DNA of 64,000 bases, from assembly GCA_017427385.1 (NCBI GenBank), contig JAFRSW010000004.1, positions 93,330 through 157,329 of the forward strand, read 5' to 3'. Positions 1-64,000 of this stretch are shown piece after piece. Position 1 is the stretch's first letter; every line of letters begins with the position of its first letter. Under the pieces are notes generated by a model. That model did not search any database and was not told where the DNA came from. It worked only from the letters and a program-made list of their open reading frames with translations. This DNA comes from Bacteroidales bacterium (GTDB lineage Bacteria > Bacteroidota > Bacteroidia > Bacteroidales > UBA932). A program made the position numbers and the translations under genes.

Positions 1-1674
1 AACGTAGTGGGCACCTGGACCCCGAAATTGGGGGAGGCTCACAGACTCAACGTGGTCGGTGGATGGAACCTCGAAGACCATCGCTACGACACCGAAACCA
101 TACTCCGCATGGGGATGATGTATCCCGGCATGACAAGTTTCGAGATGTTCGACGGCACGGAGGTAACTCTCCAGCAGTACGATAGCAATTGGCGCACCGT
201 GGGCGGTTTCGCACGTGCGAACTACACCTATCTTGGCAGATACATCCTCGAAGGATCCCTCCGATATGACGCCAATTCGCGTTTCCCTGTCAAGCAGAGG
301 GGCGGATGGTTCCCTTCCGCATCGGCCGGATGGCGAGTGTCCGAAGAGCCCTGGATGAAGCCTGTCAAGGGTACGGTAGATAACCTGAAGATACGTGCAA
401 ACTGGGGTTCGCTCGGCAACGGAGGCATCAGTCCTTACACTTTCATGGAGACGATGGCGGTGGGAAAGACCAGCGTAATCTTCGACGTAGGATTCGTTAC
501 CGTGGCTGGGCAGCCTGCGATAGTGCCCGACAGCCTTACCTGGGAGAGGATTACGACCTGGGACCTCGGTCTGGACCTGGACATGTTCAGCAACCGTCTC
601 TCATTCTCCGGCGACTATTATGTCCGTTACACCAACGACATGTATTCTTCCGGTCCGGAAATCCCTGCAATCCTCGGTGCCGCCACGCCTAAAGGCAACT
701 ACGGCCAGCTCACCACCAAGGGTTGGGAAACCACACTCTCCTGGCGGGATTCCTTCAAGGTTGCCGGAAGGGACCTGGCCTACTCCATCAAGGGCAGCCT
801 CTGGGACAGCCGCACATGGGTGACGCAATTCTACAACGAAAGCCACAATATATTCGACTTTTACGAGGGTAAGGAACTGGGCGAGTTGTGGGGCTTCCGC
901 ACGGACGGCCTGTTCATGAGCAATGAAGAGGCGGCCGCATGGTATCCGGACAGATATCACAACCTGCTGACCTCCACAACCCCCTATGCAGGAGATATCA
1001 GATTCCTGGATCTTGACGGCAACAAGGAAATCACCGCCGGCGCCGGCACGCTTGAAGATCATGGCGACCTGGATCGCATAGGCAACATCATGCCGCGTTA
1101 TCAATACGGCCTGAATATAGACTTGAAGTGGAACGGCCTCGGCCTCGGCCTGTTCTTCCAGGGAATCGGCCATCGCGACTGGTATCCTTCAGAAGGCTCT
1201 GGTTTCTTCTGGGGAGGATACGCCCGCGCATACGATTACGCCCTTAAGGACCAGCTGGACAGGGTAATCCTCGACAAGAGCACGGAAAACTGGACAGTCA
1301 CCAACCCCGGAGCCTACTGGCCCCGCCGGCTATATGCGGCCGCGAATGCCGGCAGTGGTCTTGGAACGATGAATTCCTACAACGACTACTTCCTCCAGAA
1401 TGCCGCCTATCTGAGGCTAAAGAACCTTACGCTGGACTACACTTTCCCGAAGAAACTTACAGAGAAAGTGAATATAGAAAAGCTCCGCATTTATTTCTCC
1501 GGAGAAAACCTGCTGACATTCTCCCCCATCTACAAGCATACCTCCATGTTTGATCCCGAAGTGATCGGCAAGGGAGATACCGACTTCGGCGGCCAGACTT
1601 CCACTACCGCGGGCGACGGGTACAGCTACCCCATGCTCAAGACTTTCACCTTCGGCATTAATCTTACTTTCTAA
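1..1674 (+). CDS. SusC-family TonB-dependent outer-membrane transporter, C-terminal part
   Basis: This is the C-terminal 557 residues of a SusC/RagA-type TonB-linked outer-membrane porin that imports oligosaccharides with its SusD partner. The reading frame is open to the first base, so the start, signal peptide, carboxypeptidase-like domain and plug lie upstream of the window; the GTG at 7 is internal. The visible part is beta-barrel, with family phrases such as ASAGWRVSEEPWM, WGSLGNGGISPY, FFQGIGHRDWYP and AAYLRLKNLTLDYTFPKK, and it ends in an aromatic outer-membrane terminus (FTFGINLTF). The SusD gene follows after 11 bases. The family assignment is firm; the substrate cannot be read from the sequence. 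Confidence 0.96.
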   Translation, partial: NVVGTWTPKLGEAHRLNVVGGWNLEDHRYDTETILRMGMMYPGMTSFEMFDGTEVTLQQYDSNWRTVGGFARANYTYLGRYILEGSLRYDANSRFPVKQRGGWFPSASAGWRVSEEPWMKPVKGTVDNLKIRANWGSLGNGGISPYTFMETMAVGKTSVIFDVGFVTVAGQPAIVPDSLTWERITTWDLGLDLDMFSNRLSFSGDYYVRYTNDMYSSGPEIPAILGAATPKGNYGQLTTKGWETTLSWRDSFKVAGRDLAYSIKGSLWDSRTWVTQFYNESHNIFDFYEGKELGELWGFRTDGLFMSNEEAAAWYPDRYHNLLTSTTPYAGDIRFLDLDGNKEITAGAGTLEDHGDLDRIGNIMPRYQYGLNIDLKWNGLGLGLFFQGIGHRDWYPSEGSGFFWGGYARAYDYALKDQLDRVILDKSTENWTVTNPGAYWPRRLYAAANAGSGLGTMNSYNDYFLQNAAYLRLKNLTLDYTFPKKLTEKVNIEKLRIYFSGENLLTFSPIYKHTSMFDPEVIGKGDTDFGGQTSTTAGDGYSYPMLKTFTFGINLTF

Positions 1675-1685
1675 ACTACAGGACG

Positions 1686-3503
1686 ATGAAAAAACATATA
1701 ATAATCATATTTGCAGCGCTTATCGCCTGCTCCTGCAGTGAATGGCTCGAGAGGACTCCTGCCAACAAATTCGCAGCCGAGACCTTCTTCGCATCTGAGT
1801 CCGACCTTGAATTATATGCGAACGGCCTGATCAATTCCGCCCTGCCGGGTGCTTCCGATATGGCTCTCGGCAGCGACCGTTACACCGATTTCTGCGGCAC
1901 ACGGCAATCCTATGACTTCTTCTGGGGCACATTTACCGCCGCCCAGGCGACCAACTGGAACTCCAGCACCTGGAGCTTCAACCGCCGTGTGGCGTATATG
2001 ATAGAGAATATGCCGCGTTGCAAGAACAATGTTTCCTCCGAAATCTACAACCATTACGAAGGTGTGGCCCGCTTCTGGCGCACGTGGATAACACTCAAGC
2101 GCATGAAGGTCTTCGGCGATATCTATTTCATCGATAAGGTCATCCAGCCTTCCGATTCCCTTATACTCTACGGCCCGCGCCAGGACAGGGAATACATCTG
2201 GCACAGGATGAAGGAAGACCTTGAGTTCGCCTGCGAAAACTGCCTCACTTCCGGCCAGGGCATCAACTCCGCCGGCAGGGTGTACGTGAACAAATATGTG
2301 GCCCTGGCTTTTGCATCGCACGCATTCCTCTTCGAAGGCACATACCGGAAGTACCACAGCGTCAATCCTTCCACGGGCAAGCCCTGGAACGGGGAATATG
2401 AAAGCGCAAACGAATTGCTCTCCCTCGCGGAAAAGTATGCCAAGGAACTTATAGACACAAAGGCGTTCTCGCTGAACAGCGATTACCGTTCGTTGTTTGT
2501 TTCCGCCACCCTTCCCACCGATGAGGTGATATGGGGATGCACTTATTCCAGCGAACTGAGCACGAACCATGGTGTCACCTACAAGTACTGCTCCACCACC
2601 TCCTCTCTCAGCTATTCTCCTACCAAGGAATATGTGAGGATGTTCCTGAAGACCGATGGCAAGCCTGCAGAAGAGGCGGTGAGCGTGACCAAGGAATTCA
2701 TTGGCCGCGACAAGCGCCTCGCCGCAACCGTGCTTTCCCCCGGCCAGACCTGGAAACGCCTGAACGGCAGCAATGAGGAACTACCTCCGAACTGGACCTG
2801 GACCTGTGCGGGATATGAGTGGATCAAGTGGGTTCAGCTGGAAGAAGAACCTATGAGTGCGGATAACAAGTCCTATAACTCCATCCCCATTATCCGTTAT
2901 GCGGAGGTGCTGCTGAACTATGCCGAAGCTGCCGCGGAACTGGGGCACATGACCCAGACCATCTGGGACCAGACGATAGGGGCCCTGCGCACCAGGGCAG
3001 GAGTCGCCAGCATTTATCCCGGCAGTGCAGGATATGTGGCCGATACATGGCTCCGCAACTACTACACCCTGGATGTCAAGCATCCTTCCACCCTCACCGA
3101 CATACAACTGGAGATTCGCCGCGAAAGGGCCACGGAACTCACTCTTGAGGGCCAGAGTCGTTATGACGACCTGATGCGCTGGTGCCTCGGGGACCTTATC
3201 GAGCGCCGCTACAACCACCAGGGATGGAGGGGTATCTATATAACGCCCGAAGAGGCGGCGTCAGGATTCACCTGGGCCGGCAAGACATATACGGTGTCTT
3301 CCGCCAAGGCCTCGAATGAAACCAATTATAAGATTTCCGGCACTGCCAACAGCAACTGGAGCCTGTCCAACGGCACTTACGGCTATCTTATCTACAACTA
3401 CAAGCTTGTTTGGGATGATATGATGTACACCCATCCGATTCCCCTTTCTGCTCTGAATGTAAATCCCAACCTCGGCCAGAACGAAGGTTGGCAGTGGATG
3501 TAA
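1686..3503 (+). CDS. SusD/RagB-family glycan-binding lipoprotein
   Basis: This 605-residue surface lipoprotein is the SusD partner that caps the preceding SusC barrel and binds glycan. The N-terminus is a lipoprotein signal with a hydrophobic run and Cys at residue 17 (IACSC). It then shows the SusD opening WLERTPANKFAAETFF and the TPR-like helical core, with later phrases RYAEVLLNYAEAAAELG and EIRRERATELTLEGQSRYDDLMRW that are diagnostic of RagB/SusD. It ends with MYTHPIPLSALNVNPNLGQNEGW, also typical. It lies 11 bases after susC and 18 bases before the next lipoprotein, so it is in the same operon. Confidence 0.97.
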   Translation: MKKHIIIIFAALIACSCSEWLERTPANKFAAETFFASESDLELYANGLINSALPGASDMALGSDRYTDFCGTRQSYDFFWGTFTAAQATNWNSSTWSFNRRVAYMIENMPRCKNNVSSEIYNHYEGVARFWRTWITLKRMKVFGDIYFIDKVIQPSDSLILYGPRQDREYIWHRMKEDLEFACENCLTSGQGINSAGRVYVNKYVALAFASHAFLFEGTYRKYHSVNPSTGKPWNGEYESANELLSLAEKYAKELIDTKAFSLNSDYRSLFVSATLPTDEVIWGCTYSSELSTNHGVTYKYCSTTSSLSYSPTKEYVRMFLKTDGKPAEEAVSVTKEFIGRDKRLAATVLSPGQTWKRLNGSNEELPPNWTWTCAGYEWIKWVQLEEEPMSADNKSYNSIPIIRYAEVLLNYAEAAAELGHMTQTIWDQTIGALRTRAGVASIYPGSAGYVADTWLRNYYTLDVKHPSTLTDIQLEIRRERATELTLEGQSRYDDLMRWCLGDLIERRYNHQGWRGIYITPEEAASGFTWAGKTYTVSSAKASNETNYKISGTANSNWSLSNGTYGYLIYNYKLVWDDMMYTHPIPLSALNVNPNLGQNEGWQWM

Positions 3504-3521
3504 TATAAATAGTCATATACT

Positions 3522-5153
3522 ATGAAAAAGAATTTATTGCGTTTGATCGTTGCAGTTTCTGCGCTGGGTTTCCTGGCTGCGGGCTGTGAAAAAGATCCGA
3601 AAAATGAAGGCAAGGAGGACCAGTTCATCAACGTCAGCCCCGATAAAATCGAGGCCGGCTTTGAAGAAAAAGTCACAGAAATCACTGTCGAGTCCAACTG
3701 CTCATGGACTATCTCCAAGACGGATTCCGAAGGTACGGCCGTAGACTGGGTTAAGTGCGACAAGACCACCGGAAAAGACAATACCACCTTCAATGTGAAG
3801 GTTTTCAAGAACGAAACCGCATCCGCCCGCAGGGCCACCGTAACCCTTGCAAGCGGCGATACCAAAGCCTTTATCGACGTCTCGCAGGGAGCCAATCCTA
3901 ATCCGGAAAAACCCGATGACCCCGTTATCCCGGATGATCCTCAGCCCGGCACGGATCCGGAGCCTTACGGAGATGTTGTCAAACTTGCTTTCGACTTTAC
4001 CCAGACTCCTTTCGACGGCTGGCCTACAGCCTCAAACTATGATCATACGGAAGGCGGAATCAACTGTGTTTATCCGCTTGGAGGAAGGGACTACACCTTT
4101 GTGCTGGCCGATTGCGGTGGTGCTGCCAAGGCACAGATGTACTGGGCCGTTGACGGTACCCCACGCCTCGCTTTCGGCGCCCAGTACCGCTACCTCGGCC
4201 TTCCCGCCATTGATGGATATATCCTCTGCTCGGTCGCATGCACCAGCGTTCTGTTGAATGACGCGTCAGCGTCCATGGCGCCGAAGATGGCCATTACAAA
4301 CAAGATTGCCGCTTCAGCCGCAGATGCCAAGGCCATAACGGACGACTCTGCGGATATAGTCGCCGGAGGAAAATTCCAGACATGGACAGCGGGTGGTGGC
4401 GGCACCTATACTTATAATCTGACAGGTCTGGCGGTCAACACCGTATATTACATATATGCGCTGGTGAAAGGAGCGGTTTCCACTCTTGAACTGACTTACT
4501 ACAAAGAAGGAACGACCCCTCCCGCCCCGGATCCCGGAACCGATCCCGGCACCGACCCTGATCCCGGCACTGACCCTGATCCCGGAACTGATCCTGACCC
4601 CGGCACGGATCCCTATCAGCCGTCTGCCGATGCCATCGCCCTGAGTTTCGACTTTACGGTCACGCCTCTGGAGGGTTGGCCTACGGAGGCTAAAGGATAT
4701 GACACATCAACCGGAAAAGAGTGCGTCTATCCTCTGGAAGGAAAAGATTACTCTTTCCTTCTTGCCGACTGCGGAGGTGCTGCCAATGCCAACATGTTCT
4801 GGAATCCCGGCCCTCCCGCATTCCTCTCGTTCAATGCTCAATACCGTTATCTTGGACTTCCCACAGTGGAAGGACTCAGGCTCAAGAGGGTTTACTGCGA
4901 AAACGTGTATCTTTCGACCCAGGTTCCCAAGTTCTACATAACCAACAAGGTCGCAGCATCAGCAAACGACGCGAAAGCGATCACCAATGATTCCGATGAT
5001 GTCGTGGATGGCGGAGAGTTCCAAACCTGGGACGCTGCCGGCGGTGGAAAGTACACATACACCCTTAGCGGTACGGAACTTAATACCAGATACTACATCT
5101 ATGCGCAGGTAAAGGGCGCCGTTTCCAAACTTGTACTCACCTATGACAAATAG
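3522..5153 (+). CDS. Surface lipoprotein: BACON domain plus two copies of an unnamed domain
   Basis: A 543-residue lipoprotein with Cys at residue 22 (LAAGC). After an acidic linker there is a BACON-type domain at about 35-125, with CSWTISK and the closing strand AFIDVSQG, a fold often found on glycan-binding or glycan-degrading surface proteins of Bacteroidetes. Two copies of an unnamed domain follow, at about 150-335 and 370-543, separated by a PGTDP-repeat linker. Each copy runs FDFT..P..GWPT, C-VYPL-G-YxF, LADCGGAAxAxMxW, YRYLGLP and ends in a Tyr-rich strand (YYIYA.VKGAVS.L.LTY). The same domain occurs in the lipoproteins at 8772 and 10362. In place it would be the locus's extra surface glycan-binding protein; that role is inferred. 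Its last 11 bases overlap the next gene. Confidence 0.8.
   Translation: MKKNLLRLIVAVSALGFLAAGCEKDPKNEGKEDQFINVSPDKIEAGFEEKVTEITVESNCSWTISKTDSEGTAVDWVKCDKTTGKDNTTFNVKVFKNETASARRATVTLASGDTKAFIDVSQGANPNPEKPDDPVIPDDPQPGTDPEPYGDVVKLAFDFTQTPFDGWPTASNYDHTEGGINCVYPLGGRDYTFVLADCGGAAKAQMYWAVDGTPRLAFGAQYRYLGLPAIDGYILCSVACTSVLLNDASASMAPKMAITNKIAASAADAKAITDDSADIVAGGKFQTWTAGGGGTYTYNLTGLAVNTVYYIYALVKGAVSTLELTYYKEGTTPPAPDPGTDPGTDPDPGTDPDPGTDPDPGTDPYQPSADAIALSFDFTVTPLEGWPTEAKGYDTSTGKECVYPLEGKDYSFLLADCGGAANANMFWNPGPPAFLSFNAQYRYLGLPTVEGLRLKRVYCENVYLSTQVPKFYITNKVAASANDAKAITNDSDDVVDGGEFQTWDAAGGGKYTYTLSGTELNTRYYIYAQVKGAVSKLVLTYDK
4530..4611 (+). repeat. In-gene tandem repeat coding for a PGTDP linker
   Basis: Imperfect units of 12 and 18 bases encode DPGTDP and DPDPGTDP several times in a row between the two domain copies of the lipoprotein at 3522. 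The repeats are in frame, so copy-number change would alter spacer length without breaking the gene. Acidic Pro/Gly/Thr spacers of this kind usually hold surface domains apart. Confidence 0.85.
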
Positions 5154-6348
5154 GCTATCAATAATCCTTGTTGCTATCGCAGGGGCCCTTCTGGGCTCCT
5201 GCGGAGAGAAGGACACACCGCCGGTTGCAGAATCCCTTGCCGTCGAGCCCTCGGAAATCAATGCCGTCAAGGACATTGCAAGCTACAAGATCGATATCGT
5301 TTCCAACACATCGTGGACGGCATCTTTTGCAGGAGAATCCGGAGAAGAGGCTACCTGGGGAGTTCTTAACCGCACTTCCGGCACGGGGGACGCGAGCCTG
5401 ACGTTGCGTCTTTACGAAAATAAATACAAGAGCAGCCGGGCAGCAACCCTGAACGTGAAAACAAAGGGTGGACTGTCTGCGAGCATAGCGGTCACGCAGG
5501 AAGGAGACTCCGGCTCCCAGCAGGAGCAGGCCACCATAAAACTGCGGGCAGGCACATATAACATGCGCGGAAGCTGGCTGACGGAGAGCGACGCCAACAA
5601 CTCATGGGAAAACCGCAAAACGCGCATGCAGCAGTCGCTGCAGGAATGCGCTTTCGACATATTTGGCATGCAGGAGGTTGGGACCGCCCAGCAATCCTGG
5701 CTCAATTCCACCTTTGCCGACACCTGGACATTCAAATTCTTCAGCCCTTATTCCCAGAATGGCAGCGGTGACAGGGGACAGGGAATCGCCTGGAGGACGG
5801 ACTCCTTCACCATGAGCAACTGGCACTATTTCTGGCTTGGGAGCGACCACGGCACGATGAGCACCAATGATACCGGTACTAACGGAAGTTTCAAGCGTGG
5901 CGGATGCTGCTGCGTGCTCACGCATAAAGCCAGCGGAGTGAAGCTATTCTTCATGAACACTCACGGATGCATGAATGCCGATAAGAGAGAAGAGTATGCC
6001 GCACAGTATGAGCAGATGGAGAAACTTTACAATGTGGACGGCCTTCCCTCCTTCTTTGTCGGAGACATGAATTCCTCGGAGTCCTCGGAATTGGGTTCTC
6101 CCTACATGGTTTATACTTCTTATTGGAAAGACTCCTTCAATGAAGCGCCGGCAAACAGGAAATCCGGCAGCACCAATACGTTCAACGGCTATTCTTCAAC
6201 TAGCGGAAAGAGCCGCATAGACATGATATTCTTCCGCGGAGGAAACCCCATATCGATCGAAACATATGCGTGCAAGAACACGCTTTACGGAGGGTTGTAC
6301 GCCTCCGACCACTTCCCCGTGTATGCAGATGTATCGATCACAAACTGA
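5143..6348 (+). CDS. Lipoprotein with BACON domain and endonuclease/exonuclease/phosphatase (EEP) domain
   Basis: A 401-residue secreted protein. I chose ATG 5143, not the TTG at 5131, because it gives a clean lipoprotein signal with LLGSC and Cys at residue 20; this start overlaps the previous gene by 11 bases. A BACON-like domain fills about residues 30-125 (IVSNTSWTASF, ending SIAVTQEG). From about 136 comes a full EEP (DNase I/exonuclease III fold) domain with the expected metal and catalytic residues in GTYNMRG, GMQEVG, MNTHG, GDMNSSE and the C-terminal ASDHFP. EEP enzymes hydrolyse phosphodiesters or phosphomonoesters of nucleic acids, lipids or sugars; which one cannot be read here. 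Two related EEP genes follow in the same locus. Confidence 0.85.
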   Translation: MTNRLSIILVAIAGALLGSCGEKDTPPVAESLAVEPSEINAVKDIASYKIDIVSNTSWTASFAGESGEEATWGVLNRTSGTGDASLTLRLYENKYKSSRAATLNVKTKGGLSASIAVTQEGDSGSQQEQATIKLRAGTYNMRGSWLTESDANNSWENRKTRMQQSLQECAFDIFGMQEVGTAQQSWLNSTFADTWTFKFFSPYSQNGSGDRGQGIAWRTDSFTMSNWHYFWLGSDHGTMSTNDTGTNGSFKRGGCCCVLTHKASGVKLFFMNTHGCMNADKREEYAAQYEQMEKLYNVDGLPSFFVGDMNSSESSELGSPYMVYTSYWKDSFNEAPANRKSGSTNTFNGYSSTSGKSRIDMIFFRGGNPISIETYACKNTLYGGLYASDHFPVYADVSITN

Positions 6349-6354
6349 TTTATA

Positions 6355-7710
6355 ATGAAAAAAAGCTTTATAATAGCACTTGCGTCGCTTGCCTGCGCGT
6401 CTGTAATACAGGCAAAAGATATAGACCTCAAGAAGTACGGAGCAAAGGCCGATGGCAAGACCAAGGTTACCAAAGTGCTTCAGAAGGCCATTGATGAGGT
6501 TTCAAATGCCGGTGGCGGAAAGGTTGTCCTCTCTGGAGGGACCTTCCTCGTGACCCCCTTCGAGATTAAAAGCGGGGTGGAACTGGTCATCGACGCCGAT
6601 GCCGTCCTCCTGGCTTCGCCCGATCTCGCAGATTATCCGGAACGCACCGATGTGCGGCATTATGATTCCGAGGCGATGCCACGCTTCAGGAACGTTTCCC
6701 TGATTTATGCCGATGAGGCCGAGAACATAGCCATCACCGGCCGCGGCGTAATCGACTGCAACGGAACATGTTTCACCAAACCGAAGGAAGGAGACAATTG
6801 GACGGGCTGGCACTTTGTCCGCACCGTGCCGCGCAAACAATCCCTCCCCAGGGTGGTATTCTTTGCCGGATGCAAGAATGTGAGGATTACCGATGTGACC
6901 ATGCGCAACCAGCCTGCCGGATGGAGTTATTGGATTCACGACTGCGATTATGTCCATTTCGACCGCTGCAACATCCTTGCAGACGTCCGCTATCCCAACA
7001 ACGACGGCATTCACCTGAACTGCTCGCGCGATGTTACGGTGTCCAACTGCATCATAGAATCCGGCGATGATTCTATCATCATCCGCGCCAACAGCCGTTC
7101 CCTAAAGGAGGATAAGGCCTGCGAACGTGTGACCATCACCAACTGCGTACTTCGCAGCTGGTCGGCGGCAATTCGCCTCGGATGGACAAACGATGGGATA
7201 ATACGCGACTGCTTGCTTTCCAATCTGGTTATTTATGACTCTTCGAAAGGGGTGAGCATAGATCTGCCGGAATACACGGCTCGAAACCCTCAGGATGCAT
7301 CTAACGACTATGGCAGGGAAGCTACCCTGATTGAGAATATCCACTTCTCCAACATCCGCATGGATAAGGTATTCTACCCCGTTTACGGCCGGGTTCATGA
7401 AAATCCGGAGGTCCTTGCTGCGGCTATCCGCAATCTTCGCTTTACCGACATGCAGGTGGAATCTATGTATATGCCTTATCTGCAGGGCAGGAAAGACTGT
7501 CCTTTCCAGGATATTCTTTTCAGCAACTGCCGGTTTACGCGTCTTACCCAGGCAGATATGCCTGATGTGAACCGACATGGTCCCGTGCCGAAGAAAATGC
7601 CCGAAATGTTTGTACATGTGGAGAGAGTCAACTTCGAGAATTGTTCATTCACCTTTACCGGCGACTTCAATTTCAAGAACAATTACGATTGGACTGCAGC
7701 GGACAGATAA
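6355..7710 (+). CDS. GH28-like (polygalacturonase-fold) right-handed beta-helix protein
   Basis: A 451-residue secreted protein with a signal peptide cleaved near VIQA (residue 20). The opening DLKKYGAKADGKTK and AGGGKVVLSGGTFL is the standard start of the pectate-lyase/GH28 superfamily beta-helix, followed by ITGRGVIDCNG. Of the GH28 active-site motifs, the Asp residues of NND (215-217) and GDD (237-239) are present. The GHG histidine motif and the RIK motif are not: the corresponding stretches read RSWSAAIRLGW and KGVSIDLPEY. It is therefore either a divergent GH28-like hydrolase or a sibling family acting on another glycan. It starts 6 bases after the EEP gene, within the operon. Confidence 0.85.
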   Translation: MKKSFIIALASLACASVIQAKDIDLKKYGAKADGKTKVTKVLQKAIDEVSNAGGGKVVLSGGTFLVTPFEIKSGVELVIDADAVLLASPDLADYPERTDVRHYDSEAMPRFRNVSLIYADEAENIAITGRGVIDCNGTCFTKPKEGDNWTGWHFVRTVPRKQSLPRVVFFAGCKNVRITDVTMRNQPAGWSYWIHDCDYVHFDRCNILADVRYPNNDGIHLNCSRDVTVSNCIIESGDDSIIIRANSRSLKEDKACERVTITNCVLRSWSAAIRLGWTNDGIIRDCLLSNLVIYDSSKGVSIDLPEYTARNPQDASNDYGREATLIENIHFSNIRMDKVFYPVYGRVHENPEVLAAAIRNLRFTDMQVESMYMPYLQGRKDCPFQDILFSNCRFTRLTQADMPDVNRHGPVPKKMPEMFVHVERVNFENCSFTFTGDFNFKNNYDWTAADR

Positions 7711-7714
7711 TGCC

Positions 7715-8611
7715 ATGGTTATGCGAAAGATATTCTTTATGATGGCCGCCACCATGGCAACTCTCTTTCTCGCCTGTGCAATTTGTCCGGCGAAGAAGCC
7801 GGCACAGCTCCGTGTCGGTTCATATAACCTGCGTCGTGCTCCGCTGGATGCGAAAAGCCCGGACAATAACTGGCAGGCCCGTGAGCCGAGGGTAATCCAG
7901 TCCATCCTGGCCTGCAAATTCGATATATGCGGCTTGCAGGAAGTGGATTCTAAGGAGCAGGAAAGTGTTCCCCGTCTGCTCGCTGAAAACGGGGCGGATT
8001 ATGATTGCTATTTCTTCGGCCCTTATGCGGAAGATGGCCATGGCACCAAGGCACACGGCGTAATCTGGCGCAAAGATCGTTTCGCCCTCGTGGGAGAACC
8101 CCATTATTTCTGGACATCCAATCCTCCGGAGAAAAGACAAATTAACGACGGAGGTAAGTTCATGAGGGGTGGTTTTTGCCTGACGCTGAGGGAGGTGAAA
8201 GGTCGCCGCTATTATTTCGTGATGGTGACGCACGCTCCTCTCAACAAGCAGGACCATGCCGCCGGTGCCCATATCTTCATCGATATGGAAAAGAAATACA
8301 ATCCGAAAGGGTATCCCTCTTTTTTCGTTGGTGATTTCAATGCCAGGGAAAGCGACGACGCTTCGGCCACCTATAGGACTTGGTGGACGGATTCTTTTCA
8401 CGCCTTCGATGCCAACCCCGAATTTCGCACCGGCCCTCAAGGCACATTCAATGGTTGGAAACCGGAACCGCTCCCAACCAACCGCATAGATTTCATTTAC
8501 TACAAGGGAAAAGGAGTGACGCCGCTTCGTTATGTTTGCGACGACACCCTTTACGGCGGGCTCGTAGCCTCCGACCATTTCCCCATATACGTAGATTTCA
8601 GAATCAAATAG
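7715..8611 (+). CDS. Secreted EEP-family hydrolase
   Basis: A protein of 298 residues with a signal sequence (MVMRKIFFMMAATMATLFLAC, possible lipid-bearing Cys at 21) followed directly by an EEP domain without BACON. Catalytic elements are in place: GSYNLRR, GLQEVD, VTHAP, GDFNARE and ASDHFP at the C-terminus. It closely resembles the EEP domains at 5143 and 11826, including NNWQAREPRV and the shared ending TLYGGLVASDHFPIY. ATG codons at 7715 and 7721 are both possible; the difference is two residues. It starts 4 bases after the GH28-like gene. Substrate unknown; a phosphodiester in the target glycan is one possibility, extracellular nucleic acid another. Confidence 0.85.
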   Translation: MVMRKIFFMMAATMATLFLACAICPAKKPAQLRVGSYNLRRAPLDAKSPDNNWQAREPRVIQSILACKFDICGLQEVDSKEQESVPRLLAENGADYDCYFFGPYAEDGHGTKAHGVIWRKDRFALVGEPHYFWTSNPPEKRQINDGGKFMRGGFCLTLREVKGRRYYFVMVTHAPLNKQDHAAGAHIFIDMEKKYNPKGYPSFFVGDFNARESDDASATYRTWWTDSFHAFDANPEFRTGPQGTFNGWKPEPLPTNRIDFIYYKGKGVTPLRYVCDDTLYGGLVASDHFPIYVDFRIK

Positions 8612-8622
8612 CATAAAACACT

Positions 8623-8760
8623 ATGAAAACAAAAGAGTATCTGCCACCGGCAGTTCAAGTTTTATCCATGAAGACAGAAGGTCTTGTGTGTACCAGTGAC
8701 ATCATCCTTTCTACGGTAGCCACCGAAGAATGGGATGTAGTTGATTTATCCACCCTTTAA
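8623..8760 (+). CDS. 45-residue peptide, family member 1
   Basis: A small open frame beginning MKTKEYLPPAVQVLSMK and ending WDVVDLSTL. It is real on comparative grounds: a second frame of exactly the same length at 10213 shares the pattern Y..P...VL..K.EG[LI]VC[TA]S, then an acidic residue, W-D-x-V-x-L near the end. Both sit directly before a fimbrillin-like lipoprotein gene, with 11 bases between the TAA and the lipoprotein ATG. There is no signal peptide or membrane segment. The single Cys in the EG.VC.S core is conserved in both. Function unknown; no modification enzyme is seen nearby that would make it a clear precursor peptide. Confidence 0.75.
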   Translation: MKTKEYLPPAVQVLSMKTEGLVCTSDIILSTVATEEWDVVDLSTL

Positions 8761-8771
8761 TGCAGACGATT

Positions 8772-10196
8772 ATGAAAAGGAACAGATTATTCATATTTGT
8801 TGCAGCCGTCGCAGCGATGGCTGCCTGCACGAAAACGGCCGATCCGGAGAATGCTTCCAACGAATATATAGTCGATGGTGTGCGTACCGTGGTTTTCAAG
8901 GCTGTGATGGGAGGTGTCGCCACGCCGGATTCAAAAGCCGTACTTGATCTTAACGACAAGAGCAAACCGCAGACTTTCTGGGAAAATGACGATGAAATTA
9001 CCGTCTATACCTCCGCCGATTATTCGGGGTCTGTTGCAATGTCCATGCGTGGTTATGAATTCAGTACGGACCTGGTCTCCAATTCCACCTCCGCCACATT
9101 TACTTACACGGGGGATGGCTGCACCAGCGGAGACTATCTTGCCATTTATCCCGCTGCAAACGAGAACAGGGCGATCAATTATACTCCCACTGATGGGGCG
9201 TATAGGATGGCGGCTGTCGATGTGCCTACAAATCAGACTCTTGTGGCAGGCAGTTTCGATAAGAGCGCTGCTGTCATGACCGCCTATGCTCCTGCGGGAT
9301 CCAGCACCTTGAACTTCAAGAATGCGACCGCCCTCATCAAGTTCCAGGTGGCTGATGCGGATATCAAGGGCGGTAGCATAGTCGCAGACGGTGCCGACCG
9401 TATCTCCGGAAGATTCCGTGCCGATGTCAGCACGGCATCTCCCTACGAACCGGTACTGTCAGAGTATAGCGCCACGGGCGTGGTTGAACAGAACTATGTG
9501 AACTTCACCCTCGACGGCGGCGCATCTCTTTCTGTTGGAACGGATTACTATGTGGCTGTACGCCCTACCGACCTTACAGACGGTTTCAAGGTTTACTTGA
9601 ATGGATATCTGGTGAAAACTATCAGCAAATCCGCTTGCGCCTCCTTTGCAAGGAATAAGGTTTACAATCTGGGCACATTGACAAAGGCCGGTGCCGAGGA
9701 AATGGTCTTGCCTTTTGATTTTTCCGGCACTCCGCCCACGGTGGACCCTGCATGGCCTACTACATACGGATACACACATGTTGATGGCGGTATTGAACGG
9801 GTATATCCGCTGTATGGAACGAATTACTCTTTCTGCCTTGCCGATTGTGGCGGAGCGGGCAAAGCAAATGTTTGTTGGTACAGTACGGGGCTCTTATTCA
9901 ACGCGTCACAGCGTTATTTCGGCCTCCCCGCAATTCCGGGATACAAACTGACCAAGATAGACTGCTACAAAAAAAGTGGCGGCCTCACAGCAAAATTTGA
10001 AATAGTGGAAAGCATAGTTGGCAACACTTCGGACGCTCCTGCTGATATTGTGACAGGTGGGGAGGCGCAGGTATTCAACGAGAATGGCAAATGGTTCACT
10101 TACGAATTGTCCGGGACGGCGGCCAACACCAGATACTATATCTATTGCATGGTGAAAGGGACTATTGCCGCCATCACGCTAACCTACGAACAGTAA
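8772..10196 (+). CDS. Fimbrillin-like lipoprotein with C-terminal unnamed domain
   Basis: A lipoprotein of 474 residues (Cys at 19, AMAAC). The start is ATG 8772 rather than the ATG at 8760 that overlaps the stop of the small gene, because the paralogous pair at 10213/10362 has the same 11-base spacing and there an ATG in the overlap position would be followed at once by TGA. The first 300 residues resemble Bacteroidetes fimbrillin/Mfa-like proteins: TVVFKAVMGG, DSKAV, FWENDDEITVY, LAIYPA, YYVAVRPTDLTDGFKVYLNG and FARNKVYNLGTL. The last 160 residues are the unnamed domain also found twice in the protein at 3522 (LADCGGAGKANVCW, QRYFGLPAIPGYKL). It is probably surface exposed; whether it binds glycan or forms fibres is not known. 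Confidence 0.8.
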   Translation: MKRNRLFIFVAAVAAMAACTKTADPENASNEYIVDGVRTVVFKAVMGGVATPDSKAVLDLNDKSKPQTFWENDDEITVYTSADYSGSVAMSMRGYEFSTDLVSNSTSATFTYTGDGCTSGDYLAIYPAANENRAINYTPTDGAYRMAAVDVPTNQTLVAGSFDKSAAVMTAYAPAGSSTLNFKNATALIKFQVADADIKGGSIVADGADRISGRFRADVSTASPYEPVLSEYSATGVVEQNYVNFTLDGGASLSVGTDYYVAVRPTDLTDGFKVYLNGYLVKTISKSACASFARNKVYNLGTLTKAGAEEMVLPFDFSGTPPTVDPAWPTTYGYTHVDGGIERVYPLYGTNYSFCLADCGGAGKANVCWYSTGLLFNASQRYFGLPAIPGYKLTKIDCYKKSGGLTAKFEIVESIVGNTSDAPADIVTGGEAQVFNENGKWFTYELSGTAANTRYYIYCMVKGTIAAITLTYEQ

Positions 10197-10212
10197 CGAC
10201 AACAATATAATC

Positions 10213-10350
10213 ATGAAAGAAATAAAAAGCAATATGTCCGGTGTGGAATACACCGCTCCGCAGGCCGAAGTCCTGGTCTTGAAATACGAAGGCATAGTAT
10301 GCGCAAGCAAAAAATCTTCTTTTGAAGATTGGGACGAAGTAAACCTATAA
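10213..10350 (+). CDS. 45-residue peptide, family member 2
   Basis: The sister of the peptide at 8623, also 45 residues, beginning MKEIKSNMSGVEY and ending FEDWDEVNL. It shares the core VL.LKYEGIVCAS and the terminal WD-V-L pattern. It lies 16 bases after the lipoprotein gene at 8772 and 11 bases before that at 10362, so the unit 'peptide, then fimbrillin-like lipoprotein' is present twice in tandem. No known function. Confidence 0.75.
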   Translation: MKEIKSNMSGVEYTAPQAEVLVLKYEGIVCASKKSSFEDWDEVNL

Positions 10351-10361
10351 TGTGAACAGAC

Positions 10362-11804
10362 ATGAAAACAAGAAGATATATACTTTTTGCAATGGCGGCA
10401 CTTGCATTCGCCTCATGCGAAAAAGCCATTGAAAAGACCGCGGAAAACGAACCCTCCGGCGAAATCAGCACGATTACTTTCAGTGCCACCATGGACGGTA
10501 AGGCGCCTGACTCCAAGGCCGTCATCGGCACGAATCCGGAAACCGGAAAACCACTGAATTTCTGGGTAGACGGGGATGAGATTACCGTTTATTCGCAAGG
10601 GAAAGGTGATTCGGGGACTCAATCCGGATTCACATTCTCTACAACCCTTGTGGCAAATGCTTCATCAGCTGATTTTACCTACACCGGAGACGGATGGGTT
10701 GACGGAACTGCATATATGGCAATCTATCCTGCTACGGGTAGCAGGGCAGTCAACTTCACTGCACAAGAAACGGTTGCTGCAAGTGGCGAGTATTTCTACA
10801 GAATGGCTGCCGTTGATGTCCCCTACTCCCAAACACTGGTTGCAAACAGTTTTGACCGCAATGCTATGGTAGCGACAGCTTACAGTACCGACAATACCTT
10901 CGCCTTCAAAAGCGCCGTGGCGCTTCTTAAATTCCAGGTGTCGGGCACAGATGTGGTTTCCGGAACTATAGTAAGTGGAAATGATGAGTCTATTTCAGGG
11001 CGTTTCCGTGCGGACCTGAGTGCTACATCCCCTTACGAGCCGGTCTTGTATTCATATCAACCGACGTGGGAGCATAATTTCATCTATTTTACAATCGATG
11101 ACAGTACTCCACTTTCTACCGGGACAAATTATTATGTGGCGGTCCGTCCCACAACTCTTTCCAGTGGTTTCAAAATCTATCTGAACGGCAAATTAGTCAA
11201 GACCTTCACCCCTACGGAACTGGTACGTAACAAGATTTATAATCTCGGCACCCTGTCCGTTCCTGTAAGCACCACAGAAATGGCATTGGGCTTCAATTTC
11301 GGGAGGACCGCACTTACGGGATGGCCTACGGTAAAGGATGACGCTACAAAATCTGAAGGGGGGAAAACATGTACTTTCCCTCTTTATGGCGCAAGTTATT
11401 CTTTTTTGCTTGCGGATCCTACAGGGGCAAGCGGAGCAAATATATGGTGGAACTCCGGCATCGGCATTCAGTTTAATGCGGCACAACGTTATCTGGGTCT
11501 TCCGGCTATCGAGAACTGGAAACTCAGCCATGTGACGGTAGTGCATAAAGATGCAGTTACTAAAAAATCAATTATTTATGGTATTGTAAGCAATAGGACA
11601 AACGCCAGCACCCCTCCAACCTCTGTCAGCTCTCCTGAAACTGTTGAGGCAGAAGCTACGACGGTTACCACGACAAGAGGTAATCATATCTCTTGTGACT
11701 TCGCAATTCCCTCCCCTGTTGCCAATACGCAGTACTATGTATATCGTTCGGGAGCAGGTGCCAGTTACGTCCCTATGGTCCTTCTTACCTACGTCCCCGA
11801 GTGA
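10362..11804 (+). CDS. Fimbrillin-like lipoprotein with C-terminal unnamed domain, second copy
   Basis: A 480-residue lipoprotein (Cys at 19, AFASC) closely related to the one at 8772 along its whole length: TITFSATMDG, DSKAVIG, FWVDGDEITVY, YMAIYPA, VDVPYSQTLVANSFD, ISGRFRADLSATSPYEPVL, YYVAVRPTTLSSGFKIYLNGK and RNKIYNLGTL, then the unnamed domain (GWPT, TFPLYGASYSFLLAD, AQRYLGLPAIENWKL). In this copy the LADCGG core reads LADPTGASGAN, so the Cys is lost. The gene ends at TGA 11802-11804, the natural end of the domain by comparison with its paralogs. The reading frame beyond the TGA is the EEP domain at 11826, see that entry. Confidence 0.8.
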   Translation: MKTRRYILFAMAALAFASCEKAIEKTAENEPSGEISTITFSATMDGKAPDSKAVIGTNPETGKPLNFWVDGDEITVYSQGKGDSGTQSGFTFSTTLVANASSADFTYTGDGWVDGTAYMAIYPATGSRAVNFTAQETVAASGEYFYRMAAVDVPYSQTLVANSFDRNAMVATAYSTDNTFAFKSAVALLKFQVSGTDVVSGTIVSGNDESISGRFRADLSATSPYEPVLYSYQPTWEHNFIYFTIDDSTPLSTGTNYYVAVRPTTLSSGFKIYLNGKLVKTFTPTELVRNKIYNLGTLSVPVSTTEMALGFNFGRTALTGWPTVKDDATKSEGGKTCTFPLYGASYSFLLADPTGASGANIWWNSGIGIQFNAAQRYLGLPAIENWKLSHVTVVHKDAVTKKSIIYGIVSNRTNASTPPTSVSSPETVEAEATTVTTTRGNHISCDFAIPSPVANTQYYVYRSGAGASYVPMVLLTYVPE

Positions 11805-11825
11805 AGGGCAGTTTACGATGATGTC

Positions 11826-12608
11826 TTGCGCGTTGGGACGTACAATGTGCGTGTAAGCAAAGACGACGAAGACGATCCGCAGAACAACTGGGAAAACCGG
11901 AAGACCCGCGTAGTGCAGTCCATCCGGGACAACGACTTCGACTTCTTCGGCCTCAACGAATGCAGCAGCGGAATCCAGACCTATCTGAGCACGCAGCTTG
12001 CCGACACCTACGCCTTCCAGTTCTTCAGCCCCTACTCCCAGGACGGGGCTGGAGACAAGGCTCAGGGGCTGGCGTATAAAAAGGATGATTTCACCCTGAC
12101 GGACTGGCACTATTTCTGGCTCTCCGATACGCCTGGTACGATGGTTACCAATGATGGCACTATGAATCGCGGTGGGTGCTGCGGAGTGCTGACCAAAGGA
12201 GGGAAGAGCATTTTCGTGATGGTCACCCATGGGGCTTTGGATGCCGATGTGAGGGCGGATTACGCTCATGTATATGAAGATATGGAGAAACTTTACAACA
12301 CTTCCGGATATCCTTCAGTTTTCGTCGGCGACATGAACGCCCGCCCGGCCGATGATGCATCCGTGGCGTACAGGACATACTGGACTGATGCTTATGACGG
12401 GGCCGGTCCCTCCGGCAGGCTGGGCCCTTTTGCGACCTACAATGCTTTCGACCTAAGCCGTAACATGTACTCCAACGCCAGCCGGATAGATTATATTTAT
12501 TACCGGGGAGGGATTACTCCGCTGAATTACGTGTGCAACGGAATACTTTACGGTGGATACTATGCTTCGGACCATCTTCCATTGTATTCAGATATGAAAA
12601 TAGATTGA
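11826..12608 (+). CDS. EEP-family domain without its own ATG or signal peptide, in frame with the upstream gene
   Basis: A complete EEP domain of 260 residues with all expected catalytic elements (GTYNVRV, GLNECSS, VTHGAL, GDMNARP, ASDHLP), closest to the EEP domains at 5143 and 7715. Unlike them it has no signal sequence, and no ATG precedes the first catalytic Asn. The only starts are TTG 11826 or GTG 11847. Reading back from the domain, the frame is open (RAVYDDV) up to the TGA at 11802-11804 that ends the fimbrillin-like gene, so both genes share one frame separated by a single stop. Possible explanations are a deletion that removed the intergenic region and signal peptide, a nonsense change in a fusion gene, stop readthrough, or reinitiation giving a cytoplasmic enzyme. 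I cannot decide among them. Confidence 0.7.
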   Translation: MRVGTYNVRVSKDDEDDPQNNWENRKTRVVQSIRDNDFDFFGLNECSSGIQTYLSTQLADTYAFQFFSPYSQDGAGDKAQGLAYKKDDFTLTDWHYFWLSDTPGTMVTNDGTMNRGGCCGVLTKGGKSIFVMVTHGALDADVRADYAHVYEDMEKLYNTSGYPSVFVGDMNARPADDASVAYRTYWTDAYDGAGPSGRLGPFATYNAFDLSRNMYSNASRIDYIYYRGGITPLNYVCNGILYGGYYASDHLPLYSDMKID

Positions 12609-12614
12609 TACGGA

Positions 12615-13847
12615 ATGAAACGATACTATAAATGGGAGGTCCTGCTGTTGCTCTGGATGGCATATCTGCTGAACCAGGGCGACAGGCAGGTGTTCAACAC
12701 GGTGCTGCCCGCAATCAGGGATGCACTCAACCTCACGGACACCTCGGTCGGCTTAATCGCCACCATCTTCAACCTGTTCTATGCCATTATGGTGCCTATA
12801 GGCGGATGGGCGGGCGACCGCTTCTCCCGCAAGTGGGTTACAACCATCAGTATTCTGTTCTGGAGCGTCGCAACCATGTTCACTGGACTCGCTACGAGTT
12901 TCATGTGGCTGGTGGTGCTGCGCAGCGTTGCCACGGGCGGAGGTGAGGCCTTCTTCGGCCCGGCGAACTATTCGCTGCTGGGCCAATACCATACGGATAC
13001 CCGCGCACGTGCGATGTCCATCCACCAGACGGCATATTACGTCGGAGTCATCCTTGCTGGCTGGCTCGCCGGGCTCATCGCCGACCGCCTCGGCTGGAAA
13101 TACTCCTTCATCATCTTCGGCGCCGCCGGCATCATCTGGGGAATCCTTATGATCCTGCGCCTGCGCGACTACCCGTCCACATCCGTCGAAGAGGCGGAAG
13201 TGCGGGATCGAAAACCCGCCTTTTTCGACGGCTTCCGCACCGTCTTCACAACCCCCACCGCCCTCATGCTCACCATCGGCTTCAGCGGCCTCATCTTCGT
13301 AATCACGGGCTACATGACCTGGGTCCCCGCCTATCTGCAGGAGGAATTCGGGCAGAGCCAGGCAGCCGCGGGCTTCAACTCCATGTTCTGGACCTACGTT
13401 GCCGCCTTCATCGGTGTGCTGCTTGCCGGCACGCTTTCGGATAAGCTGGCCTCCCGCAGCCACAAGGTGCGCATGCAACTCCAGGCGGCGGGGCTCCTGG
13501 GCGGAGCGGTATTTCTATTTCTGATGGGAGGCCATCCCGCCCTGTGGGTGCTTTATGTCAGCTTTGCCGGATGGGGCTTCTTCCGGGCATTCTTTGATGC
13601 CAACACCTATTCTGTGTTGTACGACGTTACCCCCGAACGCCTGCATGCATCCTGCTCCAGTGCAATGATAATGACCGGATTTGCTGTCGGGGCACTGGCG
13701 CCCGTAATCCTGGGCGCCCTGAAAGAAAGCATGGGCAGCCTCAGCGCCACCTTCCCCATACTGGCGGTAATCTGGGTGGTGTGCAGTGTGCTGATGTTCA
13801 TAGTTGCGCGAACCAGTTATCAAAAAGATTATAACAAGAATCACTGA
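12615..13847 (+). CDS. MFS sugar or sugar-acid transporter
   Basis: A 410-residue inner-membrane permease with about twelve hydrophobic segments. The N-terminus (WEVLLLLWMAYLLNQGDRQVFNTVLPAIRD) and the loop GGWAGDRFSRKWV after helix 2 carry the MFS signature and resemble the ACS subfamily, which moves hexuronates and other organic anions by proton symport. It begins 6 bases after the EEP frame and ends one base before the next start, so it is the transport step of the catabolic cassette that follows. The substrate is not readable; a product of the upstream locus is the natural inference. Confidence 0.88.
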   Translation: MKRYYKWEVLLLLWMAYLLNQGDRQVFNTVLPAIRDALNLTDTSVGLIATIFNLFYAIMVPIGGWAGDRFSRKWVTTISILFWSVATMFTGLATSFMWLVVLRSVATGGGEAFFGPANYSLLGQYHTDTRARAMSIHQTAYYVGVILAGWLAGLIADRLGWKYSFIIFGAAGIIWGILMILRLRDYPSTSVEEAEVRDRKPAFFDGFRTVFTTPTALMLTIGFSGLIFVITGYMTWVPAYLQEEFGQSQAAAGFNSMFWTYVAAFIGVLLAGTLSDKLASRSHKVRMQLQAAGLLGGAVFLFLMGGHPALWVLYVSFAGWGFFRAFFDANTYSVLYDVTPERLHASCSSAMIMTGFAVGALAPVILGALKESMGSLSATFPILAVIWVVCSVLMFIVARTSYQKDYNKNH

Positions 13848-13848
13848 T

Positions 13849-15309
13849 ATGGATAAGTTACTTAAAACCTCTAAACCCAAAGCAGGACTGCTGCTGATTG
13901 CCAGCCCCCGCTTTAAGAATCTTTCCGGTCCGAAGCGCGGCACCTACGGCGAGCGCAAGGACAAGGCCGTCAAGGAAATAAAGGCTACCATGGATTTCCT
14001 CGACCTGGTGGATCCGGGGATCGTCTATGAAAGGGAAGATGCGGAACGCGCCATGAACCTCTTCTATAACGAAAAGGTTGATTTCGTATATGCCGAGTTC
14101 CTCAGCTGGAGCGAGGATTTCGCATGGATTCGCTTCCTTCGCGACTGCCCTGAAATCCCTATAATCTTCTGCAACGTGGCAAAGCCCAAAATGACTTTCG
14201 AGACCACCCTGGACGAGGATGACTTCGTGGATTACCTCTGTGCCGGCACCCTTGTGGGCTCCCTCGAAGGTTCCGGAAGCGTTGCCCGCACCGGACGAAA
14301 GAATGTGAAGGCCGTTCTCGGCACCCGCGAGGAAATAACTGAGAAACTCCGTGTGTTCGCCACTGCAGCAAAGACCAGAAGTGTGCTGCGCCGCTCCAAC
14401 GTGGGGCTGATGGCCAATATGAACGAGGCCATGTGGAGCACATATATCGACAACTATGATCTCTTCACCAAGATAGGCCCCGAGATTCACTATCTGCCCT
14501 ACAGCGACTACGGCACGGAGATAGAGAATCTTACCGAGGAGGAAGTGAAGGCATACGCCGACGAACTTACATCTAAATACAAGATGATGCCGGATGTTGA
14601 GTACGACAAATTCATCGGCTGCGTCAAGGCAACCCTGGCCATTAAGAAGATGGCGGAAAAGAACGACATCGACTGCTATGTCTACAACGATATCGACCAG
14701 GCTACATTCCGCACTGCCGGCTGCCGTGCGGGCTTCTATCCGCAGTGGTTCAACGAGAACGTGAGTGTGCTGGTGCCGGAGGCAGACATAGGCGCAGGGC
14801 TCATCACCTACATCCTCAAACTCATGAGCGGAAAGAACGTCAACTTCGTCGAGCCTTTCCATATAGAAGATGATTTCGGCACCTTCGCTGGCGGCCATGC
14901 CGGCCCCAACGACCATAACGACCCTGCCTGGCAGGACAATGTGATAATCTCCCGGGACGTCCGCTTTGCAAAGACATCCTGGAAATATGCCGGCGCCCCC
15001 TTCGCCTGGTACCGTTTCAGCCCCGGCATGAAGACCGTGGCGGGCCTTTACGAAGAGGATGGCAGGTACAAATTGATTACCTTCATGGCGGAAAGCCTCT
15101 CTGAGAAGGATACTCCGCAGAGCAGCAAGAAACACCTGCTGGCCACATACAGCCACACCATCTTCCGTCCCGAGACCCCTGTCAAGGAACTCTTCGAGAA
15201 GATACTGCGCATCGGCGCCACACAGCATTATGCCATCGTTGACGGTGACTGGCGTGCTCAACTGGAAGCATTTGCAGATATTATGGGATTTGAATACTAC
15301 GCGCTATGA
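13849..15309 (+). CDS. L-arabinose/L-fucose isomerase superfamily protein
   Basis: A cytoplasmic protein of 486 residues. ATG 13849 is chosen because it follows the transporter stop by one base and gives a plausible N-terminus (MDKLLKTSKPKAGLLLIASP). The C-terminal half has the isomerase layout: VPEADIGAGLITYILKLMSG, FHIEDDFGTFAGGHAG, and an AraA-like ending with HYAIVDGDW, then AFADIMGFEYYAL. Such enzymes interconvert aldoses and ketoses using Mn2+, with Glu and His ligands probably supplied by the EADIG, IEDD and GGHAG regions. It is distant from true AraA and FucI, so the sugar is open. The stop overlaps the next start (ATGA). Confidence 0.75.
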   Translation: MDKLLKTSKPKAGLLLIASPRFKNLSGPKRGTYGERKDKAVKEIKATMDFLDLVDPGIVYEREDAERAMNLFYNEKVDFVYAEFLSWSEDFAWIRFLRDCPEIPIIFCNVAKPKMTFETTLDEDDFVDYLCAGTLVGSLEGSGSVARTGRKNVKAVLGTREEITEKLRVFATAAKTRSVLRRSNVGLMANMNEAMWSTYIDNYDLFTKIGPEIHYLPYSDYGTEIENLTEEEVKAYADELTSKYKMMPDVEYDKFIGCVKATLAIKKMAEKNDIDCYVYNDIDQATFRTAGCRAGFYPQWFNENVSVLVPEADIGAGLITYILKLMSGKNVNFVEPFHIEDDFGTFAGGHAGPNDHNDPAWQDNVIISRDVRFAKTSWKYAGAPFAWYRFSPGMKTVAGLYEEDGRYKLITFMAESLSEKDTPQSSKKHLLATYSHTIFRPETPVKELFEKILRIGATQHYAIVDGDWRAQLEAFADIMGFEYYAL

Positions 15310-17177
15310 GTTTCATGTACAACCCGTTCCCCTTCGACGACCCCAAAGCCGTCAACAGGCCAGAACTCTCGAATAAGACAAAAGAATCAGTTGTTTCCGG
15401 AGGCACTCCCGCAGTTGCAAAGAAGTTTGCCGCTGCCATTGCAGACAAGGCCCGCAAGGATAGTATAATCATAGGTCTTGACGGTTACACCACAGCCAAA
15501 TGGGACCTTTTCCTGAACCTTCTCGGCCGCGAATGCGACCTGCTCGGGCTGGAATTCGAAATGCTGGATTTTGATGCCGCAGTGCTCAAAAGCGGTCCTG
15601 AAATAGACGCCATCATCGACCCCATGCTTATCTGGGATACCAAGATAGATCCGACTCTTTTATATGGCAAGGTGTATCATGGCGGATACAATGGCCTTTT
15701 CGATCCTGCAAAGGCGGATGCATTCTTGAAGGGGCTGCCCGCAAAGAAAGCCCCCGGCAAGGTGGTCGCAGTCTTCGGATACGGTTCTCTGGTTAAAGGC
15801 TTCCGGGAGCATTATGACGTAAAGTGCTGGTTTGACATTACCCCCCAGAAATCCATGCTCCGCATCCGTGCCGGGGAATATGCCAACCTGGGAAAAGACC
15901 GTACAGGCATCATCAACCGCACCATACGGCGCTGCTACTACTGCGACTTCGAAAATGCGGTTCAACTGCGTAAGAGCCTGTTCGCATCCGGCGACCTTGA
16001 CTGGTATTTCCTGGATAATGACCGGGCGAAGCTCCAGATGATGCCGTACGAAGCATTTTCGGATATCTGCGCCCAACTCGTCAAGTATCCTTTCCGCGCC
16101 AAGCCCTGCTACCTCGAAGGTGTCTGGGGCGGAACCTATATGAAGAAACTCCGGGGTCTTCCGGAAAAGATGCGCAACGCTGCCTGGGTCTTCGACTTCA
16201 TCCCCATGGAAGTGAGCGTAATGGTGGAAGCCGGGAGCGAGATCCTTGACATCAACTACTGCTCATTCGTCCACAAAGAAGGCGTAAACCTCATGGGAGC
16301 GGAATGTGTACGCAAATACAAGGGCTATTTCCCCATCCGCTTCAACTGGGATGACTCCTATCATTCCACCGGCAATATGAGCATACAGTGCCACAGCGGC
16401 GGCAAGTTCAACGTGGAGAACTACAATGAGTTCGGTCGCCAGGACGAGAGTTACTACGTGGTGATCACCGGCCACGAGGCCAAGACCTTCATCGGTTTCC
16501 GTGACGATGCCGATATTCCAGCTTTCTTCAAAGAAATCGAGGCCGCTGACACCGAGCACAAGCCCTGCGACTATATGAAGTACGTTAGCTACGAAGAGAG
16601 CAAGCCCGGTCTTCAGGTGATGCTGCCCGCAGGCACCATCCATTCCAGCGGACGCAACCAGGTCATCCTGGAGATTGGATCCCTTACCATAGGCTCATAT
16701 ACATATAAGATGTACGACTACCTGCGCCTGGACTTCGACGGCAAGCAGCGCCCTATCCATACTCATCTGGGAGAACTGAATGTCCGCCAGGACCGCCGCC
16801 ATAGCGTCATCCACGACCCTTCAAGCCCCGAATACATTGTTCAGGAGCCCCGCCTTGATTGCGAAGGGGATGGTTGGAAGGAATATATCCTCGGCGAGAA
16901 TCCGCAGATGTACATTTCCCTACGCCGGCTCGAGTTCGAAAAGGCGTGTGAGCAGGACACCCGTGGCGAGAAGTTCCATGTGCTTACCCTCGTGGACGGA
17001 GAGCATGTCCGTATCCGCAGTGTAGAGCATCCTGAAAGGTACTTCGACCTTGATTTCATGGAGATTGCCTGCGTGCCCGCAAGCATGGGCAAATATATGA
17101 TTGAAAACCTGGGCAAGGAGCCCATCCGCGTCCATAAGACCTGCCTGCGTGATGGCTACCAAAACGATCCTGCTTGA
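15306..17177 (+). CDS. Large mannose-6-phosphate-isomerase-like (class I) protein
   Basis: A 623-residue cytoplasmic protein. The C-terminal half has a cupin region typical of type I phosphomannose isomerase-like proteins: LQVMLPAGTIHSSGRNQVILEIG, then YKMYDYLRLD and RPIHTHLGELN. The N-terminal half is different and longer than in ordinary ManA: it contains IIIGLDGYTTAKWDLFLN, which sits where a nucleoside-kinase-like P-loop could be but lacks the GK[ST] core, and a region with RAGEYANLGKDRTGIINRTIRR. It may isomerise or bind a phosphorylated sugar made by the kinase encoded next. It overlaps the upstream gene by 4 bases and the downstream gene by 26. Confidence 0.7.
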   Translation: MSFMYNPFPFDDPKAVNRPELSNKTKESVVSGGTPAVAKKFAAAIADKARKDSIIIGLDGYTTAKWDLFLNLLGRECDLLGLEFEMLDFDAAVLKSGPEIDAIIDPMLIWDTKIDPTLLYGKVYHGGYNGLFDPAKADAFLKGLPAKKAPGKVVAVFGYGSLVKGFREHYDVKCWFDITPQKSMLRIRAGEYANLGKDRTGIINRTIRRCYYCDFENAVQLRKSLFASGDLDWYFLDNDRAKLQMMPYEAFSDICAQLVKYPFRAKPCYLEGVWGGTYMKKLRGLPEKMRNAAWVFDFIPMEVSVMVEAGSEILDINYCSFVHKEGVNLMGAECVRKYKGYFPIRFNWDDSYHSTGNMSIQCHSGGKFNVENYNEFGRQDESYYVVITGHEAKTFIGFRDDADIPAFFKEIEAADTEHKPCDYMKYVSYEESKPGLQVMLPAGTIHSSGRNQVILEIGSLTIGSYTYKMYDYLRLDFDGKQRPIHTHLGELNVRQDRRHSVIHDPSSPEYIVQEPRLDCEGDGWKEYILGENPQMYISLRRLEFEKACEQDTRGEKFHVLTLVDGEHVRIRSVEHPERYFDLDFMEIACVPASMGKYMIENLGKEPIRVHKTCLRDGYQNDPA

Positions 17178-17943
17178 CGTAGGAGGCACTTTTATCAAGT
17201 GCTCCGACGGTCGGACCGTGCCAATTGATTCCGATGGCTCCCGCGAGCAAATCGCGGGGGCTCTTTGCGAAGCGGTAGGGGATGCTTCAGATGTGGCTGT
17301 GGCCATCCCCGGGCCGTTTGATTATGCAAACGGGATATTCTTGATGAAGCATAAGTTCGCCTCCGTTTATGGCGAACGCTTCGCGGATCTGGTGGCGGCG
17401 GACTCCGACCAGCCTTCCTTCCGCTTCATCCACGACGTAATTGCCATGCTCTTGGGAGAAGTGCATTCCGGGGCCGGACGCGGCTATTCGCGAGTGGCGC
17501 TTGTGACTCTCGGGACTGGACTGGGATTCGCCATCAGCATCGACGGCAAACCTCTTCTGAATGAAATGGGATCGCCGCTGGTGCCCATCTGGAACATTCC
17601 TTATCGCGACGGCATCCTCGAAGACTATGCCTCCAAGCGCGGTTTCCTCCGCGGTTTCCCGGAAGGCCTGACGGTCAAAGATCTGGCGGGAAATCCTGTC
17701 GCTGCAGATGCCGCGCAGCGCTTTGCGGAGGTCGGCGGCATTTTGGCTGAGACCCTTGCGCCCATCCTCGCGGAATACGGCATCGAATGCCTGCTTTTCG
17801 GCGGGCAGATATCCCGTTCCTACCATCTGTTCGGCCCCGCCCTTGAAGCCGGCCTCACGTCTACCGCGGCACCATCCCTGCGGCACGTCGGCCCGGTGTC
17901 GGACATCGGCAACGCCACCTTTAATGGTTTGCGTTACCTTTGA
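17152..17943 (+). CDS. Divergent ROK-family sugar kinase
   Basis: A protein of 263 residues that starts inside the 3' end of the previous gene (ATG 17152). It opens with the ATP-binding signature ILLDVGGTFIKCSDG and has VAIPGPFDY, VALVTLGTGLGFAISIDGKPL and LLFGGQIS, so the fold is the ROK/ASKHA sugar kinase. The usual ROK hallmarks are changed: the GE.GH motif reads NEMGSPL and the Cys-rich zinc motif before LE.YAS is replaced by NIPYRDGILEDYASKRG, without cysteines. It is likely to phosphorylate a monosaccharide and to feed the isomerase-like proteins encoded upstream. The altered motif makes the substrate unpredictable. Confidence 0.8.
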   Translation: MATKTILLDVGGTFIKCSDGRTVPIDSDGSREQIAGALCEAVGDASDVAVAIPGPFDYANGIFLMKHKFASVYGERFADLVAADSDQPSFRFIHDVIAMLLGEVHSGAGRGYSRVALVTLGTGLGFAISIDGKPLLNEMGSPLVPIWNIPYRDGILEDYASKRGFLRGFPEGLTVKDLAGNPVAADAAQRFAEVGGILAETLAPILAEYGIECLLFGGQISRSYHLFGPALEAGLTSTAAPSLRHVGPVSDIGNATFNGLRYL

Positions 17944-17964
17944 TTATCAGTAAGTTATCCAAAA

Positions 17965-17990
17965 TCGTCTGGTAAAAATGAACCAGACGA
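17965..17990 (+). terminator. Perfect 8-bp hairpin after the ROK kinase gene
   Basis: The arms TCGTCTGG and CCAGACGA pair exactly around a 10-base AT-rich loop, 21 bases after the kinase stop and before the next gene. No clear T-run follows (CTTTGCG), so it could be a terminator of the catabolic operon, an mRNA 3' end stabiliser, or an operator-like inverted repeat for the gene at 18031. Confidence 0.5.
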
Positions 17991-18030
17991 CTTTGCGTAA
18001 GTAATTGAAATTCAGCACACCAAGTTTTCT

Positions 18031-19440
18031 ATGAATAAAAGGTTATTACTCCGAACATTGCCATTCTTGATGATATACTTTTTGTCCGGTGCGCAGGAAC
18101 TGAAGAAATCCGTTACCTGGGAGAATCTCCGGGCACATCCGGCACCATTGCCGGTGGCAGGGGAACTAAACGCCGTGCGATCGTTGCTTGACGCGCCTTC
18201 CTGCTGGAGCGTTGGAGTGGAAACAATGGACCGGGATTACGCAGATTTTGAACAGTTCAAGCAGTATGTAGGAGAAACCGGCGTCGGGTACGGTCGTCTT
18301 CAGAGTGGCTGGGCTAAGACGGAACAAAAGAAGGGGAAATATGATTTCCGCTGGCTGGATGCCCATGTGGACGGGCTTTTGGCCGAAGGGGTTCATCCGT
18401 GGATGTGCCTTTGCTACGGCAATCCTGTTTACTCCAAACACGGGCATGACCTGAATGCCAAACTCTTTCCGGACGGCCCGATTATGAATGCCTGGCTGCG
18501 TTATGTCAAGGCATGCGTGGCCCGCTATAAAGGGAAAGTGACTATGTGGGAAGTTTGGAACGAACCGGACGGTCGCAAAAACCTTGATTCGTATGCCCTT
18601 TATGCAAACCTTTTCGTACGCACTGCCCAAGCCATACGCGAAGAGGATCCGGGGGCGAAAATAGCCGCGTTCGGCAGCTGCTCTCCGGACCGGGAATATA
18701 TACGACAGGCGATGGAACTGATAGCAGCTCAGGACGGAATCAAGTATATTGATTATATAACCTTCCACGCATATTGGCCTCTTCCAGAAAGTATAATACC
18801 TGCCATAAAAAAACTCCGTGAGGATATTGACAAGTATTCCCCGTCCATCAAACTGCTGCAGGGAGAGACCGGTTGCCCCGGGCAACTGGAATACGGCCAT
18901 GCCATGCGCAACATAGAGTGGAATGAATATAGCCAGGCAAAATGGGATTTGCGGCAGGCTTTGGCTCATTGGGGACTGGGCATTCCCTATTCGTTCTTTA
19001 CCATGGTGGATTTGAATTACGGATGGATGCTGCAGTCCTTCGGCCTGATTCGGATGAACGGGAACAAAGAGCCGGTATATAAACGTCCCAAGTTCTATGC
19101 CGTACAGCATGTTACGAGCGTGTTCTCTTCGGATCTTGAACCGAAGGAGGGAGTGAAGGTGGAATGTGCCGGCACGAGAGAGGTAACCTGCATAGGTGTC
19201 GGTCGCAAAGGCGAAGCCGTGGGATGCCTGCTCTGGCTGTCAGGTGCCCGTCCTTCGGATACTCTGGACAGATTGTGTATGGATGTCAGGCTGAAGGGAT
19301 TGAATCTCAAGGACCCTGTCTATGTAGATCTGCTCACAGGTTATATCCACGAAATATCGGCCTTGAAGACAACTGACGGATTCAAGGACCTCCCACTCTG
19401 GGACAGCCCCGTCCTTATCATTGAACGCAACGCTATCTGA
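18031..19440 (+). CDS. Secreted clan-A glycoside hydrolase (GH39/cellulase-like)
   Basis: A protein of 469 residues with a hydrophobic N-terminus consistent with export (LPFLMIYFLSGAQ). The (beta/alpha)8 barrel of clan GH-A is supported by VGYGRLQSGWAKTEQKKGKYDFRWLD, the acid/base motif TMWEVWNEPDG with Glu at about 178, YITFHAYWP, and the nucleophile motif LLQGETGCPG with Glu at about 279. Family-level placement is unsure; GH39-type xylosidases and iduronidases, or related unclassified members, are the nearest in style. It stands alone, about 90 bases after the ROK kinase and a hairpin. It is followed by a GH3 remnant. Confidence 0.8.
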   Translation: MNKRLLLRTLPFLMIYFLSGAQELKKSVTWENLRAHPAPLPVAGELNAVRSLLDAPSCWSVGVETMDRDYADFEQFKQYVGETGVGYGRLQSGWAKTEQKKGKYDFRWLDAHVDGLLAEGVHPWMCLCYGNPVYSKHGHDLNAKLFPDGPIMNAWLRYVKACVARYKGKVTMWEVWNEPDGRKNLDSYALYANLFVRTAQAIREEDPGAKIAAFGSCSPDREYIRQAMELIAAQDGIKYIDYITFHAYWPLPESIIPAIKKLREDIDKYSPSIKLLQGETGCPGQLEYGHAMRNIEWNEYSQAKWDLRQALAHWGLGIPYSFFTMVDLNYGWMLQSFGLIRMNGNKEPVYKRPKFYAVQHVTSVFSSDLEPKEGVKVECAGTREVTCIGVGRKGEAVGCLLWLSGARPSDTLDRLCMDVRLKGLNLKDPVYVDLLTGYIHEISALKTTDGFKDLPLWDSPVLIIERNAI

Positions 19441-19452
19441 TTTATTGTTCTG

Positions 19453-19632
19453 ATGAAACGAATTGTATCCCCATATTTCTGGTAATCATTGGGATGATGG
19501 CTTGCCGTCACAATGTAATCAGCTATCAGGAAGCTGAAGGGTATAAGCTTGTATGCCAAACCAAAGGCCCCACGCTGGATGCCTACGAAGACTGGAGGCT
19601 CCCTGCCGGGGAGCGCGGTTTAGCCCGTGTCG
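19453..19632 (+). pseudogene. Remnant of a GH3 beta-glucosidase-type lipoprotein gene
   Basis: ATG 19453 starts a signal-like MKRIVSPYFW that stops at once. In another frame the text continues as PIFLVIIGMMAC, a lipobox, then YQEAEGYKLVCQTKGPTL and DAYEDWRLPAGERG. The last phrase is the start of GH3 catalytic domains (compare KDVYEDPRAPLDAR in the intact GH3 at 23540). This looks like the N-terminus of a GH3 lipoprotein gene with one frameshift in the signal peptide, an internal deletion before DAYEDW, and loss of everything downstream, where the aldo/keto reductase gene now converges. Confidence 0.6.
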
Positions 19633-20463
19633 TTAGAAGGTTGCGGTGTCGGGATGCGACCCTACGCGCGTTTCCGGAAGGCCGGCTATTGCGGTCATCT
19701 CTTCAGCATTCAGAGTGAAATCAAGGAAATTGAGATTCTCTCGGATGCGCTCGGTGTGAACTGATTTTACCAACGGCAGCACTCCGTTCTGAACGCAGAA
19801 CCGCAGCAGCACGTGGGCGACGCTTTTACCGTGGGCGGCGGCGATTCCGGCAAGCGTCGCATCTTCCAGCAGGCGTCCCCTTCCCAGCGGGCTCCATGCT
19901 TCCACCAGTATTCCTTGCTCCTTGCAGAGCGCAACCGTCTCTTCTTGAAGCAGTCCCGGATGGTATTCAATCTGGTCCACCGCCGGGGCGATATTTGCCG
20001 CCGCAAGGATTGGCGCCATGTGTGAAGGATAGAAATTGCTCAGACCTATGTTGCGTACAAGCCCCTCGTCCACCAGGCGTTCCATAGCGCTCCAGGTATC
20101 CAGATTGATGCCGGTGGCTTTGCTGCCGAACTGGAGCTCGTTGGCAGGCCAGTGGATCAGGTAGAGATCCAGATAATCCATTCCAAGGTCCTGCAGGCTC
20201 TTTTCGCAGGCACGAAGAGTGTTGTCGTAGCCGCGTTCGGTGTTCCAGAGTTTGCTGGTTATGAACAACTCTCCGCGGGGCTTCCCCGCCTGCCTTACAC
20301 CCTCTCCTACAGAGCGTTCATTGCCATAGACGGCCGCAGTGTCTATGTGGGTATAACCAGCGAGAATCGCCTCGCGGACCGCATCCACGCAAACGTCCCC
20401 GTCAGGGGTCTTGAAAGTGCCGAATCCCGGGCAAGGGATGGCATAACCGTTATTTAACTCCAT
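19633..20463 (-). CDS. Aldo/keto reductase
   Basis: A 276-residue cytoplasmic NADPH-dependent oxidoreductase of the AKR superfamily. The catalytic tetrad is visible: Asp and Tyr in HIDTAAVYGNE (about 41 and 46), Lys in FITSKLWN (about 71) and His in LYLIHWPANE (about 104). The family phrases GLSNFYPSHM and VDQIEYHPGLLQEE are also there. It reduces carbonyl compounds such as aldoses or dicarbonyls; the physiological substrate is unknown. The start lies 2 bases after the stop of the ATPase gene, so it may be read from the same transcript. Confidence 0.93.
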   Translation of the reverse strand: MELNNGYAIPCPGFGTFKTPDGDVCVDAVREAILAGYTHIDTAAVYGNERSVGEGVRQAGKPRGELFITSKLWNTERGYDNTLRACEKSLQDLGMDYLDLYLIHWPANELQFGSKATGINLDTWSAMERLVDEGLVRNIGLSNFYPSHMAPILAAANIAPAVDQIEYHPGLLQEETVALCKEQGILVEAWSPLGRGRLLEDATLAGIAAAHGKSVAHVLLRFCVQNGVLPLVKSVHTERIRENLNFLDFTLNAEEMTAIAGLPETRVGSHPDTATF

Positions 20464-20465
20464 AA

Positions 20466-21593
20466 TTATAATTTTTTAAGCCAGTCCCGGAAGATTAAAT
20501 CTGTTATTTGTTTCTTATTCCCGTTATCCGATATATAATTTCCTTTTTTTAATGCGATGGCAGCGGTTTGCGATGAACTGGCTCCGCCTAACCCATACTT
20601 TTGAAGGAATGCCTGCGAAGTTACCATTGCCCCTTCCTTGTCTTCTCTGGCTATAGCCAACAACAGTTGTTTTTGTTTCGACGAGAAACGGGAAAACAGT
20701 TCTTGATAGGAAAACGCCTGTTGGGCTATGATGGCTTCGTATATGCTATCAAAAGCTTCTATAGATATGGTTCCCCCCTTATCTGTCTGTGCATAAGCCT
20801 CATTCATCATCAACTGATTGTACCAGGTGACGCCATCAAAATAATCGTAGCATTTCTCAATTAACGCCTCCTCGATATCTCTTTCACCAGAATGGAACAT
20901 TTTCAATGCAAAATCCTTATACACATCCCGGTCGATCACATTTATAGTCATCATTACTGCACTATTGTAAAATGGTTTGTCTGGTGATTTAAAAATATTG
21001 TTCATCGAATGCCCAATGCTCCCAGTGAAAAGAAATACGATGTTCTTGCACTTTTGAAATGCTGTTCGAAGGTATGCCTCCGCATTCTTTTCCTGGAAAT
21101 CACGTATTTTTTGAAACTCATCAATTGCAACTATAGAGGGTTTCTTCATGCCGTCAATTATAGATAATATCTCTTCCAGAGTTTTCTCGGGTTGGACAAT
21201 GTCCCCCATCCCTATCGAAAGGGAGTACGTTGATGTTAACTCGTTGTACGCGATTTTTGGTTGAACAGATTTGAGCCCTCTTAAAATTTTGTCTTGTATG
21301 CCTGGTGCCTTGGAATTGGAGAATACCTCTTTTGCAAACAAGGAAGTCATTTCCTTAAGACTTCCGGCCGGGTAAATATCCACAAGAAAAGTGTTAAAGG
21401 CGTTTTTTATCTCATCTTGTTCGAAGCAATGGCGAATAAGCCCGGTTTTGCCCAAACGTCGCTTTGCGAATAGTGCAACATTCCTTCCGTTCAGAATGTG
21501 CTTACATAGTTGTGTGGTCTCGTTTTCCCTGTCGCAGAAATACTGTTTAGGGACAAAAGGAGTGAGAATAAACGGATTACGAGTATTTTTCAT
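20466..21593 (-). CDS. AAA ATPase of the archaeal-ATPase/DUF234-like type
   Basis: A protein of 375 residues with a Walker A variant AKRRLGKTGLIRH at about 42-54, Walker B in IVAIDEFQKI and a sensor-like FLFTGSIGHSMNNIF. This is the pattern of stand-alone archaeal-type ATPases common in Bacteroidetes, with a winged-helix-like C-terminus (LLLAIAREDKEGAMVTSQAFLQKYG) and the common ending LIFRDWLKKL. The gene is plainly richer in A+T than its neighbours, which suggests recent acquisition. The biological role of these ATPases is poorly known. Confidence 0.8.
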   Translation of the reverse strand: MKNTRNPFILTPFVPKQYFCDRENETTQLCKHILNGRNVALFAKRRLGKTGLIRHCFEQDEIKNAFNTFLVDIYPAGSLKEMTSLFAKEVFSNSKAPGIQDKILRGLKSVQPKIAYNELTSTYSLSIGMGDIVQPEKTLEEILSIIDGMKKPSIVAIDEFQKIRDFQEKNAEAYLRTAFQKCKNIVFLFTGSIGHSMNNIFKSPDKPFYNSAVMMTINVIDRDVYKDFALKMFHSGERDIEEALIEKCYDYFDGVTWYNQLMMNEAYAQTDKGGTISIEAFDSIYEAIIAQQAFSYQELFSRFSSKQKQLLLAIAREDKEGAMVTSQAFLQKYGLGGASSSQTAAIALKKGNYISDNGNKKQITDLIFRDWLKKL

Positions 21594-21690
21594 AATAATA
21601 CGCTATTTAACGTTATGCAAATTTACATAATTATTTAAAATCTTCAAAACCACAACTAAAAAAGGCAATACAAATAATCAAAAAAAACGT

Positions 21691-21698
21691 TATCTTTG
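21691..21698 (+). promoter_or_regulatory. Bacteroidetes -7 promoter element before lpxK
   Basis: TATCTTTG matches TAnnTTTG. Transcription would start a few bases downstream, leaving about 24 bases of leader before ATG 21726. I see no good TTTG at the -33 position. The site argues against the upstream TTG at 21696 as a start codon. Confidence 0.55.
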
Positions 21699-21725
21699 AC
21701 TGATATACCGTCTGATAAGAACCAA

Positions 21726-22730
21726 ATGCTGATACAGCGTCTTATACTTAAGCGCGCCGCCAAAGCCTGGCGGAAGGCTTCCGGTGCCGCTGTTCCCACC
21801 ATCTGCGTGGGCAATATCACCGTGGGCGGCACCGGAAAGACCCCGCATACGGAGATGATACTGCGCATGCTGCAGGACAGCGACCGTTGGGAGAACACTG
21901 ATTTGGCGGTGCTCTCGCGCGGCTACAAACGCAAGAGCAAAGGGTTCCAGCTGGTGCAGACGGACAGCACCGCCGCATTTAGCGGGGATGAACCCCTGCA
22001 GATCAAGCGCAAGTTCCCGGCCGTCACGGTTGCGGTGGACAAGAACCGGGTGGAAGGATGCGCCAGGCTGGTTGAGGCCGGAGCCGGCATCATCGTCTTG
22101 GATGACGCATTTCAGTACAAGAAACTTCACGCCAGCCTGAACATGGTGCTGGTAGATTGGAAACGTCCCATCTTCGAGGATAAACTTCTCCCTTTCGGCC
22201 GGCTCCGCGACCTTCCTTCCCGCATACACGACGCCGACCTGGTGATAGTGACCAAATGCCCCCACGAATTTGATCCGGAAGACAGGGATGAATGGAGGGA
22301 GAAGTTGCAACTCGCTGCTGACAAACCCTTGTATTTCACCACTTTGGATTACGATGTCCCGGTTCCTGTTTTTCCTGAGGAGGCAGATATGCGCTATACC
22401 TATTCCAAGACCGCTATCCTGTTTACCGGCATTGCGGACGATAGCCAGTTGAAGGCACATTTGAGCGATACATACAAGATAGTCGAGGTGCTCAAGTTCC
22501 CCGACCATCACGCCTACTCTAAGGTGGATATGTGGCAGATTGCCGCAGCGGTGCGCAAATATCCCACAGCCGCACTCCTGACAACAGAAAAGGACGCTGC
22601 CCGCGTGCTCGACTGCAAGAAGATAGATGATATCCTCCGGGGGCGCTTGTTTGCCGTGCCGGTCAAAGTTGCCTTCGTGGAAGAAGCAGACAAGGAATCT
22701 TTGGATGAAAAACTGGTGAACCTCGTATAA
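21726..22730 (+). CDS. lpxK: Tetraacyldisaccharide 4'-kinase
   Basis: LpxK phosphorylates the 4' position of the lipid A disaccharide at the inner face of the inner membrane. The family signature is clear: PTICVGNITVGGTGKTPHTEM with the P-loop at about 34-39, LSRGYKRKSKGFQLV, GDEPLQIKRKFP, VDKNRVEGC, VLDDAFQYKKL and LPFGRLRDLPSRIHDADLVIVTKC. With ATG 21726 the protein has 334 residues and only a short, basic N-terminus (MLIQRLILKRAAKAWRK) before the catalytic domain, whereas most LpxK proteins begin with a membrane helix. The promoter-like element at 21691 makes a longer start unlikely. It stands at the head of a + strand group with the esterase and GH3 genes. Confidence 0.93.
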   Translation: MLIQRLILKRAAKAWRKASGAAVPTICVGNITVGGTGKTPHTEMILRMLQDSDRWENTDLAVLSRGYKRKSKGFQLVQTDSTAAFSGDEPLQIKRKFPAVTVAVDKNRVEGCARLVEAGAGIIVLDDAFQYKKLHASLNMVLVDWKRPIFEDKLLPFGRLRDLPSRIHDADLVIVTKCPHEFDPEDRDEWREKLQLAADKPLYFTTLDYDVPVPVFPEEADMRYTYSKTAILFTGIADDSQLKAHLSDTYKIVEVLKFPDHHAYSKVDMWQIAAAVRKYPTAALLTTEKDAARVLDCKKIDDILRGRLFAVPVKVAFVEEADKESLDEKLVNLV

Positions 22731-22741
22731 GATATGCTCCG

Positions 22742-23527
22742 ATGAAGAAGATTGTATTCTTGTTACTCCTACTGAACGTATGTTTGGCTTGTGATAGAAA
22801 AAAATACGATATCTATCTCCTTATTGGACAGTCGAATATGGCCGGGCGGGGAGAAGTGTTGCCGGAAGATTTCACCCCGATCACGGGAGTTTATCTGCTG
22901 AATTCCAACGGAGACATAGTGCAAGCAAGTGCACCGCTGAACCAGTACTCCACCATCCGCAAGAAAATGTCCATGCAGGGTTACAGCCTCGGTCTTTCCT
23001 TCGCAGAGACCATGCATTGCCAAAACGGTCGTCCGGTGCTGCTGGTTGTGAACGCTCGTGGTGGATCTCGTCTGGAGCAGTGGGAAAAGGGCAGCGGCGG
23101 ATATCTTTTCAGCAAAAATGACGGGGACGATGAAGCCCTCTGGGGAACTGAGATGCCATCTTTTTACGATGAAGCTATCCGCCGGACCTTGCAGGCATGT
23201 AAATACGGAAAACTAAAGGCGATTCTATGGCATCAGGGTGAGAGTGATTACATCCCAGGCAGGGCGGAGACCTACACAGAACGCTTCTCCGGATTTGTTG
23301 CAAACCTGCGCTCAGCCCTTGGGAGAGTGCCCATAGTTGTCGGGGAAGTCAACTACGCCTACAAAGGTGCATCAATAATCAACCCCATACTTCGGCTGAC
23401 TGCGGAGCAAATCCCGGACTGCATCTGTGTGAGTGCAGAAGGATGCCCTGCGAAAGCCGATAGCACACATTTCAACCGCGCAGGCTGCATCTTGCTTGGC
23501 CAGCGCTATGCCGAAGCCCTGTATTGA
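22742..23527 (+). CDS. Secreted sialate O-acetylesterase-like (SGNH/SASA) lipoprotein
   Basis: A 261-residue protein with a lipoprotein signal (LNVCLAC, Cys at 17). The catalytic Ser is in IYLLIGQSNMAGRGE and a second block is ILWHQGESDY, as in carbohydrate esterase 6/sialate-esterase-like proteins (DUF303). The terminal Asp/His is in DSTHFNRAG. Such enzymes remove acetyl groups from glycans, here probably in the periplasm. It lies 11 bases after lpxK and 12 bases before the GH3 gene and may act with the latter. Confidence 0.87.
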   Translation: MKKIVFLLLLLNVCLACDRKKYDIYLLIGQSNMAGRGEVLPEDFTPITGVYLLNSNGDIVQASAPLNQYSTIRKKMSMQGYSLGLSFAETMHCQNGRPVLLVVNARGGSRLEQWEKGSGGYLFSKNDGDDEALWGTEMPSFYDEAIRRTLQACKYGKLKAILWHQGESDYIPGRAETYTERFSGFVANLRSALGRVPIVVGEVNYAYKGASIINPILRLTAEQIPDCICVSAEGCPAKADSTHFNRAGCILLGQRYAEALY

Positions 23528-23539
23528 TAAGTCTAGAAT

Positions 23540-26320
23540 ATGAAAACAATCCGCATATTCCTGATTTCAGCTGCTATCCTGTCAGTTTCCGTGCCGTTGC
23601 ATGCAGCCACCGCTTCAAAAAAAAACGTAAAAGCGAATAAAATCTACCACAAAGGCTGGATAGACTTCAACAAGAACGGCATCAAGGATGTTTATGAGGA
23701 TCCGCGGGCTCCGCTGGATGCCCGCATCGAAGACCTTTTGGGGCAGATGACGCTTGAAGAGAAGACCTGCCAGATGGCGACTCTTTACGGCTACCGCCGG
23801 GTGCTGCAGGACCAACTGCCCACCCCGGAGTGGAAAAACAAAATATGGAAAGACGGCATCGGTGCCATCGACGAGCACCTTAACTCTTTTGTTGGATGGG
23901 GAACACCACCCAGCACGGAAAGCCCCTATATCTGGCCGGCATCCAAACACGGCTGGGCTCTGAACGAGGTACAGCGTTTCTTTGTCGAGGAAACCCGCCT
24001 CGGCATCCCCACCGACTTCACCAACGAGGGAATACGCGGGGTGGAATCCTACAAAGCTACCAACTTCCCCACTCAGTTGGGACTGGGACACACGTGGGAC
24101 CGCAATCTTATCCGGCAGGTGGGATACATTACTGGCCGGGAAGGACGGCTGATGGGCTACACAAATGTGTATGCCCCTATTCTCGATGTCGGACGCGACC
24201 AGCGCTGGGGCCGCTACGAAGAGATTTACGGCGAAGATCCCTATCTGGTTGCCGAGCTTGGCATCCAGATGGTGCGCGGCCTCCAGACCGACTACCAGGT
24301 GGCCTCCACGGCCAAGCATTATGCCATCTATTCCAACGGCAAAGGCGCCCGCGAAGGAATGGCCAGGTGCGACCCCCACGAAACCCCGCATGAAGTGGAA
24401 AACATTCACATGTATCCCTGGAAAGAGGTGATCCGTCGGGGCGGGCTGCTGGGTGCCATGAGCTCCTACAACGATTACGACGGCGAGCCAATTCAGGGCA
24501 GCAAATACTGGCTCTACGATCGCTTACGCGGGGATTTCGGCTTCCGCGGATATGTGGTATCCGACTCCGATGCTGTGGAATATCTTCATCTCAAGCATCA
24601 CACATCCGCCGATATGAAGGAGTCGGTGCGTCAGAGCGTTGAGGCGGGCCTGAACATACGCTGCACCTTCCGCAGCCCGGACAGTTACATCCTTCCCATC
24701 CGTGAACTCGTGAACGAAGGCGCGCTGTCCATCGAGACCGTGGACGAGCGCGTGCGTGACATACTACGCGTAAAGTTTATGGTAGGCCTGTTTGATCATC
24801 CCTACACCAGCGAGGCGGATATGAAGGAGGCCGACAGGGTAGTGAACGGGACGGAAAACAACGAGGTGGCTCTGCGCGCTTCCCTGGAGTCGCTGGTGTT
24901 GCTCAAAAACGACGGTCTGCTGCCGTTGGATGTCGGGAAACTCCATAAAGTTGCCGTGCTTGGTCCGAATGCTAATGAAGATGGCTACGCCCATGTGCAC
25001 TACGGCCCGCAGGCCACCGAATCCGTGACTGTTTATGAGGGACTGCGCAAAGCCCTCGAGGGTAAGGCGGAAGTGGTTTATGCGAAGGGCTGTGACCATG
25101 TGGATTCGCAGTGGCCGGATTCTGAAATATATGGATATGTGCCCACAGATGAGGAATCTGCCGGAATCGCCGAGGCTGTCCGTACTGCCAGGGATGCCGA
25201 TGTGGCGGTGGTCGTGGTTGGGGGCAATCTTCGTACTTGCGGAGAGAACCGTTCCCGCACCAGCCTCGACCTTCCTCCCGTGCAGGAACTCCTGCTCAAG
25301 GAAGTGCACAAGGCAGGGATACCGCTTGTCGTGGTAATGATAAACGGCCGGCCCCTCAGCGTGAACTGGGCCGACCGCAACGCGAACGCCATCCTCGAAG
25401 CCTGGTATCCCGGAGCTCACGGGGGAACCGCCGTTGCTCAGGTGCTGCTGGGCGAATACAATCCAGGCGGCAAACTTACCGTCACCTTCCCTCGAACCGT
25501 CGGGCAGATTCCGTTCAATTTCCCCTTTAAGCCCAATTCTCAGGTGGACGGATATGTCGGGGTTGGACCGGAAGGCAAGAAAACTCGTGCTGCAGGGGCT
25601 CTGTACGACTTTGGCTACGGGCTCAGTTATACGACATTCGAATATTCCGACATGCAACTGTCGTCATCCCGCATAATGCCGGGCGACAGCCTCACAGTGT
25701 CCTGCGTAATCAAGAACACCGGTTCCCGCAAGGGAGATGAGATTGCCCAGTTATATATCCATGACCTTGTGAGTTCCATTACGGTTTACGACAGGATGCT
25801 TCGTGGATTCGAGCGGATTACCCTGGAGCCTGGAGAAAGCAGGAAAGTGGAGTTTAAACTCGGCCCGGAAGACTTTACCATGCTCGACAGGAATCTTAAG
25901 CCGGTAATCGAGCCGGGGCTCTTTGAAATTTACATCGGGGCTTCTTCCGTGGACCTCAGACTGGGGGACATGCTTACCATGCAGGACCCTGCCGATCCGC
26001 TCAAGACGTTCAGCACGGGTAATGCCGCTCTTGCCGGAGTGCTCCCCATAACGCTTAACGCAGGTGAGGAGGTAACCTTCAGCCTTAAACCGAACGTGGC
26101 TTTCAAGAAGTTCGATCTGCAGTGGAGGATGGATACCAATTGCAAATACAAGGTGCAGCTGAACCTCGGCGGAGGCCAGTTCCAGACTCTGTTGGAGATG
26201 AGCGCAACCGGCGGTTCACAGAAACCACGTTTCAGCGGAGACTATAAAGCCAGCGACCTCCGGATCCTGGTGACCGAAGGCCGCGGTACGATTACAGACT
26301 TTGACTGTCTGGCGCTGTAG
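23540..26320 (+). CDS. GH3 beta-glucosidase/beta-xylosidase with C-terminal extension
   Basis: A secreted enzyme of 926 residues, signal peptide ending near HAATA (about 25). The GH3 N-terminal TIM barrel has KDVYEDPRAPLDARIEDLLGQMTLEEK, the substrate phrase KHYAIYSNG, and a nucleophile Asp in YVVSDSDAVEY (about residue 341). The C-terminal alpha/beta domain has LVLLKNDGLLPL and GGTAVAQVLLGEYNPGGKL, followed by an FnIII-like domain (GDEIAQLYIHD, LRGFERITLEPGESRKVEF). After this, about 110 further residues form a probable beta-sandwich (TLNAGEEVTFSLKPN, FKKFDLQW) that is not part of standard GH3 enzymes. It would release single sugars from oligosaccharides in the periplasm. It converges with frr. 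Confidence 0.93.
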   Translation: MKTIRIFLISAAILSVSVPLHAATASKKNVKANKIYHKGWIDFNKNGIKDVYEDPRAPLDARIEDLLGQMTLEEKTCQMATLYGYRRVLQDQLPTPEWKNKIWKDGIGAIDEHLNSFVGWGTPPSTESPYIWPASKHGWALNEVQRFFVEETRLGIPTDFTNEGIRGVESYKATNFPTQLGLGHTWDRNLIRQVGYITGREGRLMGYTNVYAPILDVGRDQRWGRYEEIYGEDPYLVAELGIQMVRGLQTDYQVASTAKHYAIYSNGKGAREGMARCDPHETPHEVENIHMYPWKEVIRRGGLLGAMSSYNDYDGEPIQGSKYWLYDRLRGDFGFRGYVVSDSDAVEYLHLKHHTSADMKESVRQSVEAGLNIRCTFRSPDSYILPIRELVNEGALSIETVDERVRDILRVKFMVGLFDHPYTSEADMKEADRVVNGTENNEVALRASLESLVLLKNDGLLPLDVGKLHKVAVLGPNANEDGYAHVHYGPQATESVTVYEGLRKALEGKAEVVYAKGCDHVDSQWPDSEIYGYVPTDEESAGIAEAVRTARDADVAVVVVGGNLRTCGENRSRTSLDLPPVQELLLKEVHKAGIPLVVVMINGRPLSVNWADRNANAILEAWYPGAHGGTAVAQVLLGEYNPGGKLTVTFPRTVGQIPFNFPFKPNSQVDGYVGVGPEGKKTRAAGALYDFGYGLSYTTFEYSDMQLSSSRIMPGDSLTVSCVIKNTGSRKGDEIAQLYIHDLVSSITVYDRMLRGFERITLEPGESRKVEFKLGPEDFTMLDRNLKPVIEPGLFEIYIGASSVDLRLGDMLTMQDPADPLKTFSTGNAALAGVLPITLNAGEEVTFSLKPNVAFKKFDLQWRMDTNCKYKVQLNLGGGQFQTLLEMSATGGSQKPRFSGDYKASDLRILVTEGRGTITDFDCLAL

Positions 26321-26325
26321 AGCCT

Positions 26326-26895
26326 CTACACTGTAAGGATTTCCTTTTCCTTGGCTGCTACGATCTCGTCGACGTTCTTCACGAACTTGTCGGTGACTTT
26401 CTGCACCTCGCCTTCGCCTTCCTTCTCGGTATCCTCGCTCATGCCCTCGTTCTTCTGGGCTTTCTTGAGGAGTTCCATCGCATCGCGGCGGGCGTTGCGC
26501 ACCACCACCTTGGCCTGCTCGCCGGCGGCCTTGGCCTTCTTGACAAGGTCTTTGCGGCGCTCTTCGGTGAGGGCGGGCACCACGCAGCGGATTATCTCAC
26601 CGTTGTTCTGGGGGGTGAACCCGAGGTTGGCGTCGAGGATGGCCTTCTCGATTACGGGAATCATATTGCGCTCCCAGGGCTGGATGGCCAGGGTGCGGGC
26701 GTCGGGAGTGGTGACGGATGCAACCTGCATCAGCGGGGTGGGGGTGCCGTAGTAGCTGACAGTCACGCCGTTGAAGATGGCGGGGCTGGCCTTGCCTACG
26801 CGGTAGGTCTTGAGGTCTTCTTCAAGGAAGAGAACGGCTTCCTGCATTTTTTCTTCAGCGCCGTTCAGGATTTCTTTTGCTCTGTCGGTTAACAT
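26326..26895 (-). CDS. frr: Ribosome recycling factor
   Basis: A protein of 189 residues that, with EF-G, splits post-termination ribosomes. The family text is unambiguous: LEEDLKTYRVGKASPAIFNGVTV, YYGTPTPLMQVASV, PWERNMIPVIEKAI, NLGFTPQNNGEIIRC and EERRKDLVKKAKAAGEQAK. It follows pyrH on the same strand after 85 bases, the usual gene pair. Confidence 0.98.
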   Translation of the reverse strand: MLTDRAKEILNGAEEKMQEAVLFLEEDLKTYRVGKASPAIFNGVTVSYYGTPTPLMQVASVTTPDARTLAIQPWERNMIPVIEKAILDANLGFTPQNNGEIIRCVVPALTEERRKDLVKKAKAAGEQAKVVVRNARRDAMELLKKAQKNEGMSEDTEKEGEGEVQKVTDKFVKNVDEIVAAKEKEILTV

Positions 26896-26918
26896 ATCTT
26901 TTGTTGTTTTATTCAGTT

Positions 26919-26947
26919 AGATTCCTTCGCTTCGCTCGGAATGACAG
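26919..26947. repeat. Dispersed 29-bp palindromic repeat, copy A
   Basis: On the minus strand this reads CTGTCATTCCGAGCGAAGCG followed by AAGGAATCT. It matches, base for base over 29 positions, the segment at 30419-30447 inside rpsB. The core TTCCGAGCGAAGCGAAGGAA is an imperfect palindrome. It sits between pyrH and frr. Similar short palindromes occur scattered in many bacterial genomes. Confidence 0.85.
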
Positions 26948-26951
26948 TTTT

Positions 26952-26990
26952 GCATGAGTTATGCATGAGTTATGCATGAGTTATGCATGC
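26952..26990. repeat. Tandem repeat of an 11-bp unit
   Basis: Three full copies of GCATGAGTTAT and a half copy lie end to end. The right end overlaps the last codons and stop of pyrH (stop at 26981-26983). Confidence 0.95.
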
Positions 26991-27685
26991 ACTACAGTGC
27001 CGATCTTTTCGCCCTGGAGCACCCGGAGCAGGCCGCCGGGGGCGTTGATGTCGAACACCACGATGGGCACAGGACCCTGCTCGCAGAGGGCGAAAGCGGT
27101 CTGGTCCATCACTTTCAAATGGCGTACCAGAGCCTCCTGGAAGGTGAGTTCATCGTACTTGACTGCGGTGGGATCCTTTTCGGGATCGGCGGTGTAGACG
27201 CCGTCTACGCGGGTGCCTTTCAGCACTGCGTCCGCGCCGATTTCGAGGGCGCGCAGGGCTGCTCCGGTGTCGGTGGAGAAATAGGGGTTGCCGGTTCCTC
27301 CCGATATCAGCGCCACGCCACCTTTTTCCAGCACTTCGACAGCATTGTCGCGGGTGTAAAGCTGTGCGAGCGGGGCCATCTGTGTGGCGGTAAACACTTC
27401 TGCCTTGATGCCTTCGGAACGCAGAGCGCTGCACAGGGCGAGGGAGTTGATCACCGTGGCGAGCATGCCCATGCGGTCTCCGGTCACGCGGTCGTAGCCT
27501 TTGCCCATGCCCTGGATGCCGCGGAAGATGTTGCCGCCGCCGTTCACTATGGCTATCTGGTATCCGGCTCTGACGGCCGTGGCTATCTCTTTTGCGAATT
27601 TGGAAAGGCTCGCTTCGTCGAGGCCTTTTCCGGCAGGGCCGCCGAGGCTCTCGCCGCTGAGTTTAAGGAGAACTCTTTTGTACAT
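26981..27685 (-). CDS. pyrH: UMP kinase
   Basis: A protein of 234 residues that phosphorylates UMP to UDP. The start at 27685 gives the canonical beginning MYKRVLLKLSGESLGG. Later motifs are IAIVNGGGNIFRG, DRMGMLATVINSLAL, VLISGGTGNPYFSTDT and AVLKGTRVDGVYTADPEKDP, all diagnostic of bacterial PyrH. The last residues (VVHA) are encoded in part by the 11-bp tandem repeat. A good promoter lies just upstream. It is divergent from the sdhC-like gene and followed by frr. Confidence 0.98.
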   Translation of the reverse strand: MYKRVLLKLSGESLGGPAGKGLDEASLSKFAKEIATAVRAGYQIAIVNGGGNIFRGIQGMGKGYDRVTGDRMGMLATVINSLALCSALRSEGIKAEVFTATQMAPLAQLYTRDNAVEVLEKGGVALISGGTGNPYFSTDTGAALRALEIGADAVLKGTRVDGVYTADPEKDPTAVKYDELTFQEALVRHLKVMDQTAFALCEQGPVPIVVFDINAPGGLLRVLQGEKIGTVVHA

Positions 27686-27711
27686 TAGCTTTACTGTTTG
27701 TTTGCGGGAAA

Positions 27712-27742
27712 CAAAAATATCGGAAAATTCGCAAACTTGCAA
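27712..27742 (-). promoter_or_regulatory. Promoter of pyrH-frr
   Basis: On the minus strand TTG (27742-27740), then 20 bases, then TATTTTTG (27719-27712) fit the Bacteroidetes -33/-7 promoter. The predicted start leaves about 20 bases before the pyrH ATG. Confidence 0.65.
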
Positions 27743-27751
27743 GAAATGCAG

Positions 27752-27759
27752 TATATTTG
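27752..27759 (+). promoter_or_regulatory. -7 promoter element of the sdhC-like gene
   Basis: TATATTTG fits TAnnTTTG, with ATG 27783 about 20 bases after the expected transcription start. The -33 box is weak. It is divergent from the pyrH promoter, about 35 bases away. Confidence 0.6.
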
Positions 27760-27782
27760 CAGACCAAATAGTACCAAATCAG

Positions 27783-28475
27783 ATGTTTATTTTCAATTCA
27801 TCCATCGGAAAGAAATTCATACAGTCCATCAGCGGCGCTTTCCTCATCCTGTTCCTGCTTCTGCACGGCACCATCAACTTCTTCTCGGTGATCGATACCT
27901 TCACCGGCAAGTTCGGCGCACCCGACGGGCTCTTCCAGCTCGGTTGCGACTTCATGGCCCTCCCCATCGTCACCATCATGGTGCCGGTGCTCGCACTGGG
28001 ATTCGTGGTGCATGTCGGATACGGCTGCTGGCTCACGTTCCAGAACCTCGCCGCCCGCGGAGGAATCAAGCGCTATGAGGTTTCCAGCAAGGCTGCCACC
28101 GACAGCTGGAGCGCACGCAATATGTTTGTCCTCGGAATCCTCATCCTCGGTGCCCTCGGGCTCCACCTTATGGATTTCTGGGCACACATGCAGCTTCAGG
28201 AATTCATGGGCAACGAAGCCGAGAATCCTTACACGCTGCTCACTACCACCTTCGGCCCCTGGTGGCTTACCGCCCTGTACCTGCTTTGGTTCGTGGCCGT
28301 ATGGTTCCATCTCTGCCACGGATTCTGGAGCATGTTCCAGACCATAGGCTGGAGCGGACAGAAGTGGATGAAGCGCCTCAAGGTCATCGGAATAATCGTC
28401 GCGACGCTCATATTCCTGATCTTCGCAGCGGTTGCCGTGAATGCATTTATCCAGGCTAATTTCCTGATGGCATAG
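27783..28475 (+). CDS. sdhC: Succinate dehydrogenase/fumarate reductase cytochrome b subunit
   Basis: A membrane protein of 230 residues with five hydrophobic segments. It resembles the diheme cytochrome b558-type subunit of Bacteroidetes (GKKFIQSISGAFLILFLLLHGTINFF; histidines in LLLHGT, FVVHVGYG, GLHLMDFWAH and WFHLCHGFW are candidate heme ligands). This subunit anchors the flavoprotein and iron-sulfur subunits and passes electrons between quinone and succinate/fumarate. Usually sdhA and sdhB follow directly; here the next gene is rplM, so the catalytic subunits must be encoded elsewhere. The start ATG 27783 is placed by the promoter and the protein's usual beginning. Confidence 0.88.
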   Translation: MFIFNSSIGKKFIQSISGAFLILFLLLHGTINFFSVIDTFTGKFGAPDGLFQLGCDFMALPIVTIMVPVLALGFVVHVGYGCWLTFQNLAARGGIKRYEVSSKAATDSWSARNMFVLGILILGALGLHLMDFWAHMQLQEFMGNEAENPYTLLTTTFGPWWLTALYLLWFVAVWFHLCHGFWSMFQTIGWSGQKWMKRLKVIGIIVATLIFLIFAAVAVNAFIQANFLMA

Positions 28476-28482
28476 GCGGTAT

Positions 28483-28513
28483 TTTGATTTTATCAAATAT
28501 TTTTCTAACTTTG
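28483..28513 (+). promoter_or_regulatory. Promoter of the rplM-rpsI operon
   Basis: TTTG (28483-28486), 19 bases, TAACTTTG (28506-28513): a full match to the Bacteroidetes vegetative promoter. The leader of about 55 bases to GTG 28574 contains a small inverted repeat (CCCTTA...TAAGGG). Confidence 0.8.
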
Positions 28514-28573
28514 CGGCCCCTTATTTTTAAGGGATCGCAATTTTTTTAAGTATAACTATTAAAGATCAAGACA

Positions 28574-29026
28574 GTGGACACACTAAGTTACAAGACAGTC
28601 TCGCTTAACAAAGCAACTGTAGACAAGCAGTGGGTTGTCATTGACGCGACGGATCTCGCTCTTGGTCGTCTTGCATCCAGGGTTGCTCTTGTCCTCCGCG
28701 GCAAGACCAAGCCCGGCTTCACTCCCAACGTGGACTGCGGTGACAATGTCATCGTCATCAACGCAGAGAAAGTCGCCCTCACCGGCAAGAAGATGACCGA
28801 CCGCGTTTACACCCGTTACACGGGCTATCCGGGCGGACAGCGCTTCACCACTCCCAAGGAGATCCTCGCAAAGAGGCCCGAGGAGCTTGTGAGGAGAGCA
28901 GTAAAGGGTATGCTCCCCAAGACCCGTCTTGGCGATAAGATCCTCCACAACCTGCACATCTATGCAGGCCCCGAGCATCCTCACCAGGCACAGAACCCTA
29001 AAACAATCAAGTTGAACGAAATCTAA
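28574..29026 (+). CDS. rplM: Ribosomal protein L13
   Basis: A 150-residue large-subunit protein. The GTG start gives MDTLSYKTVSLNKATVDKQW, the usual beginning in Bacteroidetes. The family core is VVIDATDLALGRLASRVALVLRGK, YTRYTGYPGGQ, RAVKGMLPKTRLG and LHIYAGPEHPHQAQNPK. rpsI follows after 9 bases. Confidence 0.98.
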   Translation: MDTLSYKTVSLNKATVDKQWVVIDATDLALGRLASRVALVLRGKTKPGFTPNVDCGDNVIVINAEKVALTGKKMTDRVYTRYTGYPGGQRFTTPKEILAKRPEELVRRAVKGMLPKTRLGDKILHNLHIYAGPEHPHQAQNPKTIKLNEI

Positions 29027-29035
29027 AAGTCGCAA

Positions 29036-29425
29036 ATGGAACAGACACACGCCCTTGGAAGACGTAAAGCAGCTGTAGCTCGCGTTTATCTGGCAGCAGG
29101 TGCTGGCAACGTAACCGTCAACGACCGTCCCCTGGAGAACTTCTTCCCTCAGGACAGCCTGCGTTACATTGTCAACCAGCCGTTTGCAGTGACCGAAACC
29201 GAAGGCAAGTTCGACGTTAAGGTTAACGTCGTCGGCGGTGGCACCAAAGGCCAGGCCGAAGCCATCCGTCTCGGTATTGCACGCGCCCTCTGCGAGATCG
29301 ACAAGGAAGCATATCGTCCGGCTCTCAAGGCAGCAGGTTTCCTCACCCGCGATGCTCGCGAGGTAGAGCGCAAGAAACCCGGCCAGCCCGGAGCACGTCG
29401 CCGCTTCCAGTTTAGCAAGCGTTAA
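29036..29425 (+). CDS. rpsI: Ribosomal protein S9
   Basis: A small-subunit protein of 129 residues, with [15 protein letters not shown] at the start, [19 protein letters not shown] in the middle and the basic C-terminal tail ending RRRFQFSKR that reaches the ribosomal P site. It is cotranscribed with rplM. Confidence 0.98.
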
Positions 29426-29586
29426 TATTATCGCTGTTTTACTTTCGCACAGATGCTGTTTAAACCCTCCCAGGATAGTTGCAGCACTGCGGAAAAGGCC
29501 GGGGACCGGCAAGGCCGCTACCCTGTCCTTGAAGAAAAGAGGCCCGCACAGCGGGAAAAACAAAACAAAAAAAGAAACAAAACAAA
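29426..29586 (+). other. Untranslated leader before rpsB
   Basis: A 161-base non-coding stretch. Its middle is GC-rich and can fold (for example CCCGC-ACA-GCGGG at 29543-29555, and GGCC pairs around 29499-29518). It ends in a run of A-rich sequence before the rpsB ATG. It may be a leader that takes part in ribosomal-protein autoregulation, but I recognise no named motif. Confidence 0.35.
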
Positions 29587-30465
29587 ATGTCACGTACAAA
29601 TTTCCAAGAACTGCTTGATGCAGGCGTTCACTTCGGACATCTCGCCCGCAAGTGGAACCCTAAAATGGCTCCGTACATCTTCGATCAGAAGAACGGCATC
29701 CATATCATCGACCTGCACAAGACCGTCGTCAAGATAGACGAGGCGGCAGAGGAGATGAAGATCCTGGCCAAGAGCGGCCGCAAGATCCTCTTCGTTGCCA
29801 CCAAGAAACAGGCCAAGGATATCGTATCCGAGAAGGCCGCAGCCGTCGGCATGCCCTATGTAACCGAGCGTTGGGCCGGCGGTATGCTTACCAACTTCCC
29901 CACCATCCGCAAAGCCGTCAAGAAGATGAGCACCATCGACAAGATGAAAGAGGATGGCACCTTCGAGAAGCTCGCAAAGCGTGAGCGTCTCCAGATCGAC
30001 CGCCAGCGCGCTAAGCTCGAGATCAACCTCGGCTCCATCCGCGACATGAGCCGCCTCCCCGCCGCTCTCTTCGTGGTCGACATCCAGAAAGAGGCCAACG
30101 CCGTCAAGGAAGCCAATCGTCTGAATATCCCGGTATTCGCAATGGTTGATACTTGTTGCGATCCCACCCCCGTTGATTATGTGATTCCGGCGAACGACGA
30201 TGCAGCAAAGAGCGTGGAATGCGTTCTCACCGCTCTTTGCGCAGCTATCCAGGAAGGTCTCGACGAGCGCAAGCTCGAAAAGGACAAGGAAGTTGAGGCA
30301 GCTCCCGCAGAGGAAGCCGCAGCTCCCAAGGCCGAAAAGACCCTGCGCAGCCGCCGCACCAAGAAGGCTGAGGCCGCTCCCGCAGAAGAGGCAGCTGCTC
30401 CTGCAGCAGAGCCCGCTCCTGTCATTCCGAGCGAAGCGAAGGAATCTGAAGTTGAACAAAACTAA
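29587..30465 (+). CDS. rpsB: Ribosomal protein S2 with extended C-terminal tail
   Basis: A protein of 292 residues. The S2 core is standard: FQELLDAGVHFGHLARKWNPKM, NGIHIIDLHKTV, KILFVATKKQAKD, YVTERWAGGMLTNFPTIRK and NIPVFAMVDTCCDPTPVDYVIPANDDA. After about residue 230 comes a low-complexity tail of Ala, Pro, Glu and Lys with two blocks resembling APAEEAAAP. The last 15 residues (VIPSEAKESEVEQN and neighbours) are partly encoded by a copy of the dispersed 29-bp repeat at 30419-30447, so the repeat has been taken into the reading frame. Confidence 0.97.
   Translation: MSRTNFQELLDAGVHFGHLARKWNPKMAPYIFDQKNGIHIIDLHKTVVKIDEAAEEMKILAKSGRKILFVATKKQAKDIVSEKAAAVGMPYVTERWAGGMLTNFPTIRKAVKKMSTIDKMKEDGTFEKLAKRERLQIDRQRAKLEINLGSIRDMSRLPAALFVVDIQKEANAVKEANRLNIPVFAMVDTCCDPTPVDYVIPANDDAAKSVECVLTALCAAIQEGLDERKLEKDKEVEAAPAEEAAAPKAEKTLRSRRTKKAEAAPAEEAAAPAAEPAPVIPSEAKESEVEQN
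30419..30447. repeat. Dispersed 29-bp palindromic repeat, copy B, inside rpsB
   Basis: Identical over 29 bases to the reverse complement of 26919-26947. In the rpsB frame it encodes most of VIPSEAKES near the C-terminus of S2. Confidence 0.85.
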
Positions 30466-30477
30466 TCCCTCAAAGTT

Positions 30478-31476
30478 ATGGCAAACATTACCGCAGCAGA
30501 CGTAATGAAATTACGTAAGATGACCTCCGCCGGCATGATGGATTGCAAGAAGGCTCTCGAAGAGGCTGAAGGCGATTTCCAGAAGGCTGCCGACATCATC
30601 CGTGAAAAGGGTAAGCTCGTAGCTGCCAAGCGTGCAGACCGCGAGACTTCCGAAGGCGCAGTGAAGGCCCGCATCCAGGGTGGCAAGGGTATCCTTGTAT
30701 GCCTGGGCTGCGAGACCGACTTCGTTTCCCGTAACTCCGACTTCCAGGGCCTCGCCGACGCCATCGCCGACGTGGCTATCGCCAAGTTCCCCGCCGACAA
30801 GGAAGCTCTCCTCGCATGCGAGCTGCCCGACGGAACAACCGTAGAGAAGGCTATCGAGATCCAGACCGGCAAGTCCGGCGAGAAGACCGTCATCGCCTAC
30901 TACGCACCCGTCGAGGCTCCCTTCGTGGCCCAGTACATCCACACTCTCACCGGCAAACTCGGTGCACTCGTGGGATTCAACAAGGAAGTTCCCGCCGACC
31001 TCGCAAAGGGTGTCGTCATGCAGGTTGCTTCCATGAGCCCCGTTGCTATTTCCGAGGCTGACTGCCCCAAGGAGGTCGTGGAGAACGAGCTCAAGGTCGC
31101 CGTTGAGAAGACCAAGGAAGAGCAGGTTCAGAAGGCCGTCGAGGCCGCTCTGAAGAAGGCCGGTATCAATCCCGCCCTTGTGAACTCCGAGGAGCACATC
31201 GAGAGCAACATCGCAAAGAAGTGGCTCACCGCCGAGCAGGCCGACCAGGCTCGCGAGATCATCAAGACCGTCGGCGCCGAGAAGGCTGCCAACCTGAACG
31301 AGCAGATGATCCAGAACATCGCGAAGGGCCGTCTTGCCAAGTTCTTCAAGGAGAACACCCTCGAGGCTCAGGAATATCAGATGGGAGATGGCAAACAGTC
31401 CGTCAAGGAAGCCATCGCCGCCGTCGATAAGGAAGCCAAGGTGGTTGTCTTCAAGAAGTTCAACCTCAACGACTAA
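30478..31476 (+). CDS. tsf: Translation elongation factor Ts
   Basis: A protein of 332 residues that recharges EF-Tu with GTP. Its N-terminus has the UBA-like region with VMKLRKMTSAGMMDCKKALEE, then AADIIREKGKLVAAKRADRE and the signature ILVCLGCETDFVSRNSDF. It is somewhat longer than the E. coli protein, as usual in Bacteroidetes. It follows rpsB after 12 bases and is followed by a strong terminator. Confidence 0.98.
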   Translation: MANITAADVMKLRKMTSAGMMDCKKALEEAEGDFQKAADIIREKGKLVAAKRADRETSEGAVKARIQGGKGILVCLGCETDFVSRNSDFQGLADAIADVAIAKFPADKEALLACELPDGTTVEKAIEIQTGKSGEKTVIAYYAPVEAPFVAQYIHTLTGKLGALVGFNKEVPADLAKGVVMQVASMSPVAISEADCPKEVVENELKVAVEKTKEEQVQKAVEAALKKAGINPALVNSEEHIESNIAKKWLTAEQADQAREIIKTVGAEKAANLNEQMIQNIAKGRLAKFFKENTLEAQEYQMGDGKQSVKEAIAAVDKEAKVVVFKKFNLND

Positions 31477-31505
31477 ACGTCATTTCCGGGCAACCGGGAA
31501 TCCTG

Positions 31506-31537
31506 AAGAGGCTGGCTCTCAAGGGCCGGCCTCTTTT
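31506..31537 (+). terminator. Rho-independent terminator after tsf
   Basis: The arms AAGAGGCTGGCTCT and AGGGCCGGCCTCTT can pair over 12 or more positions (two G-T pairs), followed by TT and an AT-rich stretch. It lies 30 bases after the tsf stop. Confidence 0.85.
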
Positions 31538-31551
31538 ATTTATATTATTTG

Positions 31552-31559
31552 TATCTTTG
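31552..31559 (+). promoter_or_regulatory. -7 promoter element before the SGNH lipoprotein gene
   Basis: TATCTTTG, just after the tsf terminator and about 30 bases before ATG 31589. The -33 region is not convincing. Confidence 0.5.
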
Positions 31560-31588
31560 CACTACCAACACTAAAACTTCTGATAGAA

Positions 31589-33037
31589 ATGAGACGATGC
31601 ATTTTCTCTCTGATTCTGTCGGCTGCTGCGCTGTTCGCCCTGGTCTCCTGTGGAGAAAAGGGGCCTGAAGGCGGATCGACAGACGTTCAGGTAGAGCTCA
31701 GATCCGGCATCACCGCACCCAATGCGGCTGGAGACGAGGTTTACGACTTTCTCAAAGCAGGAAACGTCGGGTTCGCGACCAACGCCGGAGACCGCGGCGA
31801 GGTGGCAATGTCGCTCAAGTCGCAGGCGCTGGGCGGCAAATGCGAGGTAATGAGGGCCGCCACCAAGCTCTGGTGCTACAGCGGCGGCGCAAGCGGTGAA
31901 GTCCAGACTTTCTCGGTGCCGAGCGTATCCGCCGGCCTGGACGGCATGGTATTCTGCACCGAAACCATCAGCCTGGAGGGCGACGAGCCCTGCTCGGGCG
32001 CCATCAGGCCCCTCACCTCGGGTGTGGTTCTGGAACTGATGGATTCCCATGGGAAGTGGACCGGCAAGGCCGTGAGTTCGGTCACGATGAAGGCCTCCGC
32101 CGGCAAGTCCCTGGCGGGAGATATCACCCTCTGCCTGAAGGAATCCCGCGTGGGAGAGCTCAAGAATGCATCCGACACCATATCGTTCACCTGCACCGAA
32201 AGCACGAAGGTGGGTACCGCGAGCCTGTCCGCCGTGGTGCTGCCCTGCGCTTTCACCGGCAGCATCGACATAGTGGCCGACGGTTTTACCGCCACCCTCA
32301 CCATAGACCAGCCGCTGTATCTGCAGGCGGGCTATGTCAAGCATATCCAGGTGGATATGGCTATGGCGGAGGTCGAGGCCGAAGTGATCAAGCACTTCCC
32401 CTACCGCCTCGCCATCATGGGAGACTCCATCTCCACCTTCGACGGCATAATCCCTGCGAGCCACCGTCCTTACTATCCTACTACGAACGCCGTATGTGCG
32501 GACGTGGATGACTGGAAGAAGACCTACTGGGGCCACCTGATCAACGATTACTGGCACTGCGAACTGGATGTCAACACGTCCTGGAGCGGCAGTTGCGTCG
32601 CCGATGGGGATCCGGCCAACAACCGCACCCCGTTCGTGAAGCGCATGGACCAGTTCAAGAATCCGGATACCATAATCCTCTTCGGCGGCACCAACGACTG
32701 CCAGGCAAGCCGGCAGATAGCGCTCGGTTCGTTCGATTTCGACTCCCCGCTGGAATCCCTCAACAAGTACGCCCGCTTCCGCGAGGCCTACATATGGGTG
32801 ATCCGCACTCTCCAGGAGAAGTTCCCGGAGGCCCAGATTATCTGCATCGTGGGCAACCACATAGAAGGTGAGTACGGCAATTCCGTCAAGACCATCGCAG
32901 ACCACTTCGGCCTGCCGGTCGTCGATTTCCGGAATGACACCCAGGTGACCATCTACACCGAACTGCACCCCAACGCCGCGGGCCACGCCCACATGGCGGA
33001 ACGTATTTACAATGAAACCCTCAGCCTGTTCCAATAA
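31589..33037 (+). CDS. Lipoprotein with N-terminal beta domain and SGNH hydrolase domain
   Basis: A protein of 482 residues, lipoprotein Cys at 21 (ALVSC). Residues of about 25-260 form a beta-rich part that resembles fimbrillin-like proteins in style but that I cannot name. From about 268 there is an SGNH esterase: block I LAIMGDSISTFDG (Ser about 278), block III FGGTNDCQAS and block V ELHPNAAGHAHM. SGNH proteins of this kind are carbohydrate acyl esterases or lipases. The next gene starts 3 bases later, so the two surface proteins are coexpressed. Confidence 0.82.
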   Translation: MRRCIFSLILSAAALFALVSCGEKGPEGGSTDVQVELRSGITAPNAAGDEVYDFLKAGNVGFATNAGDRGEVAMSLKSQALGGKCEVMRAATKLWCYSGGASGEVQTFSVPSVSAGLDGMVFCTETISLEGDEPCSGAIRPLTSGVVLELMDSHGKWTGKAVSSVTMKASAGKSLAGDITLCLKESRVGELKNASDTISFTCTESTKVGTASLSAVVLPCAFTGSIDIVADGFTATLTIDQPLYLQAGYVKHIQVDMAMAEVEAEVIKHFPYRLAIMGDSISTFDGIIPASHRPYYPTTNAVCADVDDWKKTYWGHLINDYWHCELDVNTSWSGSCVADGDPANNRTPFVKRMDQFKNPDTIILFGGTNDCQASRQIALGSFDFDSPLESLNKYARFREAYIWVIRTLQEKFPEAQIICIVGNHIEGEYGNSVKTIADHFGLPVVDFRNDTQVTIYTELHPNAAGHAHMAERIYNETLSLFQ

Positions 33038-33040
33038 GAT

Positions 33041-35284
33041 ATGAAATACCGTATTCTCGTATGTCTCGCGCTGGCCGCAGCGGTCTTCGCCTGCAATAAA
33101 CCCGAAGAGGAACAGTTAATCGACATGCCTTCCTTCGGCGCTGACCCCGTGCCAAGCCCCGAAGACGGCAATGGCTACGTTACCATCAGCATCCCCGCCG
33201 CCGAAGGCCTCGCATGGGCCGCAGGCGACCAGATAAGCGTGCAGGGCGCTTCCGCCACGGAAACCTATACCCTCATCCCCGGATCGTCGTCCGTCAAGGG
33301 CACGTTCCGCGGCAAGGAGGTGGCCGGCACAAGCTTCAACATCCTAATCCCCGGCCCCCAGACTTCCTACGAGGCCATGGCCGCGAAGGATTATTCCCAG
33401 CAGACCCAGGCGAAGAACGGGGACAAGTCCCACATCGCGCAGCTGTATGCCCTGAAGGGCGTGACCACGCTGTCGGACGTCACCCTTTCTTCCGAGTGGG
33501 CTGCCGCGAACGGCGGGCAGTTCCTCAAGACGGGAGTGATGACTCTCGACATCCAGGCCCCCTCCGCCATGCAGACGGTATCCTCGCTGGAGGTCGAATC
33601 TTCCGTGGCGGCGTTCGGGAAGTACACGCTCATCCTTCCCGCCTTGGACATGGCAGCCCTCAGCCACAAGATAAAGGCCTACATCAACCTACCCTGGAGC
33701 ACCCCTGTGCCCGCTGCGGGAGATGTTATCACCATCACCCTGAACGGCGACAAGACCGCCACCAAGGCCGCCACCCTCACCGCTGAAAACGCGGGAGCTT
33801 TGGTCAGCATCTCGCTGGACGGCAAGGAATGGCAGGGAGACGGCCTCGTGATCGCTGGCAACGGCACCAAGGACGCCCCCTACCTCATCGCCTCGGCGGA
33901 CGACCTGGTCTGCATGAAGGACATGCTTGTGGAGGATGCCTCCGGCCCGGTGTACTTCCGGATGACGGCCGACGTGGACATGTCCGGTAATGACTGGACC
34001 CCGCTCGTGACCCAGAACAAGGTGTTCCCGCTCGATTTCGACGGCAACGGCCACAAGATATCCAACCTGAAAGTCAGCGGGGAAGCCAATTTCCCGAGCT
34101 TCGTCGGCGTGCTCGCCGGATCGGTTCATGATGTCACCTTCGATAAACCCGTGATTGCAACCACCGCAGCCAGCGAAACCGGCGTGGTGTGCGGATGGGC
34201 CGGACGTTCCGCTGGCGACATCACCGCCAGCATAATCAATGTGACGGTTACCGGCGCGTCCATAACCCTTCCCGCCTCGGCTCCCGTGGGCATGATCGCC
34301 GGCCAGGGCATGAAGGTCACCATCAGGAACTGCCATGCCACCGGCAACATCGAGGGGGCTGTAACCTGCTCCGGAGGCATCCTGGGCAACATTGCCCTGA
34401 GCGATGACGGCTCCATCATAGAGGGCTGCTCCTTCACCGGCAACATCAACATGCCCGCTGCGGGCGACTACAACGGCGGCATCGTGGGTGCCATACGCAA
34501 GGGAGCCCAGAACATCACCATCAGCGGCTGCCGGGCAGAGGCTGACATCACTTCCGGCACTTCGAAGGGATACATCGGCGGCATCCTGGGTGCCAACTGG
34601 AACGGCAACGGCGCCGTAACCATCGAGAAGTGCTCCTACAAGGGCACCATCAAGACCATAGCTACCGGCAACGGCGGATCCGGCCTCGGAGGCATATGCG
34701 GCTACACCCAGGCCATCACCATCCGCAACTGCAAGTCCGAGGGCACTATCACTCAGTGCAACTACGGCATTGGCGGCATCGCAGGCACGGTTTTCCAGAA
34801 CTGCACCTTCGAGAACTGCATCTCCACCATGACGCTCTACAGCCGTCACGGAACCGGCGGAATCGCGGGCCGTGCGGACAACAACGCCAATGCGTCCGAC
34901 GCCACCACCGGTTACAACAACGCATTCATCAAGTGCATAGCGTGGAACGATTCCATCAAGTCCCGCCTTTCCATCGGCTCCGGCAACCTGTCGGACGGCG
35001 CCGTCGTGGGCAAGTGCGTCAGCAAGAACATCCACCAGGGATGCGTCTACCGCCCCGATATGGTCTTCGAGTGCTATGCCGACACTGCATACAACGTGCT
35101 CTTCGACCAGGCGGACAACGATGCCTCCGGTGCTCTGGAGATTCCCACGTCGCTCGGGCAGTACTACTGGCCGTACCACGGCAAGGCCGCGGCCGCTGGC
35201 AAGACTGCGTCCGACGTGGCCAGGGACCTCGGATGGGATACCACCATCTGGGATCTCAGCGGAAATGTTCCGGTCTTGAAATAA
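33041..35284 (+). CDS. Fimbrillin-like/GLUG beta-helix lipoprotein
   Basis: A 747-residue lipoprotein (Cys at 18, AVFAC). Residues of about 30-260 resemble the fimbrillin-like lipoproteins (ISIPAAEGLAWAAGDQISVQG, GDVITITLNGDKTA). From about 280 comes a beta-helix: FRMTADVDMSGNDWTPL, FDGNGHKISNLKVSG and a series of GLUG-type turns (GGILGNIA, GGIVGAIRKG, GGILGANWNG, GGIAGTV, GGIAGRADNN). The C-terminus has YHGKAAAAGKTASDVARDLGW, then IWDLSGNVPVLK, which is shared with the proteins at 44570 and 46307. It is probably a surface adhesin or glycan-binding protein. It converges with the flippase gene 3 bases away. Confidence 0.8.
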   Translation: MKYRILVCLALAAAVFACNKPEEEQLIDMPSFGADPVPSPEDGNGYVTISIPAAEGLAWAAGDQISVQGASATETYTLIPGSSSVKGTFRGKEVAGTSFNILIPGPQTSYEAMAAKDYSQQTQAKNGDKSHIAQLYALKGVTTLSDVTLSSEWAAANGGQFLKTGVMTLDIQAPSAMQTVSSLEVESSVAAFGKYTLILPALDMAALSHKIKAYINLPWSTPVPAAGDVITITLNGDKTATKAATLTAENAGALVSISLDGKEWQGDGLVIAGNGTKDAPYLIASADDLVCMKDMLVEDASGPVYFRMTADVDMSGNDWTPLVTQNKVFPLDFDGNGHKISNLKVSGEANFPSFVGVLAGSVHDVTFDKPVIATTAASETGVVCGWAGRSAGDITASIINVTVTGASITLPASAPVGMIAGQGMKVTIRNCHATGNIEGAVTCSGGILGNIALSDDGSIIEGCSFTGNINMPAAGDYNGGIVGAIRKGAQNITISGCRAEADITSGTSKGYIGGILGANWNGNGAVTIEKCSYKGTIKTIATGNGGSGLGGICGYTQAITIRNCKSEGTITQCNYGIGGIAGTVFQNCTFENCISTMTLYSRHGTGGIAGRADNNANASDATTGYNNAFIKCIAWNDSIKSRLSIGSGNLSDGAVVGKCVSKNIHQGCVYRPDMVFECYADTAYNVLFDQADNDASGALEIPTSLGQYYWPYHGKAAAAGKTASDVARDLGWDTTIWDLSGNVPVLK

Positions 35285-35287
35285 GGG

Positions 35288-36748
35288 CTAACGCTTCTTG
35301 ATCGCAAGTTTCCAGACTGCGAGGCAGTACGGAACCAACAGGATGGTGCCTATTCCCATAAGCGGGATAGGCGCCATTTTTGTATGCGAGAGCGCGGTAT
35401 ATCCCGCGAATATGATCATCGCGAAGGCAAAGAAGCCCAGGATCATGCGCATATCATATTTGATGGGATATTTCTTCTGGCCGATGAAGTAGCTCAACAG
35501 CATCGCAGTGGCGTAGCCGGCAAAGCCGCCCCAGGCGCAGGCCATATAGCCCCAGCGGGGGATTCCGAAGATGTTTACCGCCACCATCACCAATGCGCCT
35601 ATGGCGCTCATGACCGCGCCCCATAGAGTCTGGTCACTGAGCTTGTACCAGAAGGAGAGGTTGAAGTATATGCCCATAAAGATCTCTGCCATCATAACTA
35701 TCGGCACCACCGCCATTCCGGCGCGGTAATCGCCGCCTATAATCAGCTGGATAAGAGGCAGATAAATCACTACGGCGAGGAATGCAAGCAAGGTGAAGAT
35801 GACGAAGTATTTCATTCCGTCCGCCAGGGTTTCGGGGCTGTTCTTGTCCCGGCTGCCGCTGAAGACTATGGGCTCGTAGGCATAGCGGAAGGCCTGCGTC
35901 AGCAGGGCCATTATCATCGCTATCTTCACGCAGGCGCCGTAGATGCCGAGTTGGACCATCCCCTCCGGGCTCTTGTCTACCAGAGGATATAATATCTTGT
36001 CTGCCACCTGGTTGAACACGCCCACCAGACTCAGGATCAGCAGCGGCCAGCTGTATGTCAGCAGACGCTTCGCCAGGCTTCCGTCGAATCCGTAGGTGAT
36101 GCCCTTCATTTCTTTGATGAATCCGAAGGTCACCAGGCCTGTGCAGATCAGGTTCGCGAAGAATACCAGCCCCACGCCATAGTTGTACTTTACGAAGATT
36201 TCCATCAGTTCAGGATGTGCCGCGCCCATCTTTGGAAGCACCAGGAAGATGAAAAGATTGAGAAGTATGTTGGGGATGATGAATGCGAACTTCAGCATCA
36301 TGAACTTCACCGGCCGTTTCTGCTGCCGCAGACGGCTGAACATTATGGCTTGGAAGGCATCCAGGGCCACGATGGCGACCATGCATCCTATGTATTCCGG
36401 GTGCTCGGCGTATCCCATGGCACCGGCGATAGGCTGAAGGAAGATCATTACCAGCGCGAAGAACAGCAACGCTACTCCACCGACCATTCTCAGTATGGTG
36501 CTGTACACCAGTTTCTCATCCTCCCCGTCCTTATTGCAGAAACGGAAGAGGGTGGTCTCCATGCCGAAAGTGAGGAGGGCCAGCAGCAGAGCGGTGTAGG
36601 CATACAGGTTCGTAACGATCCCGTAACCCCCGCTCTCCGCCATGATCACGCGGGTATAGACGGGCACGAGCAGATAGTTGAGGAATCTGCCCACTATGCT
36701 GCTGAGGCCGTAGATGGCCGTATCTTTCGCGAGGGATTTGAGGTTCAT
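35288..36748 (-). CDS. Polysaccharide flippase (MOP/Wzx-like)
   Basis: An inner-membrane protein of 486 residues with about 12-14 hydrophobic helices. The N-terminus (LAKDTAIYGLSSIVGRFLNYLLVPVYTRV) is typical of polysaccharide-biosynthesis exporters of the MATE-like superfamily, which flip lipid-linked glycans. There are no other glycan-assembly genes nearby. It starts 1 base after the stop of the EEP gene, so both are probably one transcript. Confidence 0.9.
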   Translation of the reverse strand: MNLKSLAKDTAIYGLSSIVGRFLNYLLVPVYTRVIMAESGGYGIVTNLYAYTALLLALLTFGMETTLFRFCNKDGEDEKLVYSTILRMVGGVALLFFALVMIFLQPIAGAMGYAEHPEYIGCMVAIVALDAFQAIMFSRLRQQKRPVKFMMLKFAFIIPNILLNLFIFLVLPKMGAAHPELMEIFVKYNYGVGLVFFANLICTGLVTFGFIKEMKGITYGFDGSLAKRLLTYSWPLLILSLVGVFNQVADKILYPLVDKSPEGMVQLGIYGACVKIAMIMALLTQAFRYAYEPIVFSGSRDKNSPETLADGMKYFVIFTLLAFLAVVIYLPLIQLIIGGDYRAGMAVVPIVMMAEIFMGIYFNLSFWYKLSDQTLWGAVMSAIGALVMVAVNIFGIPRWGYMACAWGGFAGYATAMLLSYFIGQKKYPIKYDMRMILGFFAFAMIIFAGYTALSHTKMAPIPLMGIGTILLVPYCLAVWKLAIKKR

Positions 36749-36749
36749 G

Positions 36750-37583
36750 CTACTGTATCTTTATTACCACTAAAACGGGAAGATGGTCGGAGGCCTCTTT
36801 CACATCTCCTTTCTTGAAACTGACAGGCACCTTGGCATCCAAAACCGTAACCCTGCCGGCGGAGCGCTTGTGGACCATTATATAATCTATGCATTTGCTT
36901 GGTTTCGCCGCGCTGAAAGTGAATGCATCGGGGGAGATGATGGCCCATTCTTCCTTCATCTGCATGATGGTTTCGCTCTGGGGCAGGGCGTTGAAATCCC
37001 CGCAGAGGATGACAGGCTTCGAGGAAGTGCCGTAATGAGTTTCCACCCAAGAGTTAATAGTTTCTGCCTGAGCGTGTTGAGCCTCTGCGGACTTGTGGTC
37101 GAGATGGGTGGAGCAGAATACGAAACGCTCGAATTCGCAGACCGCCAGTGCGCGCTGTTCGGAACCGTCACCCTTCGGCAGGGTGACCCTGTACTGCCTC
37201 ACTATCTTAAGGTCCGGAGAGGATGCTATGCCTATGCCGTATTTGCCTCCCCTATAGGCCATGGCGGGGGCGAAGGTGCAGTTCCATTTTCCCATGGCGT
37301 CGCAGAAATCCTTCAGCTGGTACTCGGGATGCCTGGTGGTGCAACTGTCCAGTTCGTTCATCGAAACTGCGCAAACGCCGAGCTCGTTCATCATGGCAGC
37401 AACCATGGATGTGGAATTGAATTCGCTCTTAAAGAATCCGCCTACGTTATAATGTGCGAGCCGGATGGCATCCTTGTCCAGAACGGATGGGGCGGGGAGC
37501 CCATTGGCGTTCTTGGGTCCGCATGAGGTGAAGATGAGGGCGAGGAAAGCCAGGTACAGATAATTTGATATTCTGAACATCAT
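36750..37583 (-). CDS. EEP-family lipoprotein
   Basis: A 277-residue secreted protein. The start at 37583 (or 37580; two ATGs in a row) gives a lipoprotein signal with IFTSC, Cys at 21. The EEP domain follows with RLAHYNVGGF, SMNELDSC, CSTHLDH, LCGDFNALPQSE and ASDHLPVLVV, so the catalytic set is complete. It is more distant from the three EEP proteins at 5143-12608 than these are from one another. The -7 promoter element lies so close to the ATG that the mRNA may have almost no leader. Confidence 0.85.
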   Translation of the reverse strand: MMFRISNYLYLAFLALIFTSCGPKNANGLPAPSVLDKDAIRLAHYNVGGFFKSEFNSTSMVAAMMNELGVCAVSMNELDSCTTRHPEYQLKDFCDAMGKWNCTFAPAMAYRGGKYGIGIASSPDLKIVRQYRVTLPKGDGSEQRALAVCEFERFVFCSTHLDHKSAEAQHAQAETINSWVETHYGTSSKPVILCGDFNALPQSETIMQMKEEWAIISPDAFTFSAAKPSKCIDYIMVHKRSAGRVTVLDAKVPVSFKKGDVKEASDHLPVLVVIKIQ

Positions 37584-37588
37584 ATTCG

Positions 37589-37596
37589 CAAAGGTA
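37589..37596 (-). promoter_or_regulatory. -7 promoter element of the EEP-flippase operon
   Basis: TACCTTTG on the minus strand, ending 5 bases before ATG 37583; the transcript would start almost at the start codon. Confidence 0.55.
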
Positions 37597-37610
37597 AGGA
37601 AAAAAGTGAT

Positions 37611-37618
37611 TATATTTG
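37611..37618 (+). promoter_or_regulatory. -7 promoter element of the ECF sigma gene
   Basis: TATATTTG, 8 bases before ATG 37627. It is divergent from the element at 37589-37596, with only 14 bases between the two boxes. Confidence 0.6.
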
Positions 37619-37626
37619 CACACCAC

Positions 37627-38124
37627 ATGAACGTAGAAGCACTCTTCAGGCAGTATTATCCCCGACTCCGGAATTACGCGTCCCGGTTTGTCGGAAATGC
37701 GTTCGTGGCCGACGATATCGTTCAGGAATGCTTTGTAAAACTTTACGAGCGCAGATTCCGGGTCAAAGATGTGTCGCCGGCCGCCCTACTGTTCGTGATG
37801 GTGCGCAATTCCTGCCTCAATTATGTCAAGCGCAAGGCTCTAGTTGAAACAGGCAATCCCTTCCTTGTAGCTGCGGATCTGACCCCGGAAGACGACCTTA
37901 TGTATGAAGAGCTTCGTCTGGAGATAAACAGGGTGATGGCGAAACTCCCTCCCAAATGCCGCGAGGTGTTCCAGATGAGCCGTTTCGAAGGGCTGAAGGT
38001 GCGGGAGATAGCGGACAGGACGAACACTTCCACCCAGAACGTGGAGAAGCATATCGCCCGTGCCCTGGAAGTGTTCTCGCGCCACTTTGCCGGGCTTGAC
38101 ATATCCGCAGGAGGTCTGGTCTGA
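37627..38124 (+). CDS. ECF RNA polymerase sigma factor (PUL regulator)
   Basis: A protein of 165 residues. Sigma region 2 reads ALFRQYYPRLRNYASRFVGN and ADDIVQECFVKLYERRF; region 4 reads LPPKCREVFQMSRFEGLKVREIADRTN with the helix-turn-helix TSTQNVEKHIARAL. The start is ATG 37627, close to its promoter. With the FecR-type protein and the STN-bearing SusC encoded next, it forms the usual Bacteroidetes trans-envelope relay, in which glycan arrival at SusC frees the sigma factor to transcribe the PUL. Confidence 0.96.
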   Translation: MNVEALFRQYYPRLRNYASRFVGNAFVADDIVQECFVKLYERRFRVKDVSPAALLFVMVRNSCLNYVKRKALVETGNPFLVAADLTPEDDLMYEELRLEINRVMAKLPPKCREVFQMSRFEGLKVREIADRTNTSTQNVEKHIARALEVFSRHFAGLDISAGGLV

Positions 38125-38214
38125 AAAAAAATAGAGATTTTTTCTTTTTCGAAGGTTGGTTTTTGACCGGCCTTTTTGTTTATAGTATGTATTTACGCGC
38201 ATAATACTAGAACA

Positions 38215-39177
38215 GTGACCGACTTTAAGCAAGCAGCCTTCGACTACTTTCGTGGAGAAATATCCCCGGAAAGGGAGCGTGAACTGTATGCATGGGTGAA
38301 ATCCTGCGACAGCAACCTGATGATTCTACACGGATGGGAGGAGGAATGGAAAACTTCTGAACAACCCGGATTAAACGACAAATGGACCCGCATTCTCGGG
38401 CGCGTGGCAGCCAGGGAGACCCTGGAAGAAGGTGTTATCCACACTAAAAGGAGAAATACATTCTGGTGGTATGCCGTTAGCGCAGCTGCAGCTGTGGCAA
38501 TCGTGCTGGTATTCGCTCTCCGCCCCACACCGATGCAACTTTATGCGATGGAAGCTCCTGCGGGTGAAAAATGCCGGGTATTCCTCCCGGACAGCTCGGT
38601 CGTATGGCTGAATTCCGGTTCGAGAATAAGTTTCGACGAATCTTTTAACGTCAAAAGCCGCAATGTAACTCTTGTGGGTGAAGGTTATTTTGATGTCACC
38701 CACAACGACAAGAAACCTTTCGTGGTTAACTGCGGCCAGGTCACCGTGCTGGTAAAGGGCACCAAGTTCAATGTTTCTGCGTACGAGGAAGACAGATTCG
38801 TTGAAACCAGCGTGACCGATGGACATGTGGTATTCTCTCACGGCCCGGCTCACCTGGACCTCTATAAAGGGCAGTCCGCCCGATTCGACATGCTTTCGCG
38901 CAGGTTCTCACGCTCGACCGAAGATCCCTCCGATGCTTCCGGATGGACCGAAAGCCGCTTCGTCTATAACAATATCAATCTCTCGGCACTCGCGGAGAAG
39001 CTTTCCCGCACGTATGCCGTGAAGTTCCATTTCAACACTACGGAGTATCTCGACAAGGAATTCAGTATTTCGCTCCGCAACAACGAAACTCTCCCCGAAG
39101 TCCTAAAGGCGCTGGAACAGATGATTCCGGTGCGCACCAGGATTGAGGGTCAGGACGTATATATCGACAAAAAGTAA
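38215..39177 (+). CDS. FecR-family anti-sigma factor
   Basis: A 320-residue inner-membrane protein. The start is GTG 38215, which gives MTDFKQAAFDYFRGEISPEREREL, the usual N-terminal sigma-binding beginning. One membrane helix (FWWYAVSAAAAVAIVLVFAL) lies at about 82-102. The periplasmic FecR domain has EAPAGEKCRVFLPDSSVVWLNSGS and GEGYFDVTHNDKKPFVV. The C-terminal DUF4974-like domain has YNNINLSALAEKLSRTY and LPEVLKALEQM. It probably contacts the STN domain of the SusC encoded downstream. Confidence 0.95.
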   Translation: MTDFKQAAFDYFRGEISPERERELYAWVKSCDSNLMILHGWEEEWKTSEQPGLNDKWTRILGRVAARETLEEGVIHTKRRNTFWWYAVSAAAAVAIVLVFALRPTPMQLYAMEAPAGEKCRVFLPDSSVVWLNSGSRISFDESFNVKSRNVTLVGEGYFDVTHNDKKPFVVNCGQVTVLVKGTKFNVSAYEEDRFVETSVTDGHVVFSHGPAHLDLYKGQSARFDMLSRRFSRSTEDPSDASGWTESRFVYNNINLSALAEKLSRTYAVKFHFNTTEYLDKEFSISLRNNETLPEVLKALEQMIPVRTRIEGQDVYIDKK

Positions 39178-39213
39178 CAAACCAATATATTTCAACCAAT
39201 AATTTAATCATTC

Positions 39214-42200
39214 ATGAAACTGCAACACAAAACAGGACTTATCGTTCTTCTGCTCTTGATTGTGAGTTTCGCTGCTGGCGCCCAGACGGTGACCGGCAAG
39301 TGGACTAACCAGAGCACGAAAACGGTTCTCAAGGAAATCGAGGCCCAGACCGGGCTCTCTATTTTCTATCGTTCCGACGAAGTGAATGAAAATGCCCAGG
39401 TGACGGCGGAGTTCAAGAACGCCCCCGTTGACAAGGCGCTTCAATCCCTTCTCGGGAAAGACATTGCGGTGACCATCAACGGAAAGATGATCGTTCTGTC
39501 CAAGAACGATGACAAAGGTGCCAAAGATGGCATAATCCGTGGCAAGGTCATTGATTCGACCGGCGAACCGGTTCCCGGTGCCGGCGTGTTCATTAAAGGA
39601 ACCACGAAAGGGGTTTCCACCGATCTGGACGGAAACTATTCCATCGCTGCCACCCCCGGGAACGTGCTGACGGTATCGTCTCTCGGCTATAAGGGGACAG
39701 AAGTGACGGTAGGACGTGCGTCGCTCATCAACATCACTCTTGAGAATGATAACGAGCTGCTGAGCGAATCCGTCGTGGTCGGTTACGGTACCACCAAGAA
39801 AGCCAACCTTACCGGTGCGGTGTCTGTTGTCAAAGCTGAGTCCATCAAGGACCGTTCCGCCCTTGATGTCGCCCATATGCTTCAGGGAACCGTGCCCGGC
39901 CTGAATGTCACATCCTCATCCGGCCGTCCCGGCCAGGCCGCTACGCTGAACATCCGAGGCTGGAACTCCATCAACGGAGGCAGCCCGCTGGTTCTGGTCG
40001 ACGGTGTCGAGGGAGACCTGCAGTACATCAACCCTGTCGATGTCGAGTCTGTATCCGTCATCAAGGATGCCGCCGCTGCGGCCATCTACGGTGCAAAGGG
40101 TTCCGCAGGTGTCATCCTGGTCACCACCAAGAGCGGCAGCAAGGAAAAGGGTGGCAAGGCTACCGTTACCTATAGCGGCCGCTACGGCTACACCGCCCCT
40201 ACCGCTTCCACCGACTGGGAAACCCGCGGTTATTACAGCGTTTACCTCAGCAACCTCTTCATGAAGGCATATAATGGTAGCAATCTCTACGACTATTCGG
40301 ACGCCGACATGCTGGAACTCTGGGCCCGCCGTAACGACAAGGTGGAGAATCCCGAGCGCCCCTGGGTGGTTATTACCCAGGACCAGAGCGGCAAGGACGT
40401 ATATAACTACTATGCCAACACCGACTGGTGGCATGTTCTCTACAAAGACAATAAACCCACCACCAGCCACACCATTACGGCCAGTGGCGCCACCGACAAT
40501 GTGAACTACCTCATCTCTGCCGGATATGTGTACGAGCAGGGTATGTTCAATATCAATCCGGACCACTACGATCGCTACAACCTGCGCGCAAAGGTGGGAT
40601 TCGATGTCAACAAGTGGCTCAAGATCGGCAACAACTTCAGCTATTTCAACAGTGCCTACTTCTATCCGGGCCGCGGAGGCATCAACAACTCCCTCTACGG
40701 CGCATCGGCGCATGCTCCGGCCAGTTTCCCGGCCTATAACCCCGACGGAACCGTGCTGTATGCCACGAAGTACAACAACAATACTATCATGGACGGTCTC
40801 ATGATGGCTCTCAACAACGGAGACAACAACACGGACCGAATCGACAACATCAGCAACACTTTCGATGTTACCATAACTCCTATGAAGGGCTTGACCATCA
40901 AGGGAGACTTTACTTATGCATTCAAGCTTGTCCGCTATACGAACCGCACCATGCCCGGAGAGTATTCGAAGGATCCCGGTGTCATCGTAACCCAGAGTTC
41001 AGGCGCCGCATTCGAGAATAAACTCTCCGAAACAGCAGATGTGCATAAATACAAGGCTGCGAACCTTTATGGAACATACGAGCACAGCTGGAATTCCGGT
41101 TTCAACTTGAAGGCTATGGCCGGTGTCAACTACGAAACCAAGCACATCAAGGATCTGGATGCCATCGGTTACGACCTGTACTCTTACGAACTGAACGACC
41201 TCAACCTCACGGGCGCCGATGCCGACGGCAACAAGCGCATGGAGGTGGCTGGCGGCCAGAACGAATACAAGACAGCCGGTTACTTCGCACGTATCAACTA
41301 CGACTACAAGGGCAGATACCTGCTTGAGACCAATGTCCGTTACGACGGTTCGTCCCGCTTCCTTCGCGGCAGCCGCTGGGTTTTGTCCCCGTCTGTCTCC
41401 CTGGGTTGGAGGATTAGCGAAGAGCCCTTCTTCCAGCCTCTCAAGAGTTGGTGGGACAATGCCAAGATCCGTGCTTCTTTCGGTCAGCTTGGCAACCAGC
41501 AGATGAGCGAGTACTATCCTTCCATCCGCACCATTTCCACAGGTTCCCAGTCCTCGTATCTGCTGGGCGGTCCCAAGCCCGCGCTCGCCAGCATTTCGGC
41601 TCCGGTATCATCCGGCCTTACATGGGAACGTTCCATCCAGAAGAACATTGGTGTTGACATGACCTTCCTGAAGGGACGCCTCGATCTTTCTGCCGAAGCT
41701 TATATCCGCGACACCAAAGACATGCTCACCGCCGGCGAGGTTCTCCCCGCCACCTACGGCTACAGCAGCGCTCCTAAGGAAAATGTCGCAGACCTCCGCA
41801 CTAAGGGTTGGGAATTCAACCTTGGATGGAAAGATTCATTCAAGCTTGCAGGCAAACCGTTCCATTACAATGTCAGCGTGCTGCTGAGTGACTATGTGTC
41901 TCACATCACCCGCTTCAACAACCCCGACAAACTCTTCGCAAAGAATTACTGGGAAGGCATGCGGTACGGCGACATCTGGGGTTACCATATTGTCGGTCTA
42001 TTCGCTTCGGATGAAGCTGCCGCCGACTGGATGTCCAAAGTGGACCAGTCCAAGGTGAACAGCATCATCAATGCAAGTACTGGCAACATCAACCCTGTCA
42101 CCGGCGCTCCCGGTGTACGTGCCGGCGACCTTCAGTTCGCAGATCTGGACGGCAACGGCAAGATCGACAAGGGCAATGAAAAGGTAGGTGACAGCGGTGA

Positions 42201-42744
42201 CTGGCAGGTCATAGGCAACAGCGAGCCTCGCTACAACTTCGGCGTCAACCTGGGAGCTTCCTGGGCTGGATTCGACCTGGCCGTGTTCTTCCAGGGAATC
42301 GGACATATGGACTGGTATCCTCAATATGAAGTGCGTCAGTTCTGGAGCCTCTACGCCCGTCCTTTCGCAACGTTCATTCCCCGGGACTTCCAGAATATGT
42401 ACTGGACCGAGGAGAACCCCAATGCCTACTTCCCGCGTCCCCGCGGATATGTGGCAGGCGTGAACACAAGCCGCGAGCTTTCTTCGACCAACGACCGTTA
42501 TCTGCAGAATATCGGCTACCTCCGTCTGAAGAACCTCACGGTCGGCTATACTCTTCCCGAAAAGATTACCCGCAAGGTTGGCATTGACCGCCTGCGCTTC
42601 TACTTCACGGGCGAAGATCTCTTTTACTGGGCACCCGGCCTTCACTGCGATTACATCGACCCTGAAATGGCCCAGACCAATGGCAACCTGCGCATTTATC
42701 CCTGGCAGAAGACCATTATGTTTGGTGTAGACATAACCCTTTAA
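39214..42744 (+). CDS. SusC-family TonB-dependent transporter with STN signalling domain
   Basis: A full-length outer-membrane transporter of 1176 residues. The signal peptide is cleaved near AAGAQ (23-24). An STN domain at about 26-96 (LKEIEAQTGLSIFYRSDEV) links it to the FecR anti-sigma factor. A carboxypeptidase-like beta domain follows at about 107-178 (IRGKVIDSTGEPVPGAGVFI), then the TonB plug at about 195-315 (LQGTVPGLNV, LNIRGWNSINGGSPLVLVDG, IKDAAAAAIYGAKGSAGVILVTTK) and the barrel, ending WQKTIMFGVDITL. It imports the oligosaccharide set of this PUL together with the SusD encoded 13 bases downstream. Confidence 0.98.
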   Translation: MKLQHKTGLIVLLLLIVSFAAGAQTVTGKWTNQSTKTVLKEIEAQTGLSIFYRSDEVNENAQVTAEFKNAPVDKALQSLLGKDIAVTINGKMIVLSKNDDKGAKDGIIRGKVIDSTGEPVPGAGVFIKGTTKGVSTDLDGNYSIAATPGNVLTVSSLGYKGTEVTVGRASLINITLENDNELLSESVVVGYGTTKKANLTGAVSVVKAESIKDRSALDVAHMLQGTVPGLNVTSSSGRPGQAATLNIRGWNSINGGSPLVLVDGVEGDLQYINPVDVESVSVIKDAAAAAIYGAKGSAGVILVTTKSGSKEKGGKATVTYSGRYGYTAPTASTDWETRGYYSVYLSNLFMKAYNGSNLYDYSDADMLELWARRNDKVENPERPWVVITQDQSGKDVYNYYANTDWWHVLYKDNKPTTSHTITASGATDNVNYLISAGYVYEQGMFNINPDHYDRYNLRAKVGFDVNKWLKIGNNFSYFNSAYFYPGRGGINNSLYGASAHAPASFPAYNPDGTVLYATKYNNNTIMDGLMMALNNGDNNTDRIDNISNTFDVTITPMKGLTIKGDFTYAFKLVRYTNRTMPGEYSKDPGVIVTQSSGAAFENKLSETADVHKYKAANLYGTYEHSWNSGFNLKAMAGVNYETKHIKDLDAIGYDLYSYELNDLNLTGADADGNKRMEVAGGQNEYKTAGYFARINYDYKGRYLLETNVRYDGSSRFLRGSRWVLSPSVSLGWRISEEPFFQPLKSWWDNAKIRASFGQLGNQQMSEYYPSIRTISTGSQSSYLLGGPKPALASISAPVSSGLTWERSIQKNIGVDMTFLKGRLDLSAEAYIRDTKDMLTAGEVLPATYGYSSAPKENVADLRTKGWEFNLGWKDSFKLAGKPFHYNVSVLLSDYVSHITRFNNPDKLFAKNYWEGMRYGDIWGYHIVGLFASDEAAADWMSKVDQSKVNSIINASTGNINPVTGAPGVRAGDLQFADLDGNGKIDKGNEKVGDSGDWQVIGNSEPRYNFGVNLGASWAGFDLAVFFQGIGHMDWYPQYEVRQFWSLYARPFATFIPRDFQNMYWTEENPNAYFPRPRGYVAGVNTSRELSSTNDRYLQNIGYLRLKNLTVGYTLPEKITRKVGIDRLRFYFTGEDLFYWAPGLHCDYIDPEMAQTNGNLRIYPWQKTIMFGVDITL

Positions 42745-42757
42745 TTGAATGTGCCTT

Positions 42758-44542
42758 ATGAAAAAGATAGCATATATCCTGCTTCCCATCCTGGCCGGTT
42801 TTGTATTTGCCGGTTGTGACGATTTACTGGACGCAGTTCCCAAGGACCGCATGTCCCCGGACACCTTCTTCAAGACAGAGAAAGAGCTTCAGGCTTTCAG
42901 CATGAACCTTTATACCATGCTGCCCGGAGCCGGTTCTCTCTTTATGGAAGATTCCGACACTTATATCCAGATGGGTCTTACCGATGAACTGAAAGGCACC
43001 CGTCAGGTGCCCGCATCCGGCAGTGGCTGGAGCTGGGGAGACCTGCGCAACGCGAACACCATGTTGGATTATCTTCCCAACTGTCCCGATGCCGCAGTGC
43101 GGGCGAAGTATGAGGGTTTGGCCCGATTCTTCCGCGCGTACTTCTATTTTACCAAGGTAAAGCGTTTCGGCGATGTGCCGTGGTACGATAAACCTGTGGG
43201 TTCGGCCGATACCGATGCCCTCAACCGCCCGCGCGATTCTCGCGAATTCATCCTCGGCAAGATGATTGAAGACATTGATTTCGCAATCGAGAACCTGCCT
43301 TCCACCAAGAGCGCATACGAGATCACCAAGTGGACCGCCATGGCCCTCAAATCCCGTTTCTTGCTGTTCGAAGGCACCTTCCGCAAGTACCACACCGAGT
43401 TCGATTACGGTACCGGTGCCCACGACTGGAAATGGTATCTCGACGAGTGCGCCGCAGTGTCGGAAGAGTTCATGGCCAACAGCGGTTACACACTGCACAC
43501 GGCTGGCGGAGCCAACAAGGCCTATTACGCCCTGTTCACCACGCCTAACGCTACCGACAATATGGACGAGGTTATCCTTGCTAGGGATTACAATGTGGCC
43601 TACAGCATTACCCATAGTGCCAATAACACCATGCAGTCTGCCACCATGGGTCGTCACGGTATGACCCGCAAGCTGGTGGCAAGCTACCTGATGGCCGACG
43701 GTACCCGTTTCACCGACAAGGCCGGCTGGGAAACCATGGACTTTATGACGGAGACCCAGAATCGCGATCCCCGTCTTGCCCAGAGCATCCGTACACCCGG
43801 TTACACCCGCGTTGGAGACAATACCCCCTGCCCGCCGAACTTTGTGTTCTGCCTCACCGGATACCATCCCATTAAGTATGTTATGGAAGCCGACAAGGAC
43901 ATATACAATGGTTCGGATGTGGACCTCATCATCATGCGCGCCGCTGAAGTTCTTTTGAATTTCGCCGAAGCGAAGGCAGAGGCTGCCACCCTTACCCAGA
44001 CGGATCTCGACAAGAGTATCAACCGTCTCCGCGATCGTGTTGGAATGCCTCATCTCAATATGGCCACCGCCAATGCCAACCCTGATCCTTATCTTACCAA
44101 TGCGGAATGGGGTGGTTATCAGAATGTGACTGGCGCCAACAAGGGCGTAATTCTGGAAATCCGCCGCGAACGTGCCGTGGAGCTGGCCCAGGAGGGCTTC
44201 CGCTACTACGATATCATCCGTTGGAAAGAAGGCAAGATTTTCGAGAAGCAATACTACGGAATGTATTTCCCCGGTGCCGGAGAGTATGACCTCAATGGCG
44301 ACAGCATTCCCGATGTGCTGCTCTATACCGGTGACAGCGCTCCTGCAAGCACCGCTCCCGCCCAGTACAAAGTCGGCAGCTCCGACTTCATCCTGAGCAA
44401 CGGCACATCCGGCAACGTCAACCCTTACAAGGGATTGGCCTGCAAGTGGAACGACGCCCGCGACTACCTGTATCCCCTTCCTACCGACGAGATCAAACTC
44501 ACCGGCGGCATTCTTACCCAGAATCCCGGATGGGGAGACTAG
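42758..44542 (+). CDS. SusD/RagB-family glycan-binding lipoprotein
   Basis: A protein of 594 residues. ATG 42758 is chosen over ATG 42749 because it gives a clean lipoprotein signal (MKKIAYILLPILAGFVFAGC, Cys at 20). The RagB/SusD features are LLDAVPKDRMSPDTFFKTEKELQAF, RFFRAYFYFTKVKRFGDVPWYDKP, RAAEVLLNFAEAKAEA, LEIRRERAVELAQEGFRYYDIIRWKEG and the terminal YLYPLPTDEIKL. It is the partner of the preceding SusC. Confidence 0.98.
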   Translation: MKKIAYILLPILAGFVFAGCDDLLDAVPKDRMSPDTFFKTEKELQAFSMNLYTMLPGAGSLFMEDSDTYIQMGLTDELKGTRQVPASGSGWSWGDLRNANTMLDYLPNCPDAAVRAKYEGLARFFRAYFYFTKVKRFGDVPWYDKPVGSADTDALNRPRDSREFILGKMIEDIDFAIENLPSTKSAYEITKWTAMALKSRFLLFEGTFRKYHTEFDYGTGAHDWKWYLDECAAVSEEFMANSGYTLHTAGGANKAYYALFTTPNATDNMDEVILARDYNVAYSITHSANNTMQSATMGRHGMTRKLVASYLMADGTRFTDKAGWETMDFMTETQNRDPRLAQSIRTPGYTRVGDNTPCPPNFVFCLTGYHPIKYVMEADKDIYNGSDVDLIIMRAAEVLLNFAEAKAEAATLTQTDLDKSINRLRDRVGMPHLNMATANANPDPYLTNAEWGGYQNVTGANKGVILEIRRERAVELAQEGFRYYDIIRWKEGKIFEKQYYGMYFPGAGEYDLNGDSIPDVLLYTGDSAPASTAPAQYKVGSSDFILSNGTSGNVNPYKGLACKWNDARDYLYPLPTDEIKLTGGILTQNPGWGD

Positions 44543-44569
44543 CTTTAACTTTCTAACATGGAATTATAT

Positions 44570-46291
44570 ATGAAAAAGATAGTATCCTATATGCTGATGA
44601 TGGCCATTGCGGCATTTGCAATGTCTTGCGAGGGCCTGAATGAAGGCGAACAGGGGAAGGGCAATACCGAACCGAGTATGAAAGGCGTTTTCTACGCCGA
44701 CATTCCCGGGACGAAGGACCTTGTCGAGATAGCCCCCGGCGCCAGCAAATCCTACACTCTGAAGGCCTGCGCTTATCAGAACAATGTAACGGACGTGGTT
44801 ATGAACTTCTCTTTCAAGGCCGATCCCGATGCCGTTGCAACTTACAATCAGGCCAACAAGACCTCTTATGAGATGTGCCCCGGCTCCGCCTTTGAGTTCG
44901 TGACCAACGAAGTTATGATTCCCCGTTATGGAAAAGCTTCGACCACGGCCAAGATTAAAGTGAGCGCATCCGGACTGGAGCAGGGCAAGACATACATCCT
45001 GCCCATTACATTGGATAAGGCGAAACAGACCGAGAATTGGGAAGTTGCCGATACTCTGGCAGCCTTTGTGATCTTCAAGATGAGCAATGTGGACCCCAAC
45101 GCTCCCGGAACAGAGAATAATCCTTATGAAATCGCTTCTGTAGATGAACTTAAGGCCATGAAGTCCAAATTGGTTGAGGGTACCATGGTGTACTTCACCC
45201 TGGAGAAAGACCTTGATATGACGGGCGTAACCGATTGGGAACCTGTCAATTCCCTGGCCTACCCCTTCAACATGGACGGAAAGGGTCATACCATTTCCAA
45301 TTTCACCGGAACCACCAGCCTGTTTGGCTATGTGGTGGGTAAACTCAGCAATCTGAACGTTACGAACGCTCAGATTAACAATGCTTCAGGCGCAATCGGT
45401 ATCCTGGCCTCTACTGGTGGTGCGCAGGACAATCCGGTTGAGGTTGAGCACGTGAACGTGAGCGGCAAGATTAACAATACTGCCGCACACGGAACTGGCG
45501 GACTGTTCGGTATTATCATCAATGCCACCATCAACGCCTGCTCGGCCGATGTCACCCTTGTTTCTACCAAGTACGATTCCGGCGGCATTTATGGTTATGA
45601 CAATTCGGAAGCCCCGAAATTCAGCACGGTTTCCAATTGTTGGACTGCCGGTGATATCACCGGAAACCGAATGGTGGGCGGTATCGCAGGAAATGCTGCC
45701 AATAATTCTGCTGTCAGCCCGGTAGTCATCAAGAATTGCTACTCCACCGCCAAGGTGCATGCCCAGTTTAAGTATGGCGGCATTGTTGGAGACGCTGCTC
45801 AGGGCCAGAAGACCGGAGAAGGCCTGGATATTAAGAACCATGTCGAAAAGTGCATTGCCTGGAATGAATCTATTTATTCCGACGTAGCCGATGCCTCTGT
45901 ACACTACAGTGCAGGTGCCGTGGTAGGCTTCACCTCTGTCAAGAACTACCTTTCAGACTGCTATCGCAGAGCCGACCTGGACTTTTCCGACTGCCCGGGT
46001 AACACCTTCAATGTACTCTTCGATCAGGAGAATTCTACTCCGGAATCCCCGCTGAAGCAAGTGGCTCAGAGTACCGGTGGTACCAACTACAACTTCCCGT
46101 ACCACGGCAAGGCTGCCGCTGCCGGTGCTACTGCATCCCAGGTGGCAAAAGCCCTTGGTTGGGATGAGGACATCTGGGATCTGTCCGGTGCTCTTCCGTT
46201 CTTCAAGGGCGGTGATGCTCCTGTTATTATCGTGGATGACAATGCCAACGGCCAGTTGCCCGATTTTGGCGATCATGAGTTCTTTAACTAA
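44570..46291 (+). CDS. DUF1735-type and GLUG beta-helix lipoprotein
   Basis: A protein of 573 residues from ATG 44570 (an ATG four codons earlier is possible). Lipoprotein Cys at 20 (FAMSC). Residues of about 35-165 resemble the DUF1735 adhesin-like domain (LVEIAPGASKSYTLKACAYQ, SGLEQGKTYILPITLDKA). The rest is a beta-helix with FTLEKDLDMTGVTDWEPV, FNMDGKGHTISNFTG and GLUG turns (GGLFGIIINAT, GGIAGNAANN, GGIVGDAAQG), ending with YHGKAAAAGATASQVAKALGW, then IWDLSGALPFFKG. Its place right after susD suggests a surface glycan-binding protein; this is inferred. Confidence 0.82.
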   Translation: MKKIVSYMLMMAIAAFAMSCEGLNEGEQGKGNTEPSMKGVFYADIPGTKDLVEIAPGASKSYTLKACAYQNNVTDVVMNFSFKADPDAVATYNQANKTSYEMCPGSAFEFVTNEVMIPRYGKASTTAKIKVSASGLEQGKTYILPITLDKAKQTENWEVADTLAAFVIFKMSNVDPNAPGTENNPYEIASVDELKAMKSKLVEGTMVYFTLEKDLDMTGVTDWEPVNSLAYPFNMDGKGHTISNFTGTTSLFGYVVGKLSNLNVTNAQINNASGAIGILASTGGAQDNPVEVEHVNVSGKINNTAAHGTGGLFGIIINATINACSADVTLVSTKYDSGGIYGYDNSEAPKFSTVSNCWTAGDITGNRMVGGIAGNAANNSAVSPVVIKNCYSTAKVHAQFKYGGIVGDAAQGQKTGEGLDIKNHVEKCIAWNESIYSDVADASVHYSAGAVVGFTSVKNYLSDCYRRADLDFSDCPGNTFNVLFDQENSTPESPLKQVAQSTGGTNYNFPYHGKAAAAGATASQVAKALGWDEDIWDLSGALPFFKGGDAPVIIVDDNANGQLPDFGDHEFFN

Positions 46292-46306
46292 TAAACACGC
46301 TCAGGT

Positions 46307-48271
46307 ATGAAAACAATGAAATATATAGTAGCAATGCTTGCCGGCGCAGTCGTACTGGCTTCTTGTGCCAAGGAAGCGGGTAATGAGTTGTCGGCTCCGC
46401 AGGACCTGATTACCATCAAGGCCGGGCTGCCTGAGGATGTTACCACCAAGGCAGGTGCTCATGTGGGCTTCTCCTGGTACTGGAATGAAGGTGATAAGAT
46501 TGCCGTCACCGGTGCCGAGGCGACTGAAACTTATAAAATCAAGGACGGCTTCTCGGGCAAGATTGCCGAGTTTGTGGGTAAACCCGTAAAGGGAGAAAGT
46601 TTTACCATCGCTTATCCTGTCGATGCCGCAACGGCCGACTGGAGCAATCAGACGCAGAAAGGCAACAACTCGTATGACCATCTGAAATATGCCGCCCAAC
46701 TCTCCGATGTGGACGACTACCTCACCTTCTCCTTCAACCCGGATTGGGCTGCCGAGCACAAGGGTACACTTAAGCAGATTGGTGTAATGAAGATGGTCAT
46801 CGCCCTTCCCGATACGGTGAGTGCCGTGAACGGTGTTTCCATTACAGCCGAAGATGCCATTTTCTACAAGGGCAACGGTGACGCCAAGGTCAACAAGCTG
46901 GAACTGACTGTGACCGACGCCACGCCGGACGCAAAGCACATGTTCACCGCATGGTTCATCACGTCCTGGAACGAAGTGACCGTACCTGCCGGCACCGTCC
47001 TCACCGTGGGTGTAAAGACCAAGTTGGGCTCCATCGAAAAGGATGTCACCTTTACCGAAGAGTCGGTCCTGATGTCCGGCAAGGTGAACATATTCAACGT
47101 TGACGCTACCGGTTGGATGCTGCCCAGCCACTATGCTTCCGGTAAGGGTACAGCTGAAAAGCCTTGGGTGATCATGACCCCTGAACAGATCCAGTATATG
47201 GGGGACGACCTTGTTGCTGGCGAATGCCGCTACTTCAAGCTTGGCGCCAATATAGATATGACTGGAATTGAATGGATTCAGCTCAACCCTGATTCTCCTT
47301 TCGACAAGCAGATTGATTTCGATGGTGACAATCATACCATCTCCAACCTCACCTGCAGCAATTCCGTTAAGGATTACACCAGCTTCTTCGGTGTTCTTTA
47401 CGGCAAGTGCAAGAACGTCAAGTTCGTCAATGCCACAATCAACACGGATAAGAAGGGAGCCGGTATCCTGGGCGGCTATGGCGGAACTTCGGGCAAGCCT
47501 TGCGAAGTGACAAACGTCCATGTTCAGGGAACCATCACCAGCACGGCCGGTACGAATGTGGGTGGACTCTTCGGCACAGCCCGCGAATGCACCATCACCA
47601 ATTGCTCGGCGGATGTGGTAATCAGCACAAAGGGTCAGATGGTAGGCGGTCTCATCGGCGCTGACGCCGGTTTGGGTGTCACCATCACCAATTGCTGGAC
47701 AGCAGGATCCGTCATTTCCACCGCCTCTATAGTTGGTGGTATTTGCGGAGACCTGGTAGCTACGGGCAGTTCCATCATCAACTGCTACTCTACTGCCACG
47801 GTAAGTACCCAGTTCATTTTCGGTGGTATTGTAGGACGTGCCTGCGCCGGTGCGAAGACCAACGCCAGCAACTGCAACGGCAAGACTCCCAACAACCATA
47901 TCGAAAGATGTATTGCCTGGAATGATCTCCTGAAGTCTGATTTCATTACGGAAGCGACTCCTGCCGAGCACTATAGCAGCGGTGCCATTATCGGTGGAAC
48001 GGCCGTGAAGAACTATCTGGTGGATTGCATCCGCAAGCCCGACCTTACCTTCATCGACTGCCCCAAAAATACAGAACTTGGCACTTATCTCATGTTCGAC
48101 CAGGAGAATGCCAATCCCGATACTCCTATGGTTAAGGGTGCTGGCACCTATGCCTTCGCATATCACGGCAAGGCTGCCGGTGCCGGCAAGACCCTCTGCC
48201 AGGTTGCTCAGGATCTGGGTTGGAGCACAGAGGTTTGGGACTTCAGCGGAGCTACTCCTAAAATCAAATAA
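46307..48271 (+). CDS. Fimbrillin-like/GLUG beta-helix lipoprotein
   Basis: A 654-residue lipoprotein (Cys at 20, VLASC). The first 270 residues resemble fimbrillin-like proteins (FSWYWNEGDKIAVTGAEATETYKI, KGESFTIAYPVDAAT). The remainder is the same type of beta-helix as in the proteins at 33041 and 44570 (FKLGANIDMTGIEWIQL, FDGDNHTISNLTC, GGLFGTARE, GGLIGADAG, GGICGDLVA, GGIVGRACA), with the shared C-terminus YHGKAAGAGKTLCQVAQDLGW. In architecture it is closest to the protein at 33041, so one of the loci probably received its copy by duplication. Confidence 0.82.
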   Translation: MKTMKYIVAMLAGAVVLASCAKEAGNELSAPQDLITIKAGLPEDVTTKAGAHVGFSWYWNEGDKIAVTGAEATETYKIKDGFSGKIAEFVGKPVKGESFTIAYPVDAATADWSNQTQKGNNSYDHLKYAAQLSDVDDYLTFSFNPDWAAEHKGTLKQIGVMKMVIALPDTVSAVNGVSITAEDAIFYKGNGDAKVNKLELTVTDATPDAKHMFTAWFITSWNEVTVPAGTVLTVGVKTKLGSIEKDVTFTEESVLMSGKVNIFNVDATGWMLPSHYASGKGTAEKPWVIMTPEQIQYMGDDLVAGECRYFKLGANIDMTGIEWIQLNPDSPFDKQIDFDGDNHTISNLTCSNSVKDYTSFFGVLYGKCKNVKFVNATINTDKKGAGILGGYGGTSGKPCEVTNVHVQGTITSTAGTNVGGLFGTARECTITNCSADVVISTKGQMVGGLIGADAGLGVTITNCWTAGSVISTASIVGGICGDLVATGSSIINCYSTATVSTQFIFGGIVGRACAGAKTNASNCNGKTPNNHIERCIAWNDLLKSDFITEATPAEHYSSGAIIGGTAVKNYLVDCIRKPDLTFIDCPKNTELGTYLMFDQENANPDTPMVKGAGTYAFAYHGKAAGAGKTLCQVAQDLGWSTEVWDFSGATPKIK

Positions 48272-48274
48272 AGA

Positions 48275-49318
48275 ATGAAACTGAACAGATTCATTTTATT
48301 GGCGGTCCTCATGCCCCTGCTCCTCAATGGATGCGGGGGCAAGGAGCCCGTCAATGAACTTCCGCCACCGGTATTTGGCAACGAAGACGATCCGCCAAGC
48401 GGTGAGGATGAAAGTGGTGGTTCCGGTGTAGAGGTTACCCCCCTTGGTGAAGGTTGGACGGCCAAGAGCATAGAGGAAGGTATAATCTATTATGCCTTTA
48501 ACGGAACGGACGAAATATCCGGCAGGCACCAGGAGGTGTTTGCCGTGGATATCGACCTGAACAATCCTGCATACCAGATCAAATATGCATATGAGAAACC
48601 CAGGATCGTTACGTCCGCTGCGTTCAAGAAGTACAATGCCATCGCCGCCATCAATGCCAACTACGAGCCGGGGTCCATCTACTTCCGCCTGAACGGAACA
48701 GAGGTTTACGATCTGCCGAATTCCACCATCGGGGACACGGGTGTCCCCAACTGGAAGAGCGAAGCCGCTTTTGCCATTACCGGCGAGCGAAGCGTGAAAT
48801 TCCTCTGGGCCGGTTCGCAGAAGAAAGGCGAAGTAACGGTTCCTCAGCAGAAAGCCTACTACCAGGGCCTTTCCACGACAGAGTATCCCAGCTTCATGTC
48901 CAGTGCGCCCATGCTTATCAACAATTTTGAAAAGGTGGGTGAAAACTTCTGCGACTATACCATATCTTCCACCGCGGCTGGCAAGTTGAATTCGGAGGAT
49001 CCTGACAGGCACCAGCGTACTCTGCACCCCCGCACGGCCGTAGCGCTTACGGAGAAGAATCATCTGATTCTCTTTGTCGTGGACGGCCGTATCAAGAGTG
49101 CGGGTATGAGCGCCCGTCAACTCACCCGTTTCCTGGTGAAGTGGTTCAATCCGCAGTACGCCCTGAATCTGGACGGAGGCGGATCTACCACCATGTGTGT
49201 GAAGGGTGAGGGAGATCCTTCCACTCATGTGGTTAACTATCCATGCAGTGAAAACAGTAATTACGATCACACTGGTGAACGTTCCAGGGACATATTCGTA
49301 ATGGTAGTCAAGAAATAA
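48275..49318 (+). CDS. Phosphodiester glycosidase (NAGPA-domain) lipoprotein
   Basis: A protein of 347 residues, lipoprotein Cys at 20 (LLNGC). The NAGPA domain (human 'uncovering enzyme' family, DUF2233) is supported by AIAAINANYEP, PRTAVALTEKNHLILFVVDGR, QLTRFLVKWFNPQYALNLDGGGSTTMCV and the C-terminal GERSRDIFVMV. Characterised members split a sugar from a phosphodiester, for example GlcNAc from GlcNAc-1-phospho-6-mannose. It is a clear tandem paralog of the N-terminal half of the protein at 50098. It starts 3 bases after the beta-helix gene and is followed 3 bases later by the SGNH gene. Confidence 0.9.
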   Translation: MKLNRFILLAVLMPLLLNGCGGKEPVNELPPPVFGNEDDPPSGEDESGGSGVEVTPLGEGWTAKSIEEGIIYYAFNGTDEISGRHQEVFAVDIDLNNPAYQIKYAYEKPRIVTSAAFKKYNAIAAINANYEPGSIYFRLNGTEVYDLPNSTIGDTGVPNWKSEAAFAITGERSVKFLWAGSQKKGEVTVPQQKAYYQGLSTTEYPSFMSSAPMLINNFEKVGENFCDYTISSTAAGKLNSEDPDRHQRTLHPRTAVALTEKNHLILFVVDGRIKSAGMSARQLTRFLVKWFNPQYALNLDGGGSTTMCVKGEGDPSTHVVNYPCSENSNYDHTGERSRDIFVMVVKK

Positions 49319-49321
49319 AGG

Positions 49322-50101
49322 ATGAGAATACGACTATTCCTGATACTTGCCATCGCAGGGGTTGTCTTTTCGACAGCCTCCTGCGGCGACAAGGAGGGTC
49401 CGACCAATGATATTTCGCCGGAACAGAAGGACCCGACTGCTGCCCACAGCGGCCCTAAAGCAGTTTTTATCGGAGACAGCATTACCTGGCAGTGGGGCTT
49501 GGTCAACCGCACGTTGAAAGAGAGCCAGCAGGTAATTATTTCCACCAATCCTATGCCCGCCTGGATGAGTATCTCCGGCAACAGCGTGGTCATTACCTGG
49601 CATGCTTCTTTCTTCACTAAGAATGACTATGTAGACAAGGGTGTCAGCGCCGAAAATACAACCCAGATGCTGGAACGCTACCAGAAGGATGTGCTTTCGC
49701 AGGATCCCTGGTGCGTAGTAATCATGGGAGGCACCAACGACCTCGCCCAGGGCGTGTCCAAGGAAGCCATACTGAAGAATATATCTTCCATGGCCGAGCA
49801 GGCTGCCGCAAAGAACATGGAGGTGATTCTGTGCTCTGTGACACCCTGCAATGATGCATACTCACGCCTGTCGGCTCCAAATACCAAGGGAGATCATATT
49901 TTACGGCTGAACAACATGATCAAGGCGTATGCGGCCGAGAAGGGCTTTACCTATTGCGATTATCATCCCGCACTCGTGGCCGCTGATGGCCTGGCCCTGA
50001 AAGAGGCCTACTGGCTCTATGACCACCTGCATCCCAACCCGGACGCCTACACCGTGATGGAAGGAATAATCAAGCCGATAATCGATAGCCTGATTAAATG
50101 A
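49322..50101 (+). CDS. SGNH/GDSL hydrolase lipoprotein
   Basis: A 259-residue secreted esterase, lipoprotein Cys at 21 (STASC). The SGNH blocks are AVFIGDSITWQWG (Ser about 58), WMSISGNSVV, VIMGGTNDLAQG and YDHLHPNPDAY (Asp and His of the triad). It is of the small carbohydrate-esterase/lysophospholipase type, likely to deacylate the target glycan. It overlaps the next gene by 4 bases (ATGA). Confidence 0.9.
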   Translation: MRIRLFLILAIAGVVFSTASCGDKEGPTNDISPEQKDPTAAHSGPKAVFIGDSITWQWGLVNRTLKESQQVIISTNPMPAWMSISGNSVVITWHASFFTKNDYVDKGVSAENTTQMLERYQKDVLSQDPWCVVIMGGTNDLAQGVSKEAILKNISSMAEQAAAKNMEVILCSVTPCNDAYSRLSAPNTKGDHILRLNNMIKAYAAEKGFTYCDYHPALVAADGLALKEAYWLYDHLHPNPDAYTVMEGIIKPIIDSLIK

Positions 50102-52284
50102 AACTGTCCCGCATAACGACCCTGTTCCTGCTGCTTGTATGCAGCCTGCACCTGTCCGCCAATCCTAAACCGGGTAACGGCTGGACGGTCACGCCCATAG
50201 CCGAGGGCATCACTTATTATACCTTCTCCGGCATCGACGAAGTTTCCGGGGTGGCGCAGCAGGTGTTCGTGGTCGACCTGGACCTGTGCAATCCCAAGTA
50301 TGCGTTCAGGTTCACGTATTCCGATCCCCTGGCCATCACCTCGGACGTATTCGCCCGCAACAACGCCATTGTGGCGATGAACGCCACCTATGAGCCTACT
50401 TCCGTAGCGATCAAAGTGAACGGGACAATGTACCACAATATGGCCAAGAATACGGTCTTCGATGAGCCTGTGCCCAATTGGAAGAGCGAGGCGGCCATCT
50501 GCACCGACGGATTCCGGGATGTACGGATCTCCTTCGACGGCAAGGGCAAAAGCATCAAGGAACAGCGGGCATTCTACGCTTCCATGCCGGATCTGAACAT
50601 CTTCACCAGCTCTCCCATGCTTGTGGATGATTTCGACCCTGTCGGAGCCCGTTTTGTGGATCCCTCCCTTACTTCGGAAGACCTGAAGCAGCTGCATTAT
50701 GAGAGTCCGGCCCGCCATCAGGGCGTCCGGCACCCCCGCTCTGCCGTTGCCAAGACGCAGGACGATCATCTGATCCTTCTTGCGGTGGATGGCCGCAGGG
50801 CCGGGATAGGCGAAGGTATGACCGCAAAGGAGCTCACCCTCTTCCTGGTCAAGTGGTTTAACCCGCAGTATGCCCTGAACATGGACGGCGGCGGATCTAC
50901 TTCCATGGCCGTCCGCGGCCAGGGAGACCCTAACACCCACATAGTCAACTATCCTACCGACAACAAGCGGAAGTACGACCATGCCGGCGAGCGTTCTGTT
51001 CCTACCCACTTCATCATCGTGGAGCTTCCCCAGACACAGGAGGAGCCTTCTAAAGTGCGGGAGAACATACGCGAAGAAATACGCTCCAATCCGGCTCTTG
51101 CAAACGGTGAAGACCTTGTCTATGACCTGAAACCCAAAGCTTCCGCAAAGGCACCGAAGGGCTACGAGCCCATCTTCATCGAGCACTACGGACGCCATGG
51201 ATCCCGTTATGCATATACAGCTAAAACCTATACCCTTCCCCTTGAGATGCTTCGCGCCGGCGCCAAGTCGGGCAATCTGACCGCGTACGGCGAGAAGCTC
51301 TACAAGGAACTGGATGCCTTCTGGCAGAAGGCCCAGTATCAGGTCGGGGACCTCACGCCCCTCGGGTGGAAACAGCACTCGGAAATCGCCCGCACCATGG
51401 TGAAATCCTTCCCCGGTGCATTCGGAAAGGGCAGCAGCGTAGATGCCTGCTCTTCCGCTTCGGTGCGTTCCATCCTGAGTATGTCCGCAGCCTGCACCAG
51501 CATCGCCCGCGAGGCGCCCAAGGCTGATGTGTACGAACATCAGGGCACCCTGGACATCCAGGCCACCCGCCCAAACATGGGAAAGAATCCCTTCCGCTAC
51601 AAGGGCCCCGATACCATGTTCCCCTACCGGGAGAGCCCCGAGCAGTTCTTTACCCGCCGCTTCAAGGGCGTGAACGACGTGCTCGGCCGTCTGTTCAAGG
51701 ATCCCGTGGAGGGCCTTGGCAAGCGCAACGCCTACGAAACCTTCTTCTACCTCTATATGTTCGTTGCCGGCATGAACAGCCTGCCGGAAGAGGAACGCAT
51801 GGACGTGGGTGGAATCTTCACCTCGGAAGAGTTCGCAACTATTTGGGAAATAGATAATTACGAGCGCTACCGCGAGTACCTGCCCTATCGCACGTCCTGC
51901 TGCTCGATAGTGGACGACATGATTGCCAAGGCAGATGAGCGCCTGGTCTCCCGCAAACGCGGAGCCGACCTCCGTTTCGGCCACGACCACGTGGTGCTTT
52001 CGCTGCTGATGATAATGGATCTGGAAGGTTTCGGATTCATGCCCGCCAAGGCAGATGACCTGGCAAAGTCGTTCCAGAGTTTCCGTTCCCCCATGGCCGC
52101 AAACATACAGTTCGTGTTCTATGCACCCAAGAAGGGCAAAGCCGGAGACGTACTGGTGAAAGTGCTGCTGAACGGCGAAGAAGCCTCGCTTGGCAGCCTT
52201 AAGCCGGTCGATGGACCATATTATGAATGGACTGCTGTTAAAGATTATCTTGCAAAGCGCACATCGTTGTTCGTAACGCGGTAA
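50098..52284 (+). CDS. Fusion of phosphodiester glycosidase (NAGPA) and histidine phosphatase
   Basis: A 728-residue exported protein with a signal peptide (TTLFLLLVCSLHLSANPKP). Residues of about 25-312 are a NAGPA domain very similar to the protein at 48275 (AIVAMNATYEP, HPRSAVAKTQDDHLILLAVDGR, LFLVKWFNPQYALNMDGGGSTSMAV at about 249-272, GERSVPTHFIIVEL). After a charged linker, residues of about 355-728 form a histidine acid phosphatase of the MINPP/phytase type: EHYGRHGSRYAY with the catalytic RHGSR at 366-370, and LRFGHDHVV with the catalytic His-Asp at 629-630. One polypeptide would thus open a sugar phosphodiester and then take off the exposed phosphate. I know of no described protein with this pairing, but I could not search. 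Confidence 0.88.
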   Translation: MKLSRITTLFLLLVCSLHLSANPKPGNGWTVTPIAEGITYYTFSGIDEVSGVAQQVFVVDLDLCNPKYAFRFTYSDPLAITSDVFARNNAIVAMNATYEPTSVAIKVNGTMYHNMAKNTVFDEPVPNWKSEAAICTDGFRDVRISFDGKGKSIKEQRAFYASMPDLNIFTSSPMLVDDFDPVGARFVDPSLTSEDLKQLHYESPARHQGVRHPRSAVAKTQDDHLILLAVDGRRAGIGEGMTAKELTLFLVKWFNPQYALNMDGGGSTSMAVRGQGDPNTHIVNYPTDNKRKYDHAGERSVPTHFIIVELPQTQEEPSKVRENIREEIRSNPALANGEDLVYDLKPKASAKAPKGYEPIFIEHYGRHGSRYAYTAKTYTLPLEMLRAGAKSGNLTAYGEKLYKELDAFWQKAQYQVGDLTPLGWKQHSEIARTMVKSFPGAFGKGSSVDACSSASVRSILSMSAACTSIAREAPKADVYEHQGTLDIQATRPNMGKNPFRYKGPDTMFPYRESPEQFFTRRFKGVNDVLGRLFKDPVEGLGKRNAYETFFYLYMFVAGMNSLPEEERMDVGGIFTSEEFATIWEIDNYERYREYLPYRTSCCSIVDDMIAKADERLVSRKRGADLRFGHDHVVLSLLMIMDLEGFGFMPAKADDLAKSFQSFRSPMAANIQFVFYAPKKGKAGDVLVKVLLNGEEASLGSLKPVDGPYYEWTAVKDYLAKRTSLFVTR

Positions 52285-52328
52285 TTCCCGGATTTATTGC
52301 GTATCTTTAACAAAAATTTCGCGCAGAT

Positions 52329-54656
52329 ATGTTCAGGAAACCGTTTTTGCTATTATTGATTCCGGCGTTATGCCTTTGCACGCCAAGTAGGAATAATGAT
52401 CCGTCTCCCATTTCCGAATGGCAGGCAGAGTGGATAGGCGCGCCATGGGAGGGGGATGATTTCGTCCCCGAGGCGGAACATCCTACCCCGGAATTCGCAA
52501 AAACCATCAGCCTGGATTCCAGGCCGGAGAGTGCCACAATGTACATCTGCGGCCTCGGAATGTTCGAGGCTGCCATCAATGGCAATCGCGTCGGGGAAGA
52601 CTACTACGTGCCAAACAACACCATGTACGGCCATCGCCAGCCCGGCTATGTGTACAACATAAAGGTCTTCGACGAGCACTTCAAGAACTTCCGGGTGATG
52701 TATCTGGCCTACGACGTCACCGACCTCCTCAAGAAAGGCGAAAACACCATAGGGGTAACCCTGGGCAACGGCTGGTATGCCGGCTGGCGCAAGGGGAACG
52801 TCTCTCCATTCGGCACCCCGAGACTGCTCTGCCAGATAGAGCTAAAGATGAAGGATGGCAGCACGCAGACCATCTGCACCGATCCAACCTGGCAGGTTTG
52901 CAAGAGCCCCATCCTCTATAATAACATCTATAGCGGAGAAGCCTATGATGCCCGCCTGGAGGCCACCAAGGAGTGGCAACCGGCCATCGTCCGCAAGGCC
53001 CCGGAGGGCGCACTCGAGCTGCAGCAAGGCCTTGCAGACCGAATCATGGAGGTTCTTGAGCCTAAGAGCATCACCAGGCAGGAAGACGGCTCCTACGAAG
53101 TGGACTTCGGCGACTACATCACCGGCCGCGTGCATCTCTATGGCATCAAGGCTCCCGAGGGCACTGAGATCGAACTCCTGCACCCTATCGATCCGGAAGA
53201 CTCCGGCAATAACTGGGTTAAACGCTCCTGGAATGGGGATTACAAATACATCTGCAAGGGCTCCGGAAGCGAAAGCTACGCCCCTTCCTTCAACTGGTAC
53301 AGCTTCCGCAAGGTGGTGGTGAAGGGATGGCCGGGCGAACTCAAGGCGAAGAACCTGCGCGCGGAGGCTATCTATACCGACATCCGCACCACCGGTCGCT
53401 TCGAGTGCTCCAACCCCCTGATTAACAGGGTGAACCACCTCTTCTGGCGCACCCAGACGGATAACATGCATATGGGAGTGGCCTCCGACTGCCCCCACCG
53501 CGAGAAGGGCGCCTACACCGGCGACGGCCAGGTGGCCTGTGTGGCTGTGATGGAGAACTTCGACGCCGACAAATTCTACCGCAAGTGGCTCCGGGACATG
53601 GCCGACTGCCAGGATACCCTGAGCGGATATGTGCCCAACACCGCCCCCTTCCATCCTGGATGCGGCGGCGGAGTGGCCTGGGGCGCAGCCATCAATATCA
53701 TCCCCTGGGAACATTACCGCCATTATGCAGATAAGTCGGTGCTGGAGGAGCACTACGATGCCATGCAGAAGCAGTTCGCCTTCATGGAGAGCTGGCGTAC
53801 GGAAGAAGGCATCATGAACATGCAGATGCCCCGCGGTGCGGAGAAACCCCAGTACTGGATGAACCTGGGCGACTGGTGCCCGGCCTACAATCTTCCGGAG
53901 GACCGCCTGGTTCACACCTACTTCCTCTGGAAGTGCGCCCGCTTCATGGCCTGTGCCGCATCCGTGCTCGGCAAGACGGATGATGCCGCCCGTTACGATG
54001 CGCTGGCGCAGGATGTCTGGACCGCCTTCCACAAAGTGTTCTTCAATCCCGAAACCGCCTCCTATGGCGACAACAACGGCTCCAACGTATTTGCCCTCCA
54101 TATGGGCGTGCCGGAAGAAAACCGGGAGGCAGTCGTGGAGACACTTCGTAAAGAGATAGAGGCCAACGGCGGCCACATCAACACCGGCATTTTCGGCACC
54201 CAGATATTCTTCGACGTGCTCTGCGACAACGGCCTGTCCGAACTCGCATACCAGGTGCTTACGCAGAAGGAATGCCCCGGCTACGGCTGGTGGGTGGAGC
54301 AGGGCGCCGACACCATGTGGGAATACTGGGACGGCAAGAAATCCCGCAATCATCCCATGTTCGGAGGGGGCCTCACATGGCTCTACACCCGCGTGGCGGG
54401 CCTGCGCATCGACGACAGCGAACCCGGCTACAAGCACATGATTGTGCGCCCCACCCCCATGGGAGACCTCAGCTGGGCATCCTACGAGACCGAAACCCCT
54501 CAGGGCAGGGCGGCCGTCCGCTGGGACATCCGCGGAGGCAGGTTCATCCTCAAAGTCACCGTGTCAGAAGGTTCGCACGCTACGGTCTACCTCCCCGGCT
54601 CCAACGAGGGTATAGAGGCTGGCCCGGGCAAACACCGCTTTACTGAAAAATTCTAA
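52329..54656 (+). CDS. GH78 alpha-L-rhamnosidase
   Basis: A protein of 775 residues with a lipoprotein-type signal (Cys at 17, LCLC). It follows the bacterial rhamnosidase plan: N-terminal beta domains (ATMYICGLGMFEAAINGNRVGEDYY, NTIGVTLGNGWYAG), Bac_rhamnosidase linker (TGRFECSNPLINRVNHLFWRTQTDNM), then the (alpha/alpha)6 barrel with DCPHREKGAYTGDGQVA, NLGDWCPAYNLPEDRLV and WEYWDGKKSRNHPMFGG, and the C-terminal beta domain (HMIVRPTPMGDLSWASYETETPQG). It would release terminal alpha-L-rhamnose. It lies 44 bases after the fusion gene and 3 before the GH20 fusion. Confidence 0.95.
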   Translation: MFRKPFLLLLIPALCLCTPSRNNDPSPISEWQAEWIGAPWEGDDFVPEAEHPTPEFAKTISLDSRPESATMYICGLGMFEAAINGNRVGEDYYVPNNTMYGHRQPGYVYNIKVFDEHFKNFRVMYLAYDVTDLLKKGENTIGVTLGNGWYAGWRKGNVSPFGTPRLLCQIELKMKDGSTQTICTDPTWQVCKSPILYNNIYSGEAYDARLEATKEWQPAIVRKAPEGALELQQGLADRIMEVLEPKSITRQEDGSYEVDFGDYITGRVHLYGIKAPEGTEIELLHPIDPEDSGNNWVKRSWNGDYKYICKGSGSESYAPSFNWYSFRKVVVKGWPGELKAKNLRAEAIYTDIRTTGRFECSNPLINRVNHLFWRTQTDNMHMGVASDCPHREKGAYTGDGQVACVAVMENFDADKFYRKWLRDMADCQDTLSGYVPNTAPFHPGCGGGVAWGAAINIIPWEHYRHYADKSVLEEHYDAMQKQFAFMESWRTEEGIMNMQMPRGAEKPQYWMNLGDWCPAYNLPEDRLVHTYFLWKCARFMACAASVLGKTDDAARYDALAQDVWTAFHKVFFNPETASYGDNNGSNVFALHMGVPEENREAVVETLRKEIEANGGHINTGIFGTQIFFDVLCDNGLSELAYQVLTQKECPGYGWWVEQGADTMWEYWDGKKSRNHPMFGGGLTWLYTRVAGLRIDDSEPGYKHMIVRPTPMGDLSWASYETETPQGRAAVRWDIRGGRFILKVTVSEGSHATVYLPGSNEGIEAGPGKHRFTEKF

Positions 54657-54659
54657 ACT

Positions 54660-57284
54660 ATGACCATACTGTTCTCTCTGCTTCTGCTGATTACCACCGT
54701 CACTGGTGGCAGCACTCCCGATTGCATAATCCCTAAAGTGGCGTCCTACACCACCGCCACAGGGAAAAGCGCCGGAAGCATAACGCTAGATAAAGAAAAG
54801 GATTTTGCCCTTTCCGACGCCGACCTGGCGGCCATCAAGTTCAAGATCGGCCCCAAGGAACTGAAGGGCAAACCCGATGGCGCCTACACGCTCATCATCA
54901 ACAAAAAGGGGATAAGCGTATCCGCCGCCGGCGAGGCCGGAAAGTTCTATGCCCTGCAGTCTCTCATCCAGATGCGAAACGCCGATCCGGAGGGCCGCGT
55001 GGCCTTCTGCCGCATCGACGACGCACCGCGCTTCCGCCACCGCGGGCTGATGTTTGATCTGGTGCGCCACTTCCAGAGTAAGGACTTTATCCTCAAGCAG
55101 ATAGATGCCATGGCCCTGGTAAAGATGAGCCGCCTGCAGCTGCATCTTACCGACAACGAGGCCTGGCGCGTCAAGCTGGACTGCGCCCCGGAAATGGCCT
55201 CCGTCGCTGCCTTCGGCGATGCCTGGTTCTTCCACAATTTCTTGTCCGGAAAGGCCCAGAAATACGGCAGCGAACCTGCCGGATATGTGCATGGCACCGT
55301 CTATGACGACGGACATGTCTACGGCGGCTATCTCACCAAGGATGACCTTCGGGAAATCGTCGCGTATGCGGCGGAACGCCAGATAGAGGTTATCCCCGAA
55401 ATCGAGCTTCCCGGCCACAACAGGGTGCTGCTGAGCGTGCATCCGGAATACTACTGCGACGGCAAACACCCGGCCAACAACGTTATCTGCGCTGGACGCG
55501 AGGATGTCTTCGCTTTCTTCGAGAAGGTGCTGGAAGAGGTGATGGAAATCTTCCCTTCGAAGTATATCCACATAGGTGGAGACGAGGCCTCCAAAGCCAA
55601 CTGGGTGCTCTGCAGCCGCTGCAAACAGAGGATGGCCGCTGAGGGCCTGAAGGATGAATTCGAGCTGCAGAGCTACATCATCCGCCGCGCTGAGAAGTTC
55701 ATCAACGCACATGGCAAGCGCCTGATAGGCTGGGACGAGATACTGGAAGGCGGCCTTTCCGAGAATGCCACCGTCATGAGCTGGCGCGGGGTCGCCGGAG
55801 GCATCAAGGCCAACAGCATGGGGCACGACGTCATCATGACCCCCAATACCTATTATTATCTGGATTATGGCCAGGACGCCCCCTACAAGGAGCCCATGGC
55901 GTTCAGGCCCTATCTTGCCATAGAATCCGTCTACAACTACGACCCGGAAGAGGGAATCAGCTCGCTGGAGCATCTGCTGGGCGTGCAGGGCAACCTCTGG
56001 GGAGAATGCGTGCTCGAGCCCTGGCACTTCGAATACATGCTCTATCCCCGCGCTTTCGCGGTTGCCGAAACCGGATGGAGCCCTGCCGGCAGCAAGGATT
56101 ACGCATCCTTCCGCGAACGCGCGATCGCGCTGGGTAAGTGGCTGAAAGACAGGGACTACACCCTATTCAACCTTGAGACCGAGGTCGGCGACCGTCCTGA
56201 GGCCGCCGTGGAAATTCCCCGCATTACCCAGAAAGCCAAGGCCGGCATCAGCATAGACAACGGCGCTTCCCGGGATGCATCCATCCTTGTGGACGGTCGC
56301 CTTGGCGGATGGAACGTGGCCGACAGGAAGGTATGGAACGAGGTGCGCGGCAAGAGCGTTACGATTGATATAGACCTGGGAGAAAAGTACAACATTAGCT
56401 ACCTGGGCGCCGAGTTCGCAGACTATAACCTGCGCCGCATCCGCATGCCGGAAGACGTGCAGTTTTCGGTTTCTTCCGATGGTAAGAACTATACTCCGGT
56501 GAGCGTTCCGCAGCCCAGGCTGCATCCGGAGCGCACTCATTTCCAGATAATTACTGTTGGCGGAACCGTCGAATTGAAAGCTGTGAAATACGTGCGGCTG
56601 ACCTACAATACCGGCAAGAGAAAGGTTACCGTGGACATCAGCGAGGTGATTATCAACGGCCGGCCCCGTAACGAAAACCGGGAGAAGGACTGGGCGAATT
56701 TCTCCCGTTATTCCGAAGACAACAAGAAAGTGAAAAACAGGCCGGTAGCCGTTCTGTTCGGCGATTCCATCACTCAGAACTGGGCCAAATTCGATAACCA
56801 GTGGCTGCGGGACCATGGATTCATAGGCCGAGGCATCAGCGGGCAGACTACCAGCGAGATGCTGGTGCGCTTCCGCTCCGATGTAATTGAGTTGCAGCCC
56901 GAATATGTGGCAATCCTGGCGGGCATCAACGACATCGCCCACAACAACGGCATCATCAAGGTGGAGAATATCTTCAAGAACCTGGTGTCGATGGTGGAAC
57001 TTGCAAAGCTTCACGGCATCAAACCCATTATGTGCACCCTTGTGCCCGCTAAAGAGATAGGCTGGTACAAGCAGGTGGGCGATCCCCGTCCGGCAATTGA
57101 CAGCCTGAACACCCTCATCCGCAGCTATGCCCTGGCCAACGGCATCCCTCTGGCAGATTATCATACCGCCCTTAAGACTGAAGATGGTGCTCTCAGGCCG
57201 GAATACGCCGGCGATGCCGTGCATCCCAATGTCGCCGGCACTAAGGTGATGGAAGAAGTGTTACTGAAATTGATGGATAATTAA
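54660..57284 (+). CDS. GH20 beta-N-acetylhexosaminidase with discoidin-like and SGNH esterase domains
   Basis: An 874-residue secreted three-part protein. Residues of about 20-120 are the GH20b domain, and about 125-500 the GH20 barrel with FRHRGLMFDLVRHFQ, HLTDNEAWRVKLD, HIGGDEASKANW (Asp-Glu pair about 307-308) and IGWDEILEGGLSENATVMSWRG. About 520-670 look like a discoidin/F5-8 type carbohydrate-binding module (DGRLGGWNVADRKVW, VTIDIDLGEKYNISYLGAEF). The rest is an SGNH esterase (AVLFGDSITQNW, Ser about 702; LAGINDIAHN; GDAVHPNVAG). It would take beta-HexNAc and acyl groups from the same glycan. The GH20 and SGNH catalytic residues are all present. Confidence 0.92.
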   Translation: MTILFSLLLLITTVTGGSTPDCIIPKVASYTTATGKSAGSITLDKEKDFALSDADLAAIKFKIGPKELKGKPDGAYTLIINKKGISVSAAGEAGKFYALQSLIQMRNADPEGRVAFCRIDDAPRFRHRGLMFDLVRHFQSKDFILKQIDAMALVKMSRLQLHLTDNEAWRVKLDCAPEMASVAAFGDAWFFHNFLSGKAQKYGSEPAGYVHGTVYDDGHVYGGYLTKDDLREIVAYAAERQIEVIPEIELPGHNRVLLSVHPEYYCDGKHPANNVICAGREDVFAFFEKVLEEVMEIFPSKYIHIGGDEASKANWVLCSRCKQRMAAEGLKDEFELQSYIIRRAEKFINAHGKRLIGWDEILEGGLSENATVMSWRGVAGGIKANSMGHDVIMTPNTYYYLDYGQDAPYKEPMAFRPYLAIESVYNYDPEEGISSLEHLLGVQGNLWGECVLEPWHFEYMLYPRAFAVAETGWSPAGSKDYASFRERAIALGKWLKDRDYTLFNLETEVGDRPEAAVEIPRITQKAKAGISIDNGASRDASILVDGRLGGWNVADRKVWNEVRGKSVTIDIDLGEKYNISYLGAEFADYNLRRIRMPEDVQFSVSSDGKNYTPVSVPQPRLHPERTHFQIITVGGTVELKAVKYVRLTYNTGKRKVTVDISEVIINGRPRNENREKDWANFSRYSEDNKKVKNRPVAVLFGDSITQNWAKFDNQWLRDHGFIGRGISGQTTSEMLVRFRSDVIELQPEYVAILAGINDIAHNNGIIKVENIFKNLVSMVELAKLHGIKPIMCTLVPAKEIGWYKQVGDPRPAIDSLNTLIRSYALANGIPLADYHTALKTEDGALRPEYAGDAVHPNVAGTKVMEEVLLKLMDN

Positions 57285-57313
57285 TATATTTGCATACTAT
57301 ACATTAACCAATT

Positions 57314-58707
57314 ATGAGTTTTTTTGATTTCTTCAAAGCCAGTGGTCCTGCGGCGGTGAAAGTGCCGGAAGAAAAGGTCGATAAGACCTACAAGCGCCTG
57401 CGCTTCCAGGCTTTCATGGCCGGCACCTTCGGCTATGCCCTTTATTATGTATGCCGCCTCTCGATGGGCGTGATGAAGCAGCCGCTCATTGATGCGGGCC
57501 TGCTCAACGCCACCCAGCTGGGTATCATCGGCGCGTGCCTCTACTGGGCGTATGCCATCGGTAAACTGATAAACGGCTTCCTGGCCGACAGTTCCAACAT
57601 CAAGCGTTTCATGGCCGCCGGCCTCGTGGTGTCCGTTCTCATGAACTTCACCATGGGCATCCTCGGCGTTACCGCCCTCAAGGGAGGCATCGCCAACTCG
57701 GCCCTGTTCGTGCTGTTCGCCTGCTGCTGGGCCGTGAACGGATGGAGCCAGAGCATGGGAGCCCCGCCTGCAATCATCGCGCTCTCGCGCTGGTATCCGC
57801 TCCGCATACGAGGCACATACTACGGCTTCTTCAGCTCATCCCATAATATAGGAGAAGGCCTGTCATTCGTGTTCGTGGGTATGCTGGTGGCCACCTCGGA
57901 TGGAAGTGGGGCTTTTTTGGCGCAGCCCTCGCAGGCGTGCTGGGCATCCTCATCATCATCTTCTTCCTGCACGATTCCACCGAGGCAAAAGGACTTCCTC
58001 CTGTGGAGGTACTGGCCGGTGAGGCGGAGCAGAAGGATGATATGACGCCCGAGCAGAAGCGTGCTCAGACCAAGCGCATGCAGGCCGCCGTGGTCAAGAA
58101 CCCCGGCGTGTGGATCCTTGCAATCGCGAGCGCCTTCATGTACATGAGCCGCTACGCCATCAACGAGTGGGGCACCATCTTCCTGCAGGAGGCCAAGGGC
58201 TACGACCTGGCCGGCGCTGCCACCATCATCGGCATCAATCCTATCTTCGGCATCATAGGTACGGTGGTTTCCGGATGGCTGTCCGATGCCGTGTTCAAGG
58301 GCGACCGTAAGTATCCTGCATTCGTGGCCGGTATAATCGAGGCTATCGCGCTGGCGCTGTTCCTGTTCGGAGGTGCTTCCAAGTGGATCAACGTGCTGGC
58401 GATGGTGCTGTTCGGCGTAGCCATCGGCGTACTGATCAGCTTCCTCGGAGGCCTCATGGCGGTGGATCTCGTTCCCCGTCAGGCAACCGGTGCCGCCCTT
58501 GGTATCGTGGGTATGGCATCCTACGCCGCAGCTGGTCTGCAGAACGTGATCACCGGTCTGCTGCTGGACGGACACATCGTGGAAGGCGCAAACGGAGTCA
58601 TGGTTCACGACTATACCTATGTGAGCTGGTTCTGGCTCGGAGCCGCCATTATTTCCTTCATGCTGCCGGTACTCAACTGGCGCCGTAAACAACAGGTAAT
58701 AGAATGA
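57314..58707 (+). pseudogene. Organophosphate:phosphate antiporter (GlpT/UhpT type), broken by a 1-base deletion
   Basis: Two overlapping frames together spell one MFS transporter of about 464 residues. The first half (57314 to about 57897) has FGYALYYVCRLSMGVMKQPLID, AYAIGKLINGFLAD, NGWSQSMGAPPAIIALSRWY and GTYYGFFSSSHNIGEG, characteristic of the OPA family that imports glycerol-3-phosphate or hexose phosphates in exchange for phosphate. At about 57897 the frame is lost. In the frame that starts at 57898 the expected GWKWGFFGAALAGVLGILIIIFFLHD follows and runs to the stop at 58707. One base missing between 57896 and 57899 explains this. It could be an assembly error, a recent inactivation, or strain variation; there is no slippery heptamer to suggest programmed shifting. 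Confidence 0.87.
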
Positions 58708-59378
58708 AAAAGTATATAGTATATGCCCTATGCGCCGCTGTGGTCCTGCTGATCGCAGCCGCCTGCGGTAACAAGAAAAAAGCTGAGGCAGCTGCCGAAG
58801 AGCAGGCTGCCGCTGAAGCGGAACAAGTTAAACAAGACTCTATCAAAGTGGAAAAGAAACTGTCCGACCTGGCCGAAGAGCCCGTCTTCGACATTGTGAC
58901 CAACTACGGCACGATCAAGATCAAATTGTATAAAGATACGCCTTTGCATAAAGCCAATTTCGCAAAGCTGGCGCTTTCCGGCTTCTACGACGGATTGCTG
59001 TTCCACCGCGTGATCAACGGCTTTATGATCCAGGGTGGAGACCCTTTGACGAAGGATCCGGCGAACGCCGCCAAGTTCGGAACGGGAGGCCCCGGTTATA
59101 CGATTCCTGCGGAGATTCTGCCTGAGCATCACCATAGGAAGGGTGCTCTTGCAGCTGCCCGCCGCGGAGATGCGGCCAATCCCATGAAGGAATCCTCCGG
59201 CTCACAGTTCTATATCGTGCAGAACGAGCAGACCTGCGCGCAGCTGGATGGTGCCTACACGGTGTTCGGTGAAACCATTGAGGGATTGGATGTTATCGAT
59301 AAGATCGCGGCCGTGGAAACCGATCCCCGCGACCGTCCTCTCGCCCAGGTTAAGATTGTTAAGATTAAAGCCGAATAA
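58704..59378 (+). CDS. Cyclophilin-type peptidyl-prolyl isomerase lipoprotein
   Basis: A 224-residue lipoprotein (Cys at 21, IAAAC) with an Ala/Glu/Lys-rich linker and a cyclophilin domain from about 64: FDIVTNYGTIKIKLYKDTPLHKANF, FHRVINGFMIQGGDP, GTGGPGYTIPAEI, GSQFYIVQNEQT and YTVFGETIEGLDVIDKIA. It speeds proline isomerisation in proteins of the cell envelope. Its start overlaps the transporter stop by 4 bases, so it is at the end of the PUL transcript. Confidence 0.95.
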   Translation: MKKYIVYALCAAVVLLIAAACGNKKKAEAAAEEQAAAEAEQVKQDSIKVEKKLSDLAEEPVFDIVTNYGTIKIKLYKDTPLHKANFAKLALSGFYDGLLFHRVINGFMIQGGDPLTKDPANAAKFGTGGPGYTIPAEILPEHHHRKGALAAARRGDAANPMKESSGSQFYIVQNEQTCAQLDGAYTVFGETIEGLDVIDKIAAVETDPRDRPLAQVKIVKIKAE

Positions 59379-59469
59379 TTTTTTCGTGCCCGCACACATT
59401 TGGCACGATATTGGCAATTGAATTTAACCGAATAGTTTTTTCATAGGTTAAATTTTAGGTTAGAATTGC

Positions 59470-59501
59470 GAACGCCCCCCGATTCACATCGGAGGGCGTT
59501 C
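59470..59501. terminator. Hairpin terminator between convergent genes
   Basis: GAACGCCC...CGAT and ATCGGAGGGCGTTC pair around a short loop (TCAC). It lies between the convergent cyclophilin and coiled-coil genes and may serve both strands. Confidence 0.75.
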
Positions 59502-59504
59502 TAG

Positions 59505-60293
59505 TTACAGGCTGAGCCCGTAACTGGAAAGTTTCTCTTCAACAGTAGCAATCCTGCCCTTGGCACCCTCGTGCCCCTGGGCCGCAGCCTTGCGGTAGGA
59601 GGCCAGGGCCTTCCCGTATATCTGCTTCCTGTAGCCGCTGACGTTGAGTTTGTCGCGTCTCCCGGACACATTCAGCAGACCGCTGTCTGCCAGTTCTTCG
59701 AGTTCGGTTCCTGCCTGGTAGAGCTGCTCGGCAAGGTCCTTCACGGCGTTACGAAGCGCGCGTTCCTGCGCAGCGATGAGGGAGCCCTGCTGCGTTATGG
59801 TATCCTTTTGGGTCTTGATGGTCTGCTCTCTTGCGGCTATCTCGACCTTGAGGTTGGTTATTTGCTTCTCCTGGTTGGCTACCGTAGTGCGGAGTTCCTT
59901 TATGGTCGATACGGCGAGGGCGAGTTCCTTGTTGGCCTTGCGTGCCTGGTTCGCTTCTTTCTCGAGGCGGTTGATGCGGGCCTTCAGGGATTCGAGGTTT
60001 CTCTGGGCCTGCTCGGCCTGGGTCCTCTGCGACGCACCCGTCTCAACGTTGAGCTGTATGGATGATGTCTCCCGGCTGATGGCCGCGAGACCTGCGAGGA
60101 TGGAACCGAGTTCCTTGTTCTGACGGGCAAAGTTCTCCTGCGCCTCCTGGAGGGAGCTGCGCAGCATGGCGTTCTCCTGTTCCGAAGCTTCGAGTGCTTC
60201 ACGCTTCACCAGGGCGGGTTTTCCGTTGGTGCATGAAAGAAGGGTTATGGCTGCCGCCAGGATCGCGGCGATTCTTATTTGTAAAGTACGCAT
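59505..60293 (-). CDS. Coiled-coil lipoprotein of unknown function
   Basis: A 262-residue protein. The start at 60293 gives a lipoprotein signal (LLSC, Cys at 21). About residues 30-200 are rich in Glu, Gln, Lys and Leu with heptad-like spacing (NLESLKARINRLEKEANQARK, VANQEKQITNLKVEIAAREQ), a long coiled coil. The C-terminal 40 residues (YGKALASYRKAAAQGHEGAKGRIATVEEKL) resemble a single Sel1/TPR helix pair. It overlaps the upstream J-domain gene by 19 bases. It may be a periplasmic scaffold. Confidence 0.75.
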   Translation of the reverse strand: MRTLQIRIAAILAAAITLLSCTNGKPALVKREALEASEQENAMLRSSLQEAQENFARQNKELGSILAGLAAISRETSSIQLNVETGASQRTQAEQAQRNLESLKARINRLEKEANQARKANKELALAVSTIKELRTTVANQEKQITNLKVEIAAREQTIKTQKDTITQQGSLIAAQERALRNAVKDLAEQLYQAGTELEELADSGLLNVSGRRDKLNVSGYRKQIYGKALASYRKAAAQGHEGAKGRIATVEEKLSSYGLSL

Positions 60294-60964
60294 GTCGTTT
60301 CGTCGTATAGGTTGATAGTAATGGTCACGGTACCGACCGAGGGGCGGTAGACAGCCGAAGCTGACACCCACCCGTCGCTTGTCAAAGCTCCATCGGAGCC
60401 CAGGGTAAAGGAATAATCCTTCGGAGCGTAGCTGCTGCGGATGGTTAGGGTATATCCGTCCGGGGCGACGGCTATCTCGCCGGTTTGTTGCGGCATGCCC
60501 TCGCAGGTTACGGTATATATGCCGGGGAGATGCTCTTGAAGGGCCGTATCGATAGGAACGGTCTCCAGGAAAGCGTTCTTGTGCCAGTCTGCGATGAGGT
60601 ATACCATCAGCGCGCCGATGGTCAGGGCCACACCGACTATTACCGCTATGAGGATTTCTTTGCGGGGTTTCCTCCTCTCCAGAGGGGCGTATTCTTCGGG
60701 CTGCGCATCGGCCTGTTTCTCGCCGGTGTCGTAGCTGGGCTCCTCCCTTTCATACCCTTTTTCCGGATCTCTCAGACAGTCATACGCTTCCTTGACAAGA
60801 CGGAACTGCTTCTCGAATTCCTCCCGGTTTTCCTCCCCTTCGGTCGCGTGATGGTCGGGATGGAAGGCATGCGACATTTTGTTGAATGCATGCCGGATTT
60901 CATCCTGAGTGGCATTAGGACTGACGTGAAGGATGTCGTAGTAATTGTGGGTCGGTTTGGCCAT
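60275..60964 (-). CDS. J-domain membrane protein
   Basis: A 229-residue protein with an N-terminal J-domain (YYDILHVSPNATQDEIRHAF; HPD motif in FHPDHH at about 34-38), which would stimulate an Hsp70. A charged linker follows, then one membrane helix (ILIAVIVGVALTIGALMVYLI) at about 102-122, and a C-terminal beta-rich domain. It lacks the Gly/Phe region and zinc fingers of true DnaJ. The topology puts the J-domain in the cytoplasm and the rest outside. Confidence 0.88.
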   Translation of the reverse strand: MAKPTHNYYDILHVSPNATQDEIRHAFNKMSHAFHPDHHATEGEENREEFEKQFRLVKEAYDCLRDPEKGYEREEPSYDTGEKQADAQPEEYAPLERRKPRKEILIAVIVGVALTIGALMVYLIADWHKNAFLETVPIDTALQEHLPGIYTVTCEGMPQQTGEIAVAPDGYTLTIRSSYAPKDYSFTLGSDGALTSDGWVSASAVYRPSVGTVTITINLYDETTCVLYK

Positions 60965-60979
60965 TGATTATCAGTATTG

Positions 60980-62641
60980 TTACAACGGCCGGTAGTTATA
61001 CCCGAAGGCATCCATTACCTTGAAATGATAGGCCTGCATCTTGCGCACCAGATTGTCGTAGTTGCGGTTAGCAGGAATCGTCCACTGCACTTCGCTGAGA
61101 GCCTGCAGGCGTGGAATCACCATGAAGTACAGCTGGTCTTCGTTGCGGATGTATTCGGTCCAGACGTTGCCCTGCACACCGAGTATGTGTGCTGCGGAGG
61201 CATCGTCGAAGCCATCCAGGGGTTCGTAGCTATAGAGGTTCTTTGCATCGTACACCTTGCCCTTCTTGGGATATCCGGCTCCGGCCAGTTCATCCTTCTC
61301 GGTTGTGCCCTGCTTGTAGTCGAGGTAGCAGTAGGTCGTGGGAGACATGATCACGTCGAAACCCAGGCCTGCGGCCTTGATGCCACCGGTGGTGCCGCGC
61401 CAGCTCATAACCGTCGCGCCCTCGGCCAGCTCGCCTTCCAGGATCTCGTCCCAGCCGATGATCTTGCGGCCCTTGGCAGCCAGGTAGTCCTGCACGCGCT
61501 TGGTCACGTAGTTCTGCAGTTTCTGCCCGCGGGTGCCTTTATCGTCGGACACCAGGCCCAGCTCATCCATCTTGGCCGTGCAGGCCGGGCACCTGTCCCA
61601 CTCCTTCTTCGGGCACTCGTCCCCGCCGATGTGGATGTACTCGCTCGGGAAGAGGTCGCAGATCTCGTCCAGCACGTCGAAGAGGAACTCGAAGGTCTTC
61701 TCCTTGCCCACGCAGAGCACCTGGTCGGAGACCCCCCAGCGCGTCCACACCTGGTAGGGGCCGCCGGTGCAGCCGAGCCATGGGTAGGAGGCCATTGCGG
61801 CCAGCATGTGGCCGGGAAGGTCGAGTTCGGGGATGACGATTATACCGAGCTTGCCTGCATACTCCACTATCTCTTTCACCTGCTCCTGGGTGTAGTATCC
61901 GCCGTAGCGCTTGCCGTCGTTTTTGCCTCGCTCGTAGGTCTGCTGGGTGCCGCTGCGGAACGCGCCGATCTCGGTCAGCAGGGGATACTTCTTTATCTCC
62001 AGGCGCCAGCCCTGGTCTTCGGTCAGATGCCAGTGGAAGCGGTTGAGCTTGTACATGGCCATCACGTCCAGCAGGCGCTTGACCTGGTCCACGCTGTAGA
62101 AATGCCTCGCGCAGTCGAGCTCGAGCCCGCGGTAGCTGAAGCGGGGCTTGTCTTGGATTGTGCAGCAGGGGATGGGAAGTTTGTCCTTAATCTGCCTGGC
62201 AGCGTAAACATCTACCGGCAGCATCTGGCGGAAGGTGGCGATGGCGTAGAGGAAGCCGTTTGTGTCGGATGCTGTCACCTTCATCGCATGCGTGCCCACC
62301 TCTATCTTGTATTCTTCGGGTGCGAGGGTGGGATCCTTCAGGAAGAAAATGCCCTTCAGCGACTCGATGGGGGTGCCATAGTTGACTCCGGTCGCCGCCG
62401 CCAGGCTGTTCACCTTGCCGGTGCAGATGTATATGTCGTCCGCCAGTTTGGCGATGGCTTCCACCGTCGGTTTGGTGAGGAAGGAATCATAGTTGAAGTT
62501 GGCGCCCTTCACCTTGAATTCGCCCTTGCCGAAGCTGACGCTCTGGGGTTCGGGGATGATGTTGAGCACGAGATCCGTCTTTTTCGCTTCCAGGCCGAGG
62601 CCCAGGAGTAGGCTGATTGCGATGATGGCTAATTTTTTCAT
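60980..62641 (-). CDS. GH20 beta-N-acetylhexosaminidase
   Basis: A secreted enzyme of 553 residues with start at 62641 (MKKLAIIAISLLLGLGLEAKK). The GH20b domain is followed by the catalytic barrel: FSYRGLELDCARHFYSVD, HWHLTEDQGWRLEIKKYPLLTEIGA, IPELDLPGHMLAAMASYPWLGC, YIHIGGDECPKKEWDRCPAC (Asp-Glu about 340) and IGWDEILEGELAEGATVMSWRG. It removes terminal beta-linked GlcNAc or GalNAc. It is a plain single-function enzyme, unlike the GH20 fusion at 54660, and is encoded on the opposite strand outside the PUL, 2 bases after the chromate-transporter half. Confidence 0.96.
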   Translation of the reverse strand: MKKLAIIAISLLLGLGLEAKKTDLVLNIIPEPQSVSFGKGEFKVKGANFNYDSFLTKPTVEAIAKLADDIYICTGKVNSLAAATGVNYGTPIESLKGIFFLKDPTLAPEEYKIEVGTHAMKVTASDTNGFLYAIATFRQMLPVDVYAARQIKDKLPIPCCTIQDKPRFSYRGLELDCARHFYSVDQVKRLLDVMAMYKLNRFHWHLTEDQGWRLEIKKYPLLTEIGAFRSGTQQTYERGKNDGKRYGGYYTQEQVKEIVEYAGKLGIIVIPELDLPGHMLAAMASYPWLGCTGGPYQVWTRWGVSDQVLCVGKEKTFEFLFDVLDEICDLFPSEYIHIGGDECPKKEWDRCPACTAKMDELGLVSDDKGTRGQKLQNYVTKRVQDYLAAKGRKIIGWDEILEGELAEGATVMSWRGTTGGIKAAGLGFDVIMSPTTYCYLDYKQGTTEKDELAGAGYPKKGKVYDAKNLYSYEPLDGFDDASAAHILGVQGNVWTEYIRNEDQLYFMVIPRLQALSEVQWTIPANRNYDNLVRKMQAYHFKVMDAFGYNYRPL

Positions 62642-62643
62642 AT

Positions 62644-63195
62644 TCAATAGATTAATAATCCTGTTATGCCTCCTGCCACTATCAGCAGGATGGGGTTGAC
62701 TTTGAAGAAGAACGAGGCGACGAAGCTCGCGCCGAGGATCACCCACGCCGTCCAGTCGCCGAAGTTTTCGGTGATTACGCTGATTCCGGTCGTGCTCACA
62801 TGGAACATGAGTATCAGCGCTGCGGCACCTATAAGGCCGGCTACAGCGGGGCGCAGACCCGTCATCACGTCGCTGAATAGGGAAGTGGTGTGGTATTTAT
62901 TGTAGAGTGTGATGATTCCGTAGAAGATGATGAACGACGGCAGCACGAGCGCGAAGGTCGCGAGTGCGGATCCGGCCACCCCGGCCACTTCGTAGCCGGT
63001 ATAGGTTGCGCAGTTCACTCCGATGGGCCCGGGGGTGCACTGCGAGATGGCCACGATATCCGTGAACTGCGCTTCGGTAAGCCATCCGAACTTGGTGACC
63101 ACCTGCGTCTGTATCAGCGACAGCATCGCGGCCCCGCCTCCGAAGGTGAAGAGCCCGATCACGAAGAAGGTGGCGAACAGCTGAAGGTAGATCAT
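62644..63195 (-). CDS. chrA: Chromate transporter family half-protein
   Basis: A 183-residue membrane protein of the short-chain CHR family. The start at 63195 overlaps the previous gene by 4 bases. The family motifs are FVIGLFTFGGGAAMLSLIQTQVV and QCTPGPIGVNCATYTGYEVAG. Short CHR proteins work as pairs; despite the name, many carry other anions. The substrate is not known. Confidence 0.9.
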   Translation of the reverse strand: MIYLQLFATFFVIGLFTFGGGAAMLSLIQTQVVTKFGWLTEAQFTDIVAISQCTPGPIGVNCATYTGYEVAGVAGSALATFALVLPSFIIFYGIITLYNKYHTTSLFSDVMTGLRPAVAGLIGAAALILMFHVSTTGISVITENFGDWTAWVILGASFVASFFFKVNPILLIVAGGITGLLIY

Positions 63196-63749
63196 CGCTG
63201 CGTGCGCGCCTCCTTCGCGAAGCTGATGGCCACCGCCACGACGATGGTTACCAATATAATATATACGGGAGAGATCTTCAGCACTGCCACGGCCACCAGC
63301 GAGGCCAGCAGGATCAGCCAGGCCCACCACTTGCGGCAGCCCTTCCTGGCCAGGTTGATGGCCGGCACGAGGATGAGCCCCACCGCCACCGGCCGTATGC
63401 CGCGGAAGATCTTCTGCATCGTTGGGTTATCCTTGATGCCGGCGAAGAGCATGGCTATGAGGAGGATGATGACGAAGGACGGCAGGACCGCACCCAGGCT
63501 GGCGGCAATGGCCCCTCTGATACCCCTGAGGCGGTATCCGGAGTAGATGGCCATGTTCACGGCCAGGATGCCGGGGGCGCTCTGCGCGAGCACGATTATG
63601 TCCGGCATGTCCTCTTCGGAGATCCAGTCCTTACGGCGCATTTCGGCCTCGATCAGGGGAATCATTGCATAGCCTCCGCCTATGGTGAAGGCGCCTATCT
63701 TGGCAAAGACGGCGAAGATGCTCCACAGTGAAACCCCGTTATTGTTCAT
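63192..63749 (-). CDS. chrA: Chromate transporter family half-protein
   Basis: A 185-residue membrane protein, partner of the half encoded next. The motifs are FAKIGAFTIGGGYAMIPLIEAEM and LAQSAPGILAVNMAIYSGYRLRG. It is divergent from the rrn promoter. Confidence 0.9.
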   Translation of the reverse strand: MNNNGVSLWSIFAVFAKIGAFTIGGGYAMIPLIEAEMRRKDWISEEDMPDIIVLAQSAPGILAVNMAIYSGYRLRGIRGAIAASLGAVLPSFVIILLIAMLFAGIKDNPTMQKIFRGIRPVAVGLILVPAINLARKGCRKWWAWLILLASLVAVAVLKISPVYIILVTIVVAVAISFAKEARTQR

Positions 63750-63784
63750 AGCTCACGAAAATAGCAAAAAAAATGCAAAAAAAG

Positions 63785-63815
63785 TTTGGAGGTATGGGAA
63801 AAGTTCGTATCTTTG
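63785..63815 (+). promoter_or_regulatory. rrn operon promoter
   Basis: TTTG (63785-63788), 19 bases, TATCTTTG (63808-63815): a full match to the Bacteroidetes vegetative promoter. The transcript leader of about 165 bases to 16S rRNA holds a small hairpin (CAATTTC/GAAATTG at 63921-63939) and otherwise no genes. Confidence 0.85.
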
Positions 63816-63982
63816 CAGCCCGTTTCGGAAAAAGGATTTTCTAAACGGATTTAGTTCCTTGAAAATATTGGAAGAACAAGTACAAGCAAGTACCGAGAAC
63901 AAAAAATAGATCGAGAGCGTCAATTTCTTTACGAAATTGTTATAAAGAGCGTCGGGAATCAAGCTTAGTAAAATAAGAATAT

Positions 63983-64000
63983 ACAAAGAAGAGTTTGATC
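63983..64000 (+). rRNA. rrs: 16S ribosomal RNA, first bases only
   Basis: AGAGTTTGATC at 63990-64000 is the conserved 5' sequence of bacterial 16S rRNA (the usual 27F site). The mature 5' end is put about 7 bases upstream by analogy with E. coli. The window ends here. Confidence 0.88.

What the first reader, a model, noticed from the sequence alone, without database searches (positions are those of the whole stretch)
37627..58707. A PUL equipped to take apart a phosphodiester-linked, rhamnose- and HexNAc-containing glycan
One sigma/anti-sigma/SusC/SusD unit is followed on the same strand by a NAGPA-type phosphodiester glycosidase, an SGNH esterase, a NAGPA-histidine phosphatase fusion, a GH78 rhamnosidase, a GH20-discoidin-SGNH fusion and an OPA-type organophosphate antiporter. 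Family knowledge gives a consistent order: deacylate, open the phosphodiester, remove phosphate, release rhamnose and HexNAc, import a phosphorylated product. Rhamnose + beta-GlcNAc + phosphodiester (for example glycerol phosphate) is the make-up of rhamnose-rich wall polysaccharides of streptococci and relatives, so feeding on Gram-positive wall glycan is a specific hypothesis. Yeast phosphomannan or other phosphorylated capsules are alternatives.
Basis: partly seen in the sequence, partly recalled or inferred. Interest (0 to 1): 0.85.

Follow-up and report, generated by a model that had tools for sequence, protein, structure and literature searches.

The report
Gut bacterium's phosphate-uncapping sugar-eating operon
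A sugar-eating gene cluster of a gut (probably rumen) bacterium is built around a two-headed enzyme that seems to strip sugar caps and then phosphates from phosphate-linked glycans, probably mannose-rich ones rather than the bacterial wall polymer first proposed.

Summary
The gene inventory is right. Window 37627-58707 is one co-directional PUL: sigma, FecR, SusC, SusD, two probable surface-binding proteins, NAGPA, SGNH, a NAGPA-histidine acid phosphatase (HAP) fusion, GH78, GH20-SGNH and an OPA-type transporter split over two frames.

The rhamnose/HexNAc inference is not the conserved core. Beside 11 other NAGPA-HAP fusions GH78 was never found (flanks vary) and a same-strand GH20 once. Three relatives with orthologous PULs have no detected L-rhamnose isomerase. 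Three small PULs hold EEP, SusC, SusD and HAP-NAGPA without glycosidases. The pairing recurs in both domain orders, on HAPs that reject a single clade: a sign of coupled steps, uncap then dephosphorylate.

Neighbours in relatives hint at mannose: two carry two GH92, a UhgbMP-like GH130 and a mannose-6-phosphate isomerase beside the PUL, and four related genomes fuse NAGPA to GH92.

Best reading: a PUL for glycosyl-phosphodiester glycans, most likely phosphomannose type. The Gram-positive wall idea is demoted, not excluded: this genome has rhamnosidases in two such PULs. No activity is shown; the substrate is inference.

The parts
36750..37583 (-). EEP-family (PF03372) lipoprotein, probable phosphatase/phosphodiesterase; divergent neighbour of the sigma gene; ORF open to 37628
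   Evidence: Pfam E 2e-10; 42-44% homologues lie directly beside the NAGPA/HAP fusion in G266, G263, G292 and L077, and a 37% one beside the SusCD of the fusion in G212; lipobox FTSC
37627..38124 (+). ECF sigma factor (ORF open from 37606)
   Evidence: Sigma70_r2 and r4_2
38176..39177 (+). FecR-type anti-sigma factor
   Evidence: PF04773 5e-16
39214..42744 (+). SusC-type TonB-dependent transporter (STN domain just under its cut-off)
   Evidence: TIGR04056 863 bits; homologues at 67-82% in relatives
42749..44542 (+). SusD-type surface binding lipoprotein
   Evidence: PF07980 2e-45; lipobox FAGC
44558..46291 (+). protein with BT_3987-like N-terminal domain, probable surface glycan-binding protein (SGBP1)
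   Evidence: PF08522 2e-15; N-terminal cysteine present, but not matched by the lipobox pattern
46307..48271 (+). second probable surface glycan-binding lipoprotein with GLUG-like repeats (SGBP2)
   Evidence: weak GLUG (E 0.025), homologues in the same place in relatives, lipobox LASC
48275..49318 (+). NAGPA phosphodiester glycosidase, lipoprotein
   Evidence: PF09992 7e-21; HPR, VDGR, DGGG invariant in 16 of 16 rows; lipobox LNGC
49322..50101 (+). SGNH/GDSL esterase, lipoprotein
   Evidence: PF13472 4e-24; lipobox TASC
50098..52284 (+). bifunctional NAGPA phosphodiester glycosidase - histidine acid phosphatase, no lipobox
   Evidence: PF09992 1e-21; HAP half E 6e-44 to 7r5y; motifs invariant
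52329..54656 (+). GH78 alpha-L-rhamnosidase (accessory; seen beside a NAGPA-HAP fusion only here)
   Evidence: PF17389 5e-81; not found beside 11 other NAGPA-HAP fusions
54660..57284 (+). GH20 beta-hexosaminidase with weak discoidin and C-terminal SGNH esterase (accessory)
   Evidence: PF00728 3.5e-98, PF13472 2.7e-22; PDB 6q63 E 2e-99
57314..58707 (+). OPA/GlpT-type organophosphate:phosphate antiporter, split over two frames
   Evidence: 1pw4 E 4e-21 and 2.5e-23; open-frame homologues of 459-464 aa beside the fusion in G195, G084, L075, L076, L077

Best explanation
This is a PUL for glycans carrying sugar-1-phosphate diesters, built round an 'uncap, then dephosphorylate' step. Proposed course: SusD and the two binding proteins capture the glycan. 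The lipoproteins NAGPA, SGNH esterase and EEP trim caps, acyl groups and phosphates at the surface. SusC imports the pieces. In the periplasm the fusion removes a sugar from the phosphodiester, leaving a phosphomonoester, which its HAP half hydrolyses. Accessory glycosidases (here GH78 and GH20-SGNH; in relatives GH92 and GH130) take the rest. The OPA antiporter, where intact, would import leftover sugar phosphate against phosphate. The most likely substrate class is phosphomannose-type glycan (fungal or protozoal phosphomannan or phosphorylated N-glycans), in which the bacterial NAGPA would perform the mannose-6-phosphate uncovering reaction of its human homologue. Shown: genes, motifs, domain fusions, conservation, neighbourhoods. 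Inferred: every activity, location, order and substrate. I put about 0.65 on 'glycosyl-phosphodiester glycan' and about 0.35 on phosphomannose specifically.
For: The NAGPA profile finds solved N-acetylglucosamine-1-phosphodiester alpha-N-acetylglucosaminidases (6pki, E 1e-13) and 3ohg (9e-23) with the same motifs aligned. HAP half close to solved acid phosphatases. The pairing occurs as NAGPA-HAP in 12 and HAP-NAGPA in 13 distinct ORFs; three more C20-type HAP-NAGPA ORFs lie in G084, G195, G207. One clade of fused HAPs is rejected (AU p 2.8e-7; 0.003 without the C20 row), while 24 of 25 fused NAGPA domains form one clade (98/99), so HAP partners were probably exchanged. Small PULs with EEP, SusC, SusD and HAP-NAGPA and no glycosidase between them in G282, G298, G212 (G282 has further SusC/SusD genes). 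Mannose: G195 has OPA, phosphoglycerate mutase, GH130, two GH92 and mannose-6-phosphate isomerase (TIGR00218, 137 bits against 116) within 12 kb after the fusion; G084 has two GH92, isomerase and GH130 within 8 kb before SusC. The GH130 of G195 matches UHGB_MP at E 4e-178. GH92-NAGPA single ORFs: confirmed by Pfam in G212 and G298, and by two matches in one open frame in G282 and G129. The GlpT-like pieces carry the aligned R, H and R positions (role of these residues recalled).
Against: No GH92, GH130 or mannose isomerase in the window's own PUL; the GH92 most like this set in its genome (57%, C11) has neither GH130 nor isomerase within the 16.6 kb fetched round it, though the draft is only 78% complete. 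In 16 genomes the excess of GH92 near NAGPA comes from the fusions of four related genomes (4 of 68 within 5 kb, 1.6 expected). In G266, G263 and G292 the GH92/GH130 set is on the fusion's contig but about 14-62 kb away. Two NAGPA/HAP PULs of this genome hold rhamnosidases. The closest SusC relative (L071, 82%) shows none of GH78, GH20, GH92, GH130 or OPA in its 22 kb. The 16 comparison genomes were picked from the top, so the NAGPA-HAP linkage count (26 of 68 within 2 kb, 1.0 expected) is biased.
Confidence: 0.5

Rival explanations
1. One reading: feeding on rhamnose-rich wall polysaccharides of streptococci and relatives, rhamnose by GH78, GlcNAc by GH20, glycerol phosphate by the phosphodiester enzymes.
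For: GH78 and GH20 in the operon; GH106 in the second NAGPA/HAP PUL of the same genome, with a 45% match to part of it in the corresponding G207 locus; L-rhamnose isomerase in the genome; 5 of 68 NAGPA matches within 5 kb of GH78/GH106 when the window's genome is included (1.7 expected).
Against: GH78 found beside 0 of 11 other NAGPA-HAP fusions; no enrichment of rhamnosidases near NAGPA outside this genome (2 of 61 within 10 kb, 2.5 expected); G207, G195, G084 with orthologous PULs have no RhaA match. NAGPA chemistry needs an anomeric phosphodiester, which GroP-6-GlcNAc is not (recalled).
Confidence: 0.12
2. The substrate is a polymer of sugar-1-phosphate units (capsule or teichoic-type). The fusion peels it from the end: NAGPA half frees a sugar, HAP half frees the phosphate, and so on, which needs no glycoside hydrolase.
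For: The small PULs of G282, G298, G212 and the C20-type PUL of G195 have no glycosidase between their genes; fusion in both domain orders suits two activities that must alternate.
Against: GH92/GH130/isomerase neighbours in relatives; glycosidases may be supplied by other loci, and not every flanking gene was scanned. No polymer was tested.
Confidence: 0.2
3. A phytate or inositol-phosphate uptake system: HAP is an inositol polyphosphate phosphatase and the OPA imports a phosphate ester.
For: HAP half is similar to solved multiple inositol polyphosphate phosphatases (E 2e-26); the EEP superfamily includes inositol phosphatases (recalled).
Against: The best match is a different acid phosphatase (6e-44); the motif is HD in 16 of 16 rows, while MINPP has HAE (recalled); phytate has no glycosidic phosphodiester for two NAGPA domains.
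Confidence: 0.08

Closest known systems
Human mannose-6-phosphate uncovering enzyme (NAGPA) and bacterial DUF2233 protein 3ohg
   Same: PF09992 domain; aligned R (of HPR), VDG and DGGGS motifs
   Different: Here in a SusCD operon and fused to a histidine acid phosphatase; activity untested
B. thetaiotaomicron alpha-mannan PULs with GH92 and an EEP mannosyl-6-phosphatase (4c1r; PUL details and organism recalled)
   Same: SusCD and an EEP lipoprotein (4c1r is the best but weak PDB match of the L077 EEP, E 0.003); GH92 and GH130 adjoin in two relatives
   Different: No GH92, GH76 or GH38 in the window's PUL; NAGPA-HAP fusion; the window's own EEP found no PDB match up to E 0.1
Histidine acid phosphatases / MINPP (7r5y, 4fdt)
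   Same: Full-length similarity of the C-terminal half, RHGxR and HD motifs
   Different: Fused to a phosphodiester glycosidase; HD where MINPP has HAE (recalled)
GlpT/UhpT organophosphate:phosphate antiporters
   Same: Similarity to GlpT over both pieces
   Different: Under every OPA-type NCBIfam cut-off even in the intact G195 relative; reading frame broken in the window

Membership tests
SusCD polysaccharide utilization locus | adjacent SusC and SusD genes with regulator and degradative enzymes on one strand | tested here: met
PF09992 NAGPA phosphodiester glycosidase | score over curated cut-off and conserved motifs | tested here: met
   75.7 and 78 bits against 25; 23 invariant columns in 16 rows, among them HPR, VDGR, DGGG
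PF09992 NAGPA phosphodiester glycosidase | hydrolysis of a glycosyl-1-phosphodiester | not testable with these tools
   needs an enzyme assay
Histidine phosphatase branch 2 | score over Pfam His_Phos_2 cut-off | tested here: not met
   15.2 bits against 23.6
Histidine phosphatase branch 2 | RHGxR and HD/HAE catalytic motifs (recalled as defining), similarity to solved members | tested here: met
   16 of 16 rows; E 6e-44
MINPP | HAE proton-donor motif (recalled) | tested here: not met
   HD in all 16 rows
OPA antiporter | similarity to GlpT with both substrate arginines (role recalled) | tested here: met
   alignments
OPA antiporter | one open reading frame | tested here: not met
   two frames, 57314-58045 and 57937-58707; open in relatives
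   GH78 beside 0 of 11 other NAGPA-HAP fusions (some flanks are short)
Phosphomannan / phosphorylated N-glycan PUL | alpha-mannosidase genes within the locus | tested here: not met
   none in the window's PUL; present beside the orthologous PULs of G195 and G084

The most novel reading that the evidence does not exclude
Gut Bacteroidales have evolved a dedicated family of bifunctional 'uncover-and-dephosphorylate' enzymes, formed more than once and in both domain orders, that acts as the catalytic core of glycosidase-poor PULs and lets them peel sugar-1-phosphate-linked glycans by alternating glycosidase and phosphatase cuts: a bacterial feeding use of the mannose-6-phosphate uncovering reaction.
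Probability: 0.3. Interest if true: 0.8.

Novelty: new variant of a known kind. Interest (0 to 1): 0.6.

Why it matters
PULs are mostly classed by their glycosidases, and phosphate-linked glycans are poorly covered (my own knowledge). A recurrent glycosidase-phosphatase fusion with its own SusCD would give a marker for phosphoglycan feeding, a possible tool enzyme for uncapping and dephosphorylating mannose-6-phosphate glycans, and a testable link between gut bacteria and fungal, protozoal or bacterial phosphoglycans. I found nothing on it in the held library with ten searches, of which I saw the listings only; one search was swamped by unrelated words. Most subscription journals are not held, so this is weak evidence of absence.

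Tried and rejected
Rhamnosidase co-occurrence as a family rule: rejected outside the window's genome. GH20 co-occurrence with NAGPA: rejected (0 of 61 outside own genome within 10 kb); GH20 does lie within 2 kb of HAP genes more than expected (6 of 93, 0.7 expected), at other loci. A fusion outside the genus: none seen in samples of 393 genomes of the order and 395 of the phylum, where the matches cover the HAP half, apart from the window's genome and one NAGPA-region match (G687); at most two candidates per genome were scored there, and three, so fusions could be missed. EEP near the cytolethal-distending-toxin subunit family (23.6 bits against cut-off 189): shared superfamily only, not taken as evidence. 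Structure: the model of the fusion has mean pLDDT 57, HAP half mostly 55-95, NAGPA half mostly under 50; not used for conclusions. Papers on DUF2233, mannan PULs, the uncovering enzyme and UhgbMP are not held (nothing read). SusD matches to solved structures are too distant to hint at the glycan (best E 1.7e-16).
Full report
What is there. The window is the right end of contig C3 of a 1.93 Mb draft, 78% complete. Small gaps and a 4-base overlap of SGNH and fusion fit one operon. The transporter is in two frames; homologues beside the fusion in G195, G084, L075, L076 and L077 are open over 459-464 aa.

Are the enzymes plausible? The NAGPA profile finds 3ohg and solved N-acetylglucosamine-1-phosphodiester glycosidases, with R, VDG and DGGGS aligned; HPR, VDGR and DGGG are invariant in 16 of 16 rows. 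The HAP half resembles 7r5y (E 6e-44) and MINPP structures (2e-26) and keeps RHGxR and HD in 16 of 16 rows, although it is under Pfam's His_Phos_2 cut-off. A simple lipobox pattern hits EEP, SusD, SGBP2, NAGPA and SGNH, but not SGBP1, the fusion, GH78 or GH20-SGNH, so surface and periplasmic stages are a reasonable inference.

Relatives. A scan of GTDB genomes with the fusion gave 20 loci, of which 10 (L070-L079) hold fusions over nearly the whole query; five of those ten titles name ruminant stomach compartments (goat abomasum, buffalo reticulum twice, yak rumen, yak omasum). L072 and L078 have the contig lengths of G195:C9 and G084:C8 and are counted once. Architecture was read by HMM on the loci held by then: 12 distinct NAGPA-HAP and 13 distinct HAP-NAGPA ORFs with near-complete HAP domains, the latter including one in the window's own genome (C20). 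C20-type HAP-NAGPA ORFs also occur in G084, G195 and G207.

Fusion history. In a 42-row HAP tree, fused HAPs fall in three places. Holding all fused HAPs as one clade is rejected (p 2.8e-7), also without the C20 row (p 0.003), and so is one clade of the NAGPA-HAP order (p 0.005). In the 44-row NAGPA tree 24 fused domains form one clade (98/99), with the C20 one elsewhere (which warns of long branches). Simplest reading: repeated fusion and partner exchange. One fusion with many losses is not strictly excluded, and the rows were gathered by similarity to the window's protein. Outside the genus no fusion was seen in 393 order and 395 phylum genomes (at most two candidates scored per genome).

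Core and accessories. tblastn of window proteins against the loci: SusC, SusD, both binding proteins, NAGPA and a fusion are conserved in G207, G195, G084, G266, G263 and L071, and from SGBP1 on in L077; G266 and G263 have the HAP-NAGPA order. SGNH was found in all of these but G207 and G263. Beside the other 11 NAGPA-HAP fusions (G207, G195, G084, L070, L071, L073-L077, L079), GH78 was found 0 times and a same-strand GH20 once (L075, 53%); L076 has a 36% GH20 on the other strand, beyond the cyclophilin gene. Flanks vary and L070, L073 and L079 are short. OPA lies within 2.5 kb in six of the 11 (G195, G084, L074, L075, L076, L077; in L074 cut by the contig end). L073 and L079 carry a C4-dicarboxylate-type transporter there. 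L071, the nearest by SusC (82%), goes straight from fusion to cyclophilin. EEP homologues adjoin the fusion in G266, G263, G292 and L077, and stand beside the SusCD of the fusion in G212; EEP genes also sit by the SusCD of G282 and G298. The last three are the small PULs without glycosidases between their genes; G282 has extra SusC/SusD genes. The C20 PUL of the window's genome has GH106 (partial, 57 bits against 29), GH3, MFS, a BadF-like gene (under cut-off), HAP, NAGPA and HAP-NAGPA. G195 and G084 keep its SusCD, NAGPA and HAP-NAGPA with no match to GH106 or GH3 there; G084 has a 25% GH78 match about 15 kb off on the other strand, and G207 a 45% match to part of the GH106 protein.

Test of the rhamnose idea. 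In 16 genomes, of 61 NAGPA matches outside the window's genome 2 lie within 10 kb of GH78 or GH106 (2.5 expected) and 0 of GH20 (1.6 expected). With the window's genome included, 5 of 68 lie within 5 kb of a rhamnosidase (1.7 expected). G207, G195 and G084 have no RhaA match; 13 of 16 genomes, the window's included, have one. So rhamnose looks like a local addition, though twice over in this genome.

The mannose lead. G195 has OPA, phosphoglycerate mutase, GH130, two GH92 and a mannose-6-phosphate isomerase after the fusion; G084 has two GH92, isomerase and GH130 before SusC. The GH130 of G195 matches UHGB_MP at 4e-178; that this enzyme works on N-glycan mannosides is recalled. G266, G263 and G292 carry GH92 and GH130 of the same kinds on the fusion's contig, about 14-62 kb off. 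Four related genomes join GH92 and NAGPA in one open frame (Pfam-confirmed in G212 and G298), beside an outer-membrane barrel protein and a BACON protein in those two. The NAGPA of the window genome's C20 fusion is the query that matches them best (42-43%). By GH92 proximity alone the excess is small and comes from these four genomes. I take this as the better substrate lead, not proof.

Mechanism. The glycosidase half would leave exactly the phosphomonoester that the phosphatase half removes; this explains the repeated fusion in either order. Free phosphate and sugar, or sugar phosphate via OPA, would follow. Everything beyond sequence is inference.

Noticed in passing
window 1-19440: Another SusC (cut)/SusD locus with three EEP-family genes (5131-6348, 7577-8611, 11826-12608), a GH28, an MFS 46% like that of the C20 PUL, and a ROK-family gene.
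   Followed up: partly
L107:10487-13525 and L108:9260-12217: Single ORFs joining GH92 and NAGPA, beside an outer-membrane barrel protein and a BACON protein (two further genomes).
   Followed up: partly
window 60980-62746: Second GH20 on the minus strand, 35% like the PUL's GH20; a GH20 match of 36% also lies near the cyclophilin gene in L076 and L046.
   Followed up: no
L110, L111, L112: GH20 and HAP genes 1-2 kb apart in three genomes; six of 93 HAP matches have GH20 within 2 kb (0.7 expected).
   Followed up: partly
L046:3843-6806: ORF with two different histidine-phosphatase-like regions in a row.
   Followed up: no
L107:1619-3553: Glucosamine-6-phosphate isomerase domain fused to a PIG-L deacetylase domain, next to a second isomerase-domain gene.
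   Followed up: no
window 33041-35284: Protein with repeats like those of the PUL's second binding protein (29-38%), separated from the PUL by a minus-strand flippase-like gene and the EEP gene.
   Followed up: no
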